Below are positions 1 to 64,000 of a DNA stretch of 64,000 bases, piece after piece (within the stretch, counting starts at the first letter, position 1; every line of letters starts with the position of its first letter). The notes under the pieces were generated by a model, which was not told the DNA's origin, made no database searches, and was given only the letters and a program-made list of their open reading frames with translations. The translations under genes and the position numbers were made by a program. This DNA is from Boothiomyces macroporosus (Eukaryota; Chytridiomycota; Chytridiomycetes; Rhizophydiales; Terramycetaceae). The stretch lies in NCBI GenBank assembly GCA_027604185.1, contig JADGKB010000055.1, positions 1 through 64,000 on the forward strand. Direction: 5' to 3'.

Positions 1-55
1 CGGTGCTGCCAACTTCTCCAAGCCAGAATGTGGTGGTGCCAAAGGAGGTGTTTAA
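1..55 (+). CDS. 3' end of a small secreted Cys-rich protein gene (partial)
   Basis: Only the last 17 codons and a TAA stop at 53-55 lie in the window. The peptide (GAANFSKPECGGAKGGV) is identical to the C-terminus of the complete gene on the minus strand at 25707-26696. The two DNA copies differ at two third-codon positions only, and the identity continues 14 bases past the stop. It is therefore the tail of a recently duplicated or gene-converted paralogue. Function is unknown; see the entry for the full copy. Confidence 0.85.
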   Translation, partial: GAANFSKPECGGAKGGV

Positions 56-69
56 CTTTTAAATATATT
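1..69 (+). repeat. Inverted dispersed duplicate of 25693-25761
   Basis: Bases 1-69 match the reverse complement of 25693-25761 with two mismatches, both silent. The match covers the coding tail, the stop codon and 14 bases of 3' flank, then ends abruptly after the TTTTAAATATATT stretch. The copies lie about 25.7 kb apart in opposite orientation. The left limit lies outside the window. Confidence 0.85.
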
Positions 70-578
70 ATTGTACAGTTAATTTCTATTTATTTACAAA
101 ATTGTTATGAAAATACTACGCCTCAGACATCTAAGGAAGTTTTTTGCCATCTTTAGGGAGATGAAGCAGGAACGAACCTTGCGGTAAGCTCAACCACTCC
201 ATCCGTTCAATGCCCTTCTAGTGGAAACTGCGAATACGGGTTTCATCATCATTGACCAGCATTTTCAAAACAAAAAAGACAAGAGCTTCCATTACAAGCG
301 AGTAATACAAGCTGCCATCTATGGTTAGATATTCTATATAATGGATTGGGTCAGAAAAGCACTGGCTAGTAACAACTTTGTTCCGTAAAACAAAGTGACA
401 TTTTCATCCTGGTCGATATGAAGAGGAAAGAAGTTGATATAATTGCTATCATCGCCCCCAATACTACGCTACATACCTTTTTTTACTGCAAGATTTTTTT
501 ATTTTTTTCAGTTTATATTCCTGTGTGGCTTATCAAGTCAGGTGACTAATGTAAACGAGAGAAACCTTTGGAAACTTT
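56..578. other. Intergenic, nothing recognised
   Basis: 523 bases between the partial secreted-protein gene and the cofactor C gene. A T-rich run ending in CAG near 490-511 looks like a 3' splice site, but no coding frame follows it. No TATA box or RNA gene was recognised. Confidence 0.5.
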
Positions 579-1367
579 ATGAACGATAAAGTAAAAGCGG
601 CACAAGAATTCCATGTGTTTTTCAATACTCAGAAACAAGATATCACAGCGTTAGTAGAAAAGAAGGATCTTGTCAAAGCCAAACTCGCTATTTCTAATTT
701 AACTGCCAAGATTACTGATGCGGGTCTATTTCTTCCCTCCTATGACCAACAGAAATACATGGCAGTAGGTGAATATTAATCCTAGGGAATTAAAGAGCTG
801 GATCAAGCGATAGCTGGTGTGTCTACCAGGAAGAAATTCAGTTTCAAAAAGAAAGATTCAGAATCAAAGGCAGCAGTGGCTGTTGAGTCGGACAAGCCAG
901 TAGTAGAGACTGTTGTTGAAGCGCCCATGAATATTAGGATGAACGAAGATATTATAATTCCGGAATCAGTTACTGATTTAGTACTGGAAAATTTAGACCA
1001 CTGTTCCGTTATTGTACAACACACTCTCACTTCATTGCATTTAAAGAATGTAAAAAATAGTGTAGTGGATGTCATTGTGGAAGGCAGTTCAATGATTCAG
1101 AATATCGAGCATTCATTCATCAAAATCTCGTGCTGGCAGTTGCGATGCCATGACTCTGACCGTGTCTTGCTAAAAACCACTTGCCGGTCCGACCCAATTA
1201 TTGAAGACTGCAAGAATATGGTTTTCAATCAAGTGAATATTTTTTAATTTCAGGGAAACATTCAAGATTTCAACTGGCACAAACAGTCCAAATCCCCAAA
1301 CTACAAAATTGCCGAATTTGACGATTTGGGGCTTGAAGATTTGTCTAGAATTGAATCCTATTTGTAA
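579..1367 (+). CDS. Tubulin-folding cofactor C (TBCC)
   Basis: Exons 579-764, 786-1232 and 1254-1367 give 248 aa; both introns are 21 nt. The N-terminal ~75 residues form the charged helical region typical of TBCC. A basic Ser/Lys linker follows (FSFKKKDSESK), then the C-CAP/TBCC beta-helix from about residue 115. The WQLRCH segment holds the arginine that acts as a GTPase-activating finger on tubulin in this family. TBCC completes the cofactor A-E pathway that releases native alpha/beta-tubulin dimers in the cytosol. Both introns carry an in-frame stop if retained, so the reading depends on splicing. Only 43 bases separate its stop from the next ATG. Confidence 0.88.
765..785 (+). other. 21-nt spliceosomal intron (example)
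   Basis: The intron begins GTAGGTG and ends TATTAATCCTAG, between codons for ...KYMA and GIKELDQ... of cofactor C. Retention gives a TAA within five codons; removal restores one continuous cofactor C frame. It represents the dominant intron class of the window: GT start, TAAT/TAAC a few bases before a terminal AG. Confidence 0.88.
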
Positions 1368-1410
1368 ATCAGAATATAGACTTTATGCAGCCAATTTTTT
1401 ATTTTTTTTC

Positions 1411-2832
1411 ATGAATCTCAACTTTGTCATTGTGACAAACGACAAGCAAGAAGCCGAGTCTATTCAGGTACAAAATTTGGATATCAAGCCGTTTAAAACA
1501 GTCGGACAAGCGATATGCTGGTATTTTTGCAATTTCTACTACCAGTACGTACCTCGTTATTCGATCCAGATAGACCAGCAGCCTCTCAATCCGTATACCC
1601 CCTTAGATGGATTACTTGCAGATGAAGATTGTGACCCAAAAATCATTGTAAAAATATTACGGCAGGATTGTCTTATTATTATGCGAGATATTACAACTGG
1701 AGTACTAGATGGAGTATTTGAACTCGACGATCCAGAGTTTGAATCTAAATATACTTCTAGTATTACTTGCAAACCATCGTTTGTTGAATGTTGCTTCATT
1801 GGCAGTGAAATGGTACCACTGATGGTCAGCAATCTGGATAATTGTACATTTTTCCACGTTAGCGAATTCGTGTTTGATACTAATTCTGCAATACTGGGTG
1901 AATTCAATATTGATCCGGCAAGTTTTTGGAGCGCCGATACTTCATATGCGATATTACAGAGCTTGATTTACTATCGAAAGGTGGAAAAAATTGAATTTCC
2001 AGTCCATGAAACTAAAGAATTCCTAGAGCTATTGGGATTTTTAATCACGGGAAATACTAGGTTAAGAAATATCATTTTGTATGGGGTGTCTAGTAGCATC
2101 ACGCTTGATATATTGTCAAACGCTTTGAAAGGAAACACTAGTGTAGAATCGATATTTCTACAAATTAATGACCGCTCCAACGACATTGAACTTTGTCATA
2201 TTAAAGAATTACTTTATTCCATAGTGCCAAATCCCAGCTTTCAATATTTCTATGTTACAAAAAGATTTCAAGGAGATGATATAGAATTACAAGCGATATT
2301 CAATCTTCTTGGCAAGTCGTACATTAGATATTGTGGAATATCTTTGAATAACAGCATGGAATTTCTTTCGTATTTTGCGCTCAAGAGTACAACTGTAATA
2401 TACCCTATGACAGTTAAATTCATGGTTGATGAAGGTGTTCTGGACGAAGAAAATGTATATAATCGTACAGGGCCTTCCGAGTTGGAAGAGCTGGGTTGGC
2501 CACTGGTTAATTCCAACGCTGAAAGCAACATACGAAGAGAAGCAAACCTGGACGAAATAGCCAGATTATTGGTGGAAATTGGAAGGAAGCTGCTGCTATT
2601 TGACTTGGATTACACTATTAAATTACAAATATTAGAATCAATTTGCAAACAATATTCATCAGTGTTCAAACCAATTATACTGGCTGTGCTGAATATAGAA
2701 ACTAGGTTGACTGAACCTCGACTGTTTAACTTTCGTAGACTTGCTAGGATATGCAATGGTAATGAGCCAGCGAATCCAAAAACTGCAAATATAGATTTAT
2801 TGCAGCAATATGATACCAGGTACATTTACTAA
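1411..2832 (+). CDS. Hypothetical protein with LRR/RNI-like central region
   Basis: A single open frame of 473 aa from the first ATG after the cofactor C stop. Family not recognised. Residues around 190-290 show the spacing of ribonuclease-inhibitor-type leucine-rich repeats (GNTRLRNIILYGV, LSNALKGNTSVESIFLQ), as in NACHT/Ran-GAP-like repeat proteins. The N-terminal ~90 residues could be a small folded domain. No signal peptide or membrane segment is seen. The 3' end is uncertain: a possible 31-nt GT...AG intron starts at the penultimate codons and would replace the last four residues by a ~30-residue tail. That length is outside the local norm, so I kept the simple stop. Confidence 0.6.
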   Translation: MNLNFVIVTNDKQEAESIQVQNLDIKPFKTVGQAICWYFCNFYYQYVPRYSIQIDQQPLNPYTPLDGLLADEDCDPKIIVKILRQDCLIIMRDITTGVLDGVFELDDPEFESKYTSSITCKPSFVECCFIGSEMVPLMVSNLDNCTFFHVSEFVFDTNSAILGEFNIDPASFWSADTSYAILQSLIYYRKVEKIEFPVHETKEFLELLGFLITGNTRLRNIILYGVSSSITLDILSNALKGNTSVESIFLQINDRSNDIELCHIKELLYSIVPNPSFQYFYVTKRFQGDDIELQAIFNLLGKSYIRYCGISLNNSMEFLSYFALKSTTVIYPMTVKFMVDEGVLDEENVYNRTGPSELEELGWPLVNSNAESNIRREANLDEIARLLVEIGRKLLLFDLDYTIKLQILESICKQYSSVFKPIILAVLNIETRLTEPRLFNFRRLARICNGNEPANPKTANIDLLQQYDTRYIY

Positions 2833-3560
2833 CTTTTAACTACCATCTAGCATGTGTGCTTTGCGGTATACTAATTTCTATTGTGGAATCTTTGGCATTA
2901 TTAATATATCTAACCCATCTTTCAATAGATCATTCTTGTTTTTTTGAAAGTTTTCAAGAACTGTTTGACTCTTCTATGGAATGAATTTTGGTTTGGCAAT
3001 GATGATCAAGCAGCGTTATTACAGATCTGCTGGTATCAACGACCACATGTATGAGCTTTATACAAAATTGAGGTTCCTCAATAAAATCATGAAATCAAGT
3101 GATTGCACTTTCAAATTATAATCTGCCAGATCACTTTTATACATGATGAGTAATCAATTCAGCAATGGCATTAATTGTCATTGTTTGTCGCGTAATTATA
3201 TTTGGAGATTGTTTTCCATCACTTATTTCCAGCCGTACTAATTGCGGTTTTTGGTTTTTGCGTTCCAAGATTATCCGCCAAACCAAACATGATTTGGAAT
3301 ACGGAACTGATAAAGCAAACAATAGATCTTGCAATTTAATTAAAAATACTCCCATATTTAATCAAATCGGAGGTAGCCTATGGTAAAGTTTTTAATATTC
3401 GAGATCATTTAGTTGTTTGAGGCCCCGCGCTGAGCTTGAAATGAAAAATAAAGGCGTCTGCAATTGGTCAAAGAGTCACACCTTTAATACCTTTAATTTT
3501 AAGGATTACGAAAATGGATTTGTATAAATACTGGTCCGGATTCCACCGTTCCATACACAA
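2833..3560. other. Intergenic; short opposed ORFs judged spurious
   Basis: 728 bases upstream of the expansin-like gene. Two overlapping ~70-codon open frames on opposite strands (3137-3386) have no recognisable protein features. The only clear signal is the TATA box at 3523-3530. Confidence 0.5.
3523..3530 (+). promoter_or_regulatory. TATA box of the expansin-like gene
   Basis: TATAAATA with its first base 38 nt before the ATG at 3561. If initiation occurs ~25-30 nt downstream, the mRNA leader would be only about 10 nt. Confidence 0.6.
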
Positions 3561-4355
3561 ATGATATTTATTGCTGCGCTTCTACACCAAACCCTTGCTT
3601 ACACAGGCGACTTGTCTTTCTACGGCAACGGAGGCGATAACCCATTTGTCAGACCAGCGATTGGTGCCTGTGCTATGGATCCAAACAGTGGAGTGACTGA
3701 TATTGCGAGCGCCAATTTCGTTGCTGTCAGTCAAGCAGTTTTTGATCCTTCCAAATGTGGACAATGTGTTCAAATTAGCTACAACGGGAAAACCGCAATT
3801 GGTGCCAATGTCGATAGATGCCCTGGATGCAAAGGAGCTGCTGGACTGGATTTATCACCAGCTCTCTTTCTACAATTAGCGGATAGTGGCCTAGATCAAG
3901 GGATTCTCCCTGGAGCAACTTGGGAGTATGTGACTTGTCCATCATCTATTGCGGTCCACACTATTCCAGGATTGCAGGGGGTAGCTGGTGCACCAATCAT
4001 TGCTGCTGGCCAAGCGGTTCAAGCTTCCAATACCCAGAGTTCTCAAAATAATGCTCCTGCTCCTAACCCTGTTCCAGCAGTAACCCAAGCCCCAGTCCCA
4101 ATCCCAGTTGCACCAAACAACGATACCCCACCAACAGTTACCCCATCTCCGCTTGCACAGTACTTGATTGTAAGTCCACCAGAAGGTCCAGCAGCAGAGC
4201 CAATTGTTGACTCTAATGGATGCGGAGGTAGTAGAATAATGTTTTGTGTAGACGGAGACAAATTCGCCTACTGCTCACAGCCAACAATTGTTCAGCAGTG
4301 CCCTTATTGCAAGTCTACTTCAGATAACATTGCTGTATTGTGTAACTCTCCATAA
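3561..4355 (+). CDS. Secreted expansin-like (double-psi beta-barrel) protein
   Basis: 264 aa, no intron. A short signal peptide (MIFIAALLHQTLA) precedes a double-psi beta-barrel of the expansin/barwin type. Seen are TGDLSFYG at the start, the CAMD, CGQC and DRCPGC cysteine motifs, and the LSPALFLQLAD helix with its Asp, a hallmark of loosenin/swollenin-like proteins. The G.. .PGATWEYVTC strand closes the fold near residue 128. A Pro/Thr/Gln linker (~145-205) leads to a C-terminal Cys-rich module with seven cysteines that may bind polysaccharide; I cannot assign it to a CBM family. Proteins of this type loosen plant or fungal wall polymers without hydrolysis. A TATA box lies just upstream. Confidence 0.8.
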   Translation: MIFIAALLHQTLAYTGDLSFYGNGGDNPFVRPAIGACAMDPNSGVTDIASANFVAVSQAVFDPSKCGQCVQISYNGKTAIGANVDRCPGCKGAAGLDLSPALFLQLADSGLDQGILPGATWEYVTCPSSIAVHTIPGLQGVAGAPIIAAGQAVQASNTQSSQNNAPAPNPVPAVTQAPVPIPVAPNNDTPPTVTPSPLAQYLIVSPPEGPAAEPIVDSNGCGGSRIMFCVDGDKFAYCSQPTIVQQCPYCKSTSDNIAVLCNSP

Positions 4356-4404
4356 ATTAAAATAAACATTTTGTAGAATTAGTTTTGGCTATATTAAATG
4401 TACA

Positions 4405-5189
4405 TTAACGAATAGGCTCTAACCCAGACAATGCCCGTAGTTTCTCCAATACAATAAATGTAATTACCGTATGAGGGCCGAGCTTGAACCAAGATGGAAC
4501 CCAACCCCTAAAAAACGTTAGTGGCCCTTCCTTGAACGTCGCGACTATGCATTCTCCTACATTCCTATAGCTACCATTCATATATCGGCTTTTTATCACA
4601 TCAATCGGCGATGCCACTGTGCAGCAAACAATCCCCGATATCATTGAACAGGTGAAATGTAACCACAGTCCTTCACTCATAACGGGTAGCAGGTACTTTT
4701 TCGACTGATCATAAGCCGGTAATTGACTAGAAGTAAGCAAGATTGCCCTAGCAGTGGTAGGAAGCGTTCCTCTATAAAGCCCAAAGAACCCATTCTTTTT
4801 CACTATATCCTTGAACGCCGTAAATATCGTCAAATTCCTTTCCGCCTGCAATTTAATCTTTATCAGGTCTGTAGGATTCGATATTGCCGATCCAATCATG
4901 CCGCTCAATCCCCCAGCGATAATTTTGTTGATTAATGTTGGCTCGCTTAACAGTTGCTTAATGGGGTCGTACAACCCAATGCGTAATGTCGAATAAGTCG
5001 ATTCGCGAAGTAATGCAGCCGATAGTCCTTTGTACAAGTGTCCGTTTGATATAATTTGATAAATAGAGTTTTTTGTTAGCTGTAGTCTTATTTTGATGGT
5101 GTCTAGTGGGTGTACAACTATGTCAGGAATGTTTTACTGGACGCTGCTACCATGCAACTTATCCCTCCATGAAAGAACTGATAATCCAT
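4405..5189 (-). CDS. Mitochondrial carrier, UCP/dicarboxylate-carrier-like
   Basis: Two exons, 5189-5138 and 5117-4405, split by a 20-nt intron; 254 aa. All three carrier repeats are present: HPLDTIKIRLQ in repeat 1 (visible only after splicing), NPTDLIKIKLQ in repeat 2 and SPIDVIKSRYM in repeat 3. LLRESTYSTLRIGLYDPIK and WVPSWFKLGPHTVITF resemble uncoupling-protein and dicarboxylate/oxoglutarate carriers (SLC25A10/11/14/27/30 group). It probably exchanges anions across the mitochondrial inner membrane. The protein is short for the family (usually 290-320 aa), with a minimal first loop. The substrate cannot be fixed from sequence alone. Confidence 0.82.
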
Positions 5190-5343
5190 TTTGTAAACTT
5201 TTTGAAACTTTTTTTTGTTTCAGGTTCACCACACGTGATTGAGATTAGCGCGTATTCCAATGAAACAGTGATACTAGAACGTGTTTTATTGTCATATAGT
5301 GTTGGCTAAAAGTGTTTTGTGTAGTGTAACTGAAAGATAATTT

Positions 5344-7236
5344 TTATTGCATGTGTTTGATCAAGAAAAATGTAATCAACTTTCTGTAATAGTCCAGCAC
5401 ACTCTTTTGGAAGAATACATGCCCTTCTTTTTCCGCTACCATCAACCAACTTTCTTTGACAGTATTCGCAATTTGAACTGCTTCACCTAGAGGTACTCGA
5501 ATATCATTCTCGCCTTGTCCAATCAACAGTGGGACCTTGATCTTACCTGCGTTAGTTAGAGGAGAGATCCGTTTTAGAAAATCGTAAACTTCTGGAATTC
5601 TTTCGTCGCCATATTCTGGTCTTCGCAAATCCCTTCTGAATTCTGGCATGGATTGGAGAAATGATACAAAATCACTAATTCCACAAGTATCTATTCCGCA
5701 ATGCAATTGTGGATATTCAACAAGCCCAGCCAATACCATATATCCTCCATACGAACGGCCCATAATACAAATCTTTTCTGAATCCAAATTTGGCTGAGTC
5801 TTGATCCATTCTATGCAAGCCCCAATGTCATAGACAGAATCCATTCGCTTCAAGCCATCATCTGCAGCCTGATATGTAGCACCATAGCCACTGGAACCAC
5901 GCACATTAGGTGCCAATACAGAAATACCCATTTCGTTGACCATGAATTGAAACGAAAGACAGTGATTTGGAGGTGAAAATGTTGCTTTAATTTGTGAAGC
6001 TGGCCCCCCATGCATGTAGAGCACAACAGGTGATTTCTCCTTTTTAGCTTTGTAATAGAATGCAGGTATTTCCAATCCATCAAAGGACTTGAATGATACT
6101 ATTTCTGGTTCTGATACCACAAAATCTGTTTCAGCTTTTAAAAACTCTTTTCTATTAAAGTTGATATCGTATTCGTACAACGTAGATGGAGAGTGAATAT
6201 TGTCCAGCACAATCATCATCTTTGATTTGTCGTGGTTGAAGAGCGAGTTGTTGATAACACCAAGTGCAGGTATCTCAACCCTGGTAACCGCCCCGTTTGA
6301 GTAATAATATAGACCTGAAGTGCCACCTTCGTTTGCATTCAAGATGACACCATCTGCAAATGTTGATATTGAAGTGTCCCAATTAATAGGCAACAGACCG
6401 GTTGGAGTAGTAATATGCTTTATAGCACGAGTAGTGATATTGTATTCGATAACATTAATAAATTCAGAGTAACAGGTCGTTGAAATAAACAAAGTGTCAT
6501 TTGATCCAGATTTCCACTGAATATCTTCGATATAAGTTTTTCCCAGTTGATCTGAAATTGAATATAGATCTTCTTGCTTTACAGTTTCAAAATTAAAGTC
6601 GCCAACAAACAAGACTGATTCTAGCCTAGATATGCTTCGATGAAGAACTACTTTGGACAAATCTGGCGATAGCTTTGCCCTATACATGCCAACTCCTTGA
6701 TAAATCATAATTTCTTTTCCCGTGTCGACATCATACAGGTAGCAGTCAAAATCAACGTTATTTCTTTTGTTTGAGCTAAACGCAATATAATGGTCGTATA
6801 CAGCAGGGCTAAGGTAGTACATGTAGGTGTCGTTTGTTAGCCGTTCAATGTTGAAGGTCGCGTAATCCATCCTATGGATTTGTGGTTTTTCATTACCGCC
6901 AAAATCCATGCTAAAGTAAATCGCAGACCCAAGTGGGATCCAGGATTTGATGTTGTTTCCTTCATTCAACTCTGAAAGGCGAGTTAATTGAAGGTACGTT
7001 CCATTTTCATAGTAAAACATTTCCTTTGATTGAGAATTTTCTGGTCTTTTGAGCACAAACACACCATCTGCGAATCTAGTGTTTGGGAATCCATATCCGT
7101 GGAATTCGATTGGGCTGACTTTGTGATACGCATCCAATTTATCCAAGGTTTGCTGATCCAAGTCCAACTCTGGAATTCCGAAAGCTTTGACGAGTTGCGC
7201 TGGAGATGTTTGTGGTTGCAGAGTAATGTTTTGCAT
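5344..7236 (-). CDS. S9-family serine peptidase (acylaminoacyl/prolyl oligopeptidase type)
   Basis: 630 aa from the ATG at 7236; the frame stays open upstream but without a convincing N-terminus, and it runs into the divergent gene. The first ~380 residues are beta-propeller-like, the rest an alpha/beta-hydrolase. Seen are the HGGP oxyanion loop, the nucleophile in GRSYGGY, the acid in GQGENDIRVP and the histidine in EKEGHVF. This fits the S9C acylaminoacyl-peptidase or dipeptidyl-peptidase-5 group, which takes short peptides. No signal peptide is seen at the chosen start, so a cytosolic enzyme is likely. It shares a 73-base divergent promoter region with the uroporphyrinogen-III synthase gene. 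Confidence 0.82.
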   Translation of the reverse strand: MQNITLQPQTSPAQLVKAFGIPELDLDQQTLDKLDAYHKVSPIEFHGYGFPNTRFADGVFVLKRPENSQSKEMFYYENGTYLQLTRLSELNEGNNIKSWIPLGSAIYFSMDFGGNEKPQIHRMDYATFNIERLTNDTYMYYLSPAVYDHYIAFSSNKRNNVDFDCYLYDVDTGKEIMIYQGVGMYRAKLSPDLSKVVLHRSISRLESVLFVGDFNFETVKQEDLYSISDQLGKTYIEDIQWKSGSNDTLFISTTCYSEFINVIEYNITTRAIKHITTPTGLLPINWDTSISTFADGVILNANEGGTSGLYYYSNGAVTRVEIPALGVINNSLFNHDKSKMMIVLDNIHSPSTLYEYDINFNRKEFLKAETDFVVSEPEIVSFKSFDGLEIPAFYYKAKKEKSPVVLYMHGGPASQIKATFSPPNHCLSFQFMVNEMGISVLAPNVRGSSGYGATYQAADDGLKRMDSVYDIGACIEWIKTQPNLDSEKICIMGRSYGGYMVLAGLVEYPQLHCGIDTCGISDFVSFLQSMPEFRRDLRRPEYGDERIPEVYDFLKRISPLTNAGKIKVPLLIGQGENDIRVPLGEAVQIANTVKESWLMVAEKEGHVFFQKSVLDYYRKLITFFLIKHMQ

Positions 7237-7309
7237 TTGGTAAAAGCTTGCTTGGTTGCTTTTTATATTTGCTTTTCTGTGAGTCAGAAACGGCTGGTCG
7301 TCAAACCAA

Positions 7310-7987
7310 ATGAAAAGAAGGGTAATATTATTGAGGGAAGAAAAAGAGAACGATAAATATCGATCGCTGTTCAATTCACACGGATTCGATGTGGAATTCA
7401 AAAAAGTCCTGGAAACCAGATTTGTAAACCAAGATGGACTGGAACAGATGTTGCACCAATATGACTCTTTCGGGGGAATGATCATCACAAGCCAAAACGC
7501 ATCAAGGGCGATTGCCAAAGTTGATCCTTCCAAGTGGAAATTGGTTTACACTGTTGGTTCCGCAACAGGTGATTCTGTTAGAAAACTAGGATTGAATAGT
7601 GTAGGGGAATGCGGTAATGCGGATGAACTAGCAATGTATATAATAAGCAATTACAAAGACAAGAAGCCTTTACTGTTTCTCACAGGTGACAAAACAAGAG
7701 ATGTGCTCCCAATAAAATTAAAAGAAGCAGGAATAGCTGTACAAGAACTACAGGTCTATGAAACTACAAGCTTGTCCAAAAAACTAGACATTTCCAATGA
7801 AATTCTAGTTCTATTTTCTCCAAGCGGACTGGATTCAATCGAAATTACAGACAATACCTGGGTTTCCATCGGCCCAACTACCACTGCTGCATTAAAGCAA
7901 AGGGGCATAGTGCCGTACCAAGCTACTTCTCCTTCCCCAAGTGGTGTATTAGATGCTGTGCTCGAGTATTTGAAAAGCTTGAAATAA
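7310..7987 (+). CDS. HEM4: Uroporphyrinogen-III synthase
   Basis: 225 aa, no intron. The two-lobed HemD fold is recognisable: MKRRVILLREE start, GGMIITSQNASRAI for the conserved T/S-S..A motif, YTVGSATGDSVRKLG for the TVG..T motif, LLFLTGDKTRDVLP, VQELQVYET, LVLFSPSGLDSI and VSIGPTTTAALKQRG. The enzyme cyclises hydroxymethylbilane with inversion of ring D, giving uroporphyrinogen III for haem and sirohaem. It shows the organism makes its own haem. Length is usual for the family (~230-260 aa). Confidence 0.85.
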   Translation: MKRRVILLREEKENDKYRSLFNSHGFDVEFKKVLETRFVNQDGLEQMLHQYDSFGGMIITSQNASRAIAKVDPSKWKLVYTVGSATGDSVRKLGLNSVGECGNADELAMYIISNYKDKKPLLFLTGDKTRDVLPIKLKEAGIAVQELQVYETTSLSKKLDISNEILVLFSPSGLDSIEITDNTWVSIGPTTTAALKQRGIVPYQATSPSPSGVLDAVLEYLKSLK

Positions 7988-8328
7988 AGGTCTTGTAGAA
8001 TATGATCACGTTATCCTTGAGGATCTTTGAGTAAATCATAATATTCCGCAAGTCATACCATACAGCGCTTTGAACTTTGTCCCTACATGGAATTTACCAG
8101 AGAGATTAGCCGCTCAAGGTACAGCTAGAGAATTAAAGGGTTTCGACTCAAAGGTACCTCCCGCTTCCAATCCCAGCCAAAAGATATAATTCAATCCAAG
8201 CTCTATTGTATTATCAAAGATAATGATCGCACACATACCATCTCTGATTTTTCGCATGGCGTCAACGCTAACCGTGTTCAACCACCCGCTTCACGCATAT
8301 AAATAATTAACGCATCGATTCAAGTGTA
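7988..8328. other. Intergenic
   Basis: 341 bases. Only the TATA box at 8298-8305 was recognised. Confidence 0.5.
8298..8305 (+). promoter_or_regulatory. TATA box of the M28 peptidase gene
   Basis: TATAAATA with its first base 31 nt before the ATG at 8329, so the 5' leader must be close to zero length if this box sets initiation. Confidence 0.6.
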
Positions 8329-9394
8329 ATGCAATTCCTTGCTCTCACATATCTTCTAGCACTCGCTTTTGCAATCCCGCCAACCAAATTTGCAACAGAA
8401 ATCAAGCATAATGCTGCCCCACAAGGACCAAAAGCAATCTCTTCTTTCCCAACTGCTCTAAAGCAACAAACACTGGTCCACAACATGATTTCAAAGATTG
8501 ATCCAGCTTCAATCAAAAATTACTTGGTGACCCTCACTCAATTCCCTGAACGTTACTATACTTCCCAAAATGGTGTCAAAGCTGCTAATTGGCTCATGCA
8601 ACAAGTACAAAACCTTCAATCTCAAGTATCACCAGATGCAGTATTGACTGTTAAACTATTCAAGCACCCAAAATGGATCGAACCGTCTGTGATTGCTCGA
8701 TATGAAGCCAAAAATAGTACCGGTCCTGGGGATATCCTGATTGCAGGAACACACTTTGATACTGCCAGTCATTCTGGTTTCTTTGGAGGTGACTTGAGTC
8801 GTCCAAACCCAGCTGCTGACGATTGTGCTTCTGGAGCATCTGTAATATACGAATCATTGCGCGTGTTGGTATCCCAACAATTCATTCCAAAGAGACCTAT
8901 TGAAATTCATTGGTATGCTGCCGAAGAAATTGGTAGTGGCACTTTGGGTAGTCATGAAGTAGCTGCAAACTACGCAAGCAACAAGGTCAGCGTATTTAGT
9001 AATTGTTTTTCTAATGTTAGGTTACTTGAACTTGGACCAGTCAGGTTACGTCAAGGCTGGCACCACTCCATCTATTGGTTTCATTACTGACTATACCACC
9101 AAGCCAGCAACAGACTTTTTGAGATTGACTGTAAAGGAGTATACTACGGTTACTGTAACTGGTGATGATGCTTGTGGCTATGAATGTACTGACAACGCTG
9201 CTTGGTATGACTCTGGGTACAACTCTGCCTTAGCATTTGAAGCTTCATCCTTATCAAACGCAACTCCATATAACGATCAAGTAAACGATGACGGATCCGC
9301 ACTTGACACTGTTGATACTGTAGATTTCCCCCATGTACAAGAATTTGTAAAAAATACTCTTGGATTTTTGGTAGAGCTTTCTTTGGCTCCTTAG
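8329..9394 (+). CDS. Secreted M28-family zinc aminopeptidase
   Basis: Exons 8329-8998 and 9021-9394, joined across a 22-nt intron; 347 aa. A signal peptide (MQFLALTYLLALAFA) is followed by a pro-region and the M28 catalytic domain. Seen are AGTHFDT (first His/Asp), NPAADDCASG (bridging Asp), WYAAEEIGSGTLGS (general-base Glu pair) and YLNLDQSGY (Asp). The last zinc ligand of this family is a histidine in an H-T-x-x-D motif. Here the matching stretch reads PYNDQVNDDG, with no histidine there. The enzyme would trim N-terminal residues from peptides outside the cell if active. Splicing is well supported because the exon junction rebuilds SNKVSVFSYLNLDQ. Confidence 0.82.
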
Positions 9395-9426
9395 AATAAA
9401 CAATTCTGTTTCGCGTTATTTTACCA

Positions 9427-10500
9427 ATGTTTGAAAAGAATGAAAAATCAGTTTATGACTTTGATATAGTCTTGCAAGACGATGTGGTTCAAATACCGCT
9501 TTCAAACGCTACAGAGTCACATAAATTTTCTGGAAAACTGGTTTTGGACACGAAAGAATTGCAAGATGTTGAATCTATACAGTTTAGATTTGTAGGCGCG
9601 ATAGTTTGTAAACATGGAAAAGGAGAGAGTATTTGGGTAGGAATGGACAAAATGTTTGATAAGGTCGTTACGCTATTCGAAAATGAAAGGATACCCGCGG
9701 GGAGCTATGAATTTCCTTTCCAGTTATCCTTACCTAATGGATCTCCACCAACGATAGATACTAAAAAGCTTCGTATTCAATACATGCTAGTGGCAGTCCT
9801 AGGATTTCAAAACGGCTGCTGTGGTATTCCTGTTCTTCAAAAAGATCCTATCAGGGTTCGCAAAGAAGTTTTTGTTTGCAACACAGATCTGGATATACTG
9901 TACGAGCAATCAGTAGTGGGAATCGAGGATGTAAACTTGACAGCCGTAGAATCAAAACAAAGATATATCTATTGGTCTCCAGATTCCGACTTTCTAGTCA
10001 AAATGGATCCCATTCAATACATTGACGCGGACTGGAATTTCATGGTTCAAATAGACTCCAAATCAACATTAGAATTGATCGAATGGAAGATTATCCAACA
10101 TGAAACCTTCTTTTACCAGTAAGTGTTGCTAATGTCAGAGTAGAAGAGACAGGTGCAAGGACACAAGTAAACAAGGAAAGAGCAGAAGAAATAGTTTTGA
10201 ATGAAGGCGATATCTGCGATTTCGGCGTTGCAAAGATTTTGGACAATGAATTATTCTACAACATATCAGTAAATAGCAAAAACACCGCAGGAATGCCGTA
10301 TACTCAGGTAATACAGCACTAACCAGACCGCTCCTGCCAAAATAACACACTCGCTCGAGTTACATGTACATACATCTAAAGGATCTGACGGAGATCAGTC
10401 CGTATTTACAGCAGTATTTCCTATTCAAGCAGTAATAGGTGACATCAATCTACAGTTTGACACACAAAGTTCAGAATCAACACTACGAAAACGGTTTTAA
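9427..10500 (+). CDS. Arrestin-like protein
   Basis: Exons 9427-10118, 10139-10307 and 10327-10500; introns of 20 and 19 nt; 344 aa. Residues ~10-160 form the arrestin N lobe (FSGKLVLDTKEL, IQFRFVGAIVCKHG, IPAGSYEFPFQLSLPNGSPP). Residues ~190-335 form the C lobe, ending FPIQAVIGDINLQFD. Fungal alpha-arrestins usually link transporters to Rsp5-type ubiquitin ligases through PPxY motifs. I see no PPxY here, so this may be a lobes-only adaptor or a scaffold of another kind. The reading depends on both tiny introns; without splicing it stops at 10122. Confidence 0.72.
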
Positions 10501-10521
10501 CTTTAAAAAATACAACTACAA

Positions 10522-11013
10522 TTAAATAAAGATTTTATGGTATCCCTTCTTTGAAATTTTCTTTCGACATGTCGGACAATTCTTTGTATGTTTCAGCGAC
10601 TCCAATAAGCACTCTTCGCAAAATACATGTCCACACATTGTTGCGCATAGCTGTGTTTCTTTCGATGCTAGGTTTTGACATACTGCGCATTTAAGCATTG
10701 CTGGAGTCATCTCTGGTTCAGCTGGTGGAGGTGGGGGTAAGACTGTTGTTCTTGGCTGTGGAGCTGGTCTATCGTACATATCAAAGAGAAGCCCTAGGAA
10801 TCTGTGTTGCGGATGTAGTTCTCTATCTGAATCACTGTCGCTGTCCATCCTCCTTGGTTTTTCAATGACCTGTGTAATTTCAACATCTGGGGATCTTGAT
10901 TCCTTCCTTGTTTCTGATATAACTGTCACCGCATCATCGTTGAATCTTCTTTTCTTTGGAGGTGTTGGTTCAGAGTCCAAGTCGATTATTTCTATTGGTG
11001 TCGTCCTGCTCAT
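10522..11013 (-). CDS. RING finger protein with SUMO-interacting motifs (STUbL-like)
   Basis: 163 aa, no intron. The N-terminus has acidic-flanked hydrophobic clusters typical of SUMO-interacting motifs (IEIIDLDSE, VTVIS, VEITQVIE) plus a PPKKRRF basic patch. A Pro-rich linker leads to a C-terminal C3HC4 RING (CAVC...C..CGHVFCEECL...CPTC, residues ~112-152). This layout matches SUMO-targeted ubiquitin ligases such as Slx8 and RNF4, which ubiquitylate SUMO-conjugated proteins in genome maintenance. Assignment to that group is inference from architecture. Confidence 0.75.
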   Translation of the reverse strand: MSRTTPIEIIDLDSEPTPPKKRRFNDDAVTVISETRKESRSPDVEITQVIEKPRRMDSDSDSDRELHPQHRFLGLLFDMYDRPAPQPRTTVLPPPPPAEPEMTPAMLKCAVCQNLASKETQLCATMCGHVFCEECLLESLKHTKNCPTCRKKISKKGYHKIFI

Positions 11014-11260
11014 TTTAACTTTTTTTTGGAAACAATTTTTTCTCTACAAATTGGATGATACCTGAGCAAAAATTACTGTACCAAAGGATGATGGAATAGT
11101 TATAACTTGATGCGGATAATTTAGCTAGGGTAAAATACACTCATATGGTACAGGCAAAGAGGATTCTGGCATATTGTATTTATTTGGGCTGACTAATACT
11201 GAGTACTATGATGGAAGATACTATATACTCTTGAGTAGCTTCTAGAATCAAATACATTTA

Positions 11261-13524
11261 TTAGCGGCCTCTAAACAAAGCATGTCTCTTCTTTTCTGGA
11301 ACCTTCTCTTTCTTTGGTTCCTTCTTTCTTCTGGCTTGATTCTGCCACTCTCCAGCCAAATCGTCCACACTTGTCTCTACCACTTCATCCATACCAACTT
11401 CGTCACCCTGCTGTTGGATGATGCTCAAGAGTTCATCTTGGTCGCGCTGTTTGAAGTAGTTTAGTTTGGTCATTTCATCGTGAGGAATAAGGGAAGCGAA
11501 ATTGGGTATTACATGGAATTCGTAACCTTGATCTACAAGAAAGGTTCTTCTCTTTTGAGAAAACTGCACTTCGTCTGTATCTTTAGAAACCAGAGTGTAA
11601 AATCTAGATTTGAATCCTTCCTCGTTTCTTCTCTTTGCTCTCAAAATACGACCCATTCGTTGAGCTTCTTGGCGTCTAGACCCGAATTGGGATGAAATTT
11701 GAATTAGGCAAGTTGCTTCAGGCAAATCAAGGGAGGTATCACCAACTTTGGATAGAAATATTGTTCTAAAAGTAGGATTGTCTCCCCTTCTGAATAGGGT
11801 AAGCACTCTTGTCCGTTCTTCATGTGACGTACCGCCATAGATATATGGTCTGTTTAGTTTGACTGCATAATGCTGTAGAGCAAATACGTTATCAGAGAAT
11901 ACAATAATCTTGTCTCCCTGCGATTCTCTCCATTTGATCAAGTACTCTGTTGCCATGAACTTACTTGGATTCATTACACACAGCAATCTTCTTTTCCCGG
12001 CTTTTGAAGTACATTTTAGATATTCTTGGTAAAAGTCACCCGTCTATTTTAGTAAAGATTACCATTGGGCACCATATTTCCGTAGCTTCTACCTTGGCGA
12101 TATGACCCCTAGTAGCCAAGTCCATCCAGTTGGCTTCAAACAACTTTGGGCCAATTAAAAAGTTGAGATCATCAATCTTGTCGTCTTCACGAACAAGGGT
12201 AGCAGTTAATCCCAACTTTGTGTGAGAAGCCACTGTGGATAAGACTTTACGAAACACATTAGCAGGTACAACGTGTACTTCATCAAGAATCATTAGACCC
12301 CATTCATGCTGATTCACAAACTCAATCATCTTGCTAGTATCCATTGCTCTTTTGCCAGAATGAGATATCATAGTATATGTTGATATAACTATACCTGCAT
12401 CGCCACTAAACTTTTCTTTGCTTGAGGCAGTAAACTTTGCAATTTGATGTTCTTGAATAGTAGACCATTTTTTCAGCTCGTTTGCCCACTGCTCTACAGA
12501 TAAGGCATTTGTGCACAGAATGATTGTGGATTTTTTGACAGTACAGGCAGCTGTAATCCCAACCAAGGTTTTACCAGCACCAGTCGGCAATACAATGATT
12601 CCTTTATAAACAAATAGATACCTGATCGGGCTCTTCCAGACCCACCTCCAAACATTTTTGACAATGATTTCTCCTGGTAGTCTCTGATTATTGTTTTTGG
12701 TGATAAATCAATATCTAGATTGGCATTCAATGTATCCATTCGAAAATCATATTCCTCCATAAGAGGATATTCCTATATTAATGTAAATCACTAGCTCATT
12801 GCATCTTCTCTTTACTTCTTCTACTTTTTCTTTACTGATTTGGAACGAACATGTGAAATCACTTTCCATTTCCTCCTCTTCATCTTCCCTATCCAAAGTG
12901 ATAATTGCTCCAAATTCATCCTCCTTGATATTCAGCTTCTGTGATTCTGCTGTGGTAACCCTAGCTTGTTTGATTGTCGGATCATTCAACAAGCGTTTGA
13001 TTAAATCCGGGTAGTTGGATTCCAAATAGTACTTTGATTGTTTCAACACCTTTGATCAGGGGTAGTTACCAGTTTGATTTTCCCACAATTCTGTGTAGAT
13101 TGCTTAATGAACTGTACAATTTTATCCGGCAATTTGTTCTTGGAGAATCCGCTCAATACAGTTAAAATATCATTCGTTTGCATCCCGACAGATACTGCTG
13201 CATACAGCGAATAAGGCGTTAATTTGAATTCGTGTATTCTCGCTGGACGGGAAACTGAGTTAGAATAAAGTACCAGGCTCGGCAATGGTAATTAGAAAAT
13301 CCTGCGCTTGATACAAGAGAGGCGAGAATGCTTGGTTAATAAAGCCAACCTTCCAGGATAATCTTTCCATCATTACAAACAAACAGTGGACGGTCTTTAT
13401 GATCTGGCTGTAGAGAAAATCCTGTATAATCCTGCGCAAATAATCTCGCTACTTTGTCTCGCTTGAGATATCCTTCTTCCTCGTCGTCGTCTGGCTGTCG
13501 TTTTAATTTTAGTGTGATTGACAT
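11261..13524 (-). CDS. TFIIH 3'-5' helicase/translocase XPB (Ssl2/RAD25)
   Basis: Seven exons (13524-13350, 13330-13274, 13254-13070, 13049-12792, 12772-12622, 12601-12063, 12043-11261) with six introns of 19-20 nt; 715 aa. The N-terminal domain carries the conserved [20 protein letters not shown] stretch (split over an intron) and [17 protein letters not shown]. The core shows Walker [17 protein letters not shown] (DEVH box), [12 protein letters not shown] (motif III plus the RED motif), [14 protein letters not shown] and [11 protein letters not shown] (motif VI). XPB is the DNA translocase of TFIIH, opening promoters for RNA polymerase II and acting in nucleotide excision repair. It is shorter than human XPB (782 aa), mainly at the N-terminus. 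Confidence 0.93.
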
Positions 13525-13663
13525 TAGGATTTCTCAAAAAAATTAGAAACAAAATCCACTGGATATCTGAGACTTAAAAATTGAGTCTTCATTGGAGTGG
13601 CTCATCTCAATCGGACTGATTGGCTGTATCGATAAGCTAGGAATGAACTTTAATTCATTAAAA

Positions 13664-16600
13664 CTATTTATTTTTCCAAAACAGCATTGAGACTTTCCGC
13701 TTCAATTTAAGCCCACGGGCAAAGAAATATCTTGTTGCTTCATTTGCAAACATTGCGGCATCGTACTGGAATTCCACCAGCTTTGTCAGGTTCTCCAAGT
13801 CTTTGGGCAACTCCCCTGATAATCCATTCTTGTGGATCTGTAATAGCTCTAGACTTGACAAATTTCCGATTTCTTTTGGAATTGGACCAATCAGTTCATT
13901 GTTGTGCAAGTACAAGTGTTGTAAGCGTGTCAAGTTCCCAATTTCTGAAGGAATTTCGCTACTCAGGCGATTTGAATATAAATACAATGCGGTTAGTTTC
14001 TTCAAGTTTCCAATTTCTTTAGGGATCCGTCCAGTGAGGCCGTTAAGACTCAAATCTAATATGGTCAAGTTTGTCAGGTTGCACAAGGATGCAGGGATGC
14101 TTCCACTCAACTTGTTTTCGCTGAGATTAATGCAGGTTAATGTGGTGAGTTTTCCAAAAGATGCAGGGATGGAGCCAAACAGTTTGCATTTCGGAAGAAT
14201 TAGTTCGTCTAATAATGCTCTTGTAATAGTCTTGGAATATCCCAGTGATGAAAGGCCAGAATATAGTATTTCAGTAAACGATGGCTCCTTTTCATTTGAT
14301 TCTGAAGTCTGGATATAGTACACGGGATATGGATCAATCAACCTGTCTGGGCTTGCTACCACTTCTTGGTAGCTATTATTTATGGAAGCATTGCGATCGG
14401 TTGATCCCACTAAAGCAGCAGCATCTATAGCTGAGCCAACGATTGCGATAGGGGCATTATCATCGTATTCTCTATCCAATCCCAATGAATCCAAGGATTT
14501 CGCATCTTCATTTAAAATTCTGCACTGGTCATAATAGCATTCTTGCAACAGCACCAAATTGTTGAATTCTTTTGGAATTTTACCGAAAATTGAATTATTG
14601 TTCAAATATAATGCCTTTAAATTTACCAAATATCCCAACTCTGGTGGCAACTCTCCCTGCAGACAATTATCTGTTAAATTCAAAACTCGCAAGTTTTGCA
14701 ATCTGCCAAGTCCAATAGGAATTTGTCCGCTTAGGTTATTCATAGAGAGATTAAGGTCGGTGAGCTTGTCTAGTTTGTAAATATCCTTTGGTATCGAACC
14801 CGAAAATAAATTACTAGAGAGATTCAATATCTGAAGATGGTACAAGTTGCAAATATCTTTTGGTATTTTCCCCGTTAATGCGTTATTTTGAAGGTACAAT
14901 TTGGTCAAGTTGAACGAATCAGCCAATCTTGTTGGAATTTCACCCTCTAAATTGTTGTTTGAAAGGTTGAGCACATCCAAATTGATTAAATTTCCAATTT
15001 CCGGAGGTATATTTCCAGACAATTGATTTCCAGAGAGGTTCAAGGTTGTAATGTTCAACAAGTATCCAATTTCACTCGGAATGACAGTTGTTACATCTAA
15101 ATAAAACATATATTACCATGAAGCTCTTTTGATAAATGGAAATGAAAGTATTTATCTGGGTTCCATGTAGAAGCCTTTCTTGAAGAACCAAGCTTTTGTA
15201 GCACAATGGTAAGTTGATCGAGATAGAGAGTGTCTTTTCTTGCCTGGGACATTTCTGCAGATTTATCAGCTTCTGTAATCGTATCATCTGATAGATTCGG
15301 TGCATTTTGAAATTTCATCGAGTTACTATGTGCCATAGGTTTAAAAGAGTTGCTTTGCATTTGGGAATAATGACTTGAAAATTTTGTCTCAAACATACTG
15401 GCAACTTGTTCGTCTGTGTGTTGCTGTTCTGGTTCAGTGATACTCTCTAACGTGGATTTAAAGACACTGGTATCAACTTGAGAGTAATAGCTGGCGCATT
15501 TTGATCTAAAACAGCTTGCAAGCTGCTCATCTTGCATCTGAGAAGCCTCCATATTGTGATAACAATATGCAGCGTTTTGATCTTTGAATTGTATGCTTTT
15601 TACAAGTTCGATTCTACCAAGAACTCCTAAAAATGTCGGTCTCTCTTCCTCGTGTTGCCTCCAACAATGCTGTATCATTTCTTGTAATTCCTCAGGCAAG
15701 TCAAAATGTTCCAGTTGGGGTCTGCTACCGTGCTTAACTAGTCGAATTACTTCTTCAGAGCTTTTGATGTGATGAAACGGATACAGCCTAGTCAAGATCT
15801 GGTAACATGTCATGGCAAAAGCATAAATGTCCAAAGATTTCTTTGATTTATAACCTTCCAGATATTTCTCTGGAGCGACCCACCTCGAAGCAGCAGTCTG
15901 CACTTTTAAACTAGATTGGCTAGGGCTATTTTTGACAAACGATAATCCAAAATCAGACACCAGACAATTCAACTTTTCATCTACAAGTACATTATCTGCT
16001 TTCAAATCAGCGTGAATTACATTTCGAGAATGGAGATGATGCATCCCACGAGCAATGTCTTCAATGAATTTGATCTTTTGCGAAATGGATGTTTCGGGAT
16101 ATTTCTTGACATATTCAAAAAGGTTACCGTTTGAACAATAATCCATAACTATATAAGGGGATATTGTGTTGAAATTTACACCCCAAAGTCTAACCACATG
16201 AGGGCTATCTAAATGCTTCCACACAAGCGCTTCCTTTTGGAACAAATCAAACATTTTTGGAGATCTTTCGTAAACAGACAACACTTTTTTAACTGCTACG
16301 AGTTTTCCATCCAATATTCCGACACAAATCTGGCCAAACCCACCATTTCCGATACTTGTATCTTGGATTTCGATATCGTCAATAGGAATTACTGTCAGTT
16401 TACTGTCGTGTAAAACCAGTGATGTCCCTAATTGCTGTTCAAGTTTATTGGCCAGTATTTCAAATCTGTCGGCAATATTTTGATATTTTTCATCTCTGTT
16501 CCTCGAAAATATTTTACGATATTCTTGCTCTTTGGTTTTTAATCGAACAATGTCATCCACTGTTTTTGCACCAATATCTTCCAATACGCTCTTTGGCTTG

Positions 16601-17031
16601 TCTTTTAAAATAATGCAGAGCATATCGTCCACATCTTGTTGAAAAGCACTCGCAAGAGATTGCTGGTAGTAATCAGCACTATCTAGTCGAAAATAGCCGG
16701 CATATTTTTCTAGTTCCTGATCAAACAGCTTTACTTTTTCAACAATCTTGAATTGGTTCGCCAATATAACTATTCCTGCCATTTGTTGAAGCTTGATAAT
16801 CCAGTTGGATATCAGCGAAATTAACCCTTCAAGCCTTCTTACTTTTGTCGCTTGAGGTGCTGTAAAACCATCCTTCAATGCGTGGTCTAAACTGTAAAGG
16901 AAATTCGTGAGCTTGGTTACCAGTGTTTCCAGTAGAGACCGGCATTCCCTTATCTTTTTTGCTCTGCGCACTATAGTATCGGCTATCTGGAAGGATTCAT
17001 TGAGAAGCACTCCGTGTTCAGCTCTGTCCAT
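13664..17031 (-). CDS. MLKL-like helical domain - TKL kinase - plant-type LRR protein
   Basis: Exons 17031-15117 and 15096-13664 (20-nt intron); 1115 aa. Residues ~1-215 are helical and resemble the N-terminal bundle found ahead of fungal TKL kinases and in MLKL. Residues ~218-478 are a kinase: GNGGFG loop, VAVKK lysine, VIHADLKADN, SDFGLSF and WVAPEKY. The HRD arginine is alanine, making it a non-RD kinase, but the catalytic Asp, Lys and DFG are intact. Residues ~486-566 hold two copies of a DEQ-AS-F--K--S-YSQ unit. From ~640 to the end there are LRRs of the plant type (LxxLNLSxNxLxGxIPxxI), interrupted by a ~115-residue non-LRR island. No signal peptide or membrane segment is present, so the protein should be intracellular. 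A role in signalling or self/non-self recognition is inference. Confidence 0.82.
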
Positions 17032-17368
17032 TCTAATATAAAAAGGTAAAAATCGAAAAAATAAAGTCCGCAAAAGTATCTAGTGGACTACACCATAGCT
17101 GCTAATGGGTAATATTCAAGATGCATTAAAAAGATGTTTTCATTCACAGGGATGGATTATTCTACCGAATAAAAAGTACTTTCAGGTATGCACAAAAATT
17201 GGGGCTGGATCAATCAAAAGCCCAGTTGTAGTATATCTACTATACGCTCAACTTGATCTTTTTATTCCATTTTACAGTTGCTTTCGCTGATTCAAAACAC
17301 ACTCATGCAAGAGCGACATTGTCCCACTACATCTACTCTTCTTTTCATATCCCTTAAGCAGATACTAA
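17032..17368. other. Intergenic with a weak 61-codon ORF
   Basis: 337 bases between the kinase start and the end of the next minus-strand gene. An ATG at 17105 opens a 61-codon frame (MGNIQDALKRCFHSQ...) that may be the first exon of a small gene, but I could not find a convincing splice into a longer frame. Confidence 0.35.
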
Positions 17369-18050
17369 TTAGTTCAGTCTTACGTCTTGTATATCGATAC
17401 TGTCTTGCGGATCAAAGGTGCTCTTTGTGTTTATCCTAATGTGTTTCTTTAACGGAATAATCGTTCCTTTAGGGATTGACACCTTAATTTGTTCGGATTG
17501 CGGTACTAGTATTGGGTTGACTGATTTTTGTATTTTAAGGTTACTCGTTACTGTAAAGTATCCTTCAGTGTATTCAATCGTGTTCTCTATTTGCGGAATT
17601 TCCTTTTCCCTATTTACAATTGGTTTCTGGGTTAGTAAAAAGTACTCTTTGGGGTAGCTTTATTTCAGGAATTGTAATATAATCGTTTGGATATAATTTG
17701 CGGAATTCTTGAAGTTCTTTTAAATCATATTCCGGTTCGATAACTTCCCTCTTCTTTACTTTTCGACGAGTTATTACCCTTTTCGGTTCCGGTTGGATCT
17801 TTACTTTGGGGAATTTGTACTCTTTTGGTTTAGGCTTTGGACGCTCTGGTTCTGGGACTGTGATTACTGGAAGTAGAGTTGATTCAAAGGTTTCGTTATC
17901 TTTTGCGGCATCGTAGAGCTGTTTAATCAGTGTTTTGGTCTTGTTTCGAAGTTTGTTTATTTCATGTAGCGTTTCCATGAACGCGATTTGAGAAAACCTT
18001 TTTGAAAATACGAATCGATTGAATGATTTGGATATTAAGTTTAACAGCAT
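17369..18050 (-). CDS. Hypothetical basic, Pro/Lys-rich protein, possibly mitochondrial
   Basis: Exons 18050-17646 and 17626-17369 with a 19-nt intron; 220 aa. The first ~25 residues (MLLNLISKSFNRFVFSKRF) are amphipathic, basic and acid-free, like a mitochondrial presequence. A central Pro/Lys/Glu block (PEPERPKPKPKEYKFPK) and a basic patch (RVITRRKVKKR) follow. The C-terminal exon contains a TEGYFTVTSNLKIQKSV segment of beta character. No family was recognised. Without the intron the frame stops after 146 codons; the second exon keeps an open frame of the same composition, which supports splicing. Confidence 0.6.
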
Positions 18051-18145
18051 GAAATACCCTTACTTTTAGTAATGCGAATCTCTAGAAAGAGAGTGATAAC
18101 GATATACGATTTATTTTTAGGCATTATACGTAGGGACTAGTATTG

Positions 18146-19104
18146 CTAGTTTATGGAAGGAGTTGAAGATTCATTGTTTGCATAAGCTTGCCTGATGGTA
18201 TGGTTGAGCAATAGAGGCGGATGCGCTGAACTTTGACTTGTATATGTAGAAACAGAAGGTAATCCGTTTCTACTCTCTTTCCTGTCAGATGTCCCATTTT
18301 CCATGGTAGGTGGTAGCACCGGCTCACTGATTGCTGTAGAAACCTCACTACCTTCCTTTTGCTGAATTGCGGTAATAATTGGTAATGCTGGCGAGTAACT
18401 TGCTGTTGAATTGCCCAAAGTTGCTTTTGCCCAAGTGGAAGTGTATTGAAGGCCATATCCGTCTGCTTGTTGACTGAATACGTTGGTTGTCAAATTCGGA
18501 GTTGAGCCGTTAATAGTAGAGGATGATTTACCCAGCAATGAACTATTTTCTGAGGATGAGTTGCGTTTTTTGAACACGAAAAAGAATACTGCAAGTCCAA
18601 TCAGTGCTAATCCCAATACAACACCAATTACGATACCAGCAATAGCACCGCCTGACAGTGAAGAGCCACTTGAGGATGTATTTGCAGATGTTGGAGTAGG
18701 TGTTGCCGAAGTTGTAGGAAGAGCTATCATTGCAGTTGGGATCGCCATCTGATTTCCAGTTATGTTCAAACTACTTAGAGATTGAAAACAAGTTGCATCC
18801 GATACACACGAGGGAGAATAACCGCAATTGGTCTTGTTACTGACAATTGTATATCCAACAATTGGCCCAGTTTTCAAGCTACAGGTATTATTTACAATAC
18901 CTTTATAATCATACCAGAAATCCCTGCAATTAATTCCATTTACCAATGCGTGCACTTTACATTAGTATTGCACGCATTCCAACAAGACGATTCGTCAATG
19001 TCCTTGAACGCAATCAAACCGTTTTTATCGGTATTATAATAACAGCCACTTGAATTCGTTTGGCCATAGACCAGGAGGATTTGCGAAAGGATCAAAAGTA
19101 TCAT
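18146..19104 (-). CDS. Single-pass surface protein with PAN/apple-like ectodomain
   Basis: Exons 19104-18944 and 18923-18146 (20-nt intron); 312 aa. The start is the ATG of MILLILSQILLVYGQ, a signal peptide; the frame is open six codons further but without an ATG. The ectodomain (~20-85) has a PAN/apple-like Cys pattern (SGCYY, SSCWNACN, KCTHWDFWYDYKG, NTCSLK). The intron falls inside the Trp codon of THWDFW. A Ser/Thr-rich stalk leads to one membrane helix (GGAIAGIVIGVVLGLALIGL) and a basic stop-transfer KKR. The ~150-residue tail is Ser/Thr-rich. It probably binds carbohydrate or protein at the cell surface; no partner is visible. Confidence 0.7.
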
Positions 19105-19507
19105 TTTCAGCGAAAAGAGCAAAAATAATTCTCAAGCCACCACTCACTTGGATTTGTAGATATTACCAATCAAATTATATTTGGTGAGCATTACTGGGAT
19201 ACGTGATTAATGAACAGAATGGCTGATCTTGGTTGAATTCTTTTTTTCTCAAATACTGAAGGATTATGGCCTCAAAATTACCAGTTACGTGAAGAGACTT
19301 GGTTCAATTCATCTAATAGATTGTTGCGGTTTCTAATCAATGATATATGACTATTCTTGTAGATTTCCCAGTCCAGTGGTGTTTCGTTTTCCTTAGCCCC
19401 AATAATTGTGGAAAAAGAAATCCAGACTTGAGGCAAAACTGACTATGCACTTCAGGGTGCAAATACATATATTATGAGGATGGGCAAAATGAAAAATTTA
19501 TTGATGC
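19105..19507. other. Intergenic, nothing recognised
   Basis: 403 bases between two minus-strand surface-protein genes, presumably the promoter of the PAN-like gene. No TATAAA box was seen at the usual distance. Confidence 0.45.
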
Positions 19508-20440
19508 TTAGTCCAAGTAATTGTTGAGGATCTTGCTGTATGACGACCCCATGGTGCCGTTAGCCAATTTAGGTGAAGTACTCTCGACAATTGTTCCATC
19601 GCTTTTTGGGCTGTTTACTTCAATTGCAGGGGAGTCTGGTACACGGATGTGTCCAATAGCACCATTTGCATCAGACACATTTGGCTCTATCTGAGCTATA
19701 ACAGGCATATTAGGAGGGCGATTTTGCATAATCATATGCGGGCCACCATTATAAATTGGTCTATTGATATTGAGCGCACGATAGCCATGAACTGTATTTC
19801 CCTGATTATATCTTTGGAAACGCGGATTCATTATCGGTGCAGGTTTATCACTAAATGGCGGACTTCTTCGCTTCCATCTAATGAAAACAACAGTGATAAC
19901 CAAAATCGCAAGGACAAATACTGAAATTGCAATCAAGACAATGATAAGGATTGACGAGTCGGGTAAAAATGTGTCACTTGCAGTCTGTGGAGAACCATTT
20001 GAAGTAGTAGGAGAAACAGAAAACAATGGAACGCTTTGATTTGTTACAGTGTTTGGGATTTGATTACCAAGTGTGGGACCAATTAGACCAGGATTTTGGG
20101 AGGCAGGTACATTTGAAGATTGACTTGGACTGCTGTTCAATGTGCCAGATTGACTTGGAGATTGGGTATTTTGAGGAACATTAGGGTTGCTACCTGGATG
20201 AGATGGCGCAACCGGAGTAGATACAGGTGGATTGGCCGGAGGAGGATTTCCTACGTTGACAGAAGGAGGTTTTGGAACAGGGGTATTTTGATTTTGTTGA
20301 TTACTGCCAGTTGCGGTATTTGGAGCCGCTTCAGGAGAGTTTTGAGGAGGGGGAGAAGTAGAATTAGATGAAGATGATTGGGCATATATCTGCATGGCCA
20401 GTGAAACAATCGCTAACCATTCATGTTTTCCAATCTTCAT
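19508..20440 (-). CDS. Mucin-like single-pass membrane protein
   Basis: 310 aa, no intron. A weak signal peptide (MKIGKHEWLAIVSLAMQIYA) is followed by a ~135-residue Ser/Pro/Asn/Gln-rich ectodomain. One membrane helix (SSILIIVLIAISVFVLAILVITVVF) follows, then an RWKRR stop-transfer and a ~110-residue cytosolic tail with Pro-rich and Asn-rich runs. No folded domain is recognised. The layout (short rod-like ectodomain, one helix, long tail) is that of wall-integrity sensors or mucins, but the Cys-rich WSC head of the Wsc family is absent. A TATA box lies at 20469-20476. Confidence 0.65.
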   Translation of the reverse strand: MKIGKHEWLAIVSLAMQIYAQSSSSNSTSPPPQNSPEAAPNTATGSNQQNQNTPVPKPPSVNVGNPPPANPPVSTPVAPSHPGSNPNVPQNTQSPSQSGTLNSSPSQSSNVPASQNPGLIGPTLGNQIPNTVTNQSVPLFSVSPTTSNGSPQTASDTFLPDSSILIIVLIAISVFVLAILVITVVFIRWKRRSPPFSDKPAPIMNPRFQRYNQGNTVHGYRALNINRPIYNGGPHMIMQNRPPNMPVIAQIEPNVSDANGAIGHIRVPDSPAIEVNSPKSDGTIVESTSPKLANGTMGSSYSKILNNYLD

Positions 20441-21081
20441 GAAAATTTTCGGATTTTTCTTACGCCTTCCTTTATAGCCGCAAATACTGTAGAAGCCGCA
20501 ATATCCTTAAAAGGAAAGATGAAAAGCGATTAACACAAAGGGGACAAAGTTTGTAGACTATAGCCAAGTTTCTGGATTGGGGGTTGCGCGTTTATCCCGT
20601 CCGACTAATTGTATTCTTGCAAGTATTTATCTTTGAGAATCAATCTACGGGTGTTTTAATCACAAATGCATTGCCTTTTAGTCGTTAAATTCTCAATGAT
20701 TTCCCAGCTACCGCTCAATGAACGTCATGTATGATGGAGAAATTTGAAGCTCCATTTTATTTTCAATCGGGATATATCTTTGGCAATCCCCCTTCAATAG
20801 AAATATACTAGCTAGCTTTACTTTATCCAACACCATAAATAATAGCCGCATCATCTAAGCGGTACTATAAAGTTGAATAAATGAGCAATTCTACAACTCA
20901 ATTTGACAATATAATTCTATCCGGTTACTTGGGACTTCATAAGAAGGTTAATTAACCTCCACTAACAAATAATCACTACAACCGTTTCATGAACGATTAC
21001 CAATTATATCCGTACCATTGATTTTCCACCTTCATGTTTTAGAATCTGCAATTTTTAAATTTCAAAAAAAAATTATTAGAA
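20441..21081. other. Intergenic between divergent genes
   Basis: 641 bases separating the mucin-like gene (minus) and the IF-3 gene (plus). Apart from the minus-strand TATA box I see nothing; it is AT-rich with no long open frame. Confidence 0.5.
20469..20476 (-). promoter_or_regulatory. TATA box of the mucin-like gene
   Basis: TATAAAGG on the minus strand, first base 36 nt before the ATG at 20440. Confidence 0.5.
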
Positions 21082-21608
21082 ATGATTCGAATAATAAGAT
21101 CAATGTCGACCAAATTAAGGAATTCACAGATACCATATACAGATATACAGCTGAATATCGACAACAAGCTGACGACGACGACATTAAAAGAGGCTCTAAA
21201 GTCTCTACCTCCCCAGCATGAATTGCTGCTGGTGAACAAGCACGCCAGCCCTCCCATAGTCAAGCTGTGTAAGATTATAAAGGAAAAGGAAAAGAAGAGC
21301 AAGAATGTGCTCAAGGAAATGGAAATCAACAGCGGAATTGCTGAAAATGACTACAAGATTAAATTAAAGAAAGTTTCTTCATTCCTGGAAAAAGGTATGT
21401 AAAGCGGATTGAATTTCATTCCCAAAGCGCAGAACTAACGCTAGGAAACAGTTGCCAGTTCAAACTCATTCGGAAAGATCGTGCAGATTGCCAGGAGCTC
21501 ATACAGAAAATAGTAAAGGAGCTGGATGGCGTTGGGCGATTGGTGGGAAACGTCGTAATGTCTGGCCGCCAAATGGTCTTTACTTTATCCCCAAAGAAGA
21601 AGCCCTAA
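21082..21608 (+). CDS. Mitochondrial translation initiation factor IF-3
   Basis: Exons 21082-21394 and 21445-21608; 158 aa. A short basic presequence (MIRIIRSMSTK) precedes the IF-3 N domain (NSQIPYTDIQLNID, ELLLVNKHASPPIVKLCKII). The linker helix and start of the C domain end in KVSSFLEKG, and the second exon supplies NSCQFKLIRKDRA and the typical ending GRQMVFTLSPKKKP. IF-3 keeps ribosomal subunits apart and checks the start codon in mitochondria. The intron is 50 nt with CTAAC before CTAG, one of only three gaps longer than 23 nt found here. The intron itself happens to be open in another frame, so the splice rests on the IF-3 alignment. Confidence 0.8.
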
Positions 21609-21793
21609 TAAACTCTATTTGATTATGCAATTGCTTTAGTATTGAAATGCTGCTGCATGCGATCTAAGAGATGTCTATGCGCATTACGCATGAATCCATT
21701 TGATTTTTTAATTTCATTGAAACATCCCAGCATTCACACACGGCGCCACACCAAAAAATATAAGACTTGAATTGACTCACTCAAATTTTGTAA

Positions 21794-24378
21794 ATGCAAG
21801 GATTTAAAGATCCTCAAGAACCATGGAGAAAACTGAGACCTTCTCATTCGGTAGATACGCTAAACTGGCGAACAAAGTCTGCCCCTCTTCAGGTAATGCT
21901 TCTCCTAACGTAGTATGACGGAGTCTACATTCCTGCTGGTTGGACCGACAATGCAGCTCCTGTTGCTGGAGACTGGAAGCCCCCAGCTCATATTACGCAG
22001 TTGGCCAATGAATATGGCTCAACTTGGAACAATTGGGATGTTAATCCTCCTGCAAGCCCAGAATACACCAAAAAGCTGGTTAGAGACCCAGGATCTATTA
22101 GAACACCAGCAAATAACTGGAATTCAAGCAGCTCTCAAAAAGACTGGAATGTACAATCCAATCCGAACCAGCAATGGCAAAGAAAGGAATGGTCACCAGC
22201 AAATGACTGGAGTGCACCTTCCCCAGTTTCTCCGAGTGTGCAGCGAGATTGGAACAATCAATCACAAGCTCCTACTATTCAAAAGGATTGGAATACACCT
22301 CAATCACCATCACCACTTTCTCCTTCAAGTCAAAAAGATTGGCGATCATCAAACGAGAAGCGAAATTCATGGACTGTTCGCAAAGCCGATGATAAGGATT
22401 GGAAGCAACAATCTTGGAAAGAGAAAGATGCACCTTGGCAAAAGGAACAGGCCTATCAGGACACAGAAAGCAAGAGAGCAGCGGAATGGGTGAACAAGCA
22501 AAAGGAATTAACTCAAAAAGATGTTAAACCACAATTACCTAGACAAGGATTGCGAAGAGCGCAATCAGCGTTGACACTTAAACCAGATACCAAAAGACCA
22601 ACCTTTCCCCCTCCAAACCGTTTCTTGGCCCGCCAATTACCACTAGCCCCAAAGAGAGAATCAACTGCACCAAAGAAGAGCATTCCTAGCAATGGTGGTG
22701 AGCCAATTGGGATCTTTTTGTGGGGGTTCAGTGACAAGATCAAAGTAAAAGATTTGATGGAGGCATTTTCTACATATGGAGAGATGATTAACGGTAATAA
22801 TTTTCTAAAAAAGTCGGAATGGATGTAAAGAACGGAATCAAGTATGCGTTCATCGATTACGAGCTGCCATCGAATGTCAACCAGGCATTTCAAAGTAGAT
22901 CAAAAGTAACCCTAGGTATTCCAGAAAAGAATTGGTTTGGAATGACTAGTCCTTTGCAAGTCAGGTTGCGTTACGACAAAACAAATCTGCCTTCATTCGA
23001 CACACCTGAACGAAGAAATTCTTTTGACTCTACTTCCTCCGAGGCTCTAGATTATAAATCCATCCATATTTCCAATGTTCCTCATAACATCAACAAGGTA
23101 AATAGTTTTTAATCGGAGCCTGAAATCGAACAAGTAATGTCGCCAATTGGCCAAATACTGAGAATCAAGATTTATCAACGCTCAGTGGAGAAAAAGTCCT
23201 CTGTATTTGTCGCATTTAAAACTATTGCCCAAGCAAAGCATGCTTGCCAATATCTCAACGAACATAACCTTATATTTAAAGAAATGAAAGAACCTCTACA
23301 AGTAGAATATCCTACACAAGACATTACTCATAGACCGCCTGCATTTGCCACTACACAACAAGCATCAACACTATCAAAAAAAGCACGGAAACAACTTGCA
23401 GCAGAAAACTGCATTGTTTATGTACGTAGCTTAGAGCCACTTATCCCAAACATTTTACAGGAAGGCATGGGCATTCATGGCAACTGTTCAGTATTTATTA
23501 CCAAGACAGATTCGCCAAGCACTGCATTCGTGAAATTCGACACTCCACAAGCCTGCGCTGCTGCATTAGCCGAAAAGACTATGGGTGCTGCTTTACCAAG
23601 ACACAAAAGAGTCGACATTCCGGGTACAGATTACAGCGATGAATTATTGTACAAATATTTTGAGAACATTGCTGAAGTTAAACAAATTACTCGCGAAAAT
23701 ACTTTGGCCACCAACATCACCACAATTGAATTCCTCACCGCTCTTGGAGCAGCTAAGGCTATTGTCAAGTTGCGATCAGTTGGAATTGACAATCAAATTG
23801 TTTTCGCAGATTACACACCAAGTGTTAAAGTTGAAGAAGCAGGATTATCTGAAATCTTGGATGATTTCCTAAAACAAAGTCCTGACGAGCAAGAAACTAT
23901 CAAAGTTGAAACTACCATGGTTTCCACTGCTGACGAAGTAAAGAGTGTCGGAGACACTTGTGCGTCTGTCGATGACCCCAAGCTACAAGAATCTGCAAAG
24001 GAATCGGGATTGAATCCTACCGACCCACCAAATGAAGAAATCTCACTTGGAGAATTGGAAGCTGAAAATATTACTCTTCAGGATTTGGCTGGTGAAAACC
24101 TACAAACCGCTGAAATTTCTCTTGAAGAGCTACAAGCAGTTCCAAACGTTGTTGAAAAGATCTCACTTGAGGATTTGGAAGAAGAGCAAGTTTCGCTCAA
24201 TGACTTGGCCAAAGAAGGATTGAAGAACTTGCACGTTGAACCTATTACGCTATCTGAATTAGATATCGAACCATCTAAAAACTATTCATCCCCAAAAATA
24301 TTGGAAGAAACTCCACTCAGTCCGCTAGATGAAGTTGATGAAGGATTAATCTCTCTCAAAGACCTTGAAAATCACTAG
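21794..24378 (+). CDS. RRM RNA-binding protein with N-terminal Trp repeats and acidic C-terminal repeats
   Basis: Exons 21794-21892, 21914-22793, 22814-23097 and 23119-24378; introns of 21, 20 and 21 nt; 840 aa. The N-terminal ~330 residues are disordered and carry a repeated [KR]DW(N/K/R) motif (QKDWNVQ, QRDWNNQ, QKDWNTP, QKDWRSS). RRM-type folds follow: IGIFLWGFSDKIKVKDL with KYAFIDYE as RNP1-like, then IHISNVPHNINK with SSVFVAFKTIAQAKHA, then IVYVRSLEP with STAFVKFDTP. The last ~130 residues hold a degenerate ISLxELExE / ITLxDLA repeat. It resembles fungal RNA-binding regulators with several RRMs, but no orthologue is clear. Introns 2 and 3 fall inside RRM units and are needed to complete them. 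Confidence 0.75.
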
Positions 24379-24397
24379 CAGTTGCAATATAAACAAT

Positions 24398-25063
24398 TTA
24401 TTTTATCCGTTTAAAGACTTTAACCGCAAAAAAGGTAAAAATACAATGAGACAACCAATACCTCCAATTCCAGATCAGCCTATTCAAGATCCTCGTTTCT
24501 ATTGAGCCAATCAACGCTTTCAAGTCTTTGATTTCGGATTGCAATTCCAACACCTTATCTTCAACAAGAACCCCATCATCGCTCGGCGGGGTTTCAATTA
24601 TCTCTTGTTTTTTCATCTCTGGGCTGCTCTCTAAAGATACTACATTGCCACCTGTTAATCTCAACTCCAATATCGCTTCATCCAGCCCAGTGAAAAAGCT
24701 ATTCGCAATTTCCAACTCGTCTTTAGACTTGCAGCTGCTTTTATATTCCTCAATCTGAGCGGTAGTAGTTTGATTGAACGCTTGGAGTATCTCGATCGTT
24801 GTTTTGATATAACCTTCTTTTGCTCCTTGCTTGCTTAGATTTCCAAGGTTCTTCCATGCATCCCACTTGTATTTGGCTACTGAATCCCACCATTTTGGTT
24901 GCGGATTATCGTTTGGTCCTTTAACAGCTTGTTTGAAATAGGCGTACAGGGAAAGCTTCTGGGTGTTTGAAATTAACGGGAATTCTTTTGGAAGCGATTT
25001 CAATGAGGATAGCATGGACATTGATTTACAGGCACTGTCGAATCTTGCATCAATTGAAGACAT
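24398..25063 (-). CDS. Acyl-CoA-binding protein with C-terminal membrane anchor (ACBD5/Atg37-like)
   Basis: 221 aa, no intron. Residues 1-~95 form an acyl-CoA-binding domain: FDSACKSMSML, LSLYAYFKQAVKGPN (Tyr and Lys binding residues), KYKWDAWKNLGNLSK and AKEGYI. A coiled coil (DKVLELQSEIKDLKALIGSIETRIL) comes next. A C-terminal hydrophobic stretch (YWLSHCIFTFFAVKVF) is flanked by basic residues, as in a tail anchor. The layout matches ACBD5 and yeast Atg37, which sit in the peroxisome membrane, bind very-long-chain acyl-CoA and act in pexophagy and contact with the ER. Localisation is inference. Confidence 0.8.
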   Translation of the reverse strand: MSSIDARFDSACKSMSMLSSLKSLPKEFPLISNTQKLSLYAYFKQAVKGPNDNPQPKWWDSVAKYKWDAWKNLGNLSKQGAKEGYIKTTIEILQAFNQTTTAQIEEYKSSCKSKDELEIANSFFTGLDEAILELRLTGGNVVSLESSPEMKKQEIIETPPSDDGVLVEDKVLELQSEIKDLKALIGSIETRILNRLIWNWRYWLSHCIFTFFAVKVFKRIK

Positions 25064-25129
25064 TTGGAAAAGTAATTTTCACATGGTTCAAAGGTCACCT
25101 CGCTCACATCTCCAAAAAACTGATTTTGA

Positions 25130-25642
25130 TTAAGCTTTATTTAATTTCCATGACCACACTACTCTAGAATAGTCCGGAGCGAGTGATTTATCAGCTGCGA
25201 CTAGTTCGATTTCTACCAATGTTACTTGCGCGCATCCAACTTTACATTTACCCTTCAAAATCAAAAATCCAACAGGTGGTTTCTTTATCCCCGCTACTCC
25301 CAATTGCGCTTCTTCCTGCGGTTTCAATTTTTCGTACACTGGGAGTAACACTCTGGCGGAAGTCGGATAAATTCCCAATCCGCCAGTTTCTTTGTATTCA
25401 TTATGATCTGTTCCTAGCGAAAAGGAACCAGCTACTTCAAGTCCAGGAAACTTTTTATTGAAAATTGGGATGCATTGATTAATCAGAAATGTAGCTGCCA
25501 AAGGAATTCCGTTGAATGTTGGCGATGCTTCCAGTGGCTTTCTAGTAGATATAAATACTCCTGTGCATATCCCCGCAAAGATTGGAAATCGCTGAATATG
25601 CAATGTTCGTAGTATTCTAAGTGGAAATGTGAATCGTCTCAT
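25130..25642 (-). CDS. Hypothetical protein, possibly mitochondrial
   Basis: 170 aa, no intron. The start (MRRFTFPLRILRTLHIQRF) is basic and amphipathic like a mitochondrial targeting sequence, followed by one hydrophobic segment (FPIFAGICTGVFI). The rest looks like a compact alpha/beta domain ending VTLVEIELVAADKSLAPDYSRVVWSW. That size and topology recall small inner-membrane assembly or import factors such as Coa1 or Tim21, but no diagnostic motif was found and I do not assign it. Confidence 0.6.
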   Translation of the reverse strand: MRRFTFPLRILRTLHIQRFPIFAGICTGVFISTRKPLEASPTFNGIPLAATFLINQCIPIFNKKFPGLEVAGSFSLGTDHNEYKETGGLGIYPTSARVLLPVYEKLKPQEEAQLGVAGIKKPPVGFLILKGKCKVGCAQVTLVEIELVAADKSLAPDYSRVVWSWKLNKA

Positions 25643-25692
25643 AAATAATTTTTTTCAAAAACAATTTGGTGTGACAAGAATATATGAGCAAA

Positions 25693-25761
25693 AATATATT
25701 TAAAAGTTAAACACCTCCTTTGGCACCGCCGCATTCTGGCTTGGAGAAGTTGGCAGCACCG
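25693..25761 (-). repeat. Inverted dispersed duplicate of 1-69
   Basis: Second copy of the 69-base match described at 1-69: the last 17 codons, the stop and 14 bases of 3' flank of the secreted-protein gene. Confidence 0.85.
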
Positions 25762-26696
25762 CATGACGCTGGAGAGACGGCTTTCTTTACAAATTTGAGC
25801 GAGCCAGAAGAGAAATCAGGAGCAGTTCCATCGCGGCAGGTTTGGATTCCCTTCAATGCGTCTGGGGCACGGCAGAGCACACCATCAGAGCAACCAGTGC
25901 AGCAGAGTTCGTCCTTGTCAGATTTGGAAGTGGTGTTCTGAGTGCCCTTGCATCTCTTGTCAAAGAGAGCAAACTGAGGTCCGCCTTGGGGAGAGGTTGA
26001 AGTCTTTGCGTCTTTGCATTGGGGAGAGACAGCAAACGATGAACCAGCTGGGCACTGGCCAGAGTTTTGGACAGCAGCTAATTGCTGATTGTTTGAAGCT
26101 GCACCAGGCGTTGCTTGACAATCAACAGTAACAATTTGAGTAACAGTCACCACTGCACCATTAGAGCCGGAAGATTGCGCGTTGCCATTGGATTGTGCAT
26201 TATTGTTGTTTTGGTTGTTGTTGGTCTGAGTGTTGCTTCCAGCATTTGAGTTTCCAGCATTTACATTTTGAGGAGCAGCTGGGGTTTGTCCTTTAGCAAA
26301 GGCAGCAAAGTCTGTTTTCAACCCCCAGACTGCGTTCCAGACATCAGCAGCAACACCTCTGACTGCATCTCCGTTCTTTCCGCCAGCAGCAGCGAACGCA
26401 GCAGCAAAGTCAGATGTTGCCTTTCCTCTACACAGCTGTACGACATCAGCAGAAGCTTTACATTTGTCATTGACACGGTCACACAAGAACTTTGCAATAA
26501 TGTTTCCATTCAAGGCAGTTGATTGGCCGCTAAAGGTATTTTCGTTGAGTGGTTTGAACCTAAACTCTTGTGCGTTTGCAGATCCTTGGAAACCAGTACC
26601 AAAGTTCATCGTTGGAGATTCAGTACATTGGTTGAGGTCAATTCCGTTGATGACAGCAGCTTGGGATAATGCAGCAAGAATAATGGCAGAGTACAT
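25707..26696 (-). CDS. Secreted Cys-rich conserved fungal protein of unknown function
   Basis: 329 aa, no intron. A signal peptide (MYSAIILAALSQAAVING) leads to a ~110-residue N-terminal domain. In it MNFGTGFQG, ENTFSGQSTALNGNIIAKFLCDRV, CKASADVVQLC and AADVWNAVWG follow the pattern of a secreted family frequent in Mucoromycota and Basidiomycota (as I recall it, typically FNHGSALNI...FVCQRL). Then come an Asn/Gln/Ser-rich low-complexity linker (~140-185) and a second Cys-rich domain ending CGAANFSKPECGGAKGGV. No enzymatic motif is seen. The tail of a paralogue lies at 1-55. A TATAAATA box lies 42 nt before the ATG. Confidence 0.75.
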   Translation of the reverse strand: MYSAIILAALSQAAVINGIDLNQCTESPTMNFGTGFQGSANAQEFRFKPLNENTFSGQSTALNGNIIAKFLCDRVNDKCKASADVVQLCRGKATSDFAAAFAAAGGKNGDAVRGVAADVWNAVWGLKTDFAAFAKGQTPAAPQNVNAGNSNAGSNTQTNNNQNNNNAQSNGNAQSSGSNGAVVTVTQIVTVDCQATPGAASNNQQLAAVQNSGQCPAGSSFAVSPQCKDAKTSTSPQGGPQFALFDKRCKGTQNTTSKSDKDELCCTGCSDGVLCRAPDALKGIQTCRDGTAPDFSSGSLKFVKKAVSPASCGAANFSKPECGGAKGGV

Positions 26697-27067
26697 AATT
26701 TACAGATATATCTCTACAGCTCAATCTCTCTATTTATAGAGGCAGTCCCGATCTGATAGATACCACACTAATCTTGTAAGAAATGAGCCAAGAAAATGGA
26801 TTCATTTTGCAGTTTCTAAATTCCTCTGACACAAGCACAGCTCCTGCACTGAAACCCAGAATATTATCCAAGCAAACAATGTATTTACTTGTATTCAAAT
26901 TTGTTTTTATTTTGTTGGTATTCACTTTTTTCTTGTGACGTCAACCAGTTCAAGCCTAATGAACCTGATGAATCTCGGGTACTAAAAAAGGCTTTTTTGA
27001 TTAAGCAAATAAGCCAATTCCGCTAATAGCGGTCAATATGAAACTATTGCGGATCGCAAATACCGTT
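26697..27067. other. Intergenic; promoter of the secreted-protein gene
   Basis: 371 bases between the secreted-protein ATG and the HTD2 stop, both minus strand. A 63-codon minus-strand frame here overlaps the TATA box and has no credible features. Confidence 0.5.
26731..26738 (-). promoter_or_regulatory. TATA box of the secreted-protein gene
   Basis: TATAAATA on the minus strand, first base 42 nt before the ATG at 26696. Confidence 0.55.
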
Positions 27068-27975
27068 TTATTCTTTATGAACAGTGACAGTCCCTTTGAT
27101 AACTACAGAGTCTTGATCGTTGGTAGCCCACATTAAACAGCCATCTTCAGTATGCTTTCCATGAATGTGAAGATTTTGGTTGACAAATACAGGGGCCGTG
27201 CACGTATATTCGAATGTCTTTATATCATCTGACGTTAACGAGAATTACTGTTTGAATGTCTGCCAAAGCAATCAATCAATAATGTTAGTGAAAATGGCCC
27301 ATGAACAAGTGTAGAAGGGTATCCTTCAAAATTGGCATAGTCTTTATCGTAATGAATCATATGAGAGTTGAATGTGAGAGCAGAAAATCTGAATAATGAA
27401 ATTGGAGTCGGCTTCACAGTTTCAGTAAAGTCTGGAGAAAGTCCGCCTATTGTTATGATAGATATACGTTTGACAATCCTACTACCAGATACCGGCTTCT
27501 CTAGGTAAACCAATGTCCTGTTTTCTACCATTGAGAGCCCATTTTCATTCGTGACCTCCTTTACCATTTGAGTAAACACTGATCCGCCCCTTGATCCTTC
27601 CTTGAAATCAATCGACGCTAATCGAGTATTCATTTCTACAGTTTGCCCAATCCGCAACTTGTTTTTTGTAAATTCCAACCTTCCTCCTCCCCACATTCTC
27701 TTTGTGAATGGTTCTGGTGGGCACCAGTTATTATCGTATCCATCTGATGCAAGTAAAGGCTCTGGTATCCGCGACGGGAATAGCGCAAGATGTCGACATG
27801 GTTTTATCGGCTCTCCAATATTTTGCAGTGGGAATTCAGGTATCTTCAACTTTGATCCTAAACTTGCTGGATGCACAGTCAAGTCAAACAATTGAATGTT
27901 GGAAGGATGGATAGTGTCTATCTCTCGTATGATATTCTTGATTGCATGATCTTTCCATTTTTGAAGCTGCAACAT
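27068..27975 (-). CDS. HTD2: Type-2 3-hydroxyacyl-thioester dehydratase (HTD2), mitochondrial FAS II
   Basis: Exons 27975-27249 and 27228-27068 (20-nt intron); 295 aa. The frame is open another 40 codons upstream but has no ATG there, so I start at MLQLQKWKD. Conserved HTD2 features include RHLALFPSRIPEPLLASDGYD, WCPPEPFTKRMWGGGRLEF, NSHMIHYDKDYA and EGYPSTLVHGP; the last two hold the hot-dog dehydratase residues. The enzyme dehydrates 3-hydroxyacyl-ACP in mitochondrial fatty-acid synthesis, which supplies octanoyl-ACP for lipoate. That links it to the lipoyl-dependent pyruvate dehydrogenase whose E1 beta gene also lies in this window. Splicing adds a 53-residue C-terminus. Confidence 0.82.
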
Positions 27976-28420
27976 CTTTTTTGTGGGAAAACGGACGACG
28001 GACAGCCGCCAGGTTGGTGTAATAAGATCAGAAACTGAGCCATTTATTTCGCCAGAGAGTATAAATTTAAAAAGCTCGCTTTTATATTTTCCCACTGCAC
28101 ACTGATATTCTCAAAATAAGACTCGCGGATTCCTTATTTTATGTGGTACGGCGGTATTCTGAATTGGGTTCCTTTCCTGAATGGGCTTGAAAATTGTCAA
28201 GGAGAAATTTTCGAAATGTTTCGCACTCATCCTTTCGATCTCCATGAAAGCGAATTAAAGTAATAATATTTATTTCGCCTTTAATTTCCGGTGAGAACCA
28301 TGTGGACAGCATGCTGAGTAGCGTATGCAGCCTTAAATCTAGCAATCACAGCCAGAGGACGGTCGATGTGGCACCCTGATCCCTTTTAAGAATAATTTTG
28401 AAAAATTTGAAACAGACTCT

Positions 28421-29250
28421 ATGAATATAATATTACTTCTGATAGGGTCAGTCTTTTCAGCAGGAAATAATCCAACTCAGGCGGCTCCAATAACTGCTGC
28501 ACCACCGGTTACCAACCCTCCCTCCAACCCAACAACTGTCCCAGTCAACCCAACTAACCCTCCATCAAATCCTACCACAAACAATAATAACAACCCTGTA
28601 ACTACACTAGCTCCAATTGTTGTAACTTCTATGGCAATAGTTCCAACCATTATTGACGGAAAAACAACTTATGTTGACATCACCTATTCTTACACAATTA
28701 TTCCTACCGCTACTGGAAACGCAACTGCTTCAGACAATTCATCAGCAGGCGGAATTTCCGAAAGAACAAAAGTATTACTAATTGTATTCGGAGTAGTCTT
28801 TGTAATCTTGGTAATTGGAATTTTCCTGTTTAGAACCTATGGCGTTAGAGTAAATCTCATTAATGATAGTCTTCCGATGCATTTAAAAATAGGCTCAAGG
28901 GCGATTACGATGATCATTCAAGTAGATCAGCAGAAAATGTCACTGGTGGACCTGCAAGGCCGATTTACAATTCAAGCAATAATAGCGGGAATAGACAGTA
29001 CATAACAGAATCCGTTACTGGGCCGGCTAGGCCAAGAGGCTCCCCTTACCAAGATTCCGGAGTGAATGTGTACCGTTTAAATAATCAAACTGAACCGACG
29101 TTACCGGATATTAACAATATGCCATATTACTCTCCACAGCATTCTCCAAATAGGCAGTATCATGTAATCAATTTTTAATTTTAGAATGATCCCTATGGTA
29201 ACTACTATGAGGAGCAGCAGTATCGACAAAGCAATTCCGGCAATAGATGA
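28421..29250 (+). CDS. Mucin-like single-pass membrane protein
   Basis: Exons 28421-28849, 28870-29163 and 29185-29250 (introns 20 and 21 nt); 262 aa. A very short signal peptide (MNIILLLIGSVFSAG) precedes a ~100-residue Pro/Thr/Asn-rich ectodomain with NPPSNPTT repeats. A membrane helix (VLLIVFGVVFVILVIGIFLF) comes next. The ~115-residue cytosolic tail has two copies of TGGPARP/TGPARP and many Asn/Tyr/Gln residues (PYGNYYEEQQYRQ). Without splicing the frame stops inside the tail. Its layout parallels the mucin-like gene at 19508-20440 (rod ectodomain, one helix, disordered tail), but sequence similarity is only compositional. Function unknown. Confidence 0.7.
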
Positions 29251-29283
29251 GTTAATTATATATATAATTGAAAATAAATGATT

Positions 29284-31176
29284 TTATTTCAACTGTGCTA
29301 CCCAGTTCTTGTAAACAGAGCAAGCACCCGATAGACCTTTTGGATCAGTTGCACTGTCAGAGATAACTAGATCACCATGTACCAATCTAACTCTCATCTT
29401 CAAATCAACAGTTTCACCAGCTTTGAATTTAGGACCAGCTTTAATTGCCTTTTCATATTCAATCTTTTCAAGTTTGATATGCCCTTCGACATCTTCTTGA
29501 AGAACTTGAATCCAAGCATCACCAGAAAGCGGTTTCTTTGTCAACCCTTGTACAAGGTCCAAAAAGTTTTCGCTGTTACCAGACTTCCAATAGTATTCAG
29601 TCAAGTCTTTGCCGACCTTTGGATTGTCTACAATTTCACCATAAGTCTTTAAAAAGTGTTCTCTAGTTTGGTGAACAGACATTTCTGCCAATACATAACC
29701 ATGATAGTAGGCAGAAGATTCGTCAGACAAAATGTGCGGGACTGACAATAGAGGTCTTGGAGACAAACCGCCTTGAATTTGCATTTCAACTTCATCTGCA
29801 ATTCTCATGACATTTTCAGGAGTTACTTGATCTTCAGGCAATTCATACAGCTTTCTTTCAAAGAATGGAACAGCCAACATGGAACGAAGTTGGAATACTT
29901 CGTATTCATTTTGGTCTCTCTTCTTTTTTTCAATCAATTCCCATGGAATTACTTTTCCATCTCTAGAGTATGCATATCTGGCCATCCAAGCAGCATCGCC
30001 AACTAAAGAGTCGAGGAACATACTTTGGTTCTCAGCATAGGCAACAGAAGTTGGTGCTCTTTCTTGAGAATACAATGGAGAGTCTTGAACTACGTTTGCA
30101 AAGTGAGCAGCATGACCACCTTTTCATTAATACAGAAATACCTTCGTGCATCAAAGTTACCAATGCAGTGTATCCTGAACCAACTGCAGAAGGAGTAGCG
30201 AGAGAGGTAAAGTTAGTTTGGGATGGCACCCAACCTTCAGGAGATTGCCAAGCAGGTTGTGGCCAGTGGCAGAATCCGTTAGAGTACTTTCCTTGACGAT
30301 CACATAAATCCAAGTTCATGGTTGCATTAGCATAAGTAATTCCTAATGCTGCAAATGATCTAGCCCAAGCATCTACAGCATTTTCGAATGGGAAGTATGG
30401 ATCCAATTGTTTGGTAATATCACCAGCCATGGAATAATTCATGTTATAAGGCTCCAAAGCTTGCTTTCCTTTTCTTTCAGCCTAACATTAGCATTAATTA
30501 CAAGCAAGTTTCTAGCTTTTTCCAAAATTGGTCTTGATTTAAGCTCCAAGTCATCCAAAATCTTGAATAATGCCTTTTTGTTGAACCCTTCTGCATTGAG
30601 AACTTTCATATCGTAGAAGCATTCATAACCGCAGCTCTTGGCGAATCTGTTGCGCAACTTTATGATTTCACAAAACTTTTCAACAACAAAAGGACCGATG
30701 GAGCGCATACCAGCATAAGCGGCTTTTCTTTCTTCTTCTTCGTCACTGGTAGACATTACTGTGCGCAATAAAACTGAAGAAGCCAAATGGAATTCTCCCT
30801 TGTAAGTATAACCCAGCTTCAAGTTGTTTCTGGCATGCTCCAATTCTGCTTCCATTTTGTCAATTTGTTTCTTCATTTCTACCGCTTTTGGATCTTGAAT
30901 AATGTAGCACTTGAATACACGTTCAAAAGTCTTTAGCGATCGTCTTTCTTTTGGGGAAAGATCTTGCTTCAAGAATTCCTGAACTTTTTCCAATAATTTC
31001 GCATCACCCAAGAATTCATCCAGCTCTCCTTTGGTTCTAGATAATTCAGAAATTGAGTTTCCTTGCAAGTTCATCTTTGTAGCCCAAAAGTTATCTTCGT
31101 AAGCCTTGTGAACCAGCTCGTATTTTCTGTTGAATTTTTCAATAAATTCTGATGGTGAAGTGATTGTTGCCAACAT
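29284..31176 (-). CDS. M3-type zinc oligopeptidase
   Basis: Exons 31176-30502, 30481-30142 and 30119-29284 (introns 20 and 22 nt); 616 aa. The zinc motif HEGGHAAH is assembled across the second intron (HEG then GHAAH), which strongly supports splicing there. Flanking NVVQDSPLYSQERAPTSVAY and AENQSMFLDSLVGD fit the M3/oligoendopeptidase-F group, where a second Glu ~25 residues downstream completes the zinc site. Upstream ALEPYNMNYSMAGD also fits. No signal peptide is seen. The enzyme likely cleaves short peptides in the cytosol or mitochondria. The exact subfamily is uncertain. Confidence 0.78.
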
Positions 31177-31343
31177 GCGTTTTCGTAAGAGATTGAAAAT
31201 TATTTTTTTGAGAAAAGTTTTGGCACTTTAAATGCAAAATGACGCATATCGTGTGACCTACTAGATTTGGGTTCTGGGAAAGCTTGTGATTTGATTTGCA
31301 TAATTTCACCTTTAGCGAATCAAAAGTCTCCAAATACAACGTT

Positions 31344-33010
31344 TTATTCTTGGACCTTTGCGGATAATCTACACTTTGTTTGCGCTTTTTCATAAGAGTC
31401 CACAAATTCATTCAACCCTTCATGGAATAGGACTACAAATGAATCAGCTCCCAGGTCGGCTACTCCTTCCGCTAAAGACCCGCCACCAAGAACAGGAACA
31501 ACTGCCTCTGGAGGATACCAACCTTCTGCAGCTATGAGAAAGTCCAGCACTTCTGGCTGTATCGCCTCTTCAGTCGGCGCCTTGTAGGGGTCTGAACCGA
31601 GTATTTGCATCAACTTTGCTTTTCGACTACGAGTTGGACCACCACGAGAGATGCGCATGGATGCCCTATCACTATTGGCCCTGGATATTTTCCCAGGTTC
31701 TGACCCAAGTGATCTCAAGTCAGTAGACGATTGACTTTTGACTATAGTTATACTTGGTGTTGAAAGCGTTTTTTCTATTTTTGGTGCAATTGATTTGGTA
31801 AAAGTTAACAACTTCTCGCTATGAGTAATATTAGTTTCCTCCAGCAACAGTTTCCTTACAAATGTATAGGGTTGATCCGCCAGCAGTGCGGTGAAACGTT
31901 TGTTTTTCTTTTCATGCATTAGGATCACCAGAGAGTCGGTAAATAAGATAAGAATCAAACTCTTTCTGGTAACTGCACACAGTGCATCGCTAATACATAC
32001 AAGAGAAGGAGCGGCATCCATAAACCCATTTGGACAATTGATTGTTCGTGAAAGTATTCTTGCCAACTTTGCTCTTTCTTCCTCCATCTTTTTATTGTGG
32101 TTTATCGAATCTACAAAATCTAGTACAGTTTGGAGAGCAACTTGTAGATTAAAGTAATCTGGATGTTCATTAGAGGTATGTTTTAGTAGATCTACAATCA
32201 GAAGAGTGCTACCAGCTAGGAATAAGTGGTATCTGGTCGTCCGCTGAACAGGGTATACAAGTGAATCCTTGAGAGACTGGCGATTGGTATCTTTGCTTCT
32301 GGAGGAGGCTGTCATAAATTTGACATATTCTGGATTGGCAGACTCCAGTTCCCTGATGCACGTCAGAGCTTTGGAATAATTCCCTATAAACTCAGTGTAC
32401 AACTCTGCCATTCTATTAATCTATGTTAATGTCTAGTACTATTTTGATAAACAAGTTGCCAATACAAGTTGATAGGGTGTCCCAGTAACAAAGAGTTTGC
32501 TCCATCTGAATATGAAAACTGGTATGGAATTGAACTAAATCGGAAATGCCACGGAATATCGTTTCACTTGTTTTTTGCGAAACAAATCGATTTTGCAACA
32601 TTGCTTGTCGATACTGTATTAATCAAAATTACATTCTCAATAACCATCAACTGCTGAATATAATTCTTTTCTGTCTGGAACAATTCCCATACCAGCTGTC
32701 CCCTTTTTTCAACAATCAGTGATTCTCGAAGTGTATCCAGCGATGATTTAATTTCCCACGCATCCTCGGGATCCTCTAGTGCAATACAGTCAATCAAAAT
32801 TGCGTCAAAACACCCGCCAATATCTGCTTCCACTAGTGGCCCCCTTTTAAGCGGCAATTGTAAATCAATTTCTAGTTTTACATCCTCTCCAAAGTTGAAT
32901 TCATGGTCGAGAAAAGGAAATCCGCCATCCAGAAACGGCCCAACATAATTTCTTTCTTTCTTCCACTGCAAGACAGAATAATTCACTCTTCCCGTTAAAA
33001 ACTCTTCCAT
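31344..33010 (-). CDS. Rho guanine-nucleotide exchange factor (DH-PH)
   Basis: Exons 33010-32633, 32613-32440 and 32420-31344 (both introns 19 nt); 542 aa. The DH domain begins VWELFQTEKNYIQQLMVIE. It continues through the middle exon (FVSQKTSETIFRGISDLVQFHTSF, IGNLFIKI) and ends in YSKALTCIRELES, SLKDSLVYPVQRTTRYHLFL and HPDYFNLQVALQTVLDFVDSIN. The SLVYPVQRTTRY helix is the catalytic CR3 region. A PH-like domain follows (LVCISDALCAVTRKSLILILFTDSLVIL), then a Ser-rich basic tail. It would load Rho/Cdc42/Rac GTPases with GTP to control polarity and the wall. No other domain is seen. Confidence 0.8.
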
Positions 33011-33058
33011 TTTTTACAAACAAAAAATTTCGCCACCACTAAAATACAAAATATATAT

Positions 33059-35619
33059 TCACGAAAGTAGTTCTAATTCTTCTTCAAGTGTTAGAGTTCG
33101 GTACCGCAATTCAGTTGAATTTATGACATTGTCGCTGCTACTGTGAGCAGAAAGCGGTTCAACCGGAGAATCGAGGTGCTGATTTTGGTTAATCATTTGC
33201 TCATTTATGGCGGCTAAAGCATCTTTTTTTGTTACTAAGCCTATCAACCGCCCGAATTTCTTTACAACGATATACCGCGGCCCCATTTTTTTGAAAAGGT
33301 CAATCACAAAATCCATGCTGACTTGCGGATCAACTCCGAGTGGAGTTTGGTTTACATACGAAACCAGGTGAATATTATTGTTTTCCAGATTGAGGATTGG
33401 CGGAGGGGTATTATCCAGTTGTCCTATGCTCGGTATAGATGGAGCTATCCCTTCTGTTACTTGGGATATTCTCCTTTGGGTGGGAAGTTCAGGCTCATCA
33501 AAATACACCTTCGCTTCAGGATGTATATCTGGATTAAGCGCTCTAATATTTTCTTGATAAGTATTAAATTACCTAAAGCCCTGGTGATATCAATTTTATC
33601 AATATAACCAACAAGATTAGAGTTTTCTTTGGATGAAATGATTGGGTATCCTTGATAATCATTATTATCCAGTATCATTTCTAATTTTAAAACCAATTAC
33701 CCAGTTCGTGAAGAGTCATTCCATCGGCTGTTAAACACACTAAATCAGTTAGTGGAGTCATCCTATCACTAACTGTAAACGTTAAATGAAGCTCTTGGTT
33801 AGGATCCAAGTAGGGGTAGGCTTTTTGCTTGATCACTACTTCAATATAGCCGTCAGTTCCAAAGAAATTCCCAACAAATTTGGAAATGGTAAGTGTAACC
33901 ATACAAGGGATGATATAATTCAGCGTCCCTGTCAATTCAAACATGACAACTGTAAGCGAAACAGTCAATTTTGTTAAACCACCCAGTGCGCCAATAGCTC
34001 CCAATAAAGCATACATTCCAGGTGTTACACAGGTGCCTTCAGACGGACAATCAGCAAAGATATCCCAATCACGATGTGTTAAATGTATAGATTGCATTAT
34101 TTCTCCTAATATTCTTCCAAATAACCCTCCCCAAATCATGGAAGGTACAAACATGCCTGCTGGTATTCTAGTCCCATAAGTTACAATAGTTAATCCAGTT
34201 TTAATCAACAAAGCCCAAGATAATGATAATACCAACCAAAAATGGCCCTCCAGACTACATAAACCCAAATGCTCATTTTCAGTGCATTCTCTGAAAAGCG
34301 ACTCTAATAGTTCTGATCCATCCACGCGAGTGAAAATATTCGTATAGCAAAGTACAGCTGATAGCAGGGCCAATGCTGCTATTTCATAGATTGGGTTTTC
34401 TCGCAACCAAATATTAGCATTTCGGTATTTCTGTACTCTAATGTTTAATTTAATGAATAATGCACCCATTAATCCCTTTAATTAGAAATGTTTACCCCAA
34501 AAACACCCAGTAGCGCAAAATTAAACATTTCAAAAAAGTACCAATTTCGAGTATAAGTAACTTGATATAGCACTTGCTTTCCTCTGTATGGATCTACGAA
34601 TTGTAGAGTTACACAAGCCACTAGAGCTGAGAAATATGAACGCAGCATGGTTTTAGAAGGAAAGAAGGAGCTCAATTCTTCCAACGAAAACAACACGCCT
34701 CCAATAGGTGCACCAAATGCAACTGCAACTCCAGCTGCAGCAGAAGCTACATTAATACAAAGTACCAGACAAGATTTCCCTCTTCCTGGCCTCATTATTC
34801 CGATATTTTGGAGAGTAATTCAACAAATAATTCCCAACCGCACAGGCAATATGTATTAAAGGCGCTTCTTTTCCAACAGAAAGAGAAGATGCTACAACCA
34901 AAGGCTTTGTTAATCTCGACGTACTAAACTTATTGATTTAAAAAATAGAGTCCTAGCTGATAGAAATCCTTCAATAATAAATCCCCCTAGTATTGTTTTG
35001 ATCCCTGATAATCCAGATTTCGGAGTGTATTTCGAAAACCTGGCAATCAAGGCAGCTAACGTTCCAAATGCAACTGAAACTATTAGGTATATAGGGAAAT
35101 CAATTATTGATACTTTGGTTTTGAACATGTAAACACTCCAGGGTTGGTAATCTACACAGTATTCCCCTTCTCTTTCTAACCCTTTACAACAGATATCTTT
35201 TGAAAGGTACCACTCTGTTAAACACACTCCTCGTTTGAAATCGGACAAATAGGCAGAAACAACGTCAATCCAAGATACTAGTATGCCAATTGACACCGCT
35301 AAATCAAGAATTAATTACCAATTACTCCTAGCAAGACCCATGACTGCATTCCTTCAATCATGTAGCCTCTCCAAGCTTCCCATCCAACTCGCCTATCCAG
35401 TAAATCATGCTCCCTAGAGTAGTCTTTAACCCAGTCTCTCATCCAATCAATCGTACTAAAGTTTTCATAGCTTTTGCTTTCTTGTGAAAGTAATTGGTTT
35501 GTCAAAACCCTTCTTCTCACTGTTGATTGCGTAGGTCTAATTGGCTCTGGTAGTGATAAATTCGTATTTGAAAAATCTGATAGTAATATCGAGTCTAATT
35601 GCGAATTTGCGGATTGCAT
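33059..35619 (-). CDS. CLC-family chloride transporter/channel (Gef1/ClC-3 type)
   Basis: Seven exons (35619-35319, 35298-34925, 34904-34766, 34746-34496, 34475-33701, 33680-33573, 33552-33059) with six introns of 19-20 nt; 813 aa. Selectivity motifs in order: [13 protein letters not shown] (GSGIP equivalent), GKEAPLIH (with the gating glutamate), [14 protein letters not shown] and [12 protein letters not shown]. The C-terminus carries two CBS domains ([15 protein letters not shown]...YQGYPII and [25 protein letters not shown]). This matches the intracellular CLC group, which includes yeast Gef1 and animal ClC-3/4/5, mostly Cl-/H+ exchangers of endosomes, Golgi or vacuole. Introns fall inside the pore-forming regions, so the unspliced frames look like separate fragments. 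Confidence 0.92.
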
Positions 35620-35820
35620 TTCACGGTAAAAAATTTAACTCTGAGAATTCAGTAGACTAACTGTGGATGGCAGCACAATGTCAGAGAAGGGTAATGCAAT
35701 GCCAGAGAATGGTAATTGAATATCTGTGACTCGTTACTTAATATTGACATATTGTCTATCACTTTGATAATTAACAAAGTACACTTATAGCTGAATATAC
35801 GTTGGGAAATAATTTTTCCA

Positions 35821-36666
35821 ATGATTGACAGACACTCGCAAATCACACTTTTGGAGGGTGCAATCTCCACTTTCTACGTGAATACACTTACGGCACCATT
35901 GGAACGGATAAAGATTCTCATTCAGACCCAGGATGCGCATCCGGCAATTCTAAACAGCAGCGTTAAACCATACGCCAGCATTTCGTCCACCCTCTATAGG
36001 ATTACCAAAGAACAAGGCATTGCTAGTCTTTGGAGGGGGAACTTGGCGGGGTGTCTGCGATTCATGCCATACCAATACCTCAACTTGTTTATTTATGATA
36101 AACTAGCCACAAATTTTCCAAATACATTCTGGAATAACTTTCTAGTAGGCGGTATTACAGGATCAATTTCATTACTAGCAGTGTATCCATTCGATTTTGC
36201 TCGCACCACTTTAGCTTCCGAAGTTTCAAAGCCATTCAGATTCAAGGGAGTGCTAGAGACCATCAAGCATCAAAGGGTAAATGTATTCCAAGGTTTTGGT
36301 GTAGCGCTGTTGGGCTCGTTTTGGTATAGAAGCGTCTTGTTTGGATTGAATCAGACATGGCAAGATTTGAATCCATCTCAAGATAACAGCATTAAATCGT
36401 GGGCAACTAAATTCACTATTGCGCATATATCCGCCATAGCAGCTTCATTCTGTCATTATCCATTTGATACTGTAACTCGAAGGTTACAAATGCAAACATT
36501 GTTTAATGAAAAACTATACCAGGATTCATTTGATTGTTTCAAGCAAATAATCAAGAATGAAGGTTATAGAGGGTTATTTAAAGGGGCTGGTGTAGACATG
36601 ATATTCTGTACTGGGGTTGCTATTATTCTGGTTACCTATGGCGAAATCCGAACTCATTTTCTATAA
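35821..36666 (+). CDS. ADP/ATP-carrier-like mitochondrial carrier
   Basis: 281 aa, no intron. Three SLC25 repeats: APLERIKILIQTQ, YPFDFARTTLASE and YPFDTVTRRLQMQT. The first repeat, with ITKEQGIASLWRGNLAGCLRFMPYQYLNLFIYD, is close to ADP/ATP carriers (SLC25A4-6/31). However, the diagnostic RRRMMM hexamer of repeat 3 is replaced by TRRLQM, and repeat 2 lacks the usual LDFARTRLA form only in detail. It may be a divergent nucleotide carrier with altered substrate range. The AAC-like residues in repeat 1 suggest it still belongs to the adenine-nucleotide branch. Confidence 0.78.
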   Translation: MIDRHSQITLLEGAISTFYVNTLTAPLERIKILIQTQDAHPAILNSSVKPYASISSTLYRITKEQGIASLWRGNLAGCLRFMPYQYLNLFIYDKLATNFPNTFWNNFLVGGITGSISLLAVYPFDFARTTLASEVSKPFRFKGVLETIKHQRVNVFQGFGVALLGSFWYRSVLFGLNQTWQDLNPSQDNSIKSWATKFTIAHISAIAASFCHYPFDTVTRRLQMQTLFNEKLYQDSFDCFKQIIKNEGYRGLFKGAGVDMIFCTGVAIILVTYGEIRTHFL

Positions 36667-36861
36667 TAGATTCTCATATGCATTTAAATCTGGTTTTTGG
36701 TAGTTATATATGTTCACACACTAAAGCAGTTGACACGTCAAGACTTGTCTTTGAACATATAGTACTTTTATAGCCAGAATTGGTATTACCAATCAATATG
36801 CTGCAGTCAAATAAAATAATACCAAACTTGGCAGATTTGACAGTATAGCACGTTGCATACT

Positions 36862-38160
36862 ATGAAAGCAAAGAGAATTCTTGGGATTGACCTTATTAGG
36901 ACAGTAGATGGTGGATTGTTGGTCTATTTTCATTGTAAGTGGACTCCAAACAATAAAAATATTTCACCAATAATGTCTGTTCAGATCAAAGAAGCAGATA
37001 CCAAATCAATTGCAAATGAATACTATGACTCTGATACCAAATCAATATTACCATTAAAGCTCAAAAAGAAAGTCAAGCTTGTAATATATGTTAATAAAGG
37101 TAAATTTCAGACCAACTTCTGGAAAGGACACTGGTAATTGCTTATTGATTAGATTTATTAACGGTTTCAGTCAGGACAAAGGAATCAAAGAAATTTCAAT
37201 TAAAATCAGAGGTATTGAACAACAAAATCATTGATGCGATTTTAGGGAAAATACCGCATTTCAATCATCAAATGGGTGAAAGATCGATTCAGATATGTCA
37301 AGAAGAAGCACCAAAGAGACTAAACATTCTTCCTCCTGTTCTAGTGCCTGTAAAACTAAGCCCTCAAACCGCAAAAGTAAAGAATGAAAAGGAGCTGGAA
37401 TCAGAAACAATACATGTCGCTAAAATACTAAAGAAGGAATCATACCCAATGTATGGAAGGGATTACAAATTGGAATTGATATTGAAAAAGTTGCACTCTA
37501 CTTTTCCCAATATCGAATCCATAGAATCAAAACGAGCCCCATCTGTTGGTAACTCGTTTTGATCATAGTGAATGAACCACTAGTGCTACCAAAAAGAATC
37601 AACAGCCGTCACATGATAAACAGCCGAGCAAGAGAAAAGCAGGTTGACATTGACGATCTGGGAGAAAGTAAAAGCAACTAACAAAGGCCCAACAAATTTC
37701 AAACCTATCAATCCATTTCAAAATCTAAAACTTGATGGAAAGCCGTGTGTAAACAGACCCGAATTAAACATACATCCAATATCAAGACCAACCACAGCAA
37801 TAAGCATAAAAAGAAAGGTAAATATTTTCCAACAAAGTCACGTAAATCTGCTATCCCAACACCGAAATCAAGACAGAGCCGAAGCAAACCAAATCTGATT
37901 TCAGTCAAACAAAGACAAATGTTTGAAACCACGAGTTGTCAAGCTATTAGTCGGATGATGAAGGCTTCATTCAAACAAGACTTTTACCAAGTGAATTACG
38001 AGTATTATACAGCAAAGAGAATTCAAGTGACAAAGAACAAGATTGACGGTGATTATTCCTAATATTAGGTTGCTTGACAAAGTTGGTGATTAAAGAAAGG
38101 AGGAATTTGCTACATCCAGAGTACAAGAATCCAGTTGCTCCTCGTATAGGGTCGTCATAA
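36862..38160 (+). CDS. Basic seven-exon protein with chromo-shadow-like N-terminus
   Basis: Seven exons (36862-37080, 37100-37133, 37153-37548, 37569-37667, 37687-37817, 37838-38048, 38069-38160); six introns of 19-20 nt; 393 aa. Exon 2 is only 34 nt. The N-terminal ~60 residues (AKRILGIDLIRTVDGGLLVYFHCKW...ADTKSIANEYYDS) resemble an HP1-type chromo shadow domain in the RIxG start, central KW and final I-x-x-(F/Y)Y. That is a weak, eye-level match. The rest is basic and disordered (KSRKSAIPTPKSRQSRSKP), with a conserved-looking block SPTNFKPINPFQNLKLDGKP. A nuclear or chromatin protein is plausible. The gene is invisible as a single ORF, and the splice chain rests on the open frame and intron consensus alone. 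Confidence 0.62.
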
Positions 38161-38462
38161 ATAGAATTATTTTTCACTTGCGGCTGTAGCTACGCCATGT
38201 AATTAATATAGTGATTCACCTTCGGATTATTTTTGTCCTTGGAAAAATATCGGTTGAGTTTAGTCACAGACTTATTCGGGGCGCACGACCATGATTTCTC
38301 CACTGATCGACCACGATAGTACTTGCTAATAATTCAAGGCACTATAATCAAAGCGCTTTCTAAACCAACGAGTTATTAATTTCCGTTGTTATCCAGCTTG
38401 GGTTTCCCCCATGTTTCATTTTGAAACTCGACCGAGCTAAACCCGGTTGGTGCGGTAAATGT

Positions 38463-38479
38463 CGGGTTCGCTGAATCCG
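38463..38479 (+). promoter_or_regulatory. Candidate Zn2Cys6 factor site, CGG-N11-CCG
   Basis: CGG at 38463-38465 and CCG at 38477-38479 are separated by exactly 11 bases, the spacing of Gal4-type fungal zinc-cluster sites. Two more CGG triplets lie just upstream (38444-38446 and 38453-38455). The site is 14 bases before the TATA box of a drug-transporter gene, a class often controlled by such factors. Chance occurrence is possible. Confidence 0.35.
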
Positions 38480-38493
38480 ACCTTTAGTTTTTT

Positions 38494-38501
38494 TATAAAA
38501 G
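38494..38501 (+). promoter_or_regulatory. TATA box of the first DHA2 transporter
   Basis: TATAAAAG, first base 36 nt before the ATG at 38530. Confidence 0.6.
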
Positions 38502-38529
38502 CCGTAGAAATAGAGCAGCTTCGCTAATA

Positions 38530-40272
38530 ATGACTGATAATACCGATATCCCTACCACGCTGCCGGATCCTAATCTCGCAAGAACAGAGTCCAATGAAAC
38601 TGCCAACTACCAAGAAATTGAAAAGCCAGAAGCTGCTAAACTTGCTGACGAAAAAAATGTAGTTGTTGAAACTCAAGTGGACAAGATTGATATTGATGAT
38701 GTCGATGAAACTAATGGGCAACCTCAATTATCTAGGGTGGAATTTCTATTGATCTTTGTTGGGCTATTTTTTGCAGTATTCTTGGCTGCTTTGGATCAAA
38801 CGATTATTGGTATTGCCATCCCAGCAATTGCCAAGGACTTTTCTTCCCTTTCTGAAGTCTCTTGGTTGGGAACTGCCTTTTTGTTGACCAGCACTGCTTT
38901 CGTGCCATCCTATGGAAAATTCGCTGATATTTTTGGCAGAAAAGTAATGATTCTTACTGCTGTCACTATATTCGAAATTGGATCTATTATCTGTGGTGCT
39001 GCTACGGACATGAATATGTTGATTGCTGGAAGAGCAATTGCTGGATTGGGTGGTGGTGGTGTATTCTCACTTACATTGATTATTATCTCTGACCTTGTGC
39101 CGATTTACGAAAGACCAAAATATCAAGGATTAATTGGGGCAGCTTTTGGTGCCGCCTCTGTTGCTGGACCATTATTAGGAGGATTCTTGACTGACAATTT
39201 ATCTTGGAGATGGAACTTTTATATCAACGTTCCAATTGGTGCATTTGCTATAGCAGTCTGCTCCATCGTGTTGCGACTAAGAGAACCTGATCAAAGTACA
39301 TGGAGATTGAAAATGAAGCGTATTGATTTCATCGGGACCTTCTTTTTAATCCTTGCTGTAGTCGCGCTGTTGATTCCAATTCAAGGCGGTGGTACTCAGT
39401 TCGCATGGAACTCTCCAACTGTTATCGTGCTTTTAGCGCTTTCAGCACCATTGGTTGGCTTGTTTATATTTTCACAGTGGAAGTGGTCCAACGAGCCTAT
39501 TATTCCATTACATTTGTTCAAAAACAGATATACAGTAGCACCATTCATATCAACCTTCTTTTTGGGTATGACCATGCTTCCTGCATTCTTTTATGTCCCA
39601 CTGTACTTTCAAATTGTGCTTGACCACAGTGCGCAACAAGCAGGTATCGACACTTTTCCACTTGTTATTGGGTTAGTCATCTTTGTTATTTCTTCTGGGC
39701 TGTTTGCAGGAAAGACTGGATATTACTTGCCGCCAATTCTTATAGGAAGTATTCTTGGATCTGTTGGTACCTTTTTGATGTCTACTCTGGATGAAACTTC
39801 TTCGGTTTGGCAAAGAATCTTTTACTTGTTCATTCCCGGAGTAGGTATTGGTATGTGTCTACAAACCGAACTAATTGCATGCCAAGATTCAGTTGAAGAG
39901 CACGATTTATCTATTGTTACAGCCTTAAAGTCATTCTGGCAGTCTATTGGAAGTGTATTTGGGTTGGCCATTGCTTCTACATACTTTAACAATGTATTAC
40001 AAGATAAACTTCGAGAAGCACTTGCCGGAGTACCATTAAAGATCCCACTAGACACCGTAGTTGATATTGTTTCCAACAATCCATTAGCTATTAGATCCTC
40101 CTACGTTCCTGCACAGCTTACGCCTGTTTTAGTACACGCATTCGTAGAAGCGATCCAGAAACTATTCTTGATTTGTGTGCCATTTGGTATCCTTACTTTC
40201 CTCTCAGCTTTATTCATCAACTGGACACCTTTAGATCTGTCTGCAAAGAGAGCTGTTCCTGTTGGAGAGTAA
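38530..40272 (+). CDS. MFS drug:H+ antiporter, DHA2 family (14 TM), copy 1
   Basis: 580 aa, no intron. An acidic ~70-residue cytosolic N-terminus precedes 14 predicted helices. Family motifs: AALDQTIIGIAIPAI in TM1, KFADIFGRKVMIL (motif A), AGRAIAGLGGGG (motif B), and GAASVAGPLLGGFLTDNLSWRWNFYINVPIG (motif C and D2). These are the signatures of fungal multidrug/toxin exporters and of some siderophore, basic amino-acid or vacuolar transporters. It ends in the VPVGE tail, similar to copy 3. It is the first of three paralogues on the plus strand, and the first two are interrupted by a photolyase-related gene on the minus strand. Confidence 0.88.
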   Translation: MTDNTDIPTTLPDPNLARTESNETANYQEIEKPEAAKLADEKNVVVETQVDKIDIDDVDETNGQPQLSRVEFLLIFVGLFFAVFLAALDQTIIGIAIPAIAKDFSSLSEVSWLGTAFLLTSTAFVPSYGKFADIFGRKVMILTAVTIFEIGSIICGAATDMNMLIAGRAIAGLGGGGVFSLTLIIISDLVPIYERPKYQGLIGAAFGAASVAGPLLGGFLTDNLSWRWNFYINVPIGAFAIAVCSIVLRLREPDQSTWRLKMKRIDFIGTFFLILAVVALLIPIQGGGTQFAWNSPTVIVLLALSAPLVGLFIFSQWKWSNEPIIPLHLFKNRYTVAPFISTFFLGMTMLPAFFYVPLYFQIVLDHSAQQAGIDTFPLVIGLVIFVISSGLFAGKTGYYLPPILIGSILGSVGTFLMSTLDETSSVWQRIFYLFIPGVGIGMCLQTELIACQDSVEEHDLSIVTALKSFWQSIGSVFGLAIASTYFNNVLQDKLREALAGVPLKIPLDTVVDIVSNNPLAIRSSYVPAQLTPVLVHAFVEAIQKLFLICVPFGILTFLSALFINWTPLDLSAKRAVPVGE

Positions 40273-40378
40273 ATATTTGTCTATTAATAAATATTATTCC
40301 AAAATTTAGTTATTGTAATGTATTTTTGGTTTCAAATTATCGGCATAGTCCGCGCCATCATTCCCCTATACCAGCTAT

Positions 40379-41821
40379 TCAGAAAAAGAAATACTTTTCA
40401 GTGACTTTATTAATGAAATTTTCAGCAGTTTTAAGAATCTTGGATTGTTCCATCTCATTCTTTTTTTCAAAGTGTGCCAGATTACGAAGGTAAACTGAAG
40501 CCCCACCTTTCAAATCTCCCTTGTGGGCATGCAAAAACCGATAAAAGAGGGCATTCCAAATATCGCACCAAGGACCTTTTTCATAATCGGACATTTTGAG
40601 CAAATAAGCGCTTGCAGTCAAGTAGGGCTTTTGCATAAACCTAGTGTCATAGTAACCCATCGCGGCAATATTGGAATACATTACCCAAGGGTATGCATCC
40701 ATGCAAACGAATTGCGAGAACCACTTTACGACTTGTTCCAATTCAATCTCCAACAAGTTGAAGATGTTCAAGAATATACAAAGCCGAGGGATATGATGAC
40801 AGTATCCTAGTTTCATGACTTTTTTGATTTCATTGTCCAATATAGGAATCCCGGTAGGTTTATTTCCATTCCAGTAATCCCAATTTAGTTTACCTTTGTG
40901 GCTAAAGTGGTTGGAACCCTGTAAATCAAAAGAGACATATAGACCTCTCATGTATTCCCTCCAGCCGATAAGCTGTCTAACATAGCCCTCCAACGAATTC
41001 ATTGGGATGTTTGTTCTAGCCATTATCGCATCGAGAACCCATTTTGGCGATAGGATGCCAACATTTAATGGAACAGATATAAAACTATGGAATAGTATTG
41101 ATTCTTTCTTGTCAATTGCATCTTCGTAAGGCCCAAAATTGATTACCTTGTTATCCAAAAACTCGTTAAAATGCTGCTCCGCTTGCTCTTGGCTAATTGG
41201 ATATCTGACTACTTGCGTAATATCGCCCAAATGGGCTTGAAACTCTGGATGACTATTGATATAGCCTTGGGCTTCCATATGGTAACTCGTATCAAATGAA
41301 GGAAGTTTGAACTTGAAACTGTGATTCTTTGGCAGCGGATTTCGGTTTTCTCCATCATGGCTAGCAACATTTCGAAGTACACCCATCTTTCCTTTCACAT
41401 ATTCAAAAAAGTGTTGTTGGACAAAGCGCTTCTTTTCTTTGCCAAAATAGTTCAGACATTCTCGTCTTGTCAACAAGAACAATGGTGATTCAAGGGCTCT
41501 GCTGTTTGGAAAGGCCGCTTTGATTTTCGCCTCCAACTCTTTATCCATCGTATCGTAGTAGGTAATTTCATACTCGGAAATGCTTTCATAGTTGCCAACT
41601 TTTGCATATTCTACATATTCCTTTTCGGGATGGTCTAACTGGTCAAAATAATACTTTAAGGTTGCCCTGTGGTACGCAAGCTTGATCTTGCTGATTTGAT
41701 AATTCTTTGGTTTGAAAAACAGCGGTTCCTCCAAAACGAATATCTTGTCGCATTCAAATTTGACTCCGGGAAACAAACTATTGGGAAATATCAAGAAAGC
41801 AGTTTGGATTTTTCTTTTCAT
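40379..41821 (-). CDS. Deoxyribodipyrimidine photolyase-related protein (PhrB/DPRP type)
   Basis: 480 aa, no intron. The C-terminal FAD-binding half is clear: GWREYMRGLYV, KKVMKLGYCHHIPRL, FVCMDAYPWVMYSNIAAMGYYDTRFMQKPY. These match the deoxyribodipyrimidine photolyase-related family (DPRP, the bacterial PhrB/FeS-BCP group of 6-4 photolyases), not classical fungal Phr1, cryptochrome-DASH or animal 6-4 types. The N-terminal half fits the antenna domain (FLIFPNSLF, FVLEEPLFF). Bacterial PhrB binds a 4Fe-4S cluster with four cysteines. In the region after MSDYEKGPWCDIWNALFY only one cysteine remains and the C-x2-C pair is missing, so the cluster is probably absent. It is convergent with DHA2 copy 1. 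Horizontal acquisition is possible. Confidence 0.82.
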   Translation of the reverse strand: MKRKIQTAFLIFPNSLFPGVKFECDKIFVLEEPLFFKPKNYQISKIKLAYHRATLKYYFDQLDHPEKEYVEYAKVGNYESISEYEITYYDTMDKELEAKIKAAFPNSRALESPLFLLTRRECLNYFGKEKKRFVQQHFFEYVKGKMGVLRNVASHDGENRNPLPKNHSFKFKLPSFDTSYHMEAQGYINSHPEFQAHLGDITQVVRYPISQEQAEQHFNEFLDNKVINFGPYEDAIDKKESILFHSFISVPLNVGILSPKWVLDAIMARTNIPMNSLEGYVRQLIGWREYMRGLYVSFDLQGSNHFSHKGKLNWDYWNGNKPTGIPILDNEIKKVMKLGYCHHIPRLCIFLNIFNLLEIELEQVVKWFSQFVCMDAYPWVMYSNIAAMGYYDTRFMQKPYLTASAYLLKMSDYEKGPWCDIWNALFYRFLHAHKGDLKGGASVYLRNLAHFEKKNEMEQSKILKTAENFINKVTEKYFFF

Positions 41822-42115
41822 CGGAAAAATCTACTACTAGAAAGGTTTGGTTTCATTCACGGAAAAATCAAGTGGAAGAAACGCGACCTGAAGCAGAATT
41901 TTGGTGGAAAAGTTTCAATAGGAATGACCCACTATATAAAGTCTTAGGAATCTTAGATGTGTTTGCTGTGACTTTCTTTTGTGTATGTTTACCGTCTCCA
42001 TTTTGACATCAATCAAACTATTGGTGGGAAGCTAGAAAAAGCGTAGCTGAGCTCCACGGTAAGGTTTTCATTGTATTTCCGAATATAATGATCTAAATAC
42101 TGGTCGTTTATCAAA

Positions 42116-43825
42116 ATGTCTGACACGGTATCAGAGAAACGAACTGATTCACAATTAAATGATTCTGGAAACAAATTGAAAATCTCTGCAGACACAATAA
42201 TAGAAACAGATATTTCGAAACTGGAAAAGGGCGACAATTGCGAATCCAAAGAGAAGGATTTAGATCACTTTCATTCAGAAGAAACTATTGAATCAAGTAT
42301 TGAGCCTTCAAAATCTCAATTCTTGATTGTATTCATTGGGCTTTTTTTGATTGTATTTATGGCTGCATTAGATAGCAACATTATTGCGATTGCAATTCCA
42401 TCGATTTCAAAAGAATTTCAATCTCTATCTGAAGTGCCTTGGCTATTTACGGGGTTCCTCGTTGGTAACACTGCATTTGTTCCCTCGTATGGTAAATTGG
42501 CAGATATATTTGGGAGAAAAGCCATGGTAATAACAGCAGTTACAATATTCGAATTGGGCTCTTTACTCTGTGGATTTGCAGTGAATATGAAGATGTTGAT
42601 TTTCGCACGAACCTTACAAGGTGTTGGTGGAGGAGGTGTTGTATCTCTTTCGCTTATCGTTATTTCAGATATGGTGAGCGTACAGGAGCGCCCTAAATAT
42701 CAATCTATCATTAGTGCTGCATTTGGAGTAGCTACAATCGTTGGACCATTGGTTGGAGGTATAATTACAGAAACACTCACATGGAGATGGAACTTTTTCT
42801 TGAATCTTCCTTTTGGATTAATTGCGGCAGTTGTATGTTTGTTGTTCATGAACTTGAGGGAGTTGGATAGAAGATCCTGGAGGGTAAAACTGGTACGAGT
42901 GGACTTTTTAGGTACTTTTTTGCTAGTATCTGGCGTTGTTATGCTTCTAATTCCGGTGCAAGGGGGAGGAACTCAATTTGCTTGGGATTCTCCAACAGTA
43001 ATTACAATGCTGTCAATATCTGGAGTTTTATTAATATTGTTTGTTTATTCTCAATGGAAATGGGCATTTGAACCATTGATACCACTTCGACTTTTCTCAA
43101 ACAGACACACTGCCGCACCGTTTGTATCTACATTTTTCTTTGGAATGACAGTTACTCCTCCAATGTTTTACACACCGCTTTATTTTCAAATAATTCTAAA
43201 TCATGACCCATTGGCAGCGGGAGAAGACACCTTACCGCTATTGCTTTCTACAATAGTCTGTGTTATTTTTTCAGGAATGTTTATTGCCAAAACGGGGTAC
43301 TACTTGCCGCTCTTGCTATTTGGAAGCGCTACTGCAGGTGTCGGAATGTTTTTACTCTCAACCATGGATGAGTACTCATTGGTATGGCAGCGTATAGTAT
43401 ATTTGATTATTTCAGGTTCTGGGATGGGGCTTTGCATTCAGACAATATTAATAGCTTGTCAGCTGTCTGTAGAGGAAAAGGACTTGTCTATCGTTACGGC
43501 ACTCAAATCATTCTGGCAAACAATTGGAAGCGTGTTTGGACTGGCAATAGTATCAACGTATTTTAATAATATGTTGGGCAGTAATATTAGAGACGTACTT
43601 ATTGAGCAGAATTGGAACGGCTCGATACAAACACTTGTCGACACAATTTCAAGCAATCCTCTAGCGATCAGGTCCAGCAATATTCCCTCAGAATTAGTAG
43701 CCCCTCTAGTTCATGCTGTTGTTTTAGCTTTTCAAAAGACGTTTCTCATCTGTATTCCGTTTGCCGGGTTAACCTTTATCTCTGCCCTATTCTGTAATTG
43801 GAAGCCGATGGAAATGAAACGTTAG
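42116..43825 (+). CDS. MFS drug:H+ antiporter, DHA2 family (14 TM), copy 2
   Basis: 569 aa, no intron. Same architecture as its neighbours: acidic N-terminus, AALDSNIIAIAIPSI in TM1, KLADIFGRKAMVI (motif A), ARTLQGVGGGG, and TIVGPLVGGIITETLTWRWNFFLNLPFG (motif C region). TM1 has DSN where copies 1 and 3 have DQT, and the VP(V/I)GE tail is absent, so it is the most divergent of the three. A different substrate is plausible. The 290 bases upstream, shared with the divergent photolyase-related gene, may hold a bidirectional promoter. Confidence 0.88.
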   Translation: MSDTVSEKRTDSQLNDSGNKLKISADTIIETDISKLEKGDNCESKEKDLDHFHSEETIESSIEPSKSQFLIVFIGLFLIVFMAALDSNIIAIAIPSISKEFQSLSEVPWLFTGFLVGNTAFVPSYGKLADIFGRKAMVITAVTIFELGSLLCGFAVNMKMLIFARTLQGVGGGGVVSLSLIVISDMVSVQERPKYQSIISAAFGVATIVGPLVGGIITETLTWRWNFFLNLPFGLIAAVVCLLFMNLRELDRRSWRVKLVRVDFLGTFLLVSGVVMLLIPVQGGGTQFAWDSPTVITMLSISGVLLILFVYSQWKWAFEPLIPLRLFSNRHTAAPFVSTFFFGMTVTPPMFYTPLYFQIILNHDPLAAGEDTLPLLLSTIVCVIFSGMFIAKTGYYLPLLLFGSATAGVGMFLLSTMDEYSLVWQRIVYLIISGSGMGLCIQTILIACQLSVEEKDLSIVTALKSFWQTIGSVFGLAIVSTYFNNMLGSNIRDVLIEQNWNGSIQTLVDTISSNPLAIRSSNIPSELVAPLVHAVVLAFQKTFLICIPFAGLTFISALFCNWKPMEMKR

Positions 43826-44007
43826 CAAACTACCAGCGATAAAATAAATGTAAATCTATGCCATTGCCCTTGATGCAATTACTTTGGTATCCAGCACTTT
43901 TGATATAGGCTCTAATTACATTGCTACCATGTAGATTTATTTCGTCATTCCGATGGTGGTGTATGGTTTTGAGCTGACGTAACATTCTCATAGTTTGTGC
44001 AATATCA

Positions 44008-45751
44008 ATGTCTGGAATAGATTCAAAACCTAGTCAAGACGAACCCACCAATACAGACGTAATTAAAGAAAGTAAGATTGCAATCGAAGATGGAGAAGAG
44101 ACGAATGGCAATCCCAAACTCAGCAAGCTCGAATTCACGCTAATATTCGTTGGACTATTCTTGGCCGGTGAGTATTCATTGACACAGTATTCTTGGCATC
44201 TCTGGACCAAACGATTGTTGGTATTGCGATACCAGCCATCTCGAAAGAATTCAATGCCTTGTCAGAGATCTCTTGGCTTGGGACAGCATTCTTGCTGACA
44301 AACACAGCATTTATACCGTCTTATGCGAAATTTGCGGAAATATTTGGGCGCAAGGCAATGATCCTTATTGCTATTTCCATTTTCGAAGTGGGTTCCATTG
44401 TATGTGGTGCAGCAGGTGACATGACTAGTAACTCGAAAATTAACCATAGCGCTAATCATTGGTAGAGCTATTGCGGGCCTAGGTACTCAGTCTATTAATC
44501 CCAGGTGGTGGTGGCATCTTTTCATTGACAATGATTATCATTTCGGACATTGTACCTCTTCATGACAGACCGAAATACCAGGGTAACTGGTTTTAATATA
44601 AAGGGATTATTGGTGCAGGATTTGGTATGTCGAGTGTAGCAGGACCGCTTCTTGGTGGATTCCTGACGGACAATATTTCTTGGAGGTGGAATTTCTACAT
44701 TAATGTTCCAATTGGTGCGTTTGCGATTATAGTGTGCTATTTTGTGCTTAAACTAAAAGAAGCTGATCAAAGCGATTTCCGCCAAAAGTTAAAGCGCATC
44801 GATTTCCTTGGCACATTCTTCTTAATCTTGTCGATCGTGTTTCTCCTGATTCCGATTGAAGGTGGAGGCACCCAATTTGCATGGAGCTCTAGCACAGTAA
44901 TAACTTTGCTGTGCTTATCCGGTCCGTGCATTATTCTCTTTGTCTACTCGCAATGGAAATGGGCAAATGAACCAATTGTTCCACTTCGAATCTTCAAAAG
45001 CAGATTTATTGTAGCACCTTTAGCCTCAACTTTCTTTCTAGGAATGTGCATGATTCCACTGACGTACTACACGTCATTATACTTTCAAATTGTGTTGAAC
45101 CATAGTGCGGAGCAATCAGGAATAGATACGATACCATTAGTTATGGGGTTGGTTGCATTTGTGATACTTTCCGGTCTATTTGCAAGTAAAACTGGTCACT
45201 ATTTCCCATGTATACTCTTGGGTAGTATCATGACAGGATTTGGTGCGTATTTGATGTCTACACTCGATGAAAACTCTCAGACATGGCAAAGAATAGTTTA
45301 CATTTTAGTTCCTGGATTAGGGCTAGGAATGTCTCTTCAAACAGAGTTAATTGCGCTTCAACAAGCGGCTGAGCCTGCAGATCAAGCAGTAATTACTGCA
45401 ATGAAATCATTCTTTCAAACTATTGGTGGTGTTTTTGGACTTGCTATCGCCTCATCTTATTTCAATAACGTGTTGCAAACCAACTTGGAAAATGCTCTTG
45501 CAGGTTATATTTTACCTTCTTATTTGCAACAGTTCCTGGCAATTATATCCAACAACCCGCTATATGTCTGGTCCTCAACCTTTCCACTTCCAAACTTGGT
45601 GAACCCAATTATCCATGCATACGTGAGTGCAATTGGAAGTATGTATTTCATTTGCCTGCCTTTTGCTGCTGGAATGCTCTTCTGTACACTCTTTATAAAT
45701 ACAAAACCTTTGAAAGCCGCAGAAAGAAAAGTTGTGCCAATAGGTGAATAA
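44008..45751 (+). CDS. MFS drug:H+ antiporter, DHA2 family (14 TM), copy 3, intron-rich
   Basis: Exons 44008-44167, 44188-44427, 44450-44482, 44505-44582 and 44604-45751; introns of 20, 22, 22 and 21 nt; 552 aa. Exon 3 is 33 nt. Splicing rebuilds VFLASLDQTIVGIAIPAI (TM1), KFAEIFGRKAMIL (motif A, Asp to Glu), GRAIAGLGGGGIF and RPKYQGIIGAGFGMSSVAGPLLGG, each aligning with copy 1. It ends VPIGE as copy 1 ends VPVGE. The four introns interrupt the N-terminal third only; copies 1 and 2 have none. Without splicing it reads as three broken ORFs and could be mistaken for a pseudogene. Confidence 0.87.
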
Positions 45752-45782
45752 ATAGAAGATGACATTTTAATATTGCTTTATT

Positions 45783-47557
45783 CTAAAAAAGAACCAAGAG
45801 AGACGCGAGATATCCAAAGGCATAGGACAAACTGATAGCAGAGCTGGCGGTAGGGTTATTACCTTGTTTTGTGGCAGGACAAGTAATGTTAGCTGTGAAG
45901 GGCGTGAAAGGAGGGAAATCGGATGGTTTGTTGACGAAGGTTGGAACAAATGATTGAGCAGTAGCTAGAAAATCCTGGTTTGTTGAAGGGCAAATATTGG
46001 CATAACTGAAATTCTGGAGTTTAGGAACTGGGATCTTGCTTAGATCTGGAACTTGAGTGCACGCTTTGAAATCTGGCATGGCTGGATAGTATTCTAAAAA
46101 GTTGAGACACATTTCTTCAAAAGTCGAATGCCCACCAAATACCATTGTAGTGTCTTTGCTAGTATCATATGTGCAATTTGTAATAAGCCGATCACCGGGA
46201 AGAATCTTAGCAACGTTGGATGACACGTATTGAGCGGATTGAAAGTTGAAATCGTAATAATTCATGGATGGCCATGGAGTGAGCTCTTTTCCATTTCTGA
46301 TGTGCTTTGTACCCATTGCCTTACCTCTTGTGTGCATGTGCAGCATAGTAGAAATCATAGTCAAACCATTCTCTGGAATAGTATTGGATTGAGTCATGCA
46401 CTTTTCTCCACAGTTTGAAATGACAGAAGGATACTGGCCAGGTGGAAGAAAGATGAATGGAATGTTTGTTCCGAGAACAAAAACCCCAATGTCATTCTTC
46501 CTCAAGTTCTTTGTAATCTTAAAGTGAAAGCCTGAACCATTGTCAATCAACCCCTCTGTTTTTTCTGGATTGGTATAGTGAGTTTCAAAGATGATGTATC
46601 GAGTATTGCCTCCAATAGGTTTACCGGCATCAGATGGATACAGCTTCGTTTTTCCTCCCTGGTGTTAATGATTAGTACCTTTGCCCAAACAGTGTAAAAG
46701 TTTGACTGGCAAGTGTTGTTGAACTTGATGACAGAGTCTGCAGGTGTCTTGCCATAAATGTTGCAAATCGTGGTACTAGGTGTAGTAAACTCTGGCAACA
46801 TGTTTTCGCATTCGTAGGCTACAATATGATGCAGAAATGATCCACCAACTTGGTAATCTTCTTGAACAATATGATGCCTTTCGGGAAAATCCTTGCCAAC
46901 GTCATACATGCTGTAGCAATATGTAGTTTGTTCAGGCAAAATATTCACTTTTGGAGTAATCAAAGAGTAAGTGGTGGTATCTTCCGCAGAAGATGGTGCA
47001 GCAAATTTGTCAAAATACGTCCCACTAAGATCAACCAACGCCTGCCCATTGTCTCCTGGTGCATGCTTTCCAAAGCTATTGCTCGAACCAAACGCATAAA
47101 TGAACCACATTGGAGAGTCGAGTCTAAGCTCCGCATCTTGATTGTCGCAAGAGTCCAAGTTGCGTGAGAATGTAAAAGCGGTGAGTGAATTGGTTTGATA
47201 GCTTGACAAGAGGGTAACATCTTGGGAGGAGTCCAATGACGGATAGTCATATGCGGCAGAGAATCGGTCTTCCAGCACAAACTTGCTGTTTTGAGTGTAT
47301 CCCAGCCAAATGTCAGCACCAATCATTCCACCAGCATCCGAAGTTCCAAGTGCTAACCAGCCAGCTCCGTTTTGTGAAGCAACGCCAAAAGTAACTGAGT
47401 GCTTTCCAGAATCAACAGCCCAGAAAAGCTCGATCGATTTGTTGTTGTTTGTGGTCAATGTTTGGTGGTTTGTAAAAGCATCAGTGGGAAACGGAATCCA
47501 ACTTTCATGTGAAGTAATAGCAGACACGGAAAGTGACAAAAGTGCACAAGCGATCAT
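45783..47557 (-). CDS. Secreted/GPI-anchored DOMON - copper type-II monooxygenase (DBH/PHM-like)
   Basis: Exons 47557-46679 and 46658-45783 (20-nt intron); 584 aa, start at the first true ATG. A signal peptide (MIACALLSLSVSA) precedes a DOMON domain (~25-170; FGVASQNGAGWLALGTSDAGGMIGADIWLGY). The copper type-II ascorbate-dependent monooxygenase pair of domains follows. Copper ligands appear as HHIV and LHHIVAYEC in the first domain and LHMHTRG (H-x-H) in the second. The C-terminus is hydrophobic (AISLSYAFGYLASLLVLF), as for GPI anchoring. Animal members hydroxylate dopamine, tyramine or peptide C-termini. The substrate in fungi is not known to me. Confidence 0.85.
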
Positions 47558-48013
47558 CAATTTAAACCCTATTCTACCTAACTAGTGACGAGGCTGAATT
47601 TATATCAATAGAAGGCCGAACATGTACCTCAATCATTCTAGTTTTGGTATAAGTGTGGCCTAAACCCCTTCGTGCTCGTTTGCAAATTCATCCTACTTTG
47701 GGAAAGTCACAAGCAATCAGGACCTGCTGTAAAGGCTGGCGAGTTGTTGCTGCAGCCAGCTTTCTTTGGGATTCAAATACAGAAGTATTTCATGGAGATA
47801 CTTTTAATAGACGTTTTGTGTCTGAAGCTGGGCCATCATGTGAAATTTCAGAATCCTCACATGTATGGATATCATGGCTTTGACCTTCCTCAACAGGATT
47901 TTTAATTTACCAATTTGGTAACAAACCAACTCTGTTGAATAGCCAATTGAACTCAAAGCTCGATGCTAGAAGTGTATAATTAACAAGCAAAACAAATATA
48001 TTAATAATACATT
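47558..48013. other. Intergenic
   Basis: 456 bases between two minus-strand genes. A TATAAATT-like sequence on the minus strand near 47597-47605 could serve the monooxygenase gene. A short plus-strand frame (47653-47883) has no ATG start or protein features. Confidence 0.45.
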
Positions 48014-50109
48014 TTACAATGCATAAGCAGCAATAGCAACGAAAGCAGCCATGACCTTGAAGGAAGATTCAGCAGAGCTGACAATAGCAGCATCAGTTGT
48101 GGTGGCAGTGGAGTAAGTGGTGTTGGCAATGTTTTCATTGACAGATCCATAAACTGCCTTGACTTGTTCAGCTGCAACTTGATCTTGGACGTAAACTTGA
48201 GGGTTTTGAGCTGGTGGAGCAACTGGAGCAGGAAGGTTATCTTGAGCCTTGCAGTATACAGTTGGAGGAGTGAATGGTACATAAGTCTTGGCAACTGGGT
48301 TGTAGGACATTTTCTTGGTCAAGTCAATGGAGCAATCTTTTCCACCCCATGTTGGTTGACATCTGCATCCATAAGCACCACAGACACCATGGCCAGAGCA
48401 GTCGTTGATACACTTGTGTCCGTTGAAACCACATTGGGTTTGCACCTGAGTGGCATTAGTAACAGTTGGTTGATCGTAGTCGACAGCCATATATTCAGTT
48501 TTCTTGTGGCAAGAAGACATGAAGGTCATCCTGTGGGTTTCAGCAAAGACCAACGAACCACAGGTGGTAGCATCCTTGATACAAGCATCAATGTAAAAGT
48601 TAACATCAAGAAGGGATGAGCATCCTTCAACTTGGAAGATTTCAGTGCAGTGCTTCTTGACATCATCGTTGTAAGCTGGTGGAGCAGGTGGAAGAGTAGT
48701 TTGAACGGCGCTGTTGGTGGTGGTTTGAACAACTTGAGTCAAAGTGGTAGTTTGGACAACAACGGTGGCTGGAATAGTAGTAGTTTGAACAACAGCAGTT
48801 GGTGCAACAGTAGTGGTGGCAGGGACTACAGTGGTTTGCACCAAAGTATTTGTAGTGGCAGCATTGTCCTGGGTTTGAACTGTAGTAGTAGTTTGAACAA
48901 TAGTTGTGGCAGGGATGGTAGTAGTGGCAGCAACGGTAGTAGTTTGGACAACAGTGGTTGCTGGAACAGTGGTAGTTTGAACTTGGACAATAGTAGTAGT
49001 AGTTGGGACCACAACTGGTGCATTGGTAGTTGTTGCAGGGGAAGTGGTAAATGGTGGAGGAACAAATGGTGGCAAAGTGCATGGTGCAGGTGGAACAACA
49101 GTAACAATAGTGTCTGGGATCTTGCAGACAGCATGGATTCCAACAACTGGAGGCTGGGTCTTTTGATACTTGCCCAAGAAGATGTTTTCTTCATCCTTGA
49201 CAATCCAACTTTCTCCAAAGATATCAACCTTGTCGTTTCCAACAACGGTACCGTCACGGCACTTGAGGCCAGTTTCTCCGTGTCTGTTACAGAAACCACC
49301 AACTTCTTCGTAACCAGCAGCCAAGTGAACAGTGTGGTCAATCCACTTGTTCTTGGTGTCGTAGTTTACTTGAAGAGTGATTTTAGAACCACATGGCAAG
49401 GTAATAGTGTGGAAAGAATCAGCGACTGTTGGAGCATCGTACTTGATTCCATCAACGTTTTGGGTGATTTGAGTCAAGATGTGCTTGGACTTGTCTTTGT
49501 CGCGAATGTCAAGGGCGATGATGGAAGAACCATATCTTACAGCAATAGCGTGGTTACAAGTGGCTTTTCCAACGAAATCGCAGTCACCATGGACAGCTTG
49601 GATTTGCAAGTGTTCGTGGTTGATGAGATGGAAGCACCCACCCTTGAGGAAAGTTATAGCAGCACCGTTGAAGCAAGAAAAGTGGGGATCACCAGAAGAT
49701 GTACAGGTTCCAGCAGGAGCAATGGTTCTGTGGCAAGGTAGAGTCTGGTCGTGCTTTTCTTCTTCGATGAATGCTCTGGCATTTATAGTAATATCTACAT
49801 TGGTTCTAGTTTCGAAAACTGGATTAATTATAAAGTACCTTGAGATCCGAAAATGGAAACTTCTCTCCATTGGTCGAATTGTTCTACGTCAATGTCAATA
49901 AAGCAGTCAGAAAATTGCAAACCAGCAGCTTCAAAGTAGACCTTAACTGGCTTGGCTGGTTTTTCCTTGAGACGGCATCTAAACTTGTTGCCCAAGTTTG
50001 AATCTGCCAATTGAATGCTTGGTGGATCAAATTCCAACAAATCACTCAATAACGGAGTAGCAGATGCAAGTGCAAGAAGGGATGCAATAGATAGGAGGTT
50101 ATTGAACAT
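48014..50109 (-). CDS. GPI-type mucin with vWF-D and EGF-like domains (putative adhesin)
   Basis: Exons 50109-49839 and 49818-48014 (20-nt intron); 691 aa. Signal peptide (MFNNLLSIASLLALASA); a beta-rich N-terminal domain across the intron; then a von Willebrand factor D domain (CTSSGDPHFSCFNGAAITFLKGGCFHLI ... CDFVGKATCNHAIAVRYG ... GGFCNRHGETG ... DIFGESWIV). A ~150-residue Thr/Val repeat region follows, then a Cys-rich segment. An EGF-like module (CINDCSGHGVCGAYGCRCQPTWGGKDC) and a hydrophobic C-terminal tail (FKVMAAFVAIAAYAL) typical of GPI signals end the protein. A wall-anchored adhesin or matrix mucin is the likely role. A TATA box lies at 50142-50149. Confidence 0.82.
48690..49050 (-). 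repeat. Thr-rich coding minisatellite in the vWF-D mucin
   Basis: Degenerate tandem units encoding roughly TTTVPATTVVQ / TTTxxATTxVQ, repeated about ten times between the vWF-D domain and the Cys-rich segment. Such units are O-mannosylation stalks and commonly vary in copy number among strains. Confidence 0.75.
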
Positions 50110-50141
50110 TGAAAAACTTGTTGGAAAGCCAATTGGATTTA

Positions 50142-50149
50142 TTTTTATA
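50142..50149 (-). promoter_or_regulatory. TATA box of the vWF-D mucin gene
   Basis: TATAAAAA on the minus strand, first base 40 nt before the ATG at 50109. Confidence 0.5.
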
Positions 50150-51301
50150 CATGGGAGGCTGAAACGGTGTAGTGTCGCCTCACCGAATTCTATTCAGTTG
50201 GAATCAAAGAGCCCGACTTGCGCCTTAATGTTTCGTCTCGGATGGAGCCCATGGGGGTGTATATTGGGTTTTTTCCTAGTTTCACCACATATTGTTTGTG
50301 TTTGAAGACTGTGATACCAGGGAGACTTGGATCTCTTGAGACGTGTGTTCTTGAAAGCAGGTTTTAGAACTTGCGGGTGAGACATTTTGTTTTGACACGC
50401 TTCATTGATTGAAAAATAGGACTATGGTAAATCAAAGTGTGGCGACGTCACAATCAACTAATACCAAATGGCCGCAGCAAGACTAGAATAACCCCTCTGG
50501 AGATGAATCAATATAATTAATATACGCGGGATGTTGTCTTGTTTCTAGCCAACCTCTAGTCAATCTCGTGCATGGTAATAGTGTGCCATTTGCAAGTTCC
50601 CAGGATTATCCCAGGTGGTACCACAATTTACCACAATTTTTATCACTATGACATAATTATAAGGCACCCCAAACTCTAGACAGTCCATCCATTGCCATTT
50701 TACCTTGGGGACAATGCACAACAGACATGCATTGTTCACTGACAGTTGAAACTTTGGACAGGGACTTGCCAATATTCTATTCGCATGGCTAAAACTGATT
50801 ATCAACGGCCGCAAGGACTTGGGATGAGGTGTATAATTGTGAGTCAGTATCTTCGAGTAATAGCCTTTCAGTTCTGGTTGTTTATTGTAAGTGATTATTT
50901 GTTTTGGGAATTTACGACCGTCATCAACAAACACATTCCACTATTGACTAATTCATTAGATAACAGTGATGAAAAGTAAAGTCAGTGCGGTTTATTTGCA
51001 AAAGGTACAGAATATCAATGTTTTTACCAAGCCGATATCATGAAAATTAGGTCAATTAGCTACAGATTTATGAATCCTTGGCATTTGAAAGTGATATAAC
51101 TGGCAGAGAAACGAGGCTCAAGGTTAAAGAAGATGATCAGAATTCATTCTGATTGAGGATATATTGGTTGTAAAAGTAAATTTGGGCTGGGAAGAAGCAA
51201 GTCTAAAATCAACTGCAATATGTTACTGCAGAACCCAAAGAGCTAGGATACAACTTGCCGCTTATCAAATGTGTGAATGTATGCGTTTTCGGGTATGCCT
51301 T

Positions 51302-51312
51302 CGGCAATGCCG
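51302..51312 (+). promoter_or_regulatory. Palindrome CGGCAATGCCG upstream of the DUF2855 gene
   Basis: Perfect 5-bp inverted repeat around one central base, 44-54 bases before the ATG at 51356. It could be a zinc-cluster factor site or chance. Confidence 0.25.
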
Positions 51313-51355
51313 ATATTGGTCAATTTAAAAACCAGGGAAACAGAACGCTCTAAAA

Positions 51356-52452
51356 ATGATTGCCACCACGAGTTTCACCATCAACAAGAATGACATCAAG
51401 GCAACCGCGATCACAAAACACAGTATCTCTGATATTCCTTCCAATGCGATTTTGATTCAAATAGATCGTTTTGGGTTCTCATCAAACAATGTTACCTATG
51501 CGCTGTTTGGAAAGGCAATGCAGTATTTTGACTTTTTTGAAGCAGGAAATGGTTATGCTCACTTGCCCATTTGGGGAGTCGGGACAATAATCAAATCTAA
51601 TAATGATCAATTAAAAGAAGGTGAAAAGGTCTATGGATACTTTCCTACAGCTTCACATATAATACTTGAACCTGTAGGGATTAAAATTGACTCATTTAAA
51701 GTAATCAGAGACCAATTGCCAGCAGATCGCGTAGTTTACAACACCGTAATCCAAATCTAATCTAGTATCACAGAGAAAATGTTGATCCAGAGTATTCAAG
51801 CGAATTTGAAAGCTTGATGCTACTATTCAGACCTTTATGGACCACTTCGTTCTTTTTAAATGATTTTCTTGAAGCTAAATTTGACAATGTCCGATCCATA
51901 GTTATTTCTAGTGCTTCTAGCAAGACCGCGTTCAGTTTGGCATTATTGTTGAAAAAAAGAGGCATCAAAGCAATTGGAATTACCTCTAAACGCAATGAAG
52001 AGTTTGTAAAGCATTTGGGTTTCTACGATAAAGTGGTATGCTATGACCAAATCTCCCAACTAGAAATTGCAGATTGTGTGTACTGTGACTTTGCTGGTGA
52101 TTCGAACTTGAATTCTCAATTGTTTAGTCATTTTGGAGATTGTTTACAGAAACACGTCGTCATTGGGAAAACGCATGTCGAAAGTGGTCCGTCAGGGGAA
52201 AAGAATCCAAGGACTGTATTCTTTTTTGTTCCAGAATGGATACTTAAACGCACTCCAAAGCCAAATGAAAATTTGGTAGAAACCAAAGTCAAGGAATGGA
52301 AGACATTTTTACAGTTCATTCAGCCGTTTGTAGATATAAAGATTAGCACCAATCCGGGTGATTTGCAAGCTGTTTATCTTGAAATGCTAAAAGGAAGCTT
52401 CTCTCCCAGCGATGGCTTTATATTCTCACTAGTAACCAGCTCTCATCTATAA
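51356..52452 (+). CDS. DUF2855 family protein
   Basis: Exons 51356-51745 and 51766-52452 (20-nt intron); 358 aa. Matches the DUF2855 pattern: FGFSSNNVTYALFGKAMQYFDFF, LPIWGVGTI, EGEKVYGYFPTASHIILEP, then LLFRPLWTTSFFLNDFL, VISSASSKTAFSLALLL, GITSKRNEEFVKHLG and VYCDFAGDSNLN. The fold resembles medium-chain reductase/quinone oxidoreductases, but the usual catalytic and NADP motifs are weak and the biochemical role is unknown. The intron sits at the joint between the two halves; splicing gives VYNTYHRENVDPEY. Confidence 0.82.
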
Positions 52453-52573
52453 AATGAATAAACATGAAATCTTGCAGTGACTCATCAGCAGTTTTAGGCT
52501 TGCTGATAAGACTTGAATTCCATCTTCCTTTTTCGGGTGCGGCTTGGTTCCCTATTCGATTTAATTAAAAATT

Positions 52574-53781
52574 ATGAGAAAATTTCTCTCACATCTCCCA
52601 ATGCAACGCATTCGTCAATCGTCAGCTCTATTCTCCAAATTCCATATCAGACATTACTCTACTCCAAACCAGCTCACCGTCCGTGAAGCTTTGAACCAAG
52701 CAATGGAAGAGGAAATGCGTAAAGATGAAAAAATATTCTTGTTGGGAGAAGAAGTTGCCCAGTATAACGGGGCATATAAGGTAGGCTTCGATTAACGTTA
52801 GGTACAGTCAAATCTAATGAAAAGGTCTCCAAGGGATTGTTGGAAAAGTTTGGACCAAAGAGAGTTATCGACACTCCAATTACAGAAATGGGTTTCGCTG
52901 GTTTGTGATTGTTTAACGCAGGTATCGCTGTCGGTGCAGCTTTGGCTGGATTAAAACCAATTTGTGAATTTATGACCTTCAACTTTTCCATGCAAGCTGT
53001 CGATCAAATTGTCAACTCTGCAGCAAAAACCAGGTTGGTTATAATTAACGCTAGATATATGAGTGGTGGTACTGTACATTGTCCAATTGTATTTAGAGGC
53101 CCTAATGGAGCTGCCGCTGGTGTAGCTGCTCAACACTCACAATGCTTTGCCGCTTGGTACGGATCTGTACCTGGATTAAAAGTCGTTTCGCCATGGAACT
53201 CTGAAGACGCAAAAGGTAAAATTTAAAAATAATTCTAGGGTTAATGAAGGCTGCTATTCGTGATCCTAACCCTGTTGTAGTTTTAGAAAATGAAATCATG
53301 TACGGAAAATCATTCAACGTGAGTAATGAAGTCTTGTCAGACGAATTTGTTATTCCAATTGGAAAAGCCAAGATCGAGCAGGAAGGAAGCGATGTTACAA
53401 TCGTAGCACACTCTTTGGCAGTTGGACAATCCTTGGAGGCAGCTGAAGAGTTGGCAAAGAAAGGTAAATCCCATTAATATAGGTATCAAAGCTGAAGTTA
53501 TCAACTTGCGCTCAATCCGCCCGCTTGATATCGATACTATTATTGCATCTGTCAAAAAAACTAATCACCTCGTTACTGTTGAAGGTGGATGGCCTCATTT
53601 CGGTGTAGGTGCTGAAATTGTTGCACAAATTATGGAAAGTGAAGCATTCAACTATTTGGATGCTCCAGTTTTGCGTGTAACTGGTGCTGATATTCCTACT
53701 CCATATGCTGCTAATTTAGAAAGATTTGCTTTCCCACAAGTCCACAACGTTGTCGAAACAGTTGAAAAATTGTTGAAATAA
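52574..53781 (+). CDS. PDB1: Pyruvate dehydrogenase E1 component subunit beta, mitochondrial
   Basis: Exons 52574-52780, 52825-52900, 52922-53033, 53055-53215, 53239-53463 and 53483-53781; 359 aa. A basic presequence ([15 protein letters not shown]...HIRHYST) leads to [46 protein letters not shown] and [12 protein letters not shown]. Then come [32 protein letters not shown] and [15 protein letters not shown]. With E1 alpha it forms the TPP-dependent heterotetramer that decarboxylates pyruvate in the matrix. Introns are 21, 21, 23 and 19 nt, plus one 44-nt gap that is exactly two short introns end to end (see separate entry). The thiamine pyrophosphokinase gene nearby makes its cofactor. Confidence 0.93.
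52781..52824 (+). other. Two abutting introns (21 + 23 nt) or one 44-nt intron
   Basis: The gap between exons 1 and 2 of the E1 beta gene. Bases 52781-52801 form a typical short intron (GTAGGC...TTAACGTTAG). Bases 52802-52824 form another (GTACAG...TCTAATGAAAAG) with no exonic base between. Both match the local consensus in length, 5' end and branch-like motif. Removing the whole 44 nt joins AYK to [14 protein letters not shown] as in all E1 beta proteins. Confidence 0.7.
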
Positions 53782-54193
53782 ACTATTACTAAGCATATTA
53801 TCACGTATTACTGATCTGCTAAACCACCGTCTACTATCCCAAAATCCCAAAAATCAGAGCAAGAAGTGTCCAAGCTGAGTGGCGGCAAGATGTTGATTGA
53901 CAATTGCGCGTAGCACACTGAAATAAGATGGAGGTCTTTTCTAGAGTGGATAGCCATCATATCTGACCTGAATTGCCTCATTCTTATTGCGTAAATCCAG
54001 CATTACAGAGTCATTCAAACGCAATGATGATAGGATAATTTCACCCTGTTTCAAGCACTCAATTCTATCAATATCTCTGCAACTACTTCTTCCAAATTAA
54101 TCACGTGATCTCGGAGAATTTAATTGGCTCACAACCAATGAAAAAATGCTCTTGAATTTTTTCTCTGCGCTCGATTTTTTTACCTTTCAAAAA
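53782..54193. other. Intergenic; RPL11 promoter
   Basis: 412 bases between the E1 beta stop and the RPL11 ATG. Carries the bipartite element at 54101-54168 that recurs before RPL9. Confidence 0.6.
54101..54168 (+). promoter_or_regulatory. Bipartite ribosomal-protein promoter element (RPL11)
   Basis: Block 1 (54101-54129) starts TCACGTGAT, continues TCGGAGAATTTAATTGGCT, and matches the RPL9 copy at 56428-56456 at 28 of 29 positions. Block 2 (~54140-54168) reads GAAAAAATGCTCTT then GAATTTTTTCT and matches the RPL9 copy with two substitutions over ~25 bases. Block 1 to ATG is about 65-93 bases. CACGTG is a bHLH (Cbf1-like) core; the rest I do not recognise. Confidence 0.75.
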
Positions 54194-54786
54194 ATGGTAA
54201 GTCAAACAACTGCAACATGAACCAAGGACAGAACTAATTCAACAGGCAGAAAAATCCTCCAACCCAATGAGAGAACTCCGTCTCGAAAAATTATGCCTTA
54301 ACATCTGTGTAGGTGAATCTGGTGATAGACTTACTCGTGCTGCTAAAGTATTAGAACAATTGACCGGACAACAACCAGTTTTCTCCAAGGCTCGTTACAC
54401 TGTCAGAACCTTCGGTATCCGTCGTAACGAAAAAATATCTGTTCACTGCACTGTTCGTGGACCAAAGGCTCAAGAAATTCTTGAACGTGGTCTTAAAGTC
54501 AAGGAATTCGAATTAAAGAACAGAAACTTTTCATCAACTGGAAACTTTGGATTCGGGATTCAAGAACACATTGATTTGGGTATTAAATATGATCCTTCCA
54601 TTGGTATCTATGGTATGGACTTTTATGTTTGTATGACCAGACCAGGTATGAAGGTTGCCAAAAAGAAGGCCAAGGCTGGACGTATCGGAGCTCCACACCG
54701 TGTTACTCCTGAAGACACCAAACTCTGGTTCAAAAAGACTGTAAGTTTATGATTAACTCTAGTTTGACGGTATGATTCACAAGTAA
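54194..54786 (+). CDS. RPL11: 60S ribosomal protein L11 (uL5)
   Basis: Exons 54194-54196, 54246-54740 and 54763-54786; 173 aa. The first exon is only the ATG, followed by a 49-nt intron beginning GTAAGT; exon 2 then reads [19 protein letters not shown]. Conserved segments include [64 protein letters not shown] and GRIGAPHRV. The last intron (22 nt) leads to the ending FDGMIHK. uL5 binds 5S rRNA on the large subunit. An intron at or near the start codon is common in fungal ribosomal-protein genes, and here it is one of the few long introns of the region. It ends 43 bases from the convergent TPK gene. Confidence 0.93.
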
Positions 54787-54829
54787 GCTGTATTTTCTGT
54801 CTGCAATACATTTATCCTACTTAATTTTT

Positions 54830-55579
54830 TTATTTAAATTTGCTAGCTACTGTCCAGATTATGGGTTTGTCGGTGTCGATAAACACAAAGCGACGGTCCT
54901 GCTTTTCAAAAGCATTAGAGGTACTGAGTTACTTGAGATTACCTAACCAAGTGCCCGAATTCTAGGGGAATATCATGACTGAGGTCCCACTTTAATCCAG
55001 TAGATATAACAAGAGCCCTAAATGAACAATCGGGTACCTTCCACACAGCGGAATCAATCCGCAAGTATCCCCTTCATACTCTGGATCAGACACAATTTCA
55101 TGGTTGCCTTTTTCCAAGTACCAACAAAACGACTCTTCACTAATCAAAAATATCCTCCTTTTGTACTTTACCAACGTGTGCAAAGCAGCCATAGTATGAT
55201 CCAACCTCCCGTTCAAAGCTCCTAAAACATAAATATCCTTATAATCAGCTACCATCGGATTATTCAGACATTTATGAAAATCAGTCGTGTCTTGGTCTGT
55301 ATCTAAAACAACATTTATACCATTACGGTGGTAAAAATCTTTGGTTTCTGGGTTGATTGAGTCTAGATCGCCTTGGATTATTGTTGGTAGGTATTGTAGG
55401 CGTTCTTCTGGCTGGAGAAAGTCAAATAGGCGATTCGCTCCACCGTCAGCTACGAGGTGAACTGTAGTGTTTTCCCACAGGGTTTTAAAGTACTTTTTTG
55501 GGATTAGAGGTTGGTTCAAGATTATTAGTGCACTTTGTTGTTTTTGTTTGAATATTTGAGAAAGGTCCCACTTTTCCAT
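54830..55579 (-). CDS. Thiamine pyrophosphokinase
   Basis: Exons 55579-55038, 55017-54943 and 54923-54830 (introns 20 and 19 nt); 236 aa. The catalytic domain shows VADGGANRLFDFL, IIQGDLDSINPE, DQDTTDFHKCL and VLGALNGRLDHTMAALHTL. The spliced C-terminal domain reads STGLKWDLSHDIPLEFGHLVSTSNAF and ends PIIWTV. The enzyme transfers pyrophosphate from ATP to thiamine, making the cofactor for pyruvate dehydrogenase, transketolase and others. Without splicing the C-terminal substrate-binding domain is lost. Length matches animal TPK1 (~243 aa) rather than the longer yeast Thi80. Confidence 0.92.
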
Positions 55580-55721
55580 TTTGAAGACAAGAACATCTCA
55601 TTCATGCGCAATAAATCAATGCGCATCGGACTGCTCTTGCGACAGACCCACAGCGAGACTCGCTTGAACAAAATCATCTAATAAAAACCGATTGTTTAAG
55701 GCTTTATTACAAAAACTAAAT

Positions 55722-56317
55722 TTAAAGTTCTGGTTTAACAATGTTGGCCTTTTCTGAAACATAGACACCATCCAAGAATTTACGGATATCCTTGTTTTTG
55801 ACGGTACAAGCATGGCGAATCTTAGCAGCTGGACATTAGTCAACAATTTACCTGATTGGGAAACGTTTTGGATATCATTTCCGGTCAAAATCAATTCGTC
55901 CTTTTGAGCATCAGACAAAACGATTTGAACTCCTTCCATCATAGGGATTCTACGAGTGTACTTGTCACCCAAGAAGTTTCTAATTTCGATATGGTCTTTG
56001 GCATCAGAAATGTTGGCGTTGATAGGAAAGTGCGCATATACGAAACGCATTTTGTATTCAAATCCAATAGTGACACCCTTGATCATGTTTTCAATGTGGG
56101 AAGCTACAGTACGGATGCAAGCAACATGTTTGCGACCACCGTGCCATACCTTGACTCTAAGTGTCTTTTCTCCGACGAATTTAAGTTCCATAGGAATGTG
56201 CTTCAAATCCTTTTTCAATTCACCTCTTGGACCAGTGACGGTGACAACTCTGGATTGAACCTTGACAGTTACATCAGCTGGGATGGTGATATCCTTTTCT
56301 TGTGAAATATACTTCAT
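55722..56317 (-). CDS. RPL9: 60S ribosomal protein L9 (uL6)
   Basis: Exons 56317-55852 and 55828-55722 (23-nt intron); 190 aa. Starts [18 protein letters not shown], with [37 protein letters not shown] and [12 protein letters not shown] as in eukaryotic uL6. After the intron it ends [21 protein letters not shown]..., the normal C-terminus. Unspliced, the frame runs on into unrelated residues. uL6 sits near the sarcin-ricin loop and factor-binding site. It is divergent from DNMT2, and the ribosomal-protein promoter element lies between them. Confidence 0.93.
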
Positions 56318-56390
56318 CTACAATTAGTCTGTTCTTTGTGATTCATTGATATTCTCTTTACCTTTGGATAAAAATGTGAGTTTTTCAAAC

Positions 56391-56456
56391 GCAGAAAAAA
56401 TTGAAGAGGATTTTTTCTGCAAATCTCAGCCAATTAAATTCTCCGAAATCACGTGA
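56391..56456 (-). promoter_or_regulatory. Bipartite ribosomal-protein promoter element (RPL9)
   Basis: On the minus strand block 1 (56456-56428) reads TCACGTGATT then TCGGAGAATTTAATTGGCT, differing from the RPL11 copy at one base. Block 2 (about 56420-56391) has AAAAAATCCTCTTCAATTTTTTCTGC in two parts, close to the RPL11 copy. Order, orientation to the gene and spacing are the same as at RPL11. Block 1 lies about 110-140 bases before the ATG. Confidence 0.75.
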
Positions 56457-56506
56457 GTAAAATTGGAATGAGCTTGGTATTTGGCTTGCTTTAACGAGCC
56501 AAAAGT

Positions 56507-57597
56507 ATGAATGCGTTAGAGTTCTTTTCAGGTATCGGGGGAATGGTATTTTCTGTTAACCACAGCATTACGGGATGGATTGGGCTGGTATTGACGCCAA
56601 CGTTCTTGCGGCATTTGATATAAATCCGAATGCTAATCACTGCTACCATCATAATTTCAGCATACATCCGATACAGAAAAACATACAAGGGGTTACTGTA
56701 AAACAGCTGAACAGTTACAATGCCGATATATGGCTGTTATCGCCCCCTTGCCAGCCGTACACACGCAGTAACTAAACTTAATGTAGCTGGGAAGCAGCTA
56801 GACGACCAAGATCCAAGAGCGCAAGGATTACTGCATTTAATTTCTTGTCTGGAGCATATCAATCCTCCAAGATATATATTCCTGGAAAACGTGGTTAATT
56901 TCGAAATTTCAAATACCAGGAACATTCTGGTTGCTCAATTGTGCAAGCTGGGATACAGCTTTAAGGAGTGGATAATATCGCCGACTCAACTTGGTATACC
57001 TAACGACAGACCGAGATACTATCTGACAGCCGTAAAGGCATATGGTACTCTGCAAGAAATCCCAGAACAAGGTATAATACGAGAGTGGACTTATCCACAA
57101 TTATATCCCCCAGGAAAGACTGTCGGAGACTTTCTAACTGATAATGCAGTTGGGTGTGATATTCCTAAACAAATATATGCAAGCAGGCAATCCTTTGACA
57201 AACAAGTGATTGTCCATCCTTCAGATACTAGAACTAGTTGTTTCACCAAGGCATATGGCCACCATGGAGTAGCTTCTGGTGGATATTTGCAAACCAAACT
57301 GTTGGACCAAGATGTAGCAGAATTGCTGCTTGATAGTACAGCAGCAGTAGAACAGCTGGGTCTCCGTTTCTTTTCACCGTTAGAGTAATAAACCTTAACC
57401 GTAGAATAGCTAGGCTGCATGCTTTCCCTATTGATGCTAAAGCATATCCTCCTCACATTCACCCAAAGCTAAAATTTGAGCTGCCAAGTGAGTTGACAAT
57501 ACAGCAACAATGGAAAGTATTGGGTAACAGCATGTGCGTAGCCGTAGTCGGCGAAGTTATGCGACATGGTTTTGATATTAATAAAAAGTGTGAATAG
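56507..57597 (+). CDS. DNMT2/TRDMT1-type tRNA (cytosine-5) methyltransferase
   Basis: Exons 56507-56545, 56566-56767, 56787-57384 and 57405-57597 (introns 20, 19 and 20 nt); 343 aa. Motif I LEFFSGIGGMHYG spans the first intron. Motif IV is SPPCQPYTR with the catalytic Cys; ENVVNFE is motif VI and QLGIPNDRPRYY motif VIII. The target region ends GVASGGYLQTKLL, and motifs IX-X are assembled by the last intron (SPLEIARLHAFP..., LGNSMCVAVVGEV). Dnmt2 methylates C38 of tRNA-Asp and related tRNAs rather than DNA. Length is usual (~340-390 aa). Confidence 0.92.
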
Positions 57598-57764
57598 TGA
57601 AACTGTGCTTGCATTTCCCAATACACTGGTAAGCTTTTAAGGGTGTATTAAAGCGACAAAAACCTCCGCAGCATACCAGCGAAACATACTACAGCCTCTG
57701 TTTGTTCTCCAGATCATTATCAGAGTCAAGCCTCGCGCTTTGTCTAAAAAAGCTCCAATCTGAA

Positions 57765-60700
57765 ATGGGAGAACTGCTACCTATCCGTTTCCAAGAACAT
57801 GTTCAAGTAAAAGGTTACTAAATATCAGCTACAATCATTAGGAATCAATGCTGCGAACATTGGATTCAACACTTTGACCATGGAATCAGACAAGTACATT
57901 TGTGTTCGTGAAAAAGTCGGAGAACAGAATCAAGTGGTAATTATCGATATGAACAATCCGCAAGGACTTCAACGTCGTCCTATTACTGCAGATTCTGCCA
58001 TCATGAACCCTGTGAACAACATTATTGCCCTTAAAGGTAAGCGTTGTTAATAGTAGCTGGTCGTCAATTACAGATATTCAATTTGGAACTGAAAGCAAAG
58101 GTAAAAGCGCATGTCATGAATGAAGATGTGGTATACTGGACCTGGGTCGATGAGTTTATGCTCGGTTTGGTAACAGACACTGCTGTCTTCCACTGGTCGA
58201 TTGAATCTGATTCACCACCAGTCAAAGTATTTGATCGCCACGCTTCGTTAGCGGGATCTCAAATTATCAACTACAAAGTAAATGCTGAAAAGAAATGGAT
58301 GGTGCTCATTGGTATTTCTGCAAATCAAGGAAGGGTCGTTGGCAATATGCAGCTGTACAACAAAGACAGAGGGGTATCTCAACCACTTGAAGGACATGCT
58401 GCTTCCTTTGCCAGCCTTAAATTGGATCCATCATCCCCTGCAAATAAGCTCTTCTCTTTTGCTTCCCGTGGTCCTAATGGTGCCAAATTGCATATTATCG
58501 AAATTGACCACGTTGATGGACAACCGATATTCCAAAAGAGATCTGTTGATGTATTTTTCCCACCAGAAGCTGTAAACGATTTCCCAGTTTCTATGCAAAT
58601 CAGCAGCAAGTATGATATCATCTTTTTAGTAACAAAGTTTGGTTTCATTCACTTGTACGATCTGGAAACTGGAACTTGTATCTACATGAACAGAATCAGT
58701 GGAGATACAATCTTTGTCACTGCAGATTTGTTGGGAGCTGGTATGATTGGTGTAAATAGAAAGGGTCAAGTAATCATTACTTAATGTAGGTCTTATCTGT
58801 CTCTGTCGATGAACAGAGCATTATTTCTTACATCACCCAAAACCTCAACAATTTGGAGTTGGCTTTCAAACTTGCAACAAGAAACAACTTGCCAGGGGCT
58901 GAAAATCTTGTTGTTGAGCGATTCAATCAATGCATGGCTATGGGTAACTTTGCGGAAGCTGCTAAAATTGCTGCTACCTCCCCAAAAGCGATCCTCAGAA
59001 CCCCAGCCACGATTGATAGATTCAAGCAATGCCCAGTCATGCCAGGACAAGTATCACCAATCTTGCAATACTTTGGTATTCTTTTGGAAAAGGGAGAATT
59101 AAACAAGTACGAATCCCTCGAGCTGGCTCGTCCTGTTCTCCAACAAGGTCGCAAAAACTTGCTTGAAAAGTGGTTAAAGGAAGACAAAATTGACTGCAGC
59201 GAAGAGCTTGGTGATGTAGTTAAGCAATTTGATCAAACTTTGGCTCTATCTGTTTACTTGAGAGCCAACGCACCAGCAAAAGTTGTATCCTGTTTTGCTG
59301 AAACTGGACAATACAACAAGATTATTCTGTATGCTCAAAAAGTTGGTTATCAGCCAGATTACGCCTATCTTCTTCAATTTATCATGCGAACTGATCCAGA
59401 CAAGGGTGGTGAATTTGCAACTCTTCTTATCAACAACGAAGGTGGACCGTTGGTAAAGATTGAAAGTATTGTTGATGTTTTCTCCTCACTCAACATGGTT
59501 CAACAATGTACTTCGTTCTTGTTGGATGCTTTGAAGGAAGATAAGCCAGAACACTCTGCACTCCAAACACGCCTATTGGAAATGAACCTTTTGCACGCGC
59601 CTCAGGTTGCAGATGCTATTTTAGGAAACGAAATGTTCCATCATTATGACCGTGCCTATATTGCTGGGTTATGTGAAAAAGCAGGACTTTTCCAGCGTGC
59701 TTTGGAACACTTTACTGACACTTACGATATCAAGAGAACTATTATCCACACCCACTTACTGAATCCTGAATGGGTAATCAATTACTTTGGCCGTCTTTCT
59801 ATCGAACAATCGCTAGATTGCCTTCGTGAAATTCTTACTCACAACCTGCGTCAAAACCTTCCAATTGCAACCAAGATTGCCACAAAGTACTCTGAACAAA
59901 TCGGTGCATCTAAATTGATCCAACTATTCGAAGATGTCAAATCATTTGAAGGATTGTACTTTTTCCTTGGTTCAATCGTCAACTTTAGCCAAGAACCTGA
60001 AGTTCATTTGAAATATATTCAGGCAGCTTGTAGAACTGGACAATTGAAAGAAGTAGAACGTATTTGCCGTGAAAGTAACTGCTATGACCCTGAAAAGGTC
60101 AAGAATTTCTTGAAGGAAGCAAAACTCCAAGATCAGATCCCTTTGATTATCGTCTGCGATCGTTTCAACTTTGTACATGACTTGGTGCTTTACTTGTACC
60201 AAAACGGAATGACCAAATTCATTGAAATTTACGTGCAAAAGGTCAACTCTGCAAGAACTCCTGAAGTTATTGGTGCTTTGATGGATGTTGATTGTGATGA
60301 TAATATTATCAAAAACTTGCTGTTGTCTGTTACCGGACCAATACCAGTTGATAAGCTGATCGAAGAGACTGAAAAAAGAAACAGATTAAAGATTGCTTTG
60401 CCATGGCTTGAATCTAAAGCTCGCGAGGGCTCAACCGACCCAGAAGTGTATAACGCCCTTGGTAAAATTTACATTGATACCAACAATAATGCCGAACAAT
60501 TCTTGCGCGAAAATCAATTCTATAATTCCCTAGTAGTCGGTAAACACTGTGAAAAGAAGGATCCATACTTGGCATTTATTGCGTATATGCGAGGACAATG
60601 TGATTTGGAACTCATTAAAATTACTAATGAAAATGCAATGTTCAAGCAGCAAGCTAGATATTTGGTTCAAAGAAGAGATCCAAATCTCTGGGCGATGGTA

Positions 60701-62917
60701 TTGACTCCTGACAACCAATATCGCAGACAAGTGATTGACCAAGTAGTTTCAACCGCTCTTCCAGAAACTCAAGATCCTGAAGATGTCTCTATTTCTGTAA
60801 AAGCTTTCATGGCAGCAGATTTACCAAACGAATTAATTGAACTGCTCGAAAAACTTGTTCTTGAAGGTTCATCCTTTAATGAAAACAGAAACTTGCAGAA
60901 CCTTTTGATTTTAACAGCTATCAAGGTAAAGATATTGCTAATTGTAGGCCGATAAAAGCAGAGTCATGGATTATATTCGTAGACTAGATAACTTTGATGC
61001 ACCAGATATTGCTGGAATCGCAGTTGGCAGTGAACTTTATGAAGAAGCCTTTGCAATTTACAACAAGTATCAACAACACGGAGACGCCATGTCTGTCATT
61101 ATCACATATATCAAAGACATTGGCAGGGCTCAGGAATATGCCGAAAAAGTTGATGTAGCTGAAGTTTGGTCAAAGCTTGCTAAAGCACACCTTGACTTGT
61201 CATCAGTAAATGAAGCAATTGAATCGTACTTGAAGGCAGCTGACTACAGCAATTACGCTGAAGTTATCCAAGTTGCCAACAGTACAAACAAGTTTGAAGA
61301 ATTGGTGAAATTCTTGCAAGTCGCTCGCAAAACTGTTCGTGAAGCTCTGATTGAAAGTGAGCTGATTTACGCTTTTGCAAAGACTGGCAGATTGGTAGAA
61401 TTGGAAGATTTCATCACCTCTCCTAATTTGGCCAATGTTTCTGCTGTTGGTGACCGTTGCTTTGACCAGAAAATGTATGAAGCCGCCAGAATTCTGTTTA
61501 GCAGTGTGTCCAACTGGGCTCGATTGGCAACTACATTGGTTTACCTTGGGGAATATCAAGCTGCAGTTGATTGCGCAAGAAAAGCAAACGCAACCAAAGT
61601 ATGGAAGGATGTTAATGCCGCATGTGTTGATAACAAGGAATTCCGCCTAGCTCAAATTTGTGGATTGAATTTGATTATTCATGCTGATGAATTGACTCAA
61701 ATCATTCAGTTATATGAGTTCAGAGGATATTTCTCTGAATTGTTACAACTCTTGGAAACCGGTTTGGGACTTGAAAGGGCTCACATGGGTATGTTTACTG
61801 AATTGGCAATTCTGTACTCAAAGCACAAGCCTGAAAGCTTGATGGAACATTTAAGACTCTTCTGGCAAAGAATCAATATTCCAAAGGTCATTAGAGCATG
61901 TGAAACTGCCCACTTGTGGTCTCAGCTGGTATTCTTGTACACCAAATATGATGAAAATGACAATGCTGCTCTAACTATAATGGCCCATTCAGCAGTTTCA
62001 TTTGAACATACTACATTCAAGGATGTTATCGTAAAAGTTAGCAATCTGGAAATTTATTACAAAGCTCTTCGTTTCTATCTAGAAGAACAGCCACTAATGA
62101 TCAACGATCTGCTTGTTGTTTTGACTCCTCGTATTGATCACACTCGTGCTGTGCAGTTGTTCCAAAAGACAAACAATTTACCGCTCGTAAAACCATATTT
62201 GGTATCTGTTCAGCAAACAAACAATGCAGCAGTTAATTCAGCCTATAATGATTTACTCATAGAAGAAGAAGATTTCAAATCTCTTCGCGACTCTATTGAT
62301 AATTTCCCCAACTTTGATAACCTTGCATTAGCTCAGCGATTGGAAAAGCATGCTCTATTGGAATTCAGAAGAATTGCAGCACATTTGTACAAGAAGAACA
62401 AAAGATGGGAAAAGTCTTTGGATCTGTCAAAGAAGGACAAATTATTCAAGGATGCTATTGAAACAGCTGCAGAATCAAAAAGCGCAGAAGTTGCAGAAGA
62501 CTTGCTATCTTACTTTGTCAAGGAAGGAAGAAAAGACTCTTTCACTGCCTGTCTGTATGCCTGCTACGATCTTTTACGCCCTGATGTTGTTATGGAAGTT
62601 GCTTGGAGAAACGGTTTGCAAGATTTCGCAATGCCATACTTGATTCAAGTCGCAAGAGAGACTTTTACCAAGCTCAAGGTTTTGGAAGAAGCAGATCAAC
62701 AAAGATCTACCAAAGAAGCGGAAAAGGCAAAGCAAGGTAGGCATTTATTAACGTAGAATCTGTTGATTTGGCAAGTATGGGCGGCCCACTTATGCTGACT
62801 TATGGTGCCCCAACTCCCCAACCACAGTACGGTGCAACTCCAATGATGAACCAAGGCACTCCTATGATGGGCCAGAATATGACTGGCCAGCCATATGGCG
62901 GATTCCAAAACTACTAG
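57765..62917 (+). CDS. CHC1: Clathrin heavy chain
   Basis: Exons 57765-57806, 57829-58036, 58057-58769, 58790-60925, 60948-62736 and 62757-62917; introns 22, 20, 20, 22 and 20 nt; 1682 aa, the normal length. The N-terminal beta-propeller starts [24 protein letters not shown] with [11 protein letters not shown]. The rest is the repeated alpha-zigzag of the leg (for example [30 protein letters not shown]). The trimerisation and tail region holds GGPLMLTYG, equivalent to the QLMLT Hsc70-binding site but with Pro for Gln, then a Gly/Pro/Gln/Met tail. It forms triskelia for endocytic and Golgi vesicles. The 3' splice at 58056 uses the second of two AGs, giving [12 protein letters not shown]. Confidence 0.95.
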
Positions 62918-62980
62918 TCTTTTTTAAAATAAAAAAATCATCAAAGTTGGTTTTTAACTTTTCGCGCCAAATCAAAACTT

Positions 62981-64000
62981 ATGTTTGCACTTTTACTTTC
63001 CTTGATAAAAGCCCAGTCTTTTATCCAATACGATATTTCAGAATGTATCCCAATATACGGCACAGACGCCTTTCAAAATCCGGGTCAAGTTCAAGTAACT
63101 CTGCAGCCGTTAAAACCAAACGGTTCCTTGGCTCTGGGAATCTTCCCATACTTGGAGCGAAACCATCTTGCTTTCACTCCAGACCCAAATTTCAAAGATT
63201 ATTTGATTTGTAATGAAGACTATATTAAGCAAGAATTATGTTCGGAATCAGAACTGGGCAGATTTCATATAATTAGAAACTCTACAGCGATACAAAATGA
63301 TAGGATTCAGTGGCAGATGGCCGGCACTTTACAAGCATCCAGCGCAATTGGAGCTAAAATAGTTGTTCAGGAAACCGCAAATCCAAGGAGAATGATTTTG
63401 AAATATCCGATTAAACAGACAGATTTTTATTGCATGTACTTGTCATCTAATACCTTGGAAGATGAACAGGATTACATTGTAGATTTCACGATAGTTAATC
63501 CTTATGGGTATTTACCTGCAATCTACTATCCTGCGCTTCCGTTCTTTGCAATTATGTCTGGATTCTATACGTTTATTGGAGCGTGTTGGATGTACGTCTC
63601 TTTCCGGTATTGGAAAGATTTACTTTTGATTCAGCACTATGTATCTCTAGTAATTGCATTCTTGATTGTGGAAATGGCGTTCAATTATTCGTTTTTCTCT
63701 GATTACAATTCCAGTGGCCGTATAAACTACTTTTTGCTAGTAATAACTGTAGTTTTAAACGCAGCCAGAAATTCAATTTCGTTTTTTATGTTACTGATTG
63801 TAAGCTTGGGATATGGAGTTGTAAAGTAAGAGTATGCTAAAATAGACCTACGTTAGGAGAAGTTATGAATACTACTGTGTATTTGGCTGTTGCGCACTTT
63901 GTATTTGGAGTACTATATGGAGTTGGTGCGCTAATTTCAGAGGATGCCAATTCTGCCCTGGTTCTAATTAGTGCTATTCCGCTCTCAATGACAATGACTT
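62981..64000 (+). CDS. PTM1/GPR107/TMEM87-like Golgi seven-TM protein (partial)
   Basis: Exon 1 62981-63825 and exon 2 from 63846 to beyond the window end, joined across a 20-nt intron. A signal peptide (MFALLLSLIKAQS) leads to a ~190-residue lumenal domain, then the LU7TM bundle: YYPALPFFAIMSGFYTFIGACWMYVSF, HYVSLVIAFLIVEMAFNYSFF, SSGRINYFLLVITVVLNAARNSISFFMLLIVSLGYGVVKPTLG. These are the hallmark segments of yeast Ptm1 and animal GPR107/GPR108/TMEM87, which act in Golgi trafficking. The intron falls inside the Lys codon of GYGVVKPTLG, the most conserved motif. The remainder of the bundle is outside the window. Confidence 0.85.

Follow-up and report, generated by a model that had tools for sequence, protein, structure and literature searches.

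Near-uniform 19-23 nt introns in a Rhizophydiales chytrid genome, with predicted head-to-tail arrays of complete introns

Introduction

Introns of Stentor coeruleus are 15-16 nt long, their branch A falls at nt 10-11 and their branch consensus is weak (PMC9505925); the comparisons drawn here rest on sections of the cited reports. As in the chytrid described below, the Stentor introns are near-uniform, ultrashort and U2-type, the pairing segments of the snRNAs are canonical, about 5 nt separate the branch A from the intron end, and the N-terminus of Isy1 is non-conserved (PMC9505925). In contrast, Stentor Cwc25 is described without the GGG plug that is present here, and the sections covered do not mention arrays, which we find in this chytrid (PMC9505925). 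The introns of chlorarachniophyte nucleomorphs likewise occupy a narrow range of 18-21 nt, but a nucleomorph is a relic nucleus whose ~300 genes hold more than 800 introns (PMC10245619), whereas here we are dealing with a fungal nucleus and an extrapolated ~14,000 introns. Mikrocytid introns are similarly narrow in range and extremely short (16-17 nt), although Mikrocytos mackini differs in being a parasite with 224 introns and a strongly reduced spliceosome (PMC10245619).

Two further systems resemble the arrays. In animal recursive splicing, sites also abut as AG|GT over zero-nucleotide exons and are removed stepwise, as we propose here (PMC5126111, PMC8605326), but they lie inside long introns (PMC5126111), whereas in this chytrid up to eight complete introns of ~20 nt abut one another. 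Fungal stwintrons also place two canonical introns, removed successively, in one interruption; they are nested, with an element of the outer intron interrupted (PMC8469720), while the 21 arrays listed here consist of complete units lying head to tail. Ordinary fungal introns are also spliceosomal, yet a fungal survey calls Cryptococcus introns, with a mean of 63 bp, relatively short (PMC8476143), against a dominant class of ~20 nt here.

Results

We analysed a 64-kb window (the whole stretch of DNA under study, contig 55 in a chytrid assembly of 15.2 Mb) together with the 4-kb locus L001 and 20 stretches of 10 kb sampled from 19 further contigs, giving a set of 268 kb. A two-strand semi-Markov gene finder was used, whose intron-length prior was flat over 10-150 nt and whose sole requirement was GT...AG. 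Under this prior 124 of the 225 introns predicted in the 268 kb were of 19-23 nt, whereas 12 decoy dinucleotide pairs run through the same finder gave 8-26 introns of that size (mean 14), and no length bin outside 19-23 nt held a GT-AG excess over the decoys. With motif scores on and the preference for length and spacing off, the figure was 241 out of 344 (52, 124, 40, 20 and 5 at successive lengths). Model-free counts of GTAA[ACT]..YTAAY..YAG at 19-23 nt gave 83 matches versus 17 in reversed sequence, and a pattern search of the whole genome returned 988 matches versus 317 in a backwards control, with 87 of the 100 places listed being of 19-23 nt. Extrapolation from the motif-scored model would put the genome at roughly 14,000 introns. 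An earlier note on this DNA had seen an ultrashort dominant class in the window (61 of 64 introns placed by hand); in our array-aware run 56 of 66 predicted window introns are of 19-23 nt, and the dominance of the class was borne out in the sampled contigs. We looked in the 268 kb for the alternative, intron lengths centring on 50 nt or above, and did not find it. Our predictions thus confirm that the ultrashort introns first noticed in the window extend to the sampled genome. The fungal origin proposed at the outset also held, with a nearly identical Isy1 in Boothiomyces sp. JEL0838 and a gap-free match to PDH E1 beta in Terramyces sp. JEL0728; the genus is probably Boothiomyces.

Homologues confirm 16 of the window introns, all of 19-23 nt (XPB 6, PDH E1 beta 6, clathrin 4). 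In the XPB/RAD25-like helicase on the minus strand the protein is unbroken against the PDB homologue RAD25 over the junction of a 19-nt intron at 12044..12062, and the same homologue supports introns at 12602..12621 (20 nt; the homologue is 2 residues shorter beside the junction), 12773..12791 (19 nt), 13050..13069 (20 nt), 13255..13273 (19 nt) and 13331..13349 (19 nt). A 46-nt reading of the last of these in an early model was rejected, as it drops residues present in the homologue. In PDH E1 beta (plus strand) a 44-nt interruption resolves into two abutting introns, a 21-nt unit at 52781..52801, supported by a gap-free Terramyces alignment and five homologues, and a 23-nt unit at 52802..52824, preceded by a zero-length exon and likewise supported by homologues. 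One of the 56 window predictions (52762-52784) was misplaced, and its position was corrected by homologues. Homologues also place PDH E1 beta introns at 52901..52921 (21 nt), 53216..53238 (23 nt) and 53464..53482 (19 nt), while a further one at 53034..53054, being 21 nt long and lacking an in-frame stop, is invisible to the reading frame and was placed by homology alone. The corrected protein matches that of Terramyces sp. JEL0728 without gaps at 312 of 326 residues. For the clathrin heavy chain (plus strand) homologue alignment supports introns at 57807..57828 (22 nt), 58037..58056 and 58770..58789 (20 nt each) and, over the junction itself, 60926..60947 (22 nt); a 20-nt intron in its C-terminus (62737..62756) is predicted.

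The remaining short introns of the window are predictions. On the plus strand they include 19-nt introns at 37081..37099, 37134..37152 and 37668..37686; 20-nt introns at 10119..10138, 22794..22813, 28850..28869, 37549..37568, 37818..37837, 38049..38068, 51746..51765 and 63826..63845; 21-nt introns at 765..785, 1233..1253, 21893..21913, 23098..23118 and 29164..29184; and a 22-nt intron at 8999..9020. Also on this strand are four predicted introns in a gene that we take to encode an MFS-type transporter (44168..44187, 20 nt; 44428..44449 and 44483..44504, 22 nt; 44583..44603, 21 nt), one of 22 nt in a presumed uL5-like ribosomal protein gene (54741..54762), and two in the gene that the earlier note named DNMT2-like (56768..56786, 19 nt; 57385..57404, 20 nt). 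Minus-strand predictions are of 19 nt at 17365..17383, 17627..17645, 32421..32439 and 32614..32632, and of 20 nt at 5118..5137, 15097..15116, 27229..27248, 46659..46678 and 49819..49838. On the same strand lie two predicted introns in an M3-type peptidase (30120..30141, 22 nt; 30482..30501, 20 nt) and five in a CLC-type channel (33681..33700, 34476..34495, 34905..34924 and 35299..35318, 20 nt; 34747..34765, 19 nt), both names coming from the earlier note, and one of 23 nt in what is presumably a uL6-like ribosomal protein gene (55829..55851).

A few longer single introns, of 46-49 nt, look real from their sequence. A probable 49-nt intron with a GTAAGT donor and an ACTAAT branch site is predicted after the start codon of the uL5-like gene (54197..54245, plus strand), and a possible one of 50 nt, with GTATGT and ACTAAC, at 21395..21444 (plus strand). 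Isy1 has a 46-nt intron (GTAAGT donor, ACTAAT branch site) that is missing from the public Boothiomyces protein too; the first interruption of this gene, of ~49 nt, is not divisible into clean units. Since such introns look real, and since GTA[CT][ACT] donors are slightly over-represented at 24-45 nt (60 versus 44 in reversed sequence), the upper limit of the 19-23 nt class is not absolute.

Three signals emerged from the GT-AG-only finder without being imposed: a donor resembling GTAATT, a YTAAY motif and a terminal YAG. Independently of any gene model, the branch A lies at nt 14, counted from the 5' G, in 103 cases versus 4 in the control, at nt 15 in 49 versus 4 and at nt 16 in 18 versus 4, and is rare at nt 13 or 17, so that its position is near-fixed at nt 14-16. 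A YTRAY site, complementary to U2 GUAGUA, is recognisable in 204 of 241 introns with GT...AG ends. Our data show that the typical predicted unit starts with a 5' GTA, carries the A of YTRAY as base 14 or 15 and less often 16, and finishes with a YAG that ends 5-6 bases past this A; reading frames and homologues run on unbroken over the units. The distance from 5' site to branch point, previously put at ~11-13 nt, is indeed very short, but slightly longer than that, the A lying mostly 13-14 nt after the 5' G.

Some longer interruptions consist of 2-8 complete ~20-nt introns set head to tail, with zero-length exons between them. Our list holds 21 such arrays with 59 units, in which the branch A lies at nt 14-17 in 56 units (37 of the 38 that are followed by another unit and 19 of the 21 that close an array). 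Most units, however, were picked out by splice-motif scores in searches or models, so that their motif quality is partly by construction; the same holds for the gain in model score once arrays are permitted. Genome-wide we counted 58 abutting pairs, which is fewer than the 89 of a backwards control. Among the 34 pairs with a well-placed branch site in the first unit, however, 22 have one in the second, compared with rates of 52 in 1298 for reversed sequence and 171 in 802 for all like-sized real GTA..TAG stretches. A second pattern allowing gaps of 0-30 nt gave 39 pairs versus 33 in the control, gap 0 being the largest class (9 of 39). The array excess thus appears only once pairs are filtered by branch site and among those with a gap of 0, and raw pair counts are not in excess. 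When the spacer between units was varied, 0 nt gave 2 arrays in the sample and 7 in a set of five chosen loci, 3 nt gave one in each set, and 1, 2 and 4 nt gave none in either; a stricter array model returned no arrays in the unbiased sample.

Eleven pair sites chosen among the 22 were fetched, and all 11 fall where predicted coding genes have introns. Six arrays leave a protein that is continuous against homologues (PDH E1 beta, USP7, a PWWP domain, tyrosine aminotransferase, GID4 and V-ATPase G). The PWWP domain array has 8 units, its homologue being 3 residues short just past the junction; of the 6 units outside the search match, and hence not picked by motif, 5 have a branch site by our own reading. 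Adjacent units are more alike than 95% of unrelated pairs in 6 of 38 cases, one pair being identical, and such near-identity points to recent duplication. The earlier note did not include head-to-tail arrays. To the best of our knowledge arrays of complete ~20-nt introns over zero-length exons are new here, and we found no earlier report of them in the open-access literature searched.

U1, U2 (two copies) and U6 were found in the genome, and the stretches of these RNAs that base-pair to 5' site and branch site have the canonical sequence, although the U1 match score of 68.8 falls slightly below the Rfam cut-off of 69.5. A U2AF65-like gene is also present. Three branching factors were checked. 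Two of them, Cwc25 and Yju2, look ordinary at the N-terminus, that of Cwc25 (MGGGDLNLKKSWHP) retaining the GGG plug and being identical over residues 1-14 to the CWC25 homologue of 5yzg. The one deviation found is in the third, Isy1, which has lost the conserved N-terminal sequence. The Isy1 protein differs from that of Boothiomyces sp. JEL0838 by one substitution and at one junction. Among the 120 homologues listed the N-terminal motif is full in 79, the start falls within it in 36, and it is divergent in 5, which include this genus and Globomyces; the Hompol1 protein, from a related chytrid that we take to be Homolaphlyctis (Rhizophydiales), has a normal N-terminus. The changes in U1/U2 spacing or in their proteins that had been suggested were not seen in the snRNA segments examined, whose pairing is canonical, and the one deviating protein found, Isy1, acts at the catalytic stage and is not a U1/U2 protein. 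The Isy1 N-terminus is the best candidate found for a spliceosome adaptation and may be one, as a correlation seen in one or two lineages.

Discussion

Taken jointly, we consider it quite probable that these are nuclear U2-type introns of a Rhizophydiales chytrid compressed to a near-uniform 19-23 nt, spliced by a near-standard spliceosome, with arrays removed unit by unit and Isy1 as the candidate adaptation. Each unit would be recognised by intron definition by an essentially standard major spliceosome. A branch A at nt 14 from the 5' G would be near the mechanical minimum, because by our estimate only ~4 nt remain between the U6- and U2-bound segments. A machine tuned to this window would tolerate an insertion beside an intron mainly as a complete unit. 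Arrays would then be removed by recursive splicing over zero-length exons, each step placing the following GT against an unchanged 5' exon, and room for the tiny lariat loop may stem from changes in proteins extending into the active site. A bolder joint proposal, which we regard as evenly poised, adds a fixed ruler and unit-wise multiplication to stepwise array removal and an Isy1-based adaptation. The ruler would span 14-16 nt from 5' G to branch A and 4-7 nt from there to the final G, with a hard lower and a soft upper wall, so that longer interruptions would chiefly be chains of complete mini-introns. Introns would multiply as whole units are inserted or are duplicated head to tail, and the spliceosome would have adapted through the Isy1 N-terminus in parallel to Stentor.

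That the short segments are frame-preserving insertions, sequencing errors or pseudogene damage is scarcely credible: some are 21 nt long and stop-free, as such an account expects, but the length peak, branch motif and spacing all stand well above controls, the otherwise intact clathrin, XPB and PDH E1 beta match their homologues once the segments are removed, and the public Boothiomyces Isy1 protein fits the spliced reading downstream of the first junction. It is very improbable that the window is atypical and the rest of the genome carries ordinary introns of 50-100 nt; full reading covered about 2% of the genome, yet the 19-23 nt peak, with other bins free of excess over decoys, holds over the 268 kb, which takes in 20 stretches from 19 further contigs, and the whole-genome pattern search agrees.

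A more serious competitor, though still an unlikely one, is that the arrays are single introns of 38-162 nt removed in one step from first GT to last AG, their inner sites being relics of tandem duplication. Near-identical neighbouring units fit this account, as do the few single introns of 46-49 nt, whose apparent splicing places such lengths within the spliceosome's reach. Relic sites in an array of eight units would be expected to decay, however, whereas diverged units retain correctly spaced 5' and branch sites in non-last and last positions alike, as do most PWWP units found without motif scores. The Isy1 divergence has only slightly less than an even chance of having causes other than intron size, since ordinary drift could explain it, it is seen in one or two lineages only, and the other branching factors look normal. 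Against this, the Isy1 N-terminus is reported to reach into the active site and touch the intron, and a lack of conservation in this part is reported for Stentor too, whose introns are of 15-16 nt (PMC9505925).

Gene finders and aligners with the usual minimum intron length would mis-annotate genomes of this kind, whose introns of ~20 nt are near the limit of what the splicing machinery handles. How near the branch point can lie to the 5' splice site is still an open question of mechanics. The extremes cited earlier came from ciliates, a relic nucleus and reduced parasites; the present one comes from a chytrid with an otherwise ordinary-looking splicing core. This chytrid is culturable and saprobic, and together with a related one whose Isy1 N-terminus is normal it allows one to ask which change permits a 14-nt lariat loop. 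The arrays, with up to eight introns and some identical neighbours, would be a visible record of intron duplication, and would also bear on the selection that acts on each unit.

Ultrashort introns across the genome sample

A class of 19-23 nt introns, to which the earlier note had assigned 61 of the 64 introns placed by hand in the window, was borne out by gene finding across a wider sample of the B. macroporosus assembly (216 contigs totalling 15.2 Mb; the window is part of contig 55). For this purpose we used a two-strand semi-Markov gene finder whose codon-pair scores were trained on the long open frames of this genome, and in which introns were modelled as GT...AG of 10-150 nt with every length equally allowed. 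The 268-kb sample comprised the window, the 4-kb locus of Prp8 (L001), and 20 stretches of 10 kb drawn from 19 other contigs. With the stricter penalty 124 of 225 predicted introns were 19-23 nt long (68 of them exactly 20 nt), versus 8-26 (mean 14) when 12 false dinucleotide pairs were run as decoys by the identical procedure. No GT-AG excess over decoys was seen in the 268 kb at 10-18 nt (11 versus 9-59), 24-40 nt (20 versus 29-56) or 41-150 nt (70 versus 80-104), and with a looser penalty the short class made up 153 of 314 predictions.

Unprompted, the 124 short introns showed a donor resembling GTAATT, an internal YTAAY motif and YAG at the 3' end. A model scoring such motifs, and having no length or spacing preference, placed 241 of 344 introns at 19-23 nt (52, 124, 40, 20 and 5 with increasing length), and a control in which the intron interior was scored reversed still left 72 of 292 in this bin, because the frame effect alone partly reveals real introns. 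Rough extrapolation from 241 per 268 kb gives some 14,000 short introns in the 15.2 Mb. We regard the ultrashort introns as genuine, and they are present throughout the sample.

Comparison with homologues and public gene models

Within the window 16 introns were confirmed by homologues, namely six in XPB, six in PDH E1beta and four in the clathrin heavy chain. Residues 1-1655 of the spliced clathrin heavy chain align with 1-1656 of solved clathrin chains, the fourth junction being covered by a separate second alignment, and XPB with a corrected N-terminus aligns with RAD25, one of its confirmed junctions lying beside a 2-residue difference. PDH E1beta, additionally compared with five fungal homologues, aligns without gaps to its best match from Terramyces sp. 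JEL0728 (326 residues each from LTVREA on, 312 identical). This alignment-based approach also revealed a stop-free 21-nt intron (53034-53054) that the gene model had missed, and a 44-nt interruption (52781-52824) that is a 21-nt intron directly followed by a 23-nt one. We accordingly rejected a misplaced 23-nt call in PDH E1beta, which had concealed this 21+23 pair, and likewise a ‘46-nt’ XPB intron that is really 19 nt plus coding sequence.

The PDH E1beta match to Terramyces and that of the branching factor Isy1 to Boothiomyces sp. JEL0838, both genera belonging to the Terramycetaceae (Rhizophydiales), uphold the fungal origin proposed in the earlier note. The two Isy1 proteins differ by one substitution, besides a 4-residue difference at the first junction. 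Presumably public Boothiomyces gene models already include such introns, at least in Isy1, since the JEL0838 protein has no residues at the short introns of this genome.

Scanning the window for composition, tRNAs and Rfam families yielded no lead. Three related genes, which we take to be MFS-type transporters, lie in tandem at 38488-45751, where the model joined the first to the upstream gene and the other two together. At 13664-17079 what we assume to be a leucine-rich-repeat protein gene adjoins a kinase gene, the pair being similar to parts of plant-type receptor kinases.

Branch-site position and the limits of intron length

The class was also recovered by a model-free search for GTA[ACT]...YTAAY...YAG in the window and loci L001-L033, with branch distance counted from the 5' G up to the second A in the YTAAY motif. 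The branch A fell at 14 nt in 103 cases versus 4 in reversed sequence, at 15 nt in 49 versus 4 and at 16 nt in 18 versus 4, while the flanking positions of 13 nt (1 versus 10) and 17 nt (3 versus 7) were below the control. GTAA[ACT] donors numbered 83 versus 17 in the control at 19-23 nt, with no clear excess at 17-18 nt (3 versus 2) and every longer bin under the control; GTA[CT][ACT] donors gave 65 versus 16 at 19-23 nt and a small excess of 60 versus 44 at 24-45 nt. A recognisable branch site was present in 204 of the 241 gene-model introns, at nt 14 or 15 in 182, at 16 in 14, at 17 in two and at 10-12 in six, and never at 13. Genome-wide, GTAAN{3,33}TTAATNTAG matched 988 times versus 317 for the backwards pattern, and 87 of the 100 places listed were 19-23 nt long. 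At intron position +5, 46% of the 241 introns have T and 15% have G, so that these sampled introns fit U1 less well than GTAAGT would. Exon -1G and intron +5G showed no anticorrelation (Fisher p = 1.0).

At the upper end, a flat tail of 24-300 nt introns in the first models was rejected, as it showed no excess over decoys; at least two predictions in the window, the XPB and PDH E1beta calls above, were wrong. There was likewise no support for a distinct 46-52 nt class marked by an ACTAAY branch site and donors resembling GTAAGT or GTATGT, which had three matches versus three in reversed sequence. Two of the three nevertheless look genuine: a 46-nt intron in Isy1 (GTAAGT, ACTAAT), missing from the public protein as well, and a 49-nt intron with the same two motifs in a uL5-like gene. 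The first interruption of Isy1 (positions 1259-1307 of its locus, L039), which the public protein indicates to be about 49 nt long, contains two branch-like motifs and has no clean division into GT-AG units. Together, these three interruptions argue against an absolute upper length limit.

Arrays of abutting introns

Abutting introns were also sought genome-wide, where GTAAN{12,17}TAGGTAN{13,18}TAG matched 58 times, below the 89 of the backwards control, so that the raw count proves nothing. The branch sites are informative instead: correctly placed ones were present in both units of 22 pairs, only the first of 12, only the second of three and neither of 21. Given a branch site in the first unit, the second thus had one in 22 of 34 pairs. 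The rates for comparison were 52 of 1298 when the sequence was reversed and 171 of 802 when all such stretches of the real sequence were counted. The 22 pairs represent fewer distinct places, as some overlap within one array and two, on contigs 49 and 100, are copies. Another pattern, which allowed gaps of 0-30 nt, gave 39 matches versus 33 in its control, gap 0 being the largest class (n=9), followed by gaps of 3 and 6 (n=5 each) and 27 (n=4).

Run with the strict penalty, an array-aware gene model found one array at a spacer of 3 nt but none at 0; a milder penalty gave two at spacer 0 (one of them, L033, from a U2AF-search locus outside the sampled stretches) and again one at 3. With the milder penalty no arrays appeared at 1, 2 or 4 nt in the sample and five chosen loci, while the 3-nt spacer was seen once in each. 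Over the window plus L001-L033, the model found two arrays alongside 313 single units and missed that of PDH E1beta, most arrays having been detected by pattern search. Arrays are therefore rare, at about 1% of short-intron sites with the PDH E1beta one included.

We fetched five striking sites and 11 of the 22 pairs, and in all 11 pairs the array occupies an intron position within a predicted coding gene. Permitting arrays raised the model score by 2.3 to 7.7 at these 11 loci, a decrease being impossible by construction. Arrays of 3-8 complete units lie in coding genes at L038 831-992, L034 944-1025, L035 998-1054, L036 967-1025, L037 975-1075 and L053 597-677 (coordinates local to each fetched locus). 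The largest, of 162 nt in a PWWP-domain gene (L038), has units that we divide as 21, 21, 20, 20, 20 (GC donor), 21, 20 and 19 nt. The array-free model likewise excises the entire 162 nt, whereupon the PWWP domain is continuous with HDGF-type domains, which are 3 residues shorter directly past the junction. A USP7-like protein is continuous across its four-unit array (L034), as are tyrosine aminotransferase-like, GID4-like and V-ATPase G-like proteins across two-unit arrays.

The 21 arrays listed comprise 59 units, all 19-23 nt long, of which 56 carry their branch A (NTRAY) at 14-17; most units were selected through patterns or the motif-scoring model, the exception being six PWWP units beyond the search match, five of which have a branch site by our reading. 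Inner signals equal outer ones in quality. A branch site is present in 37 of the 38 units that are followed by another and in 19 of the 21 that end an array; +3A is present in 32 of the 38 that follow another unit and in 19 of the 21 that open an array. Six of the 38 adjacent unit pairs are more similar than 95% of unrelated pairs, and one is identical, so whole-unit tandem duplication occurs; the remaining pairs are either old or of other origin.

Tiny introns 3 or 6 bases apart (TAG-ACC-GTAA and similar) occur on contig 103 at 2.5-4.1 kb and 30.8 kb, bounding candidate micro-exons. Identical introns or arrays were also observed at matching offsets on contigs 49 and 100, on contig 2 near 269.6 and 312.2 kb, and on contig 1 near 16.5 and 18.9 kb, and reflect either recent segmental or tandem duplications or haplotypes assembled separately.

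Splicing machinery

The snRNAs are canonical: U1 (68.8 bits, slightly below the Rfam cut-off of 69.5) starts with AUACUUACCUGG, U2 contains GUAGUAUCUGUUCU and U6 contains UACAGAGAAG. Despite the canonical U1, the 5' consensus deviates from perfect U1 pairing. Two U2 genes were observed (L022 and L023), differing mainly in their 3' halves. A U2AF65-like gene has 19-20 nt introns of its own, and its best stretch scores 230.7 bits against a family cut-off of 310.3, as would be expected where introns break the match.

Among the branching factors, Cwc25 begins with MGGGDLNLKKSWHP, identical to a solved homologue at 14 of 14 residues, and the Yju2 N-terminus (MAERKVLNKYIPP) is one we take to be ordinary. 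Isy1 (L039 1225-2104, contig 39) has a diverged N-terminus, MAPKTLAQKQEANILKK where MARNxEKAxxxLxR is found elsewhere, and its alignment with a solved ISY1 homologue starts only at residue 34. Among 120 listed of 265 Isy1 homologues, 79 have the full motif, 36 start inside it and are probably truncated models, and five differ (Boothiomyces, Globomyces with MANNQKEKQKSVVHRFRE, and three with unrelated starts). The divergence is partly shared by Globomyces. The link between the Isy1 N-terminus and intron size is a correlation, short of proof.

Proposed mechanism and comparison with known systems

Given a fixed architecture, canonical RNA partners and arrays that lie within coding genes, we propose that the whole intron would be recognised in one step by intron definition. 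The left wall at 14 nt may correspond to the shortest loop in which U6 can pair with the 5' end and U2 with the branch site. Excision of arrays would proceed unit by unit, since their inner signals have been kept up.

The ciliate Stentor is reported in passages of PMC9505925 to have 15-16 nt introns, canonical snRNAs, a Cwc25 that lacks the GGG plug and an Isy1 N-terminus that is not conserved. Canonical snRNAs and a deviating Isy1 N-terminus are common to Stentor, by that account, and the chytrid, whereas the chytrid Cwc25 N-terminus matches its solved homologue over those 14 residues. Portions of other reports describe comparably short introns in ciliates, a nucleomorph and mikrocytids (PMC10245619), zero-length exons within animal introns (PMC5126111), nested stwintrons of ascomycetes (PMC8469720), and a fungal survey in which a mean of 63 bp counted as relatively short (PMC8476143). 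In our searches of the open-access literature we found no earlier report of head-to-tail ultrashort intron arrays, nor of ultrashort introns in a chytrid, although either may have been reported elsewhere; passages of chytrid papers yielded no intron lengths. Intron size of this order is itself known from other organisms; what seems to be new is the occurrence of ultrashort introns in a chytrid, together with their unexpected arrangement in arrays.
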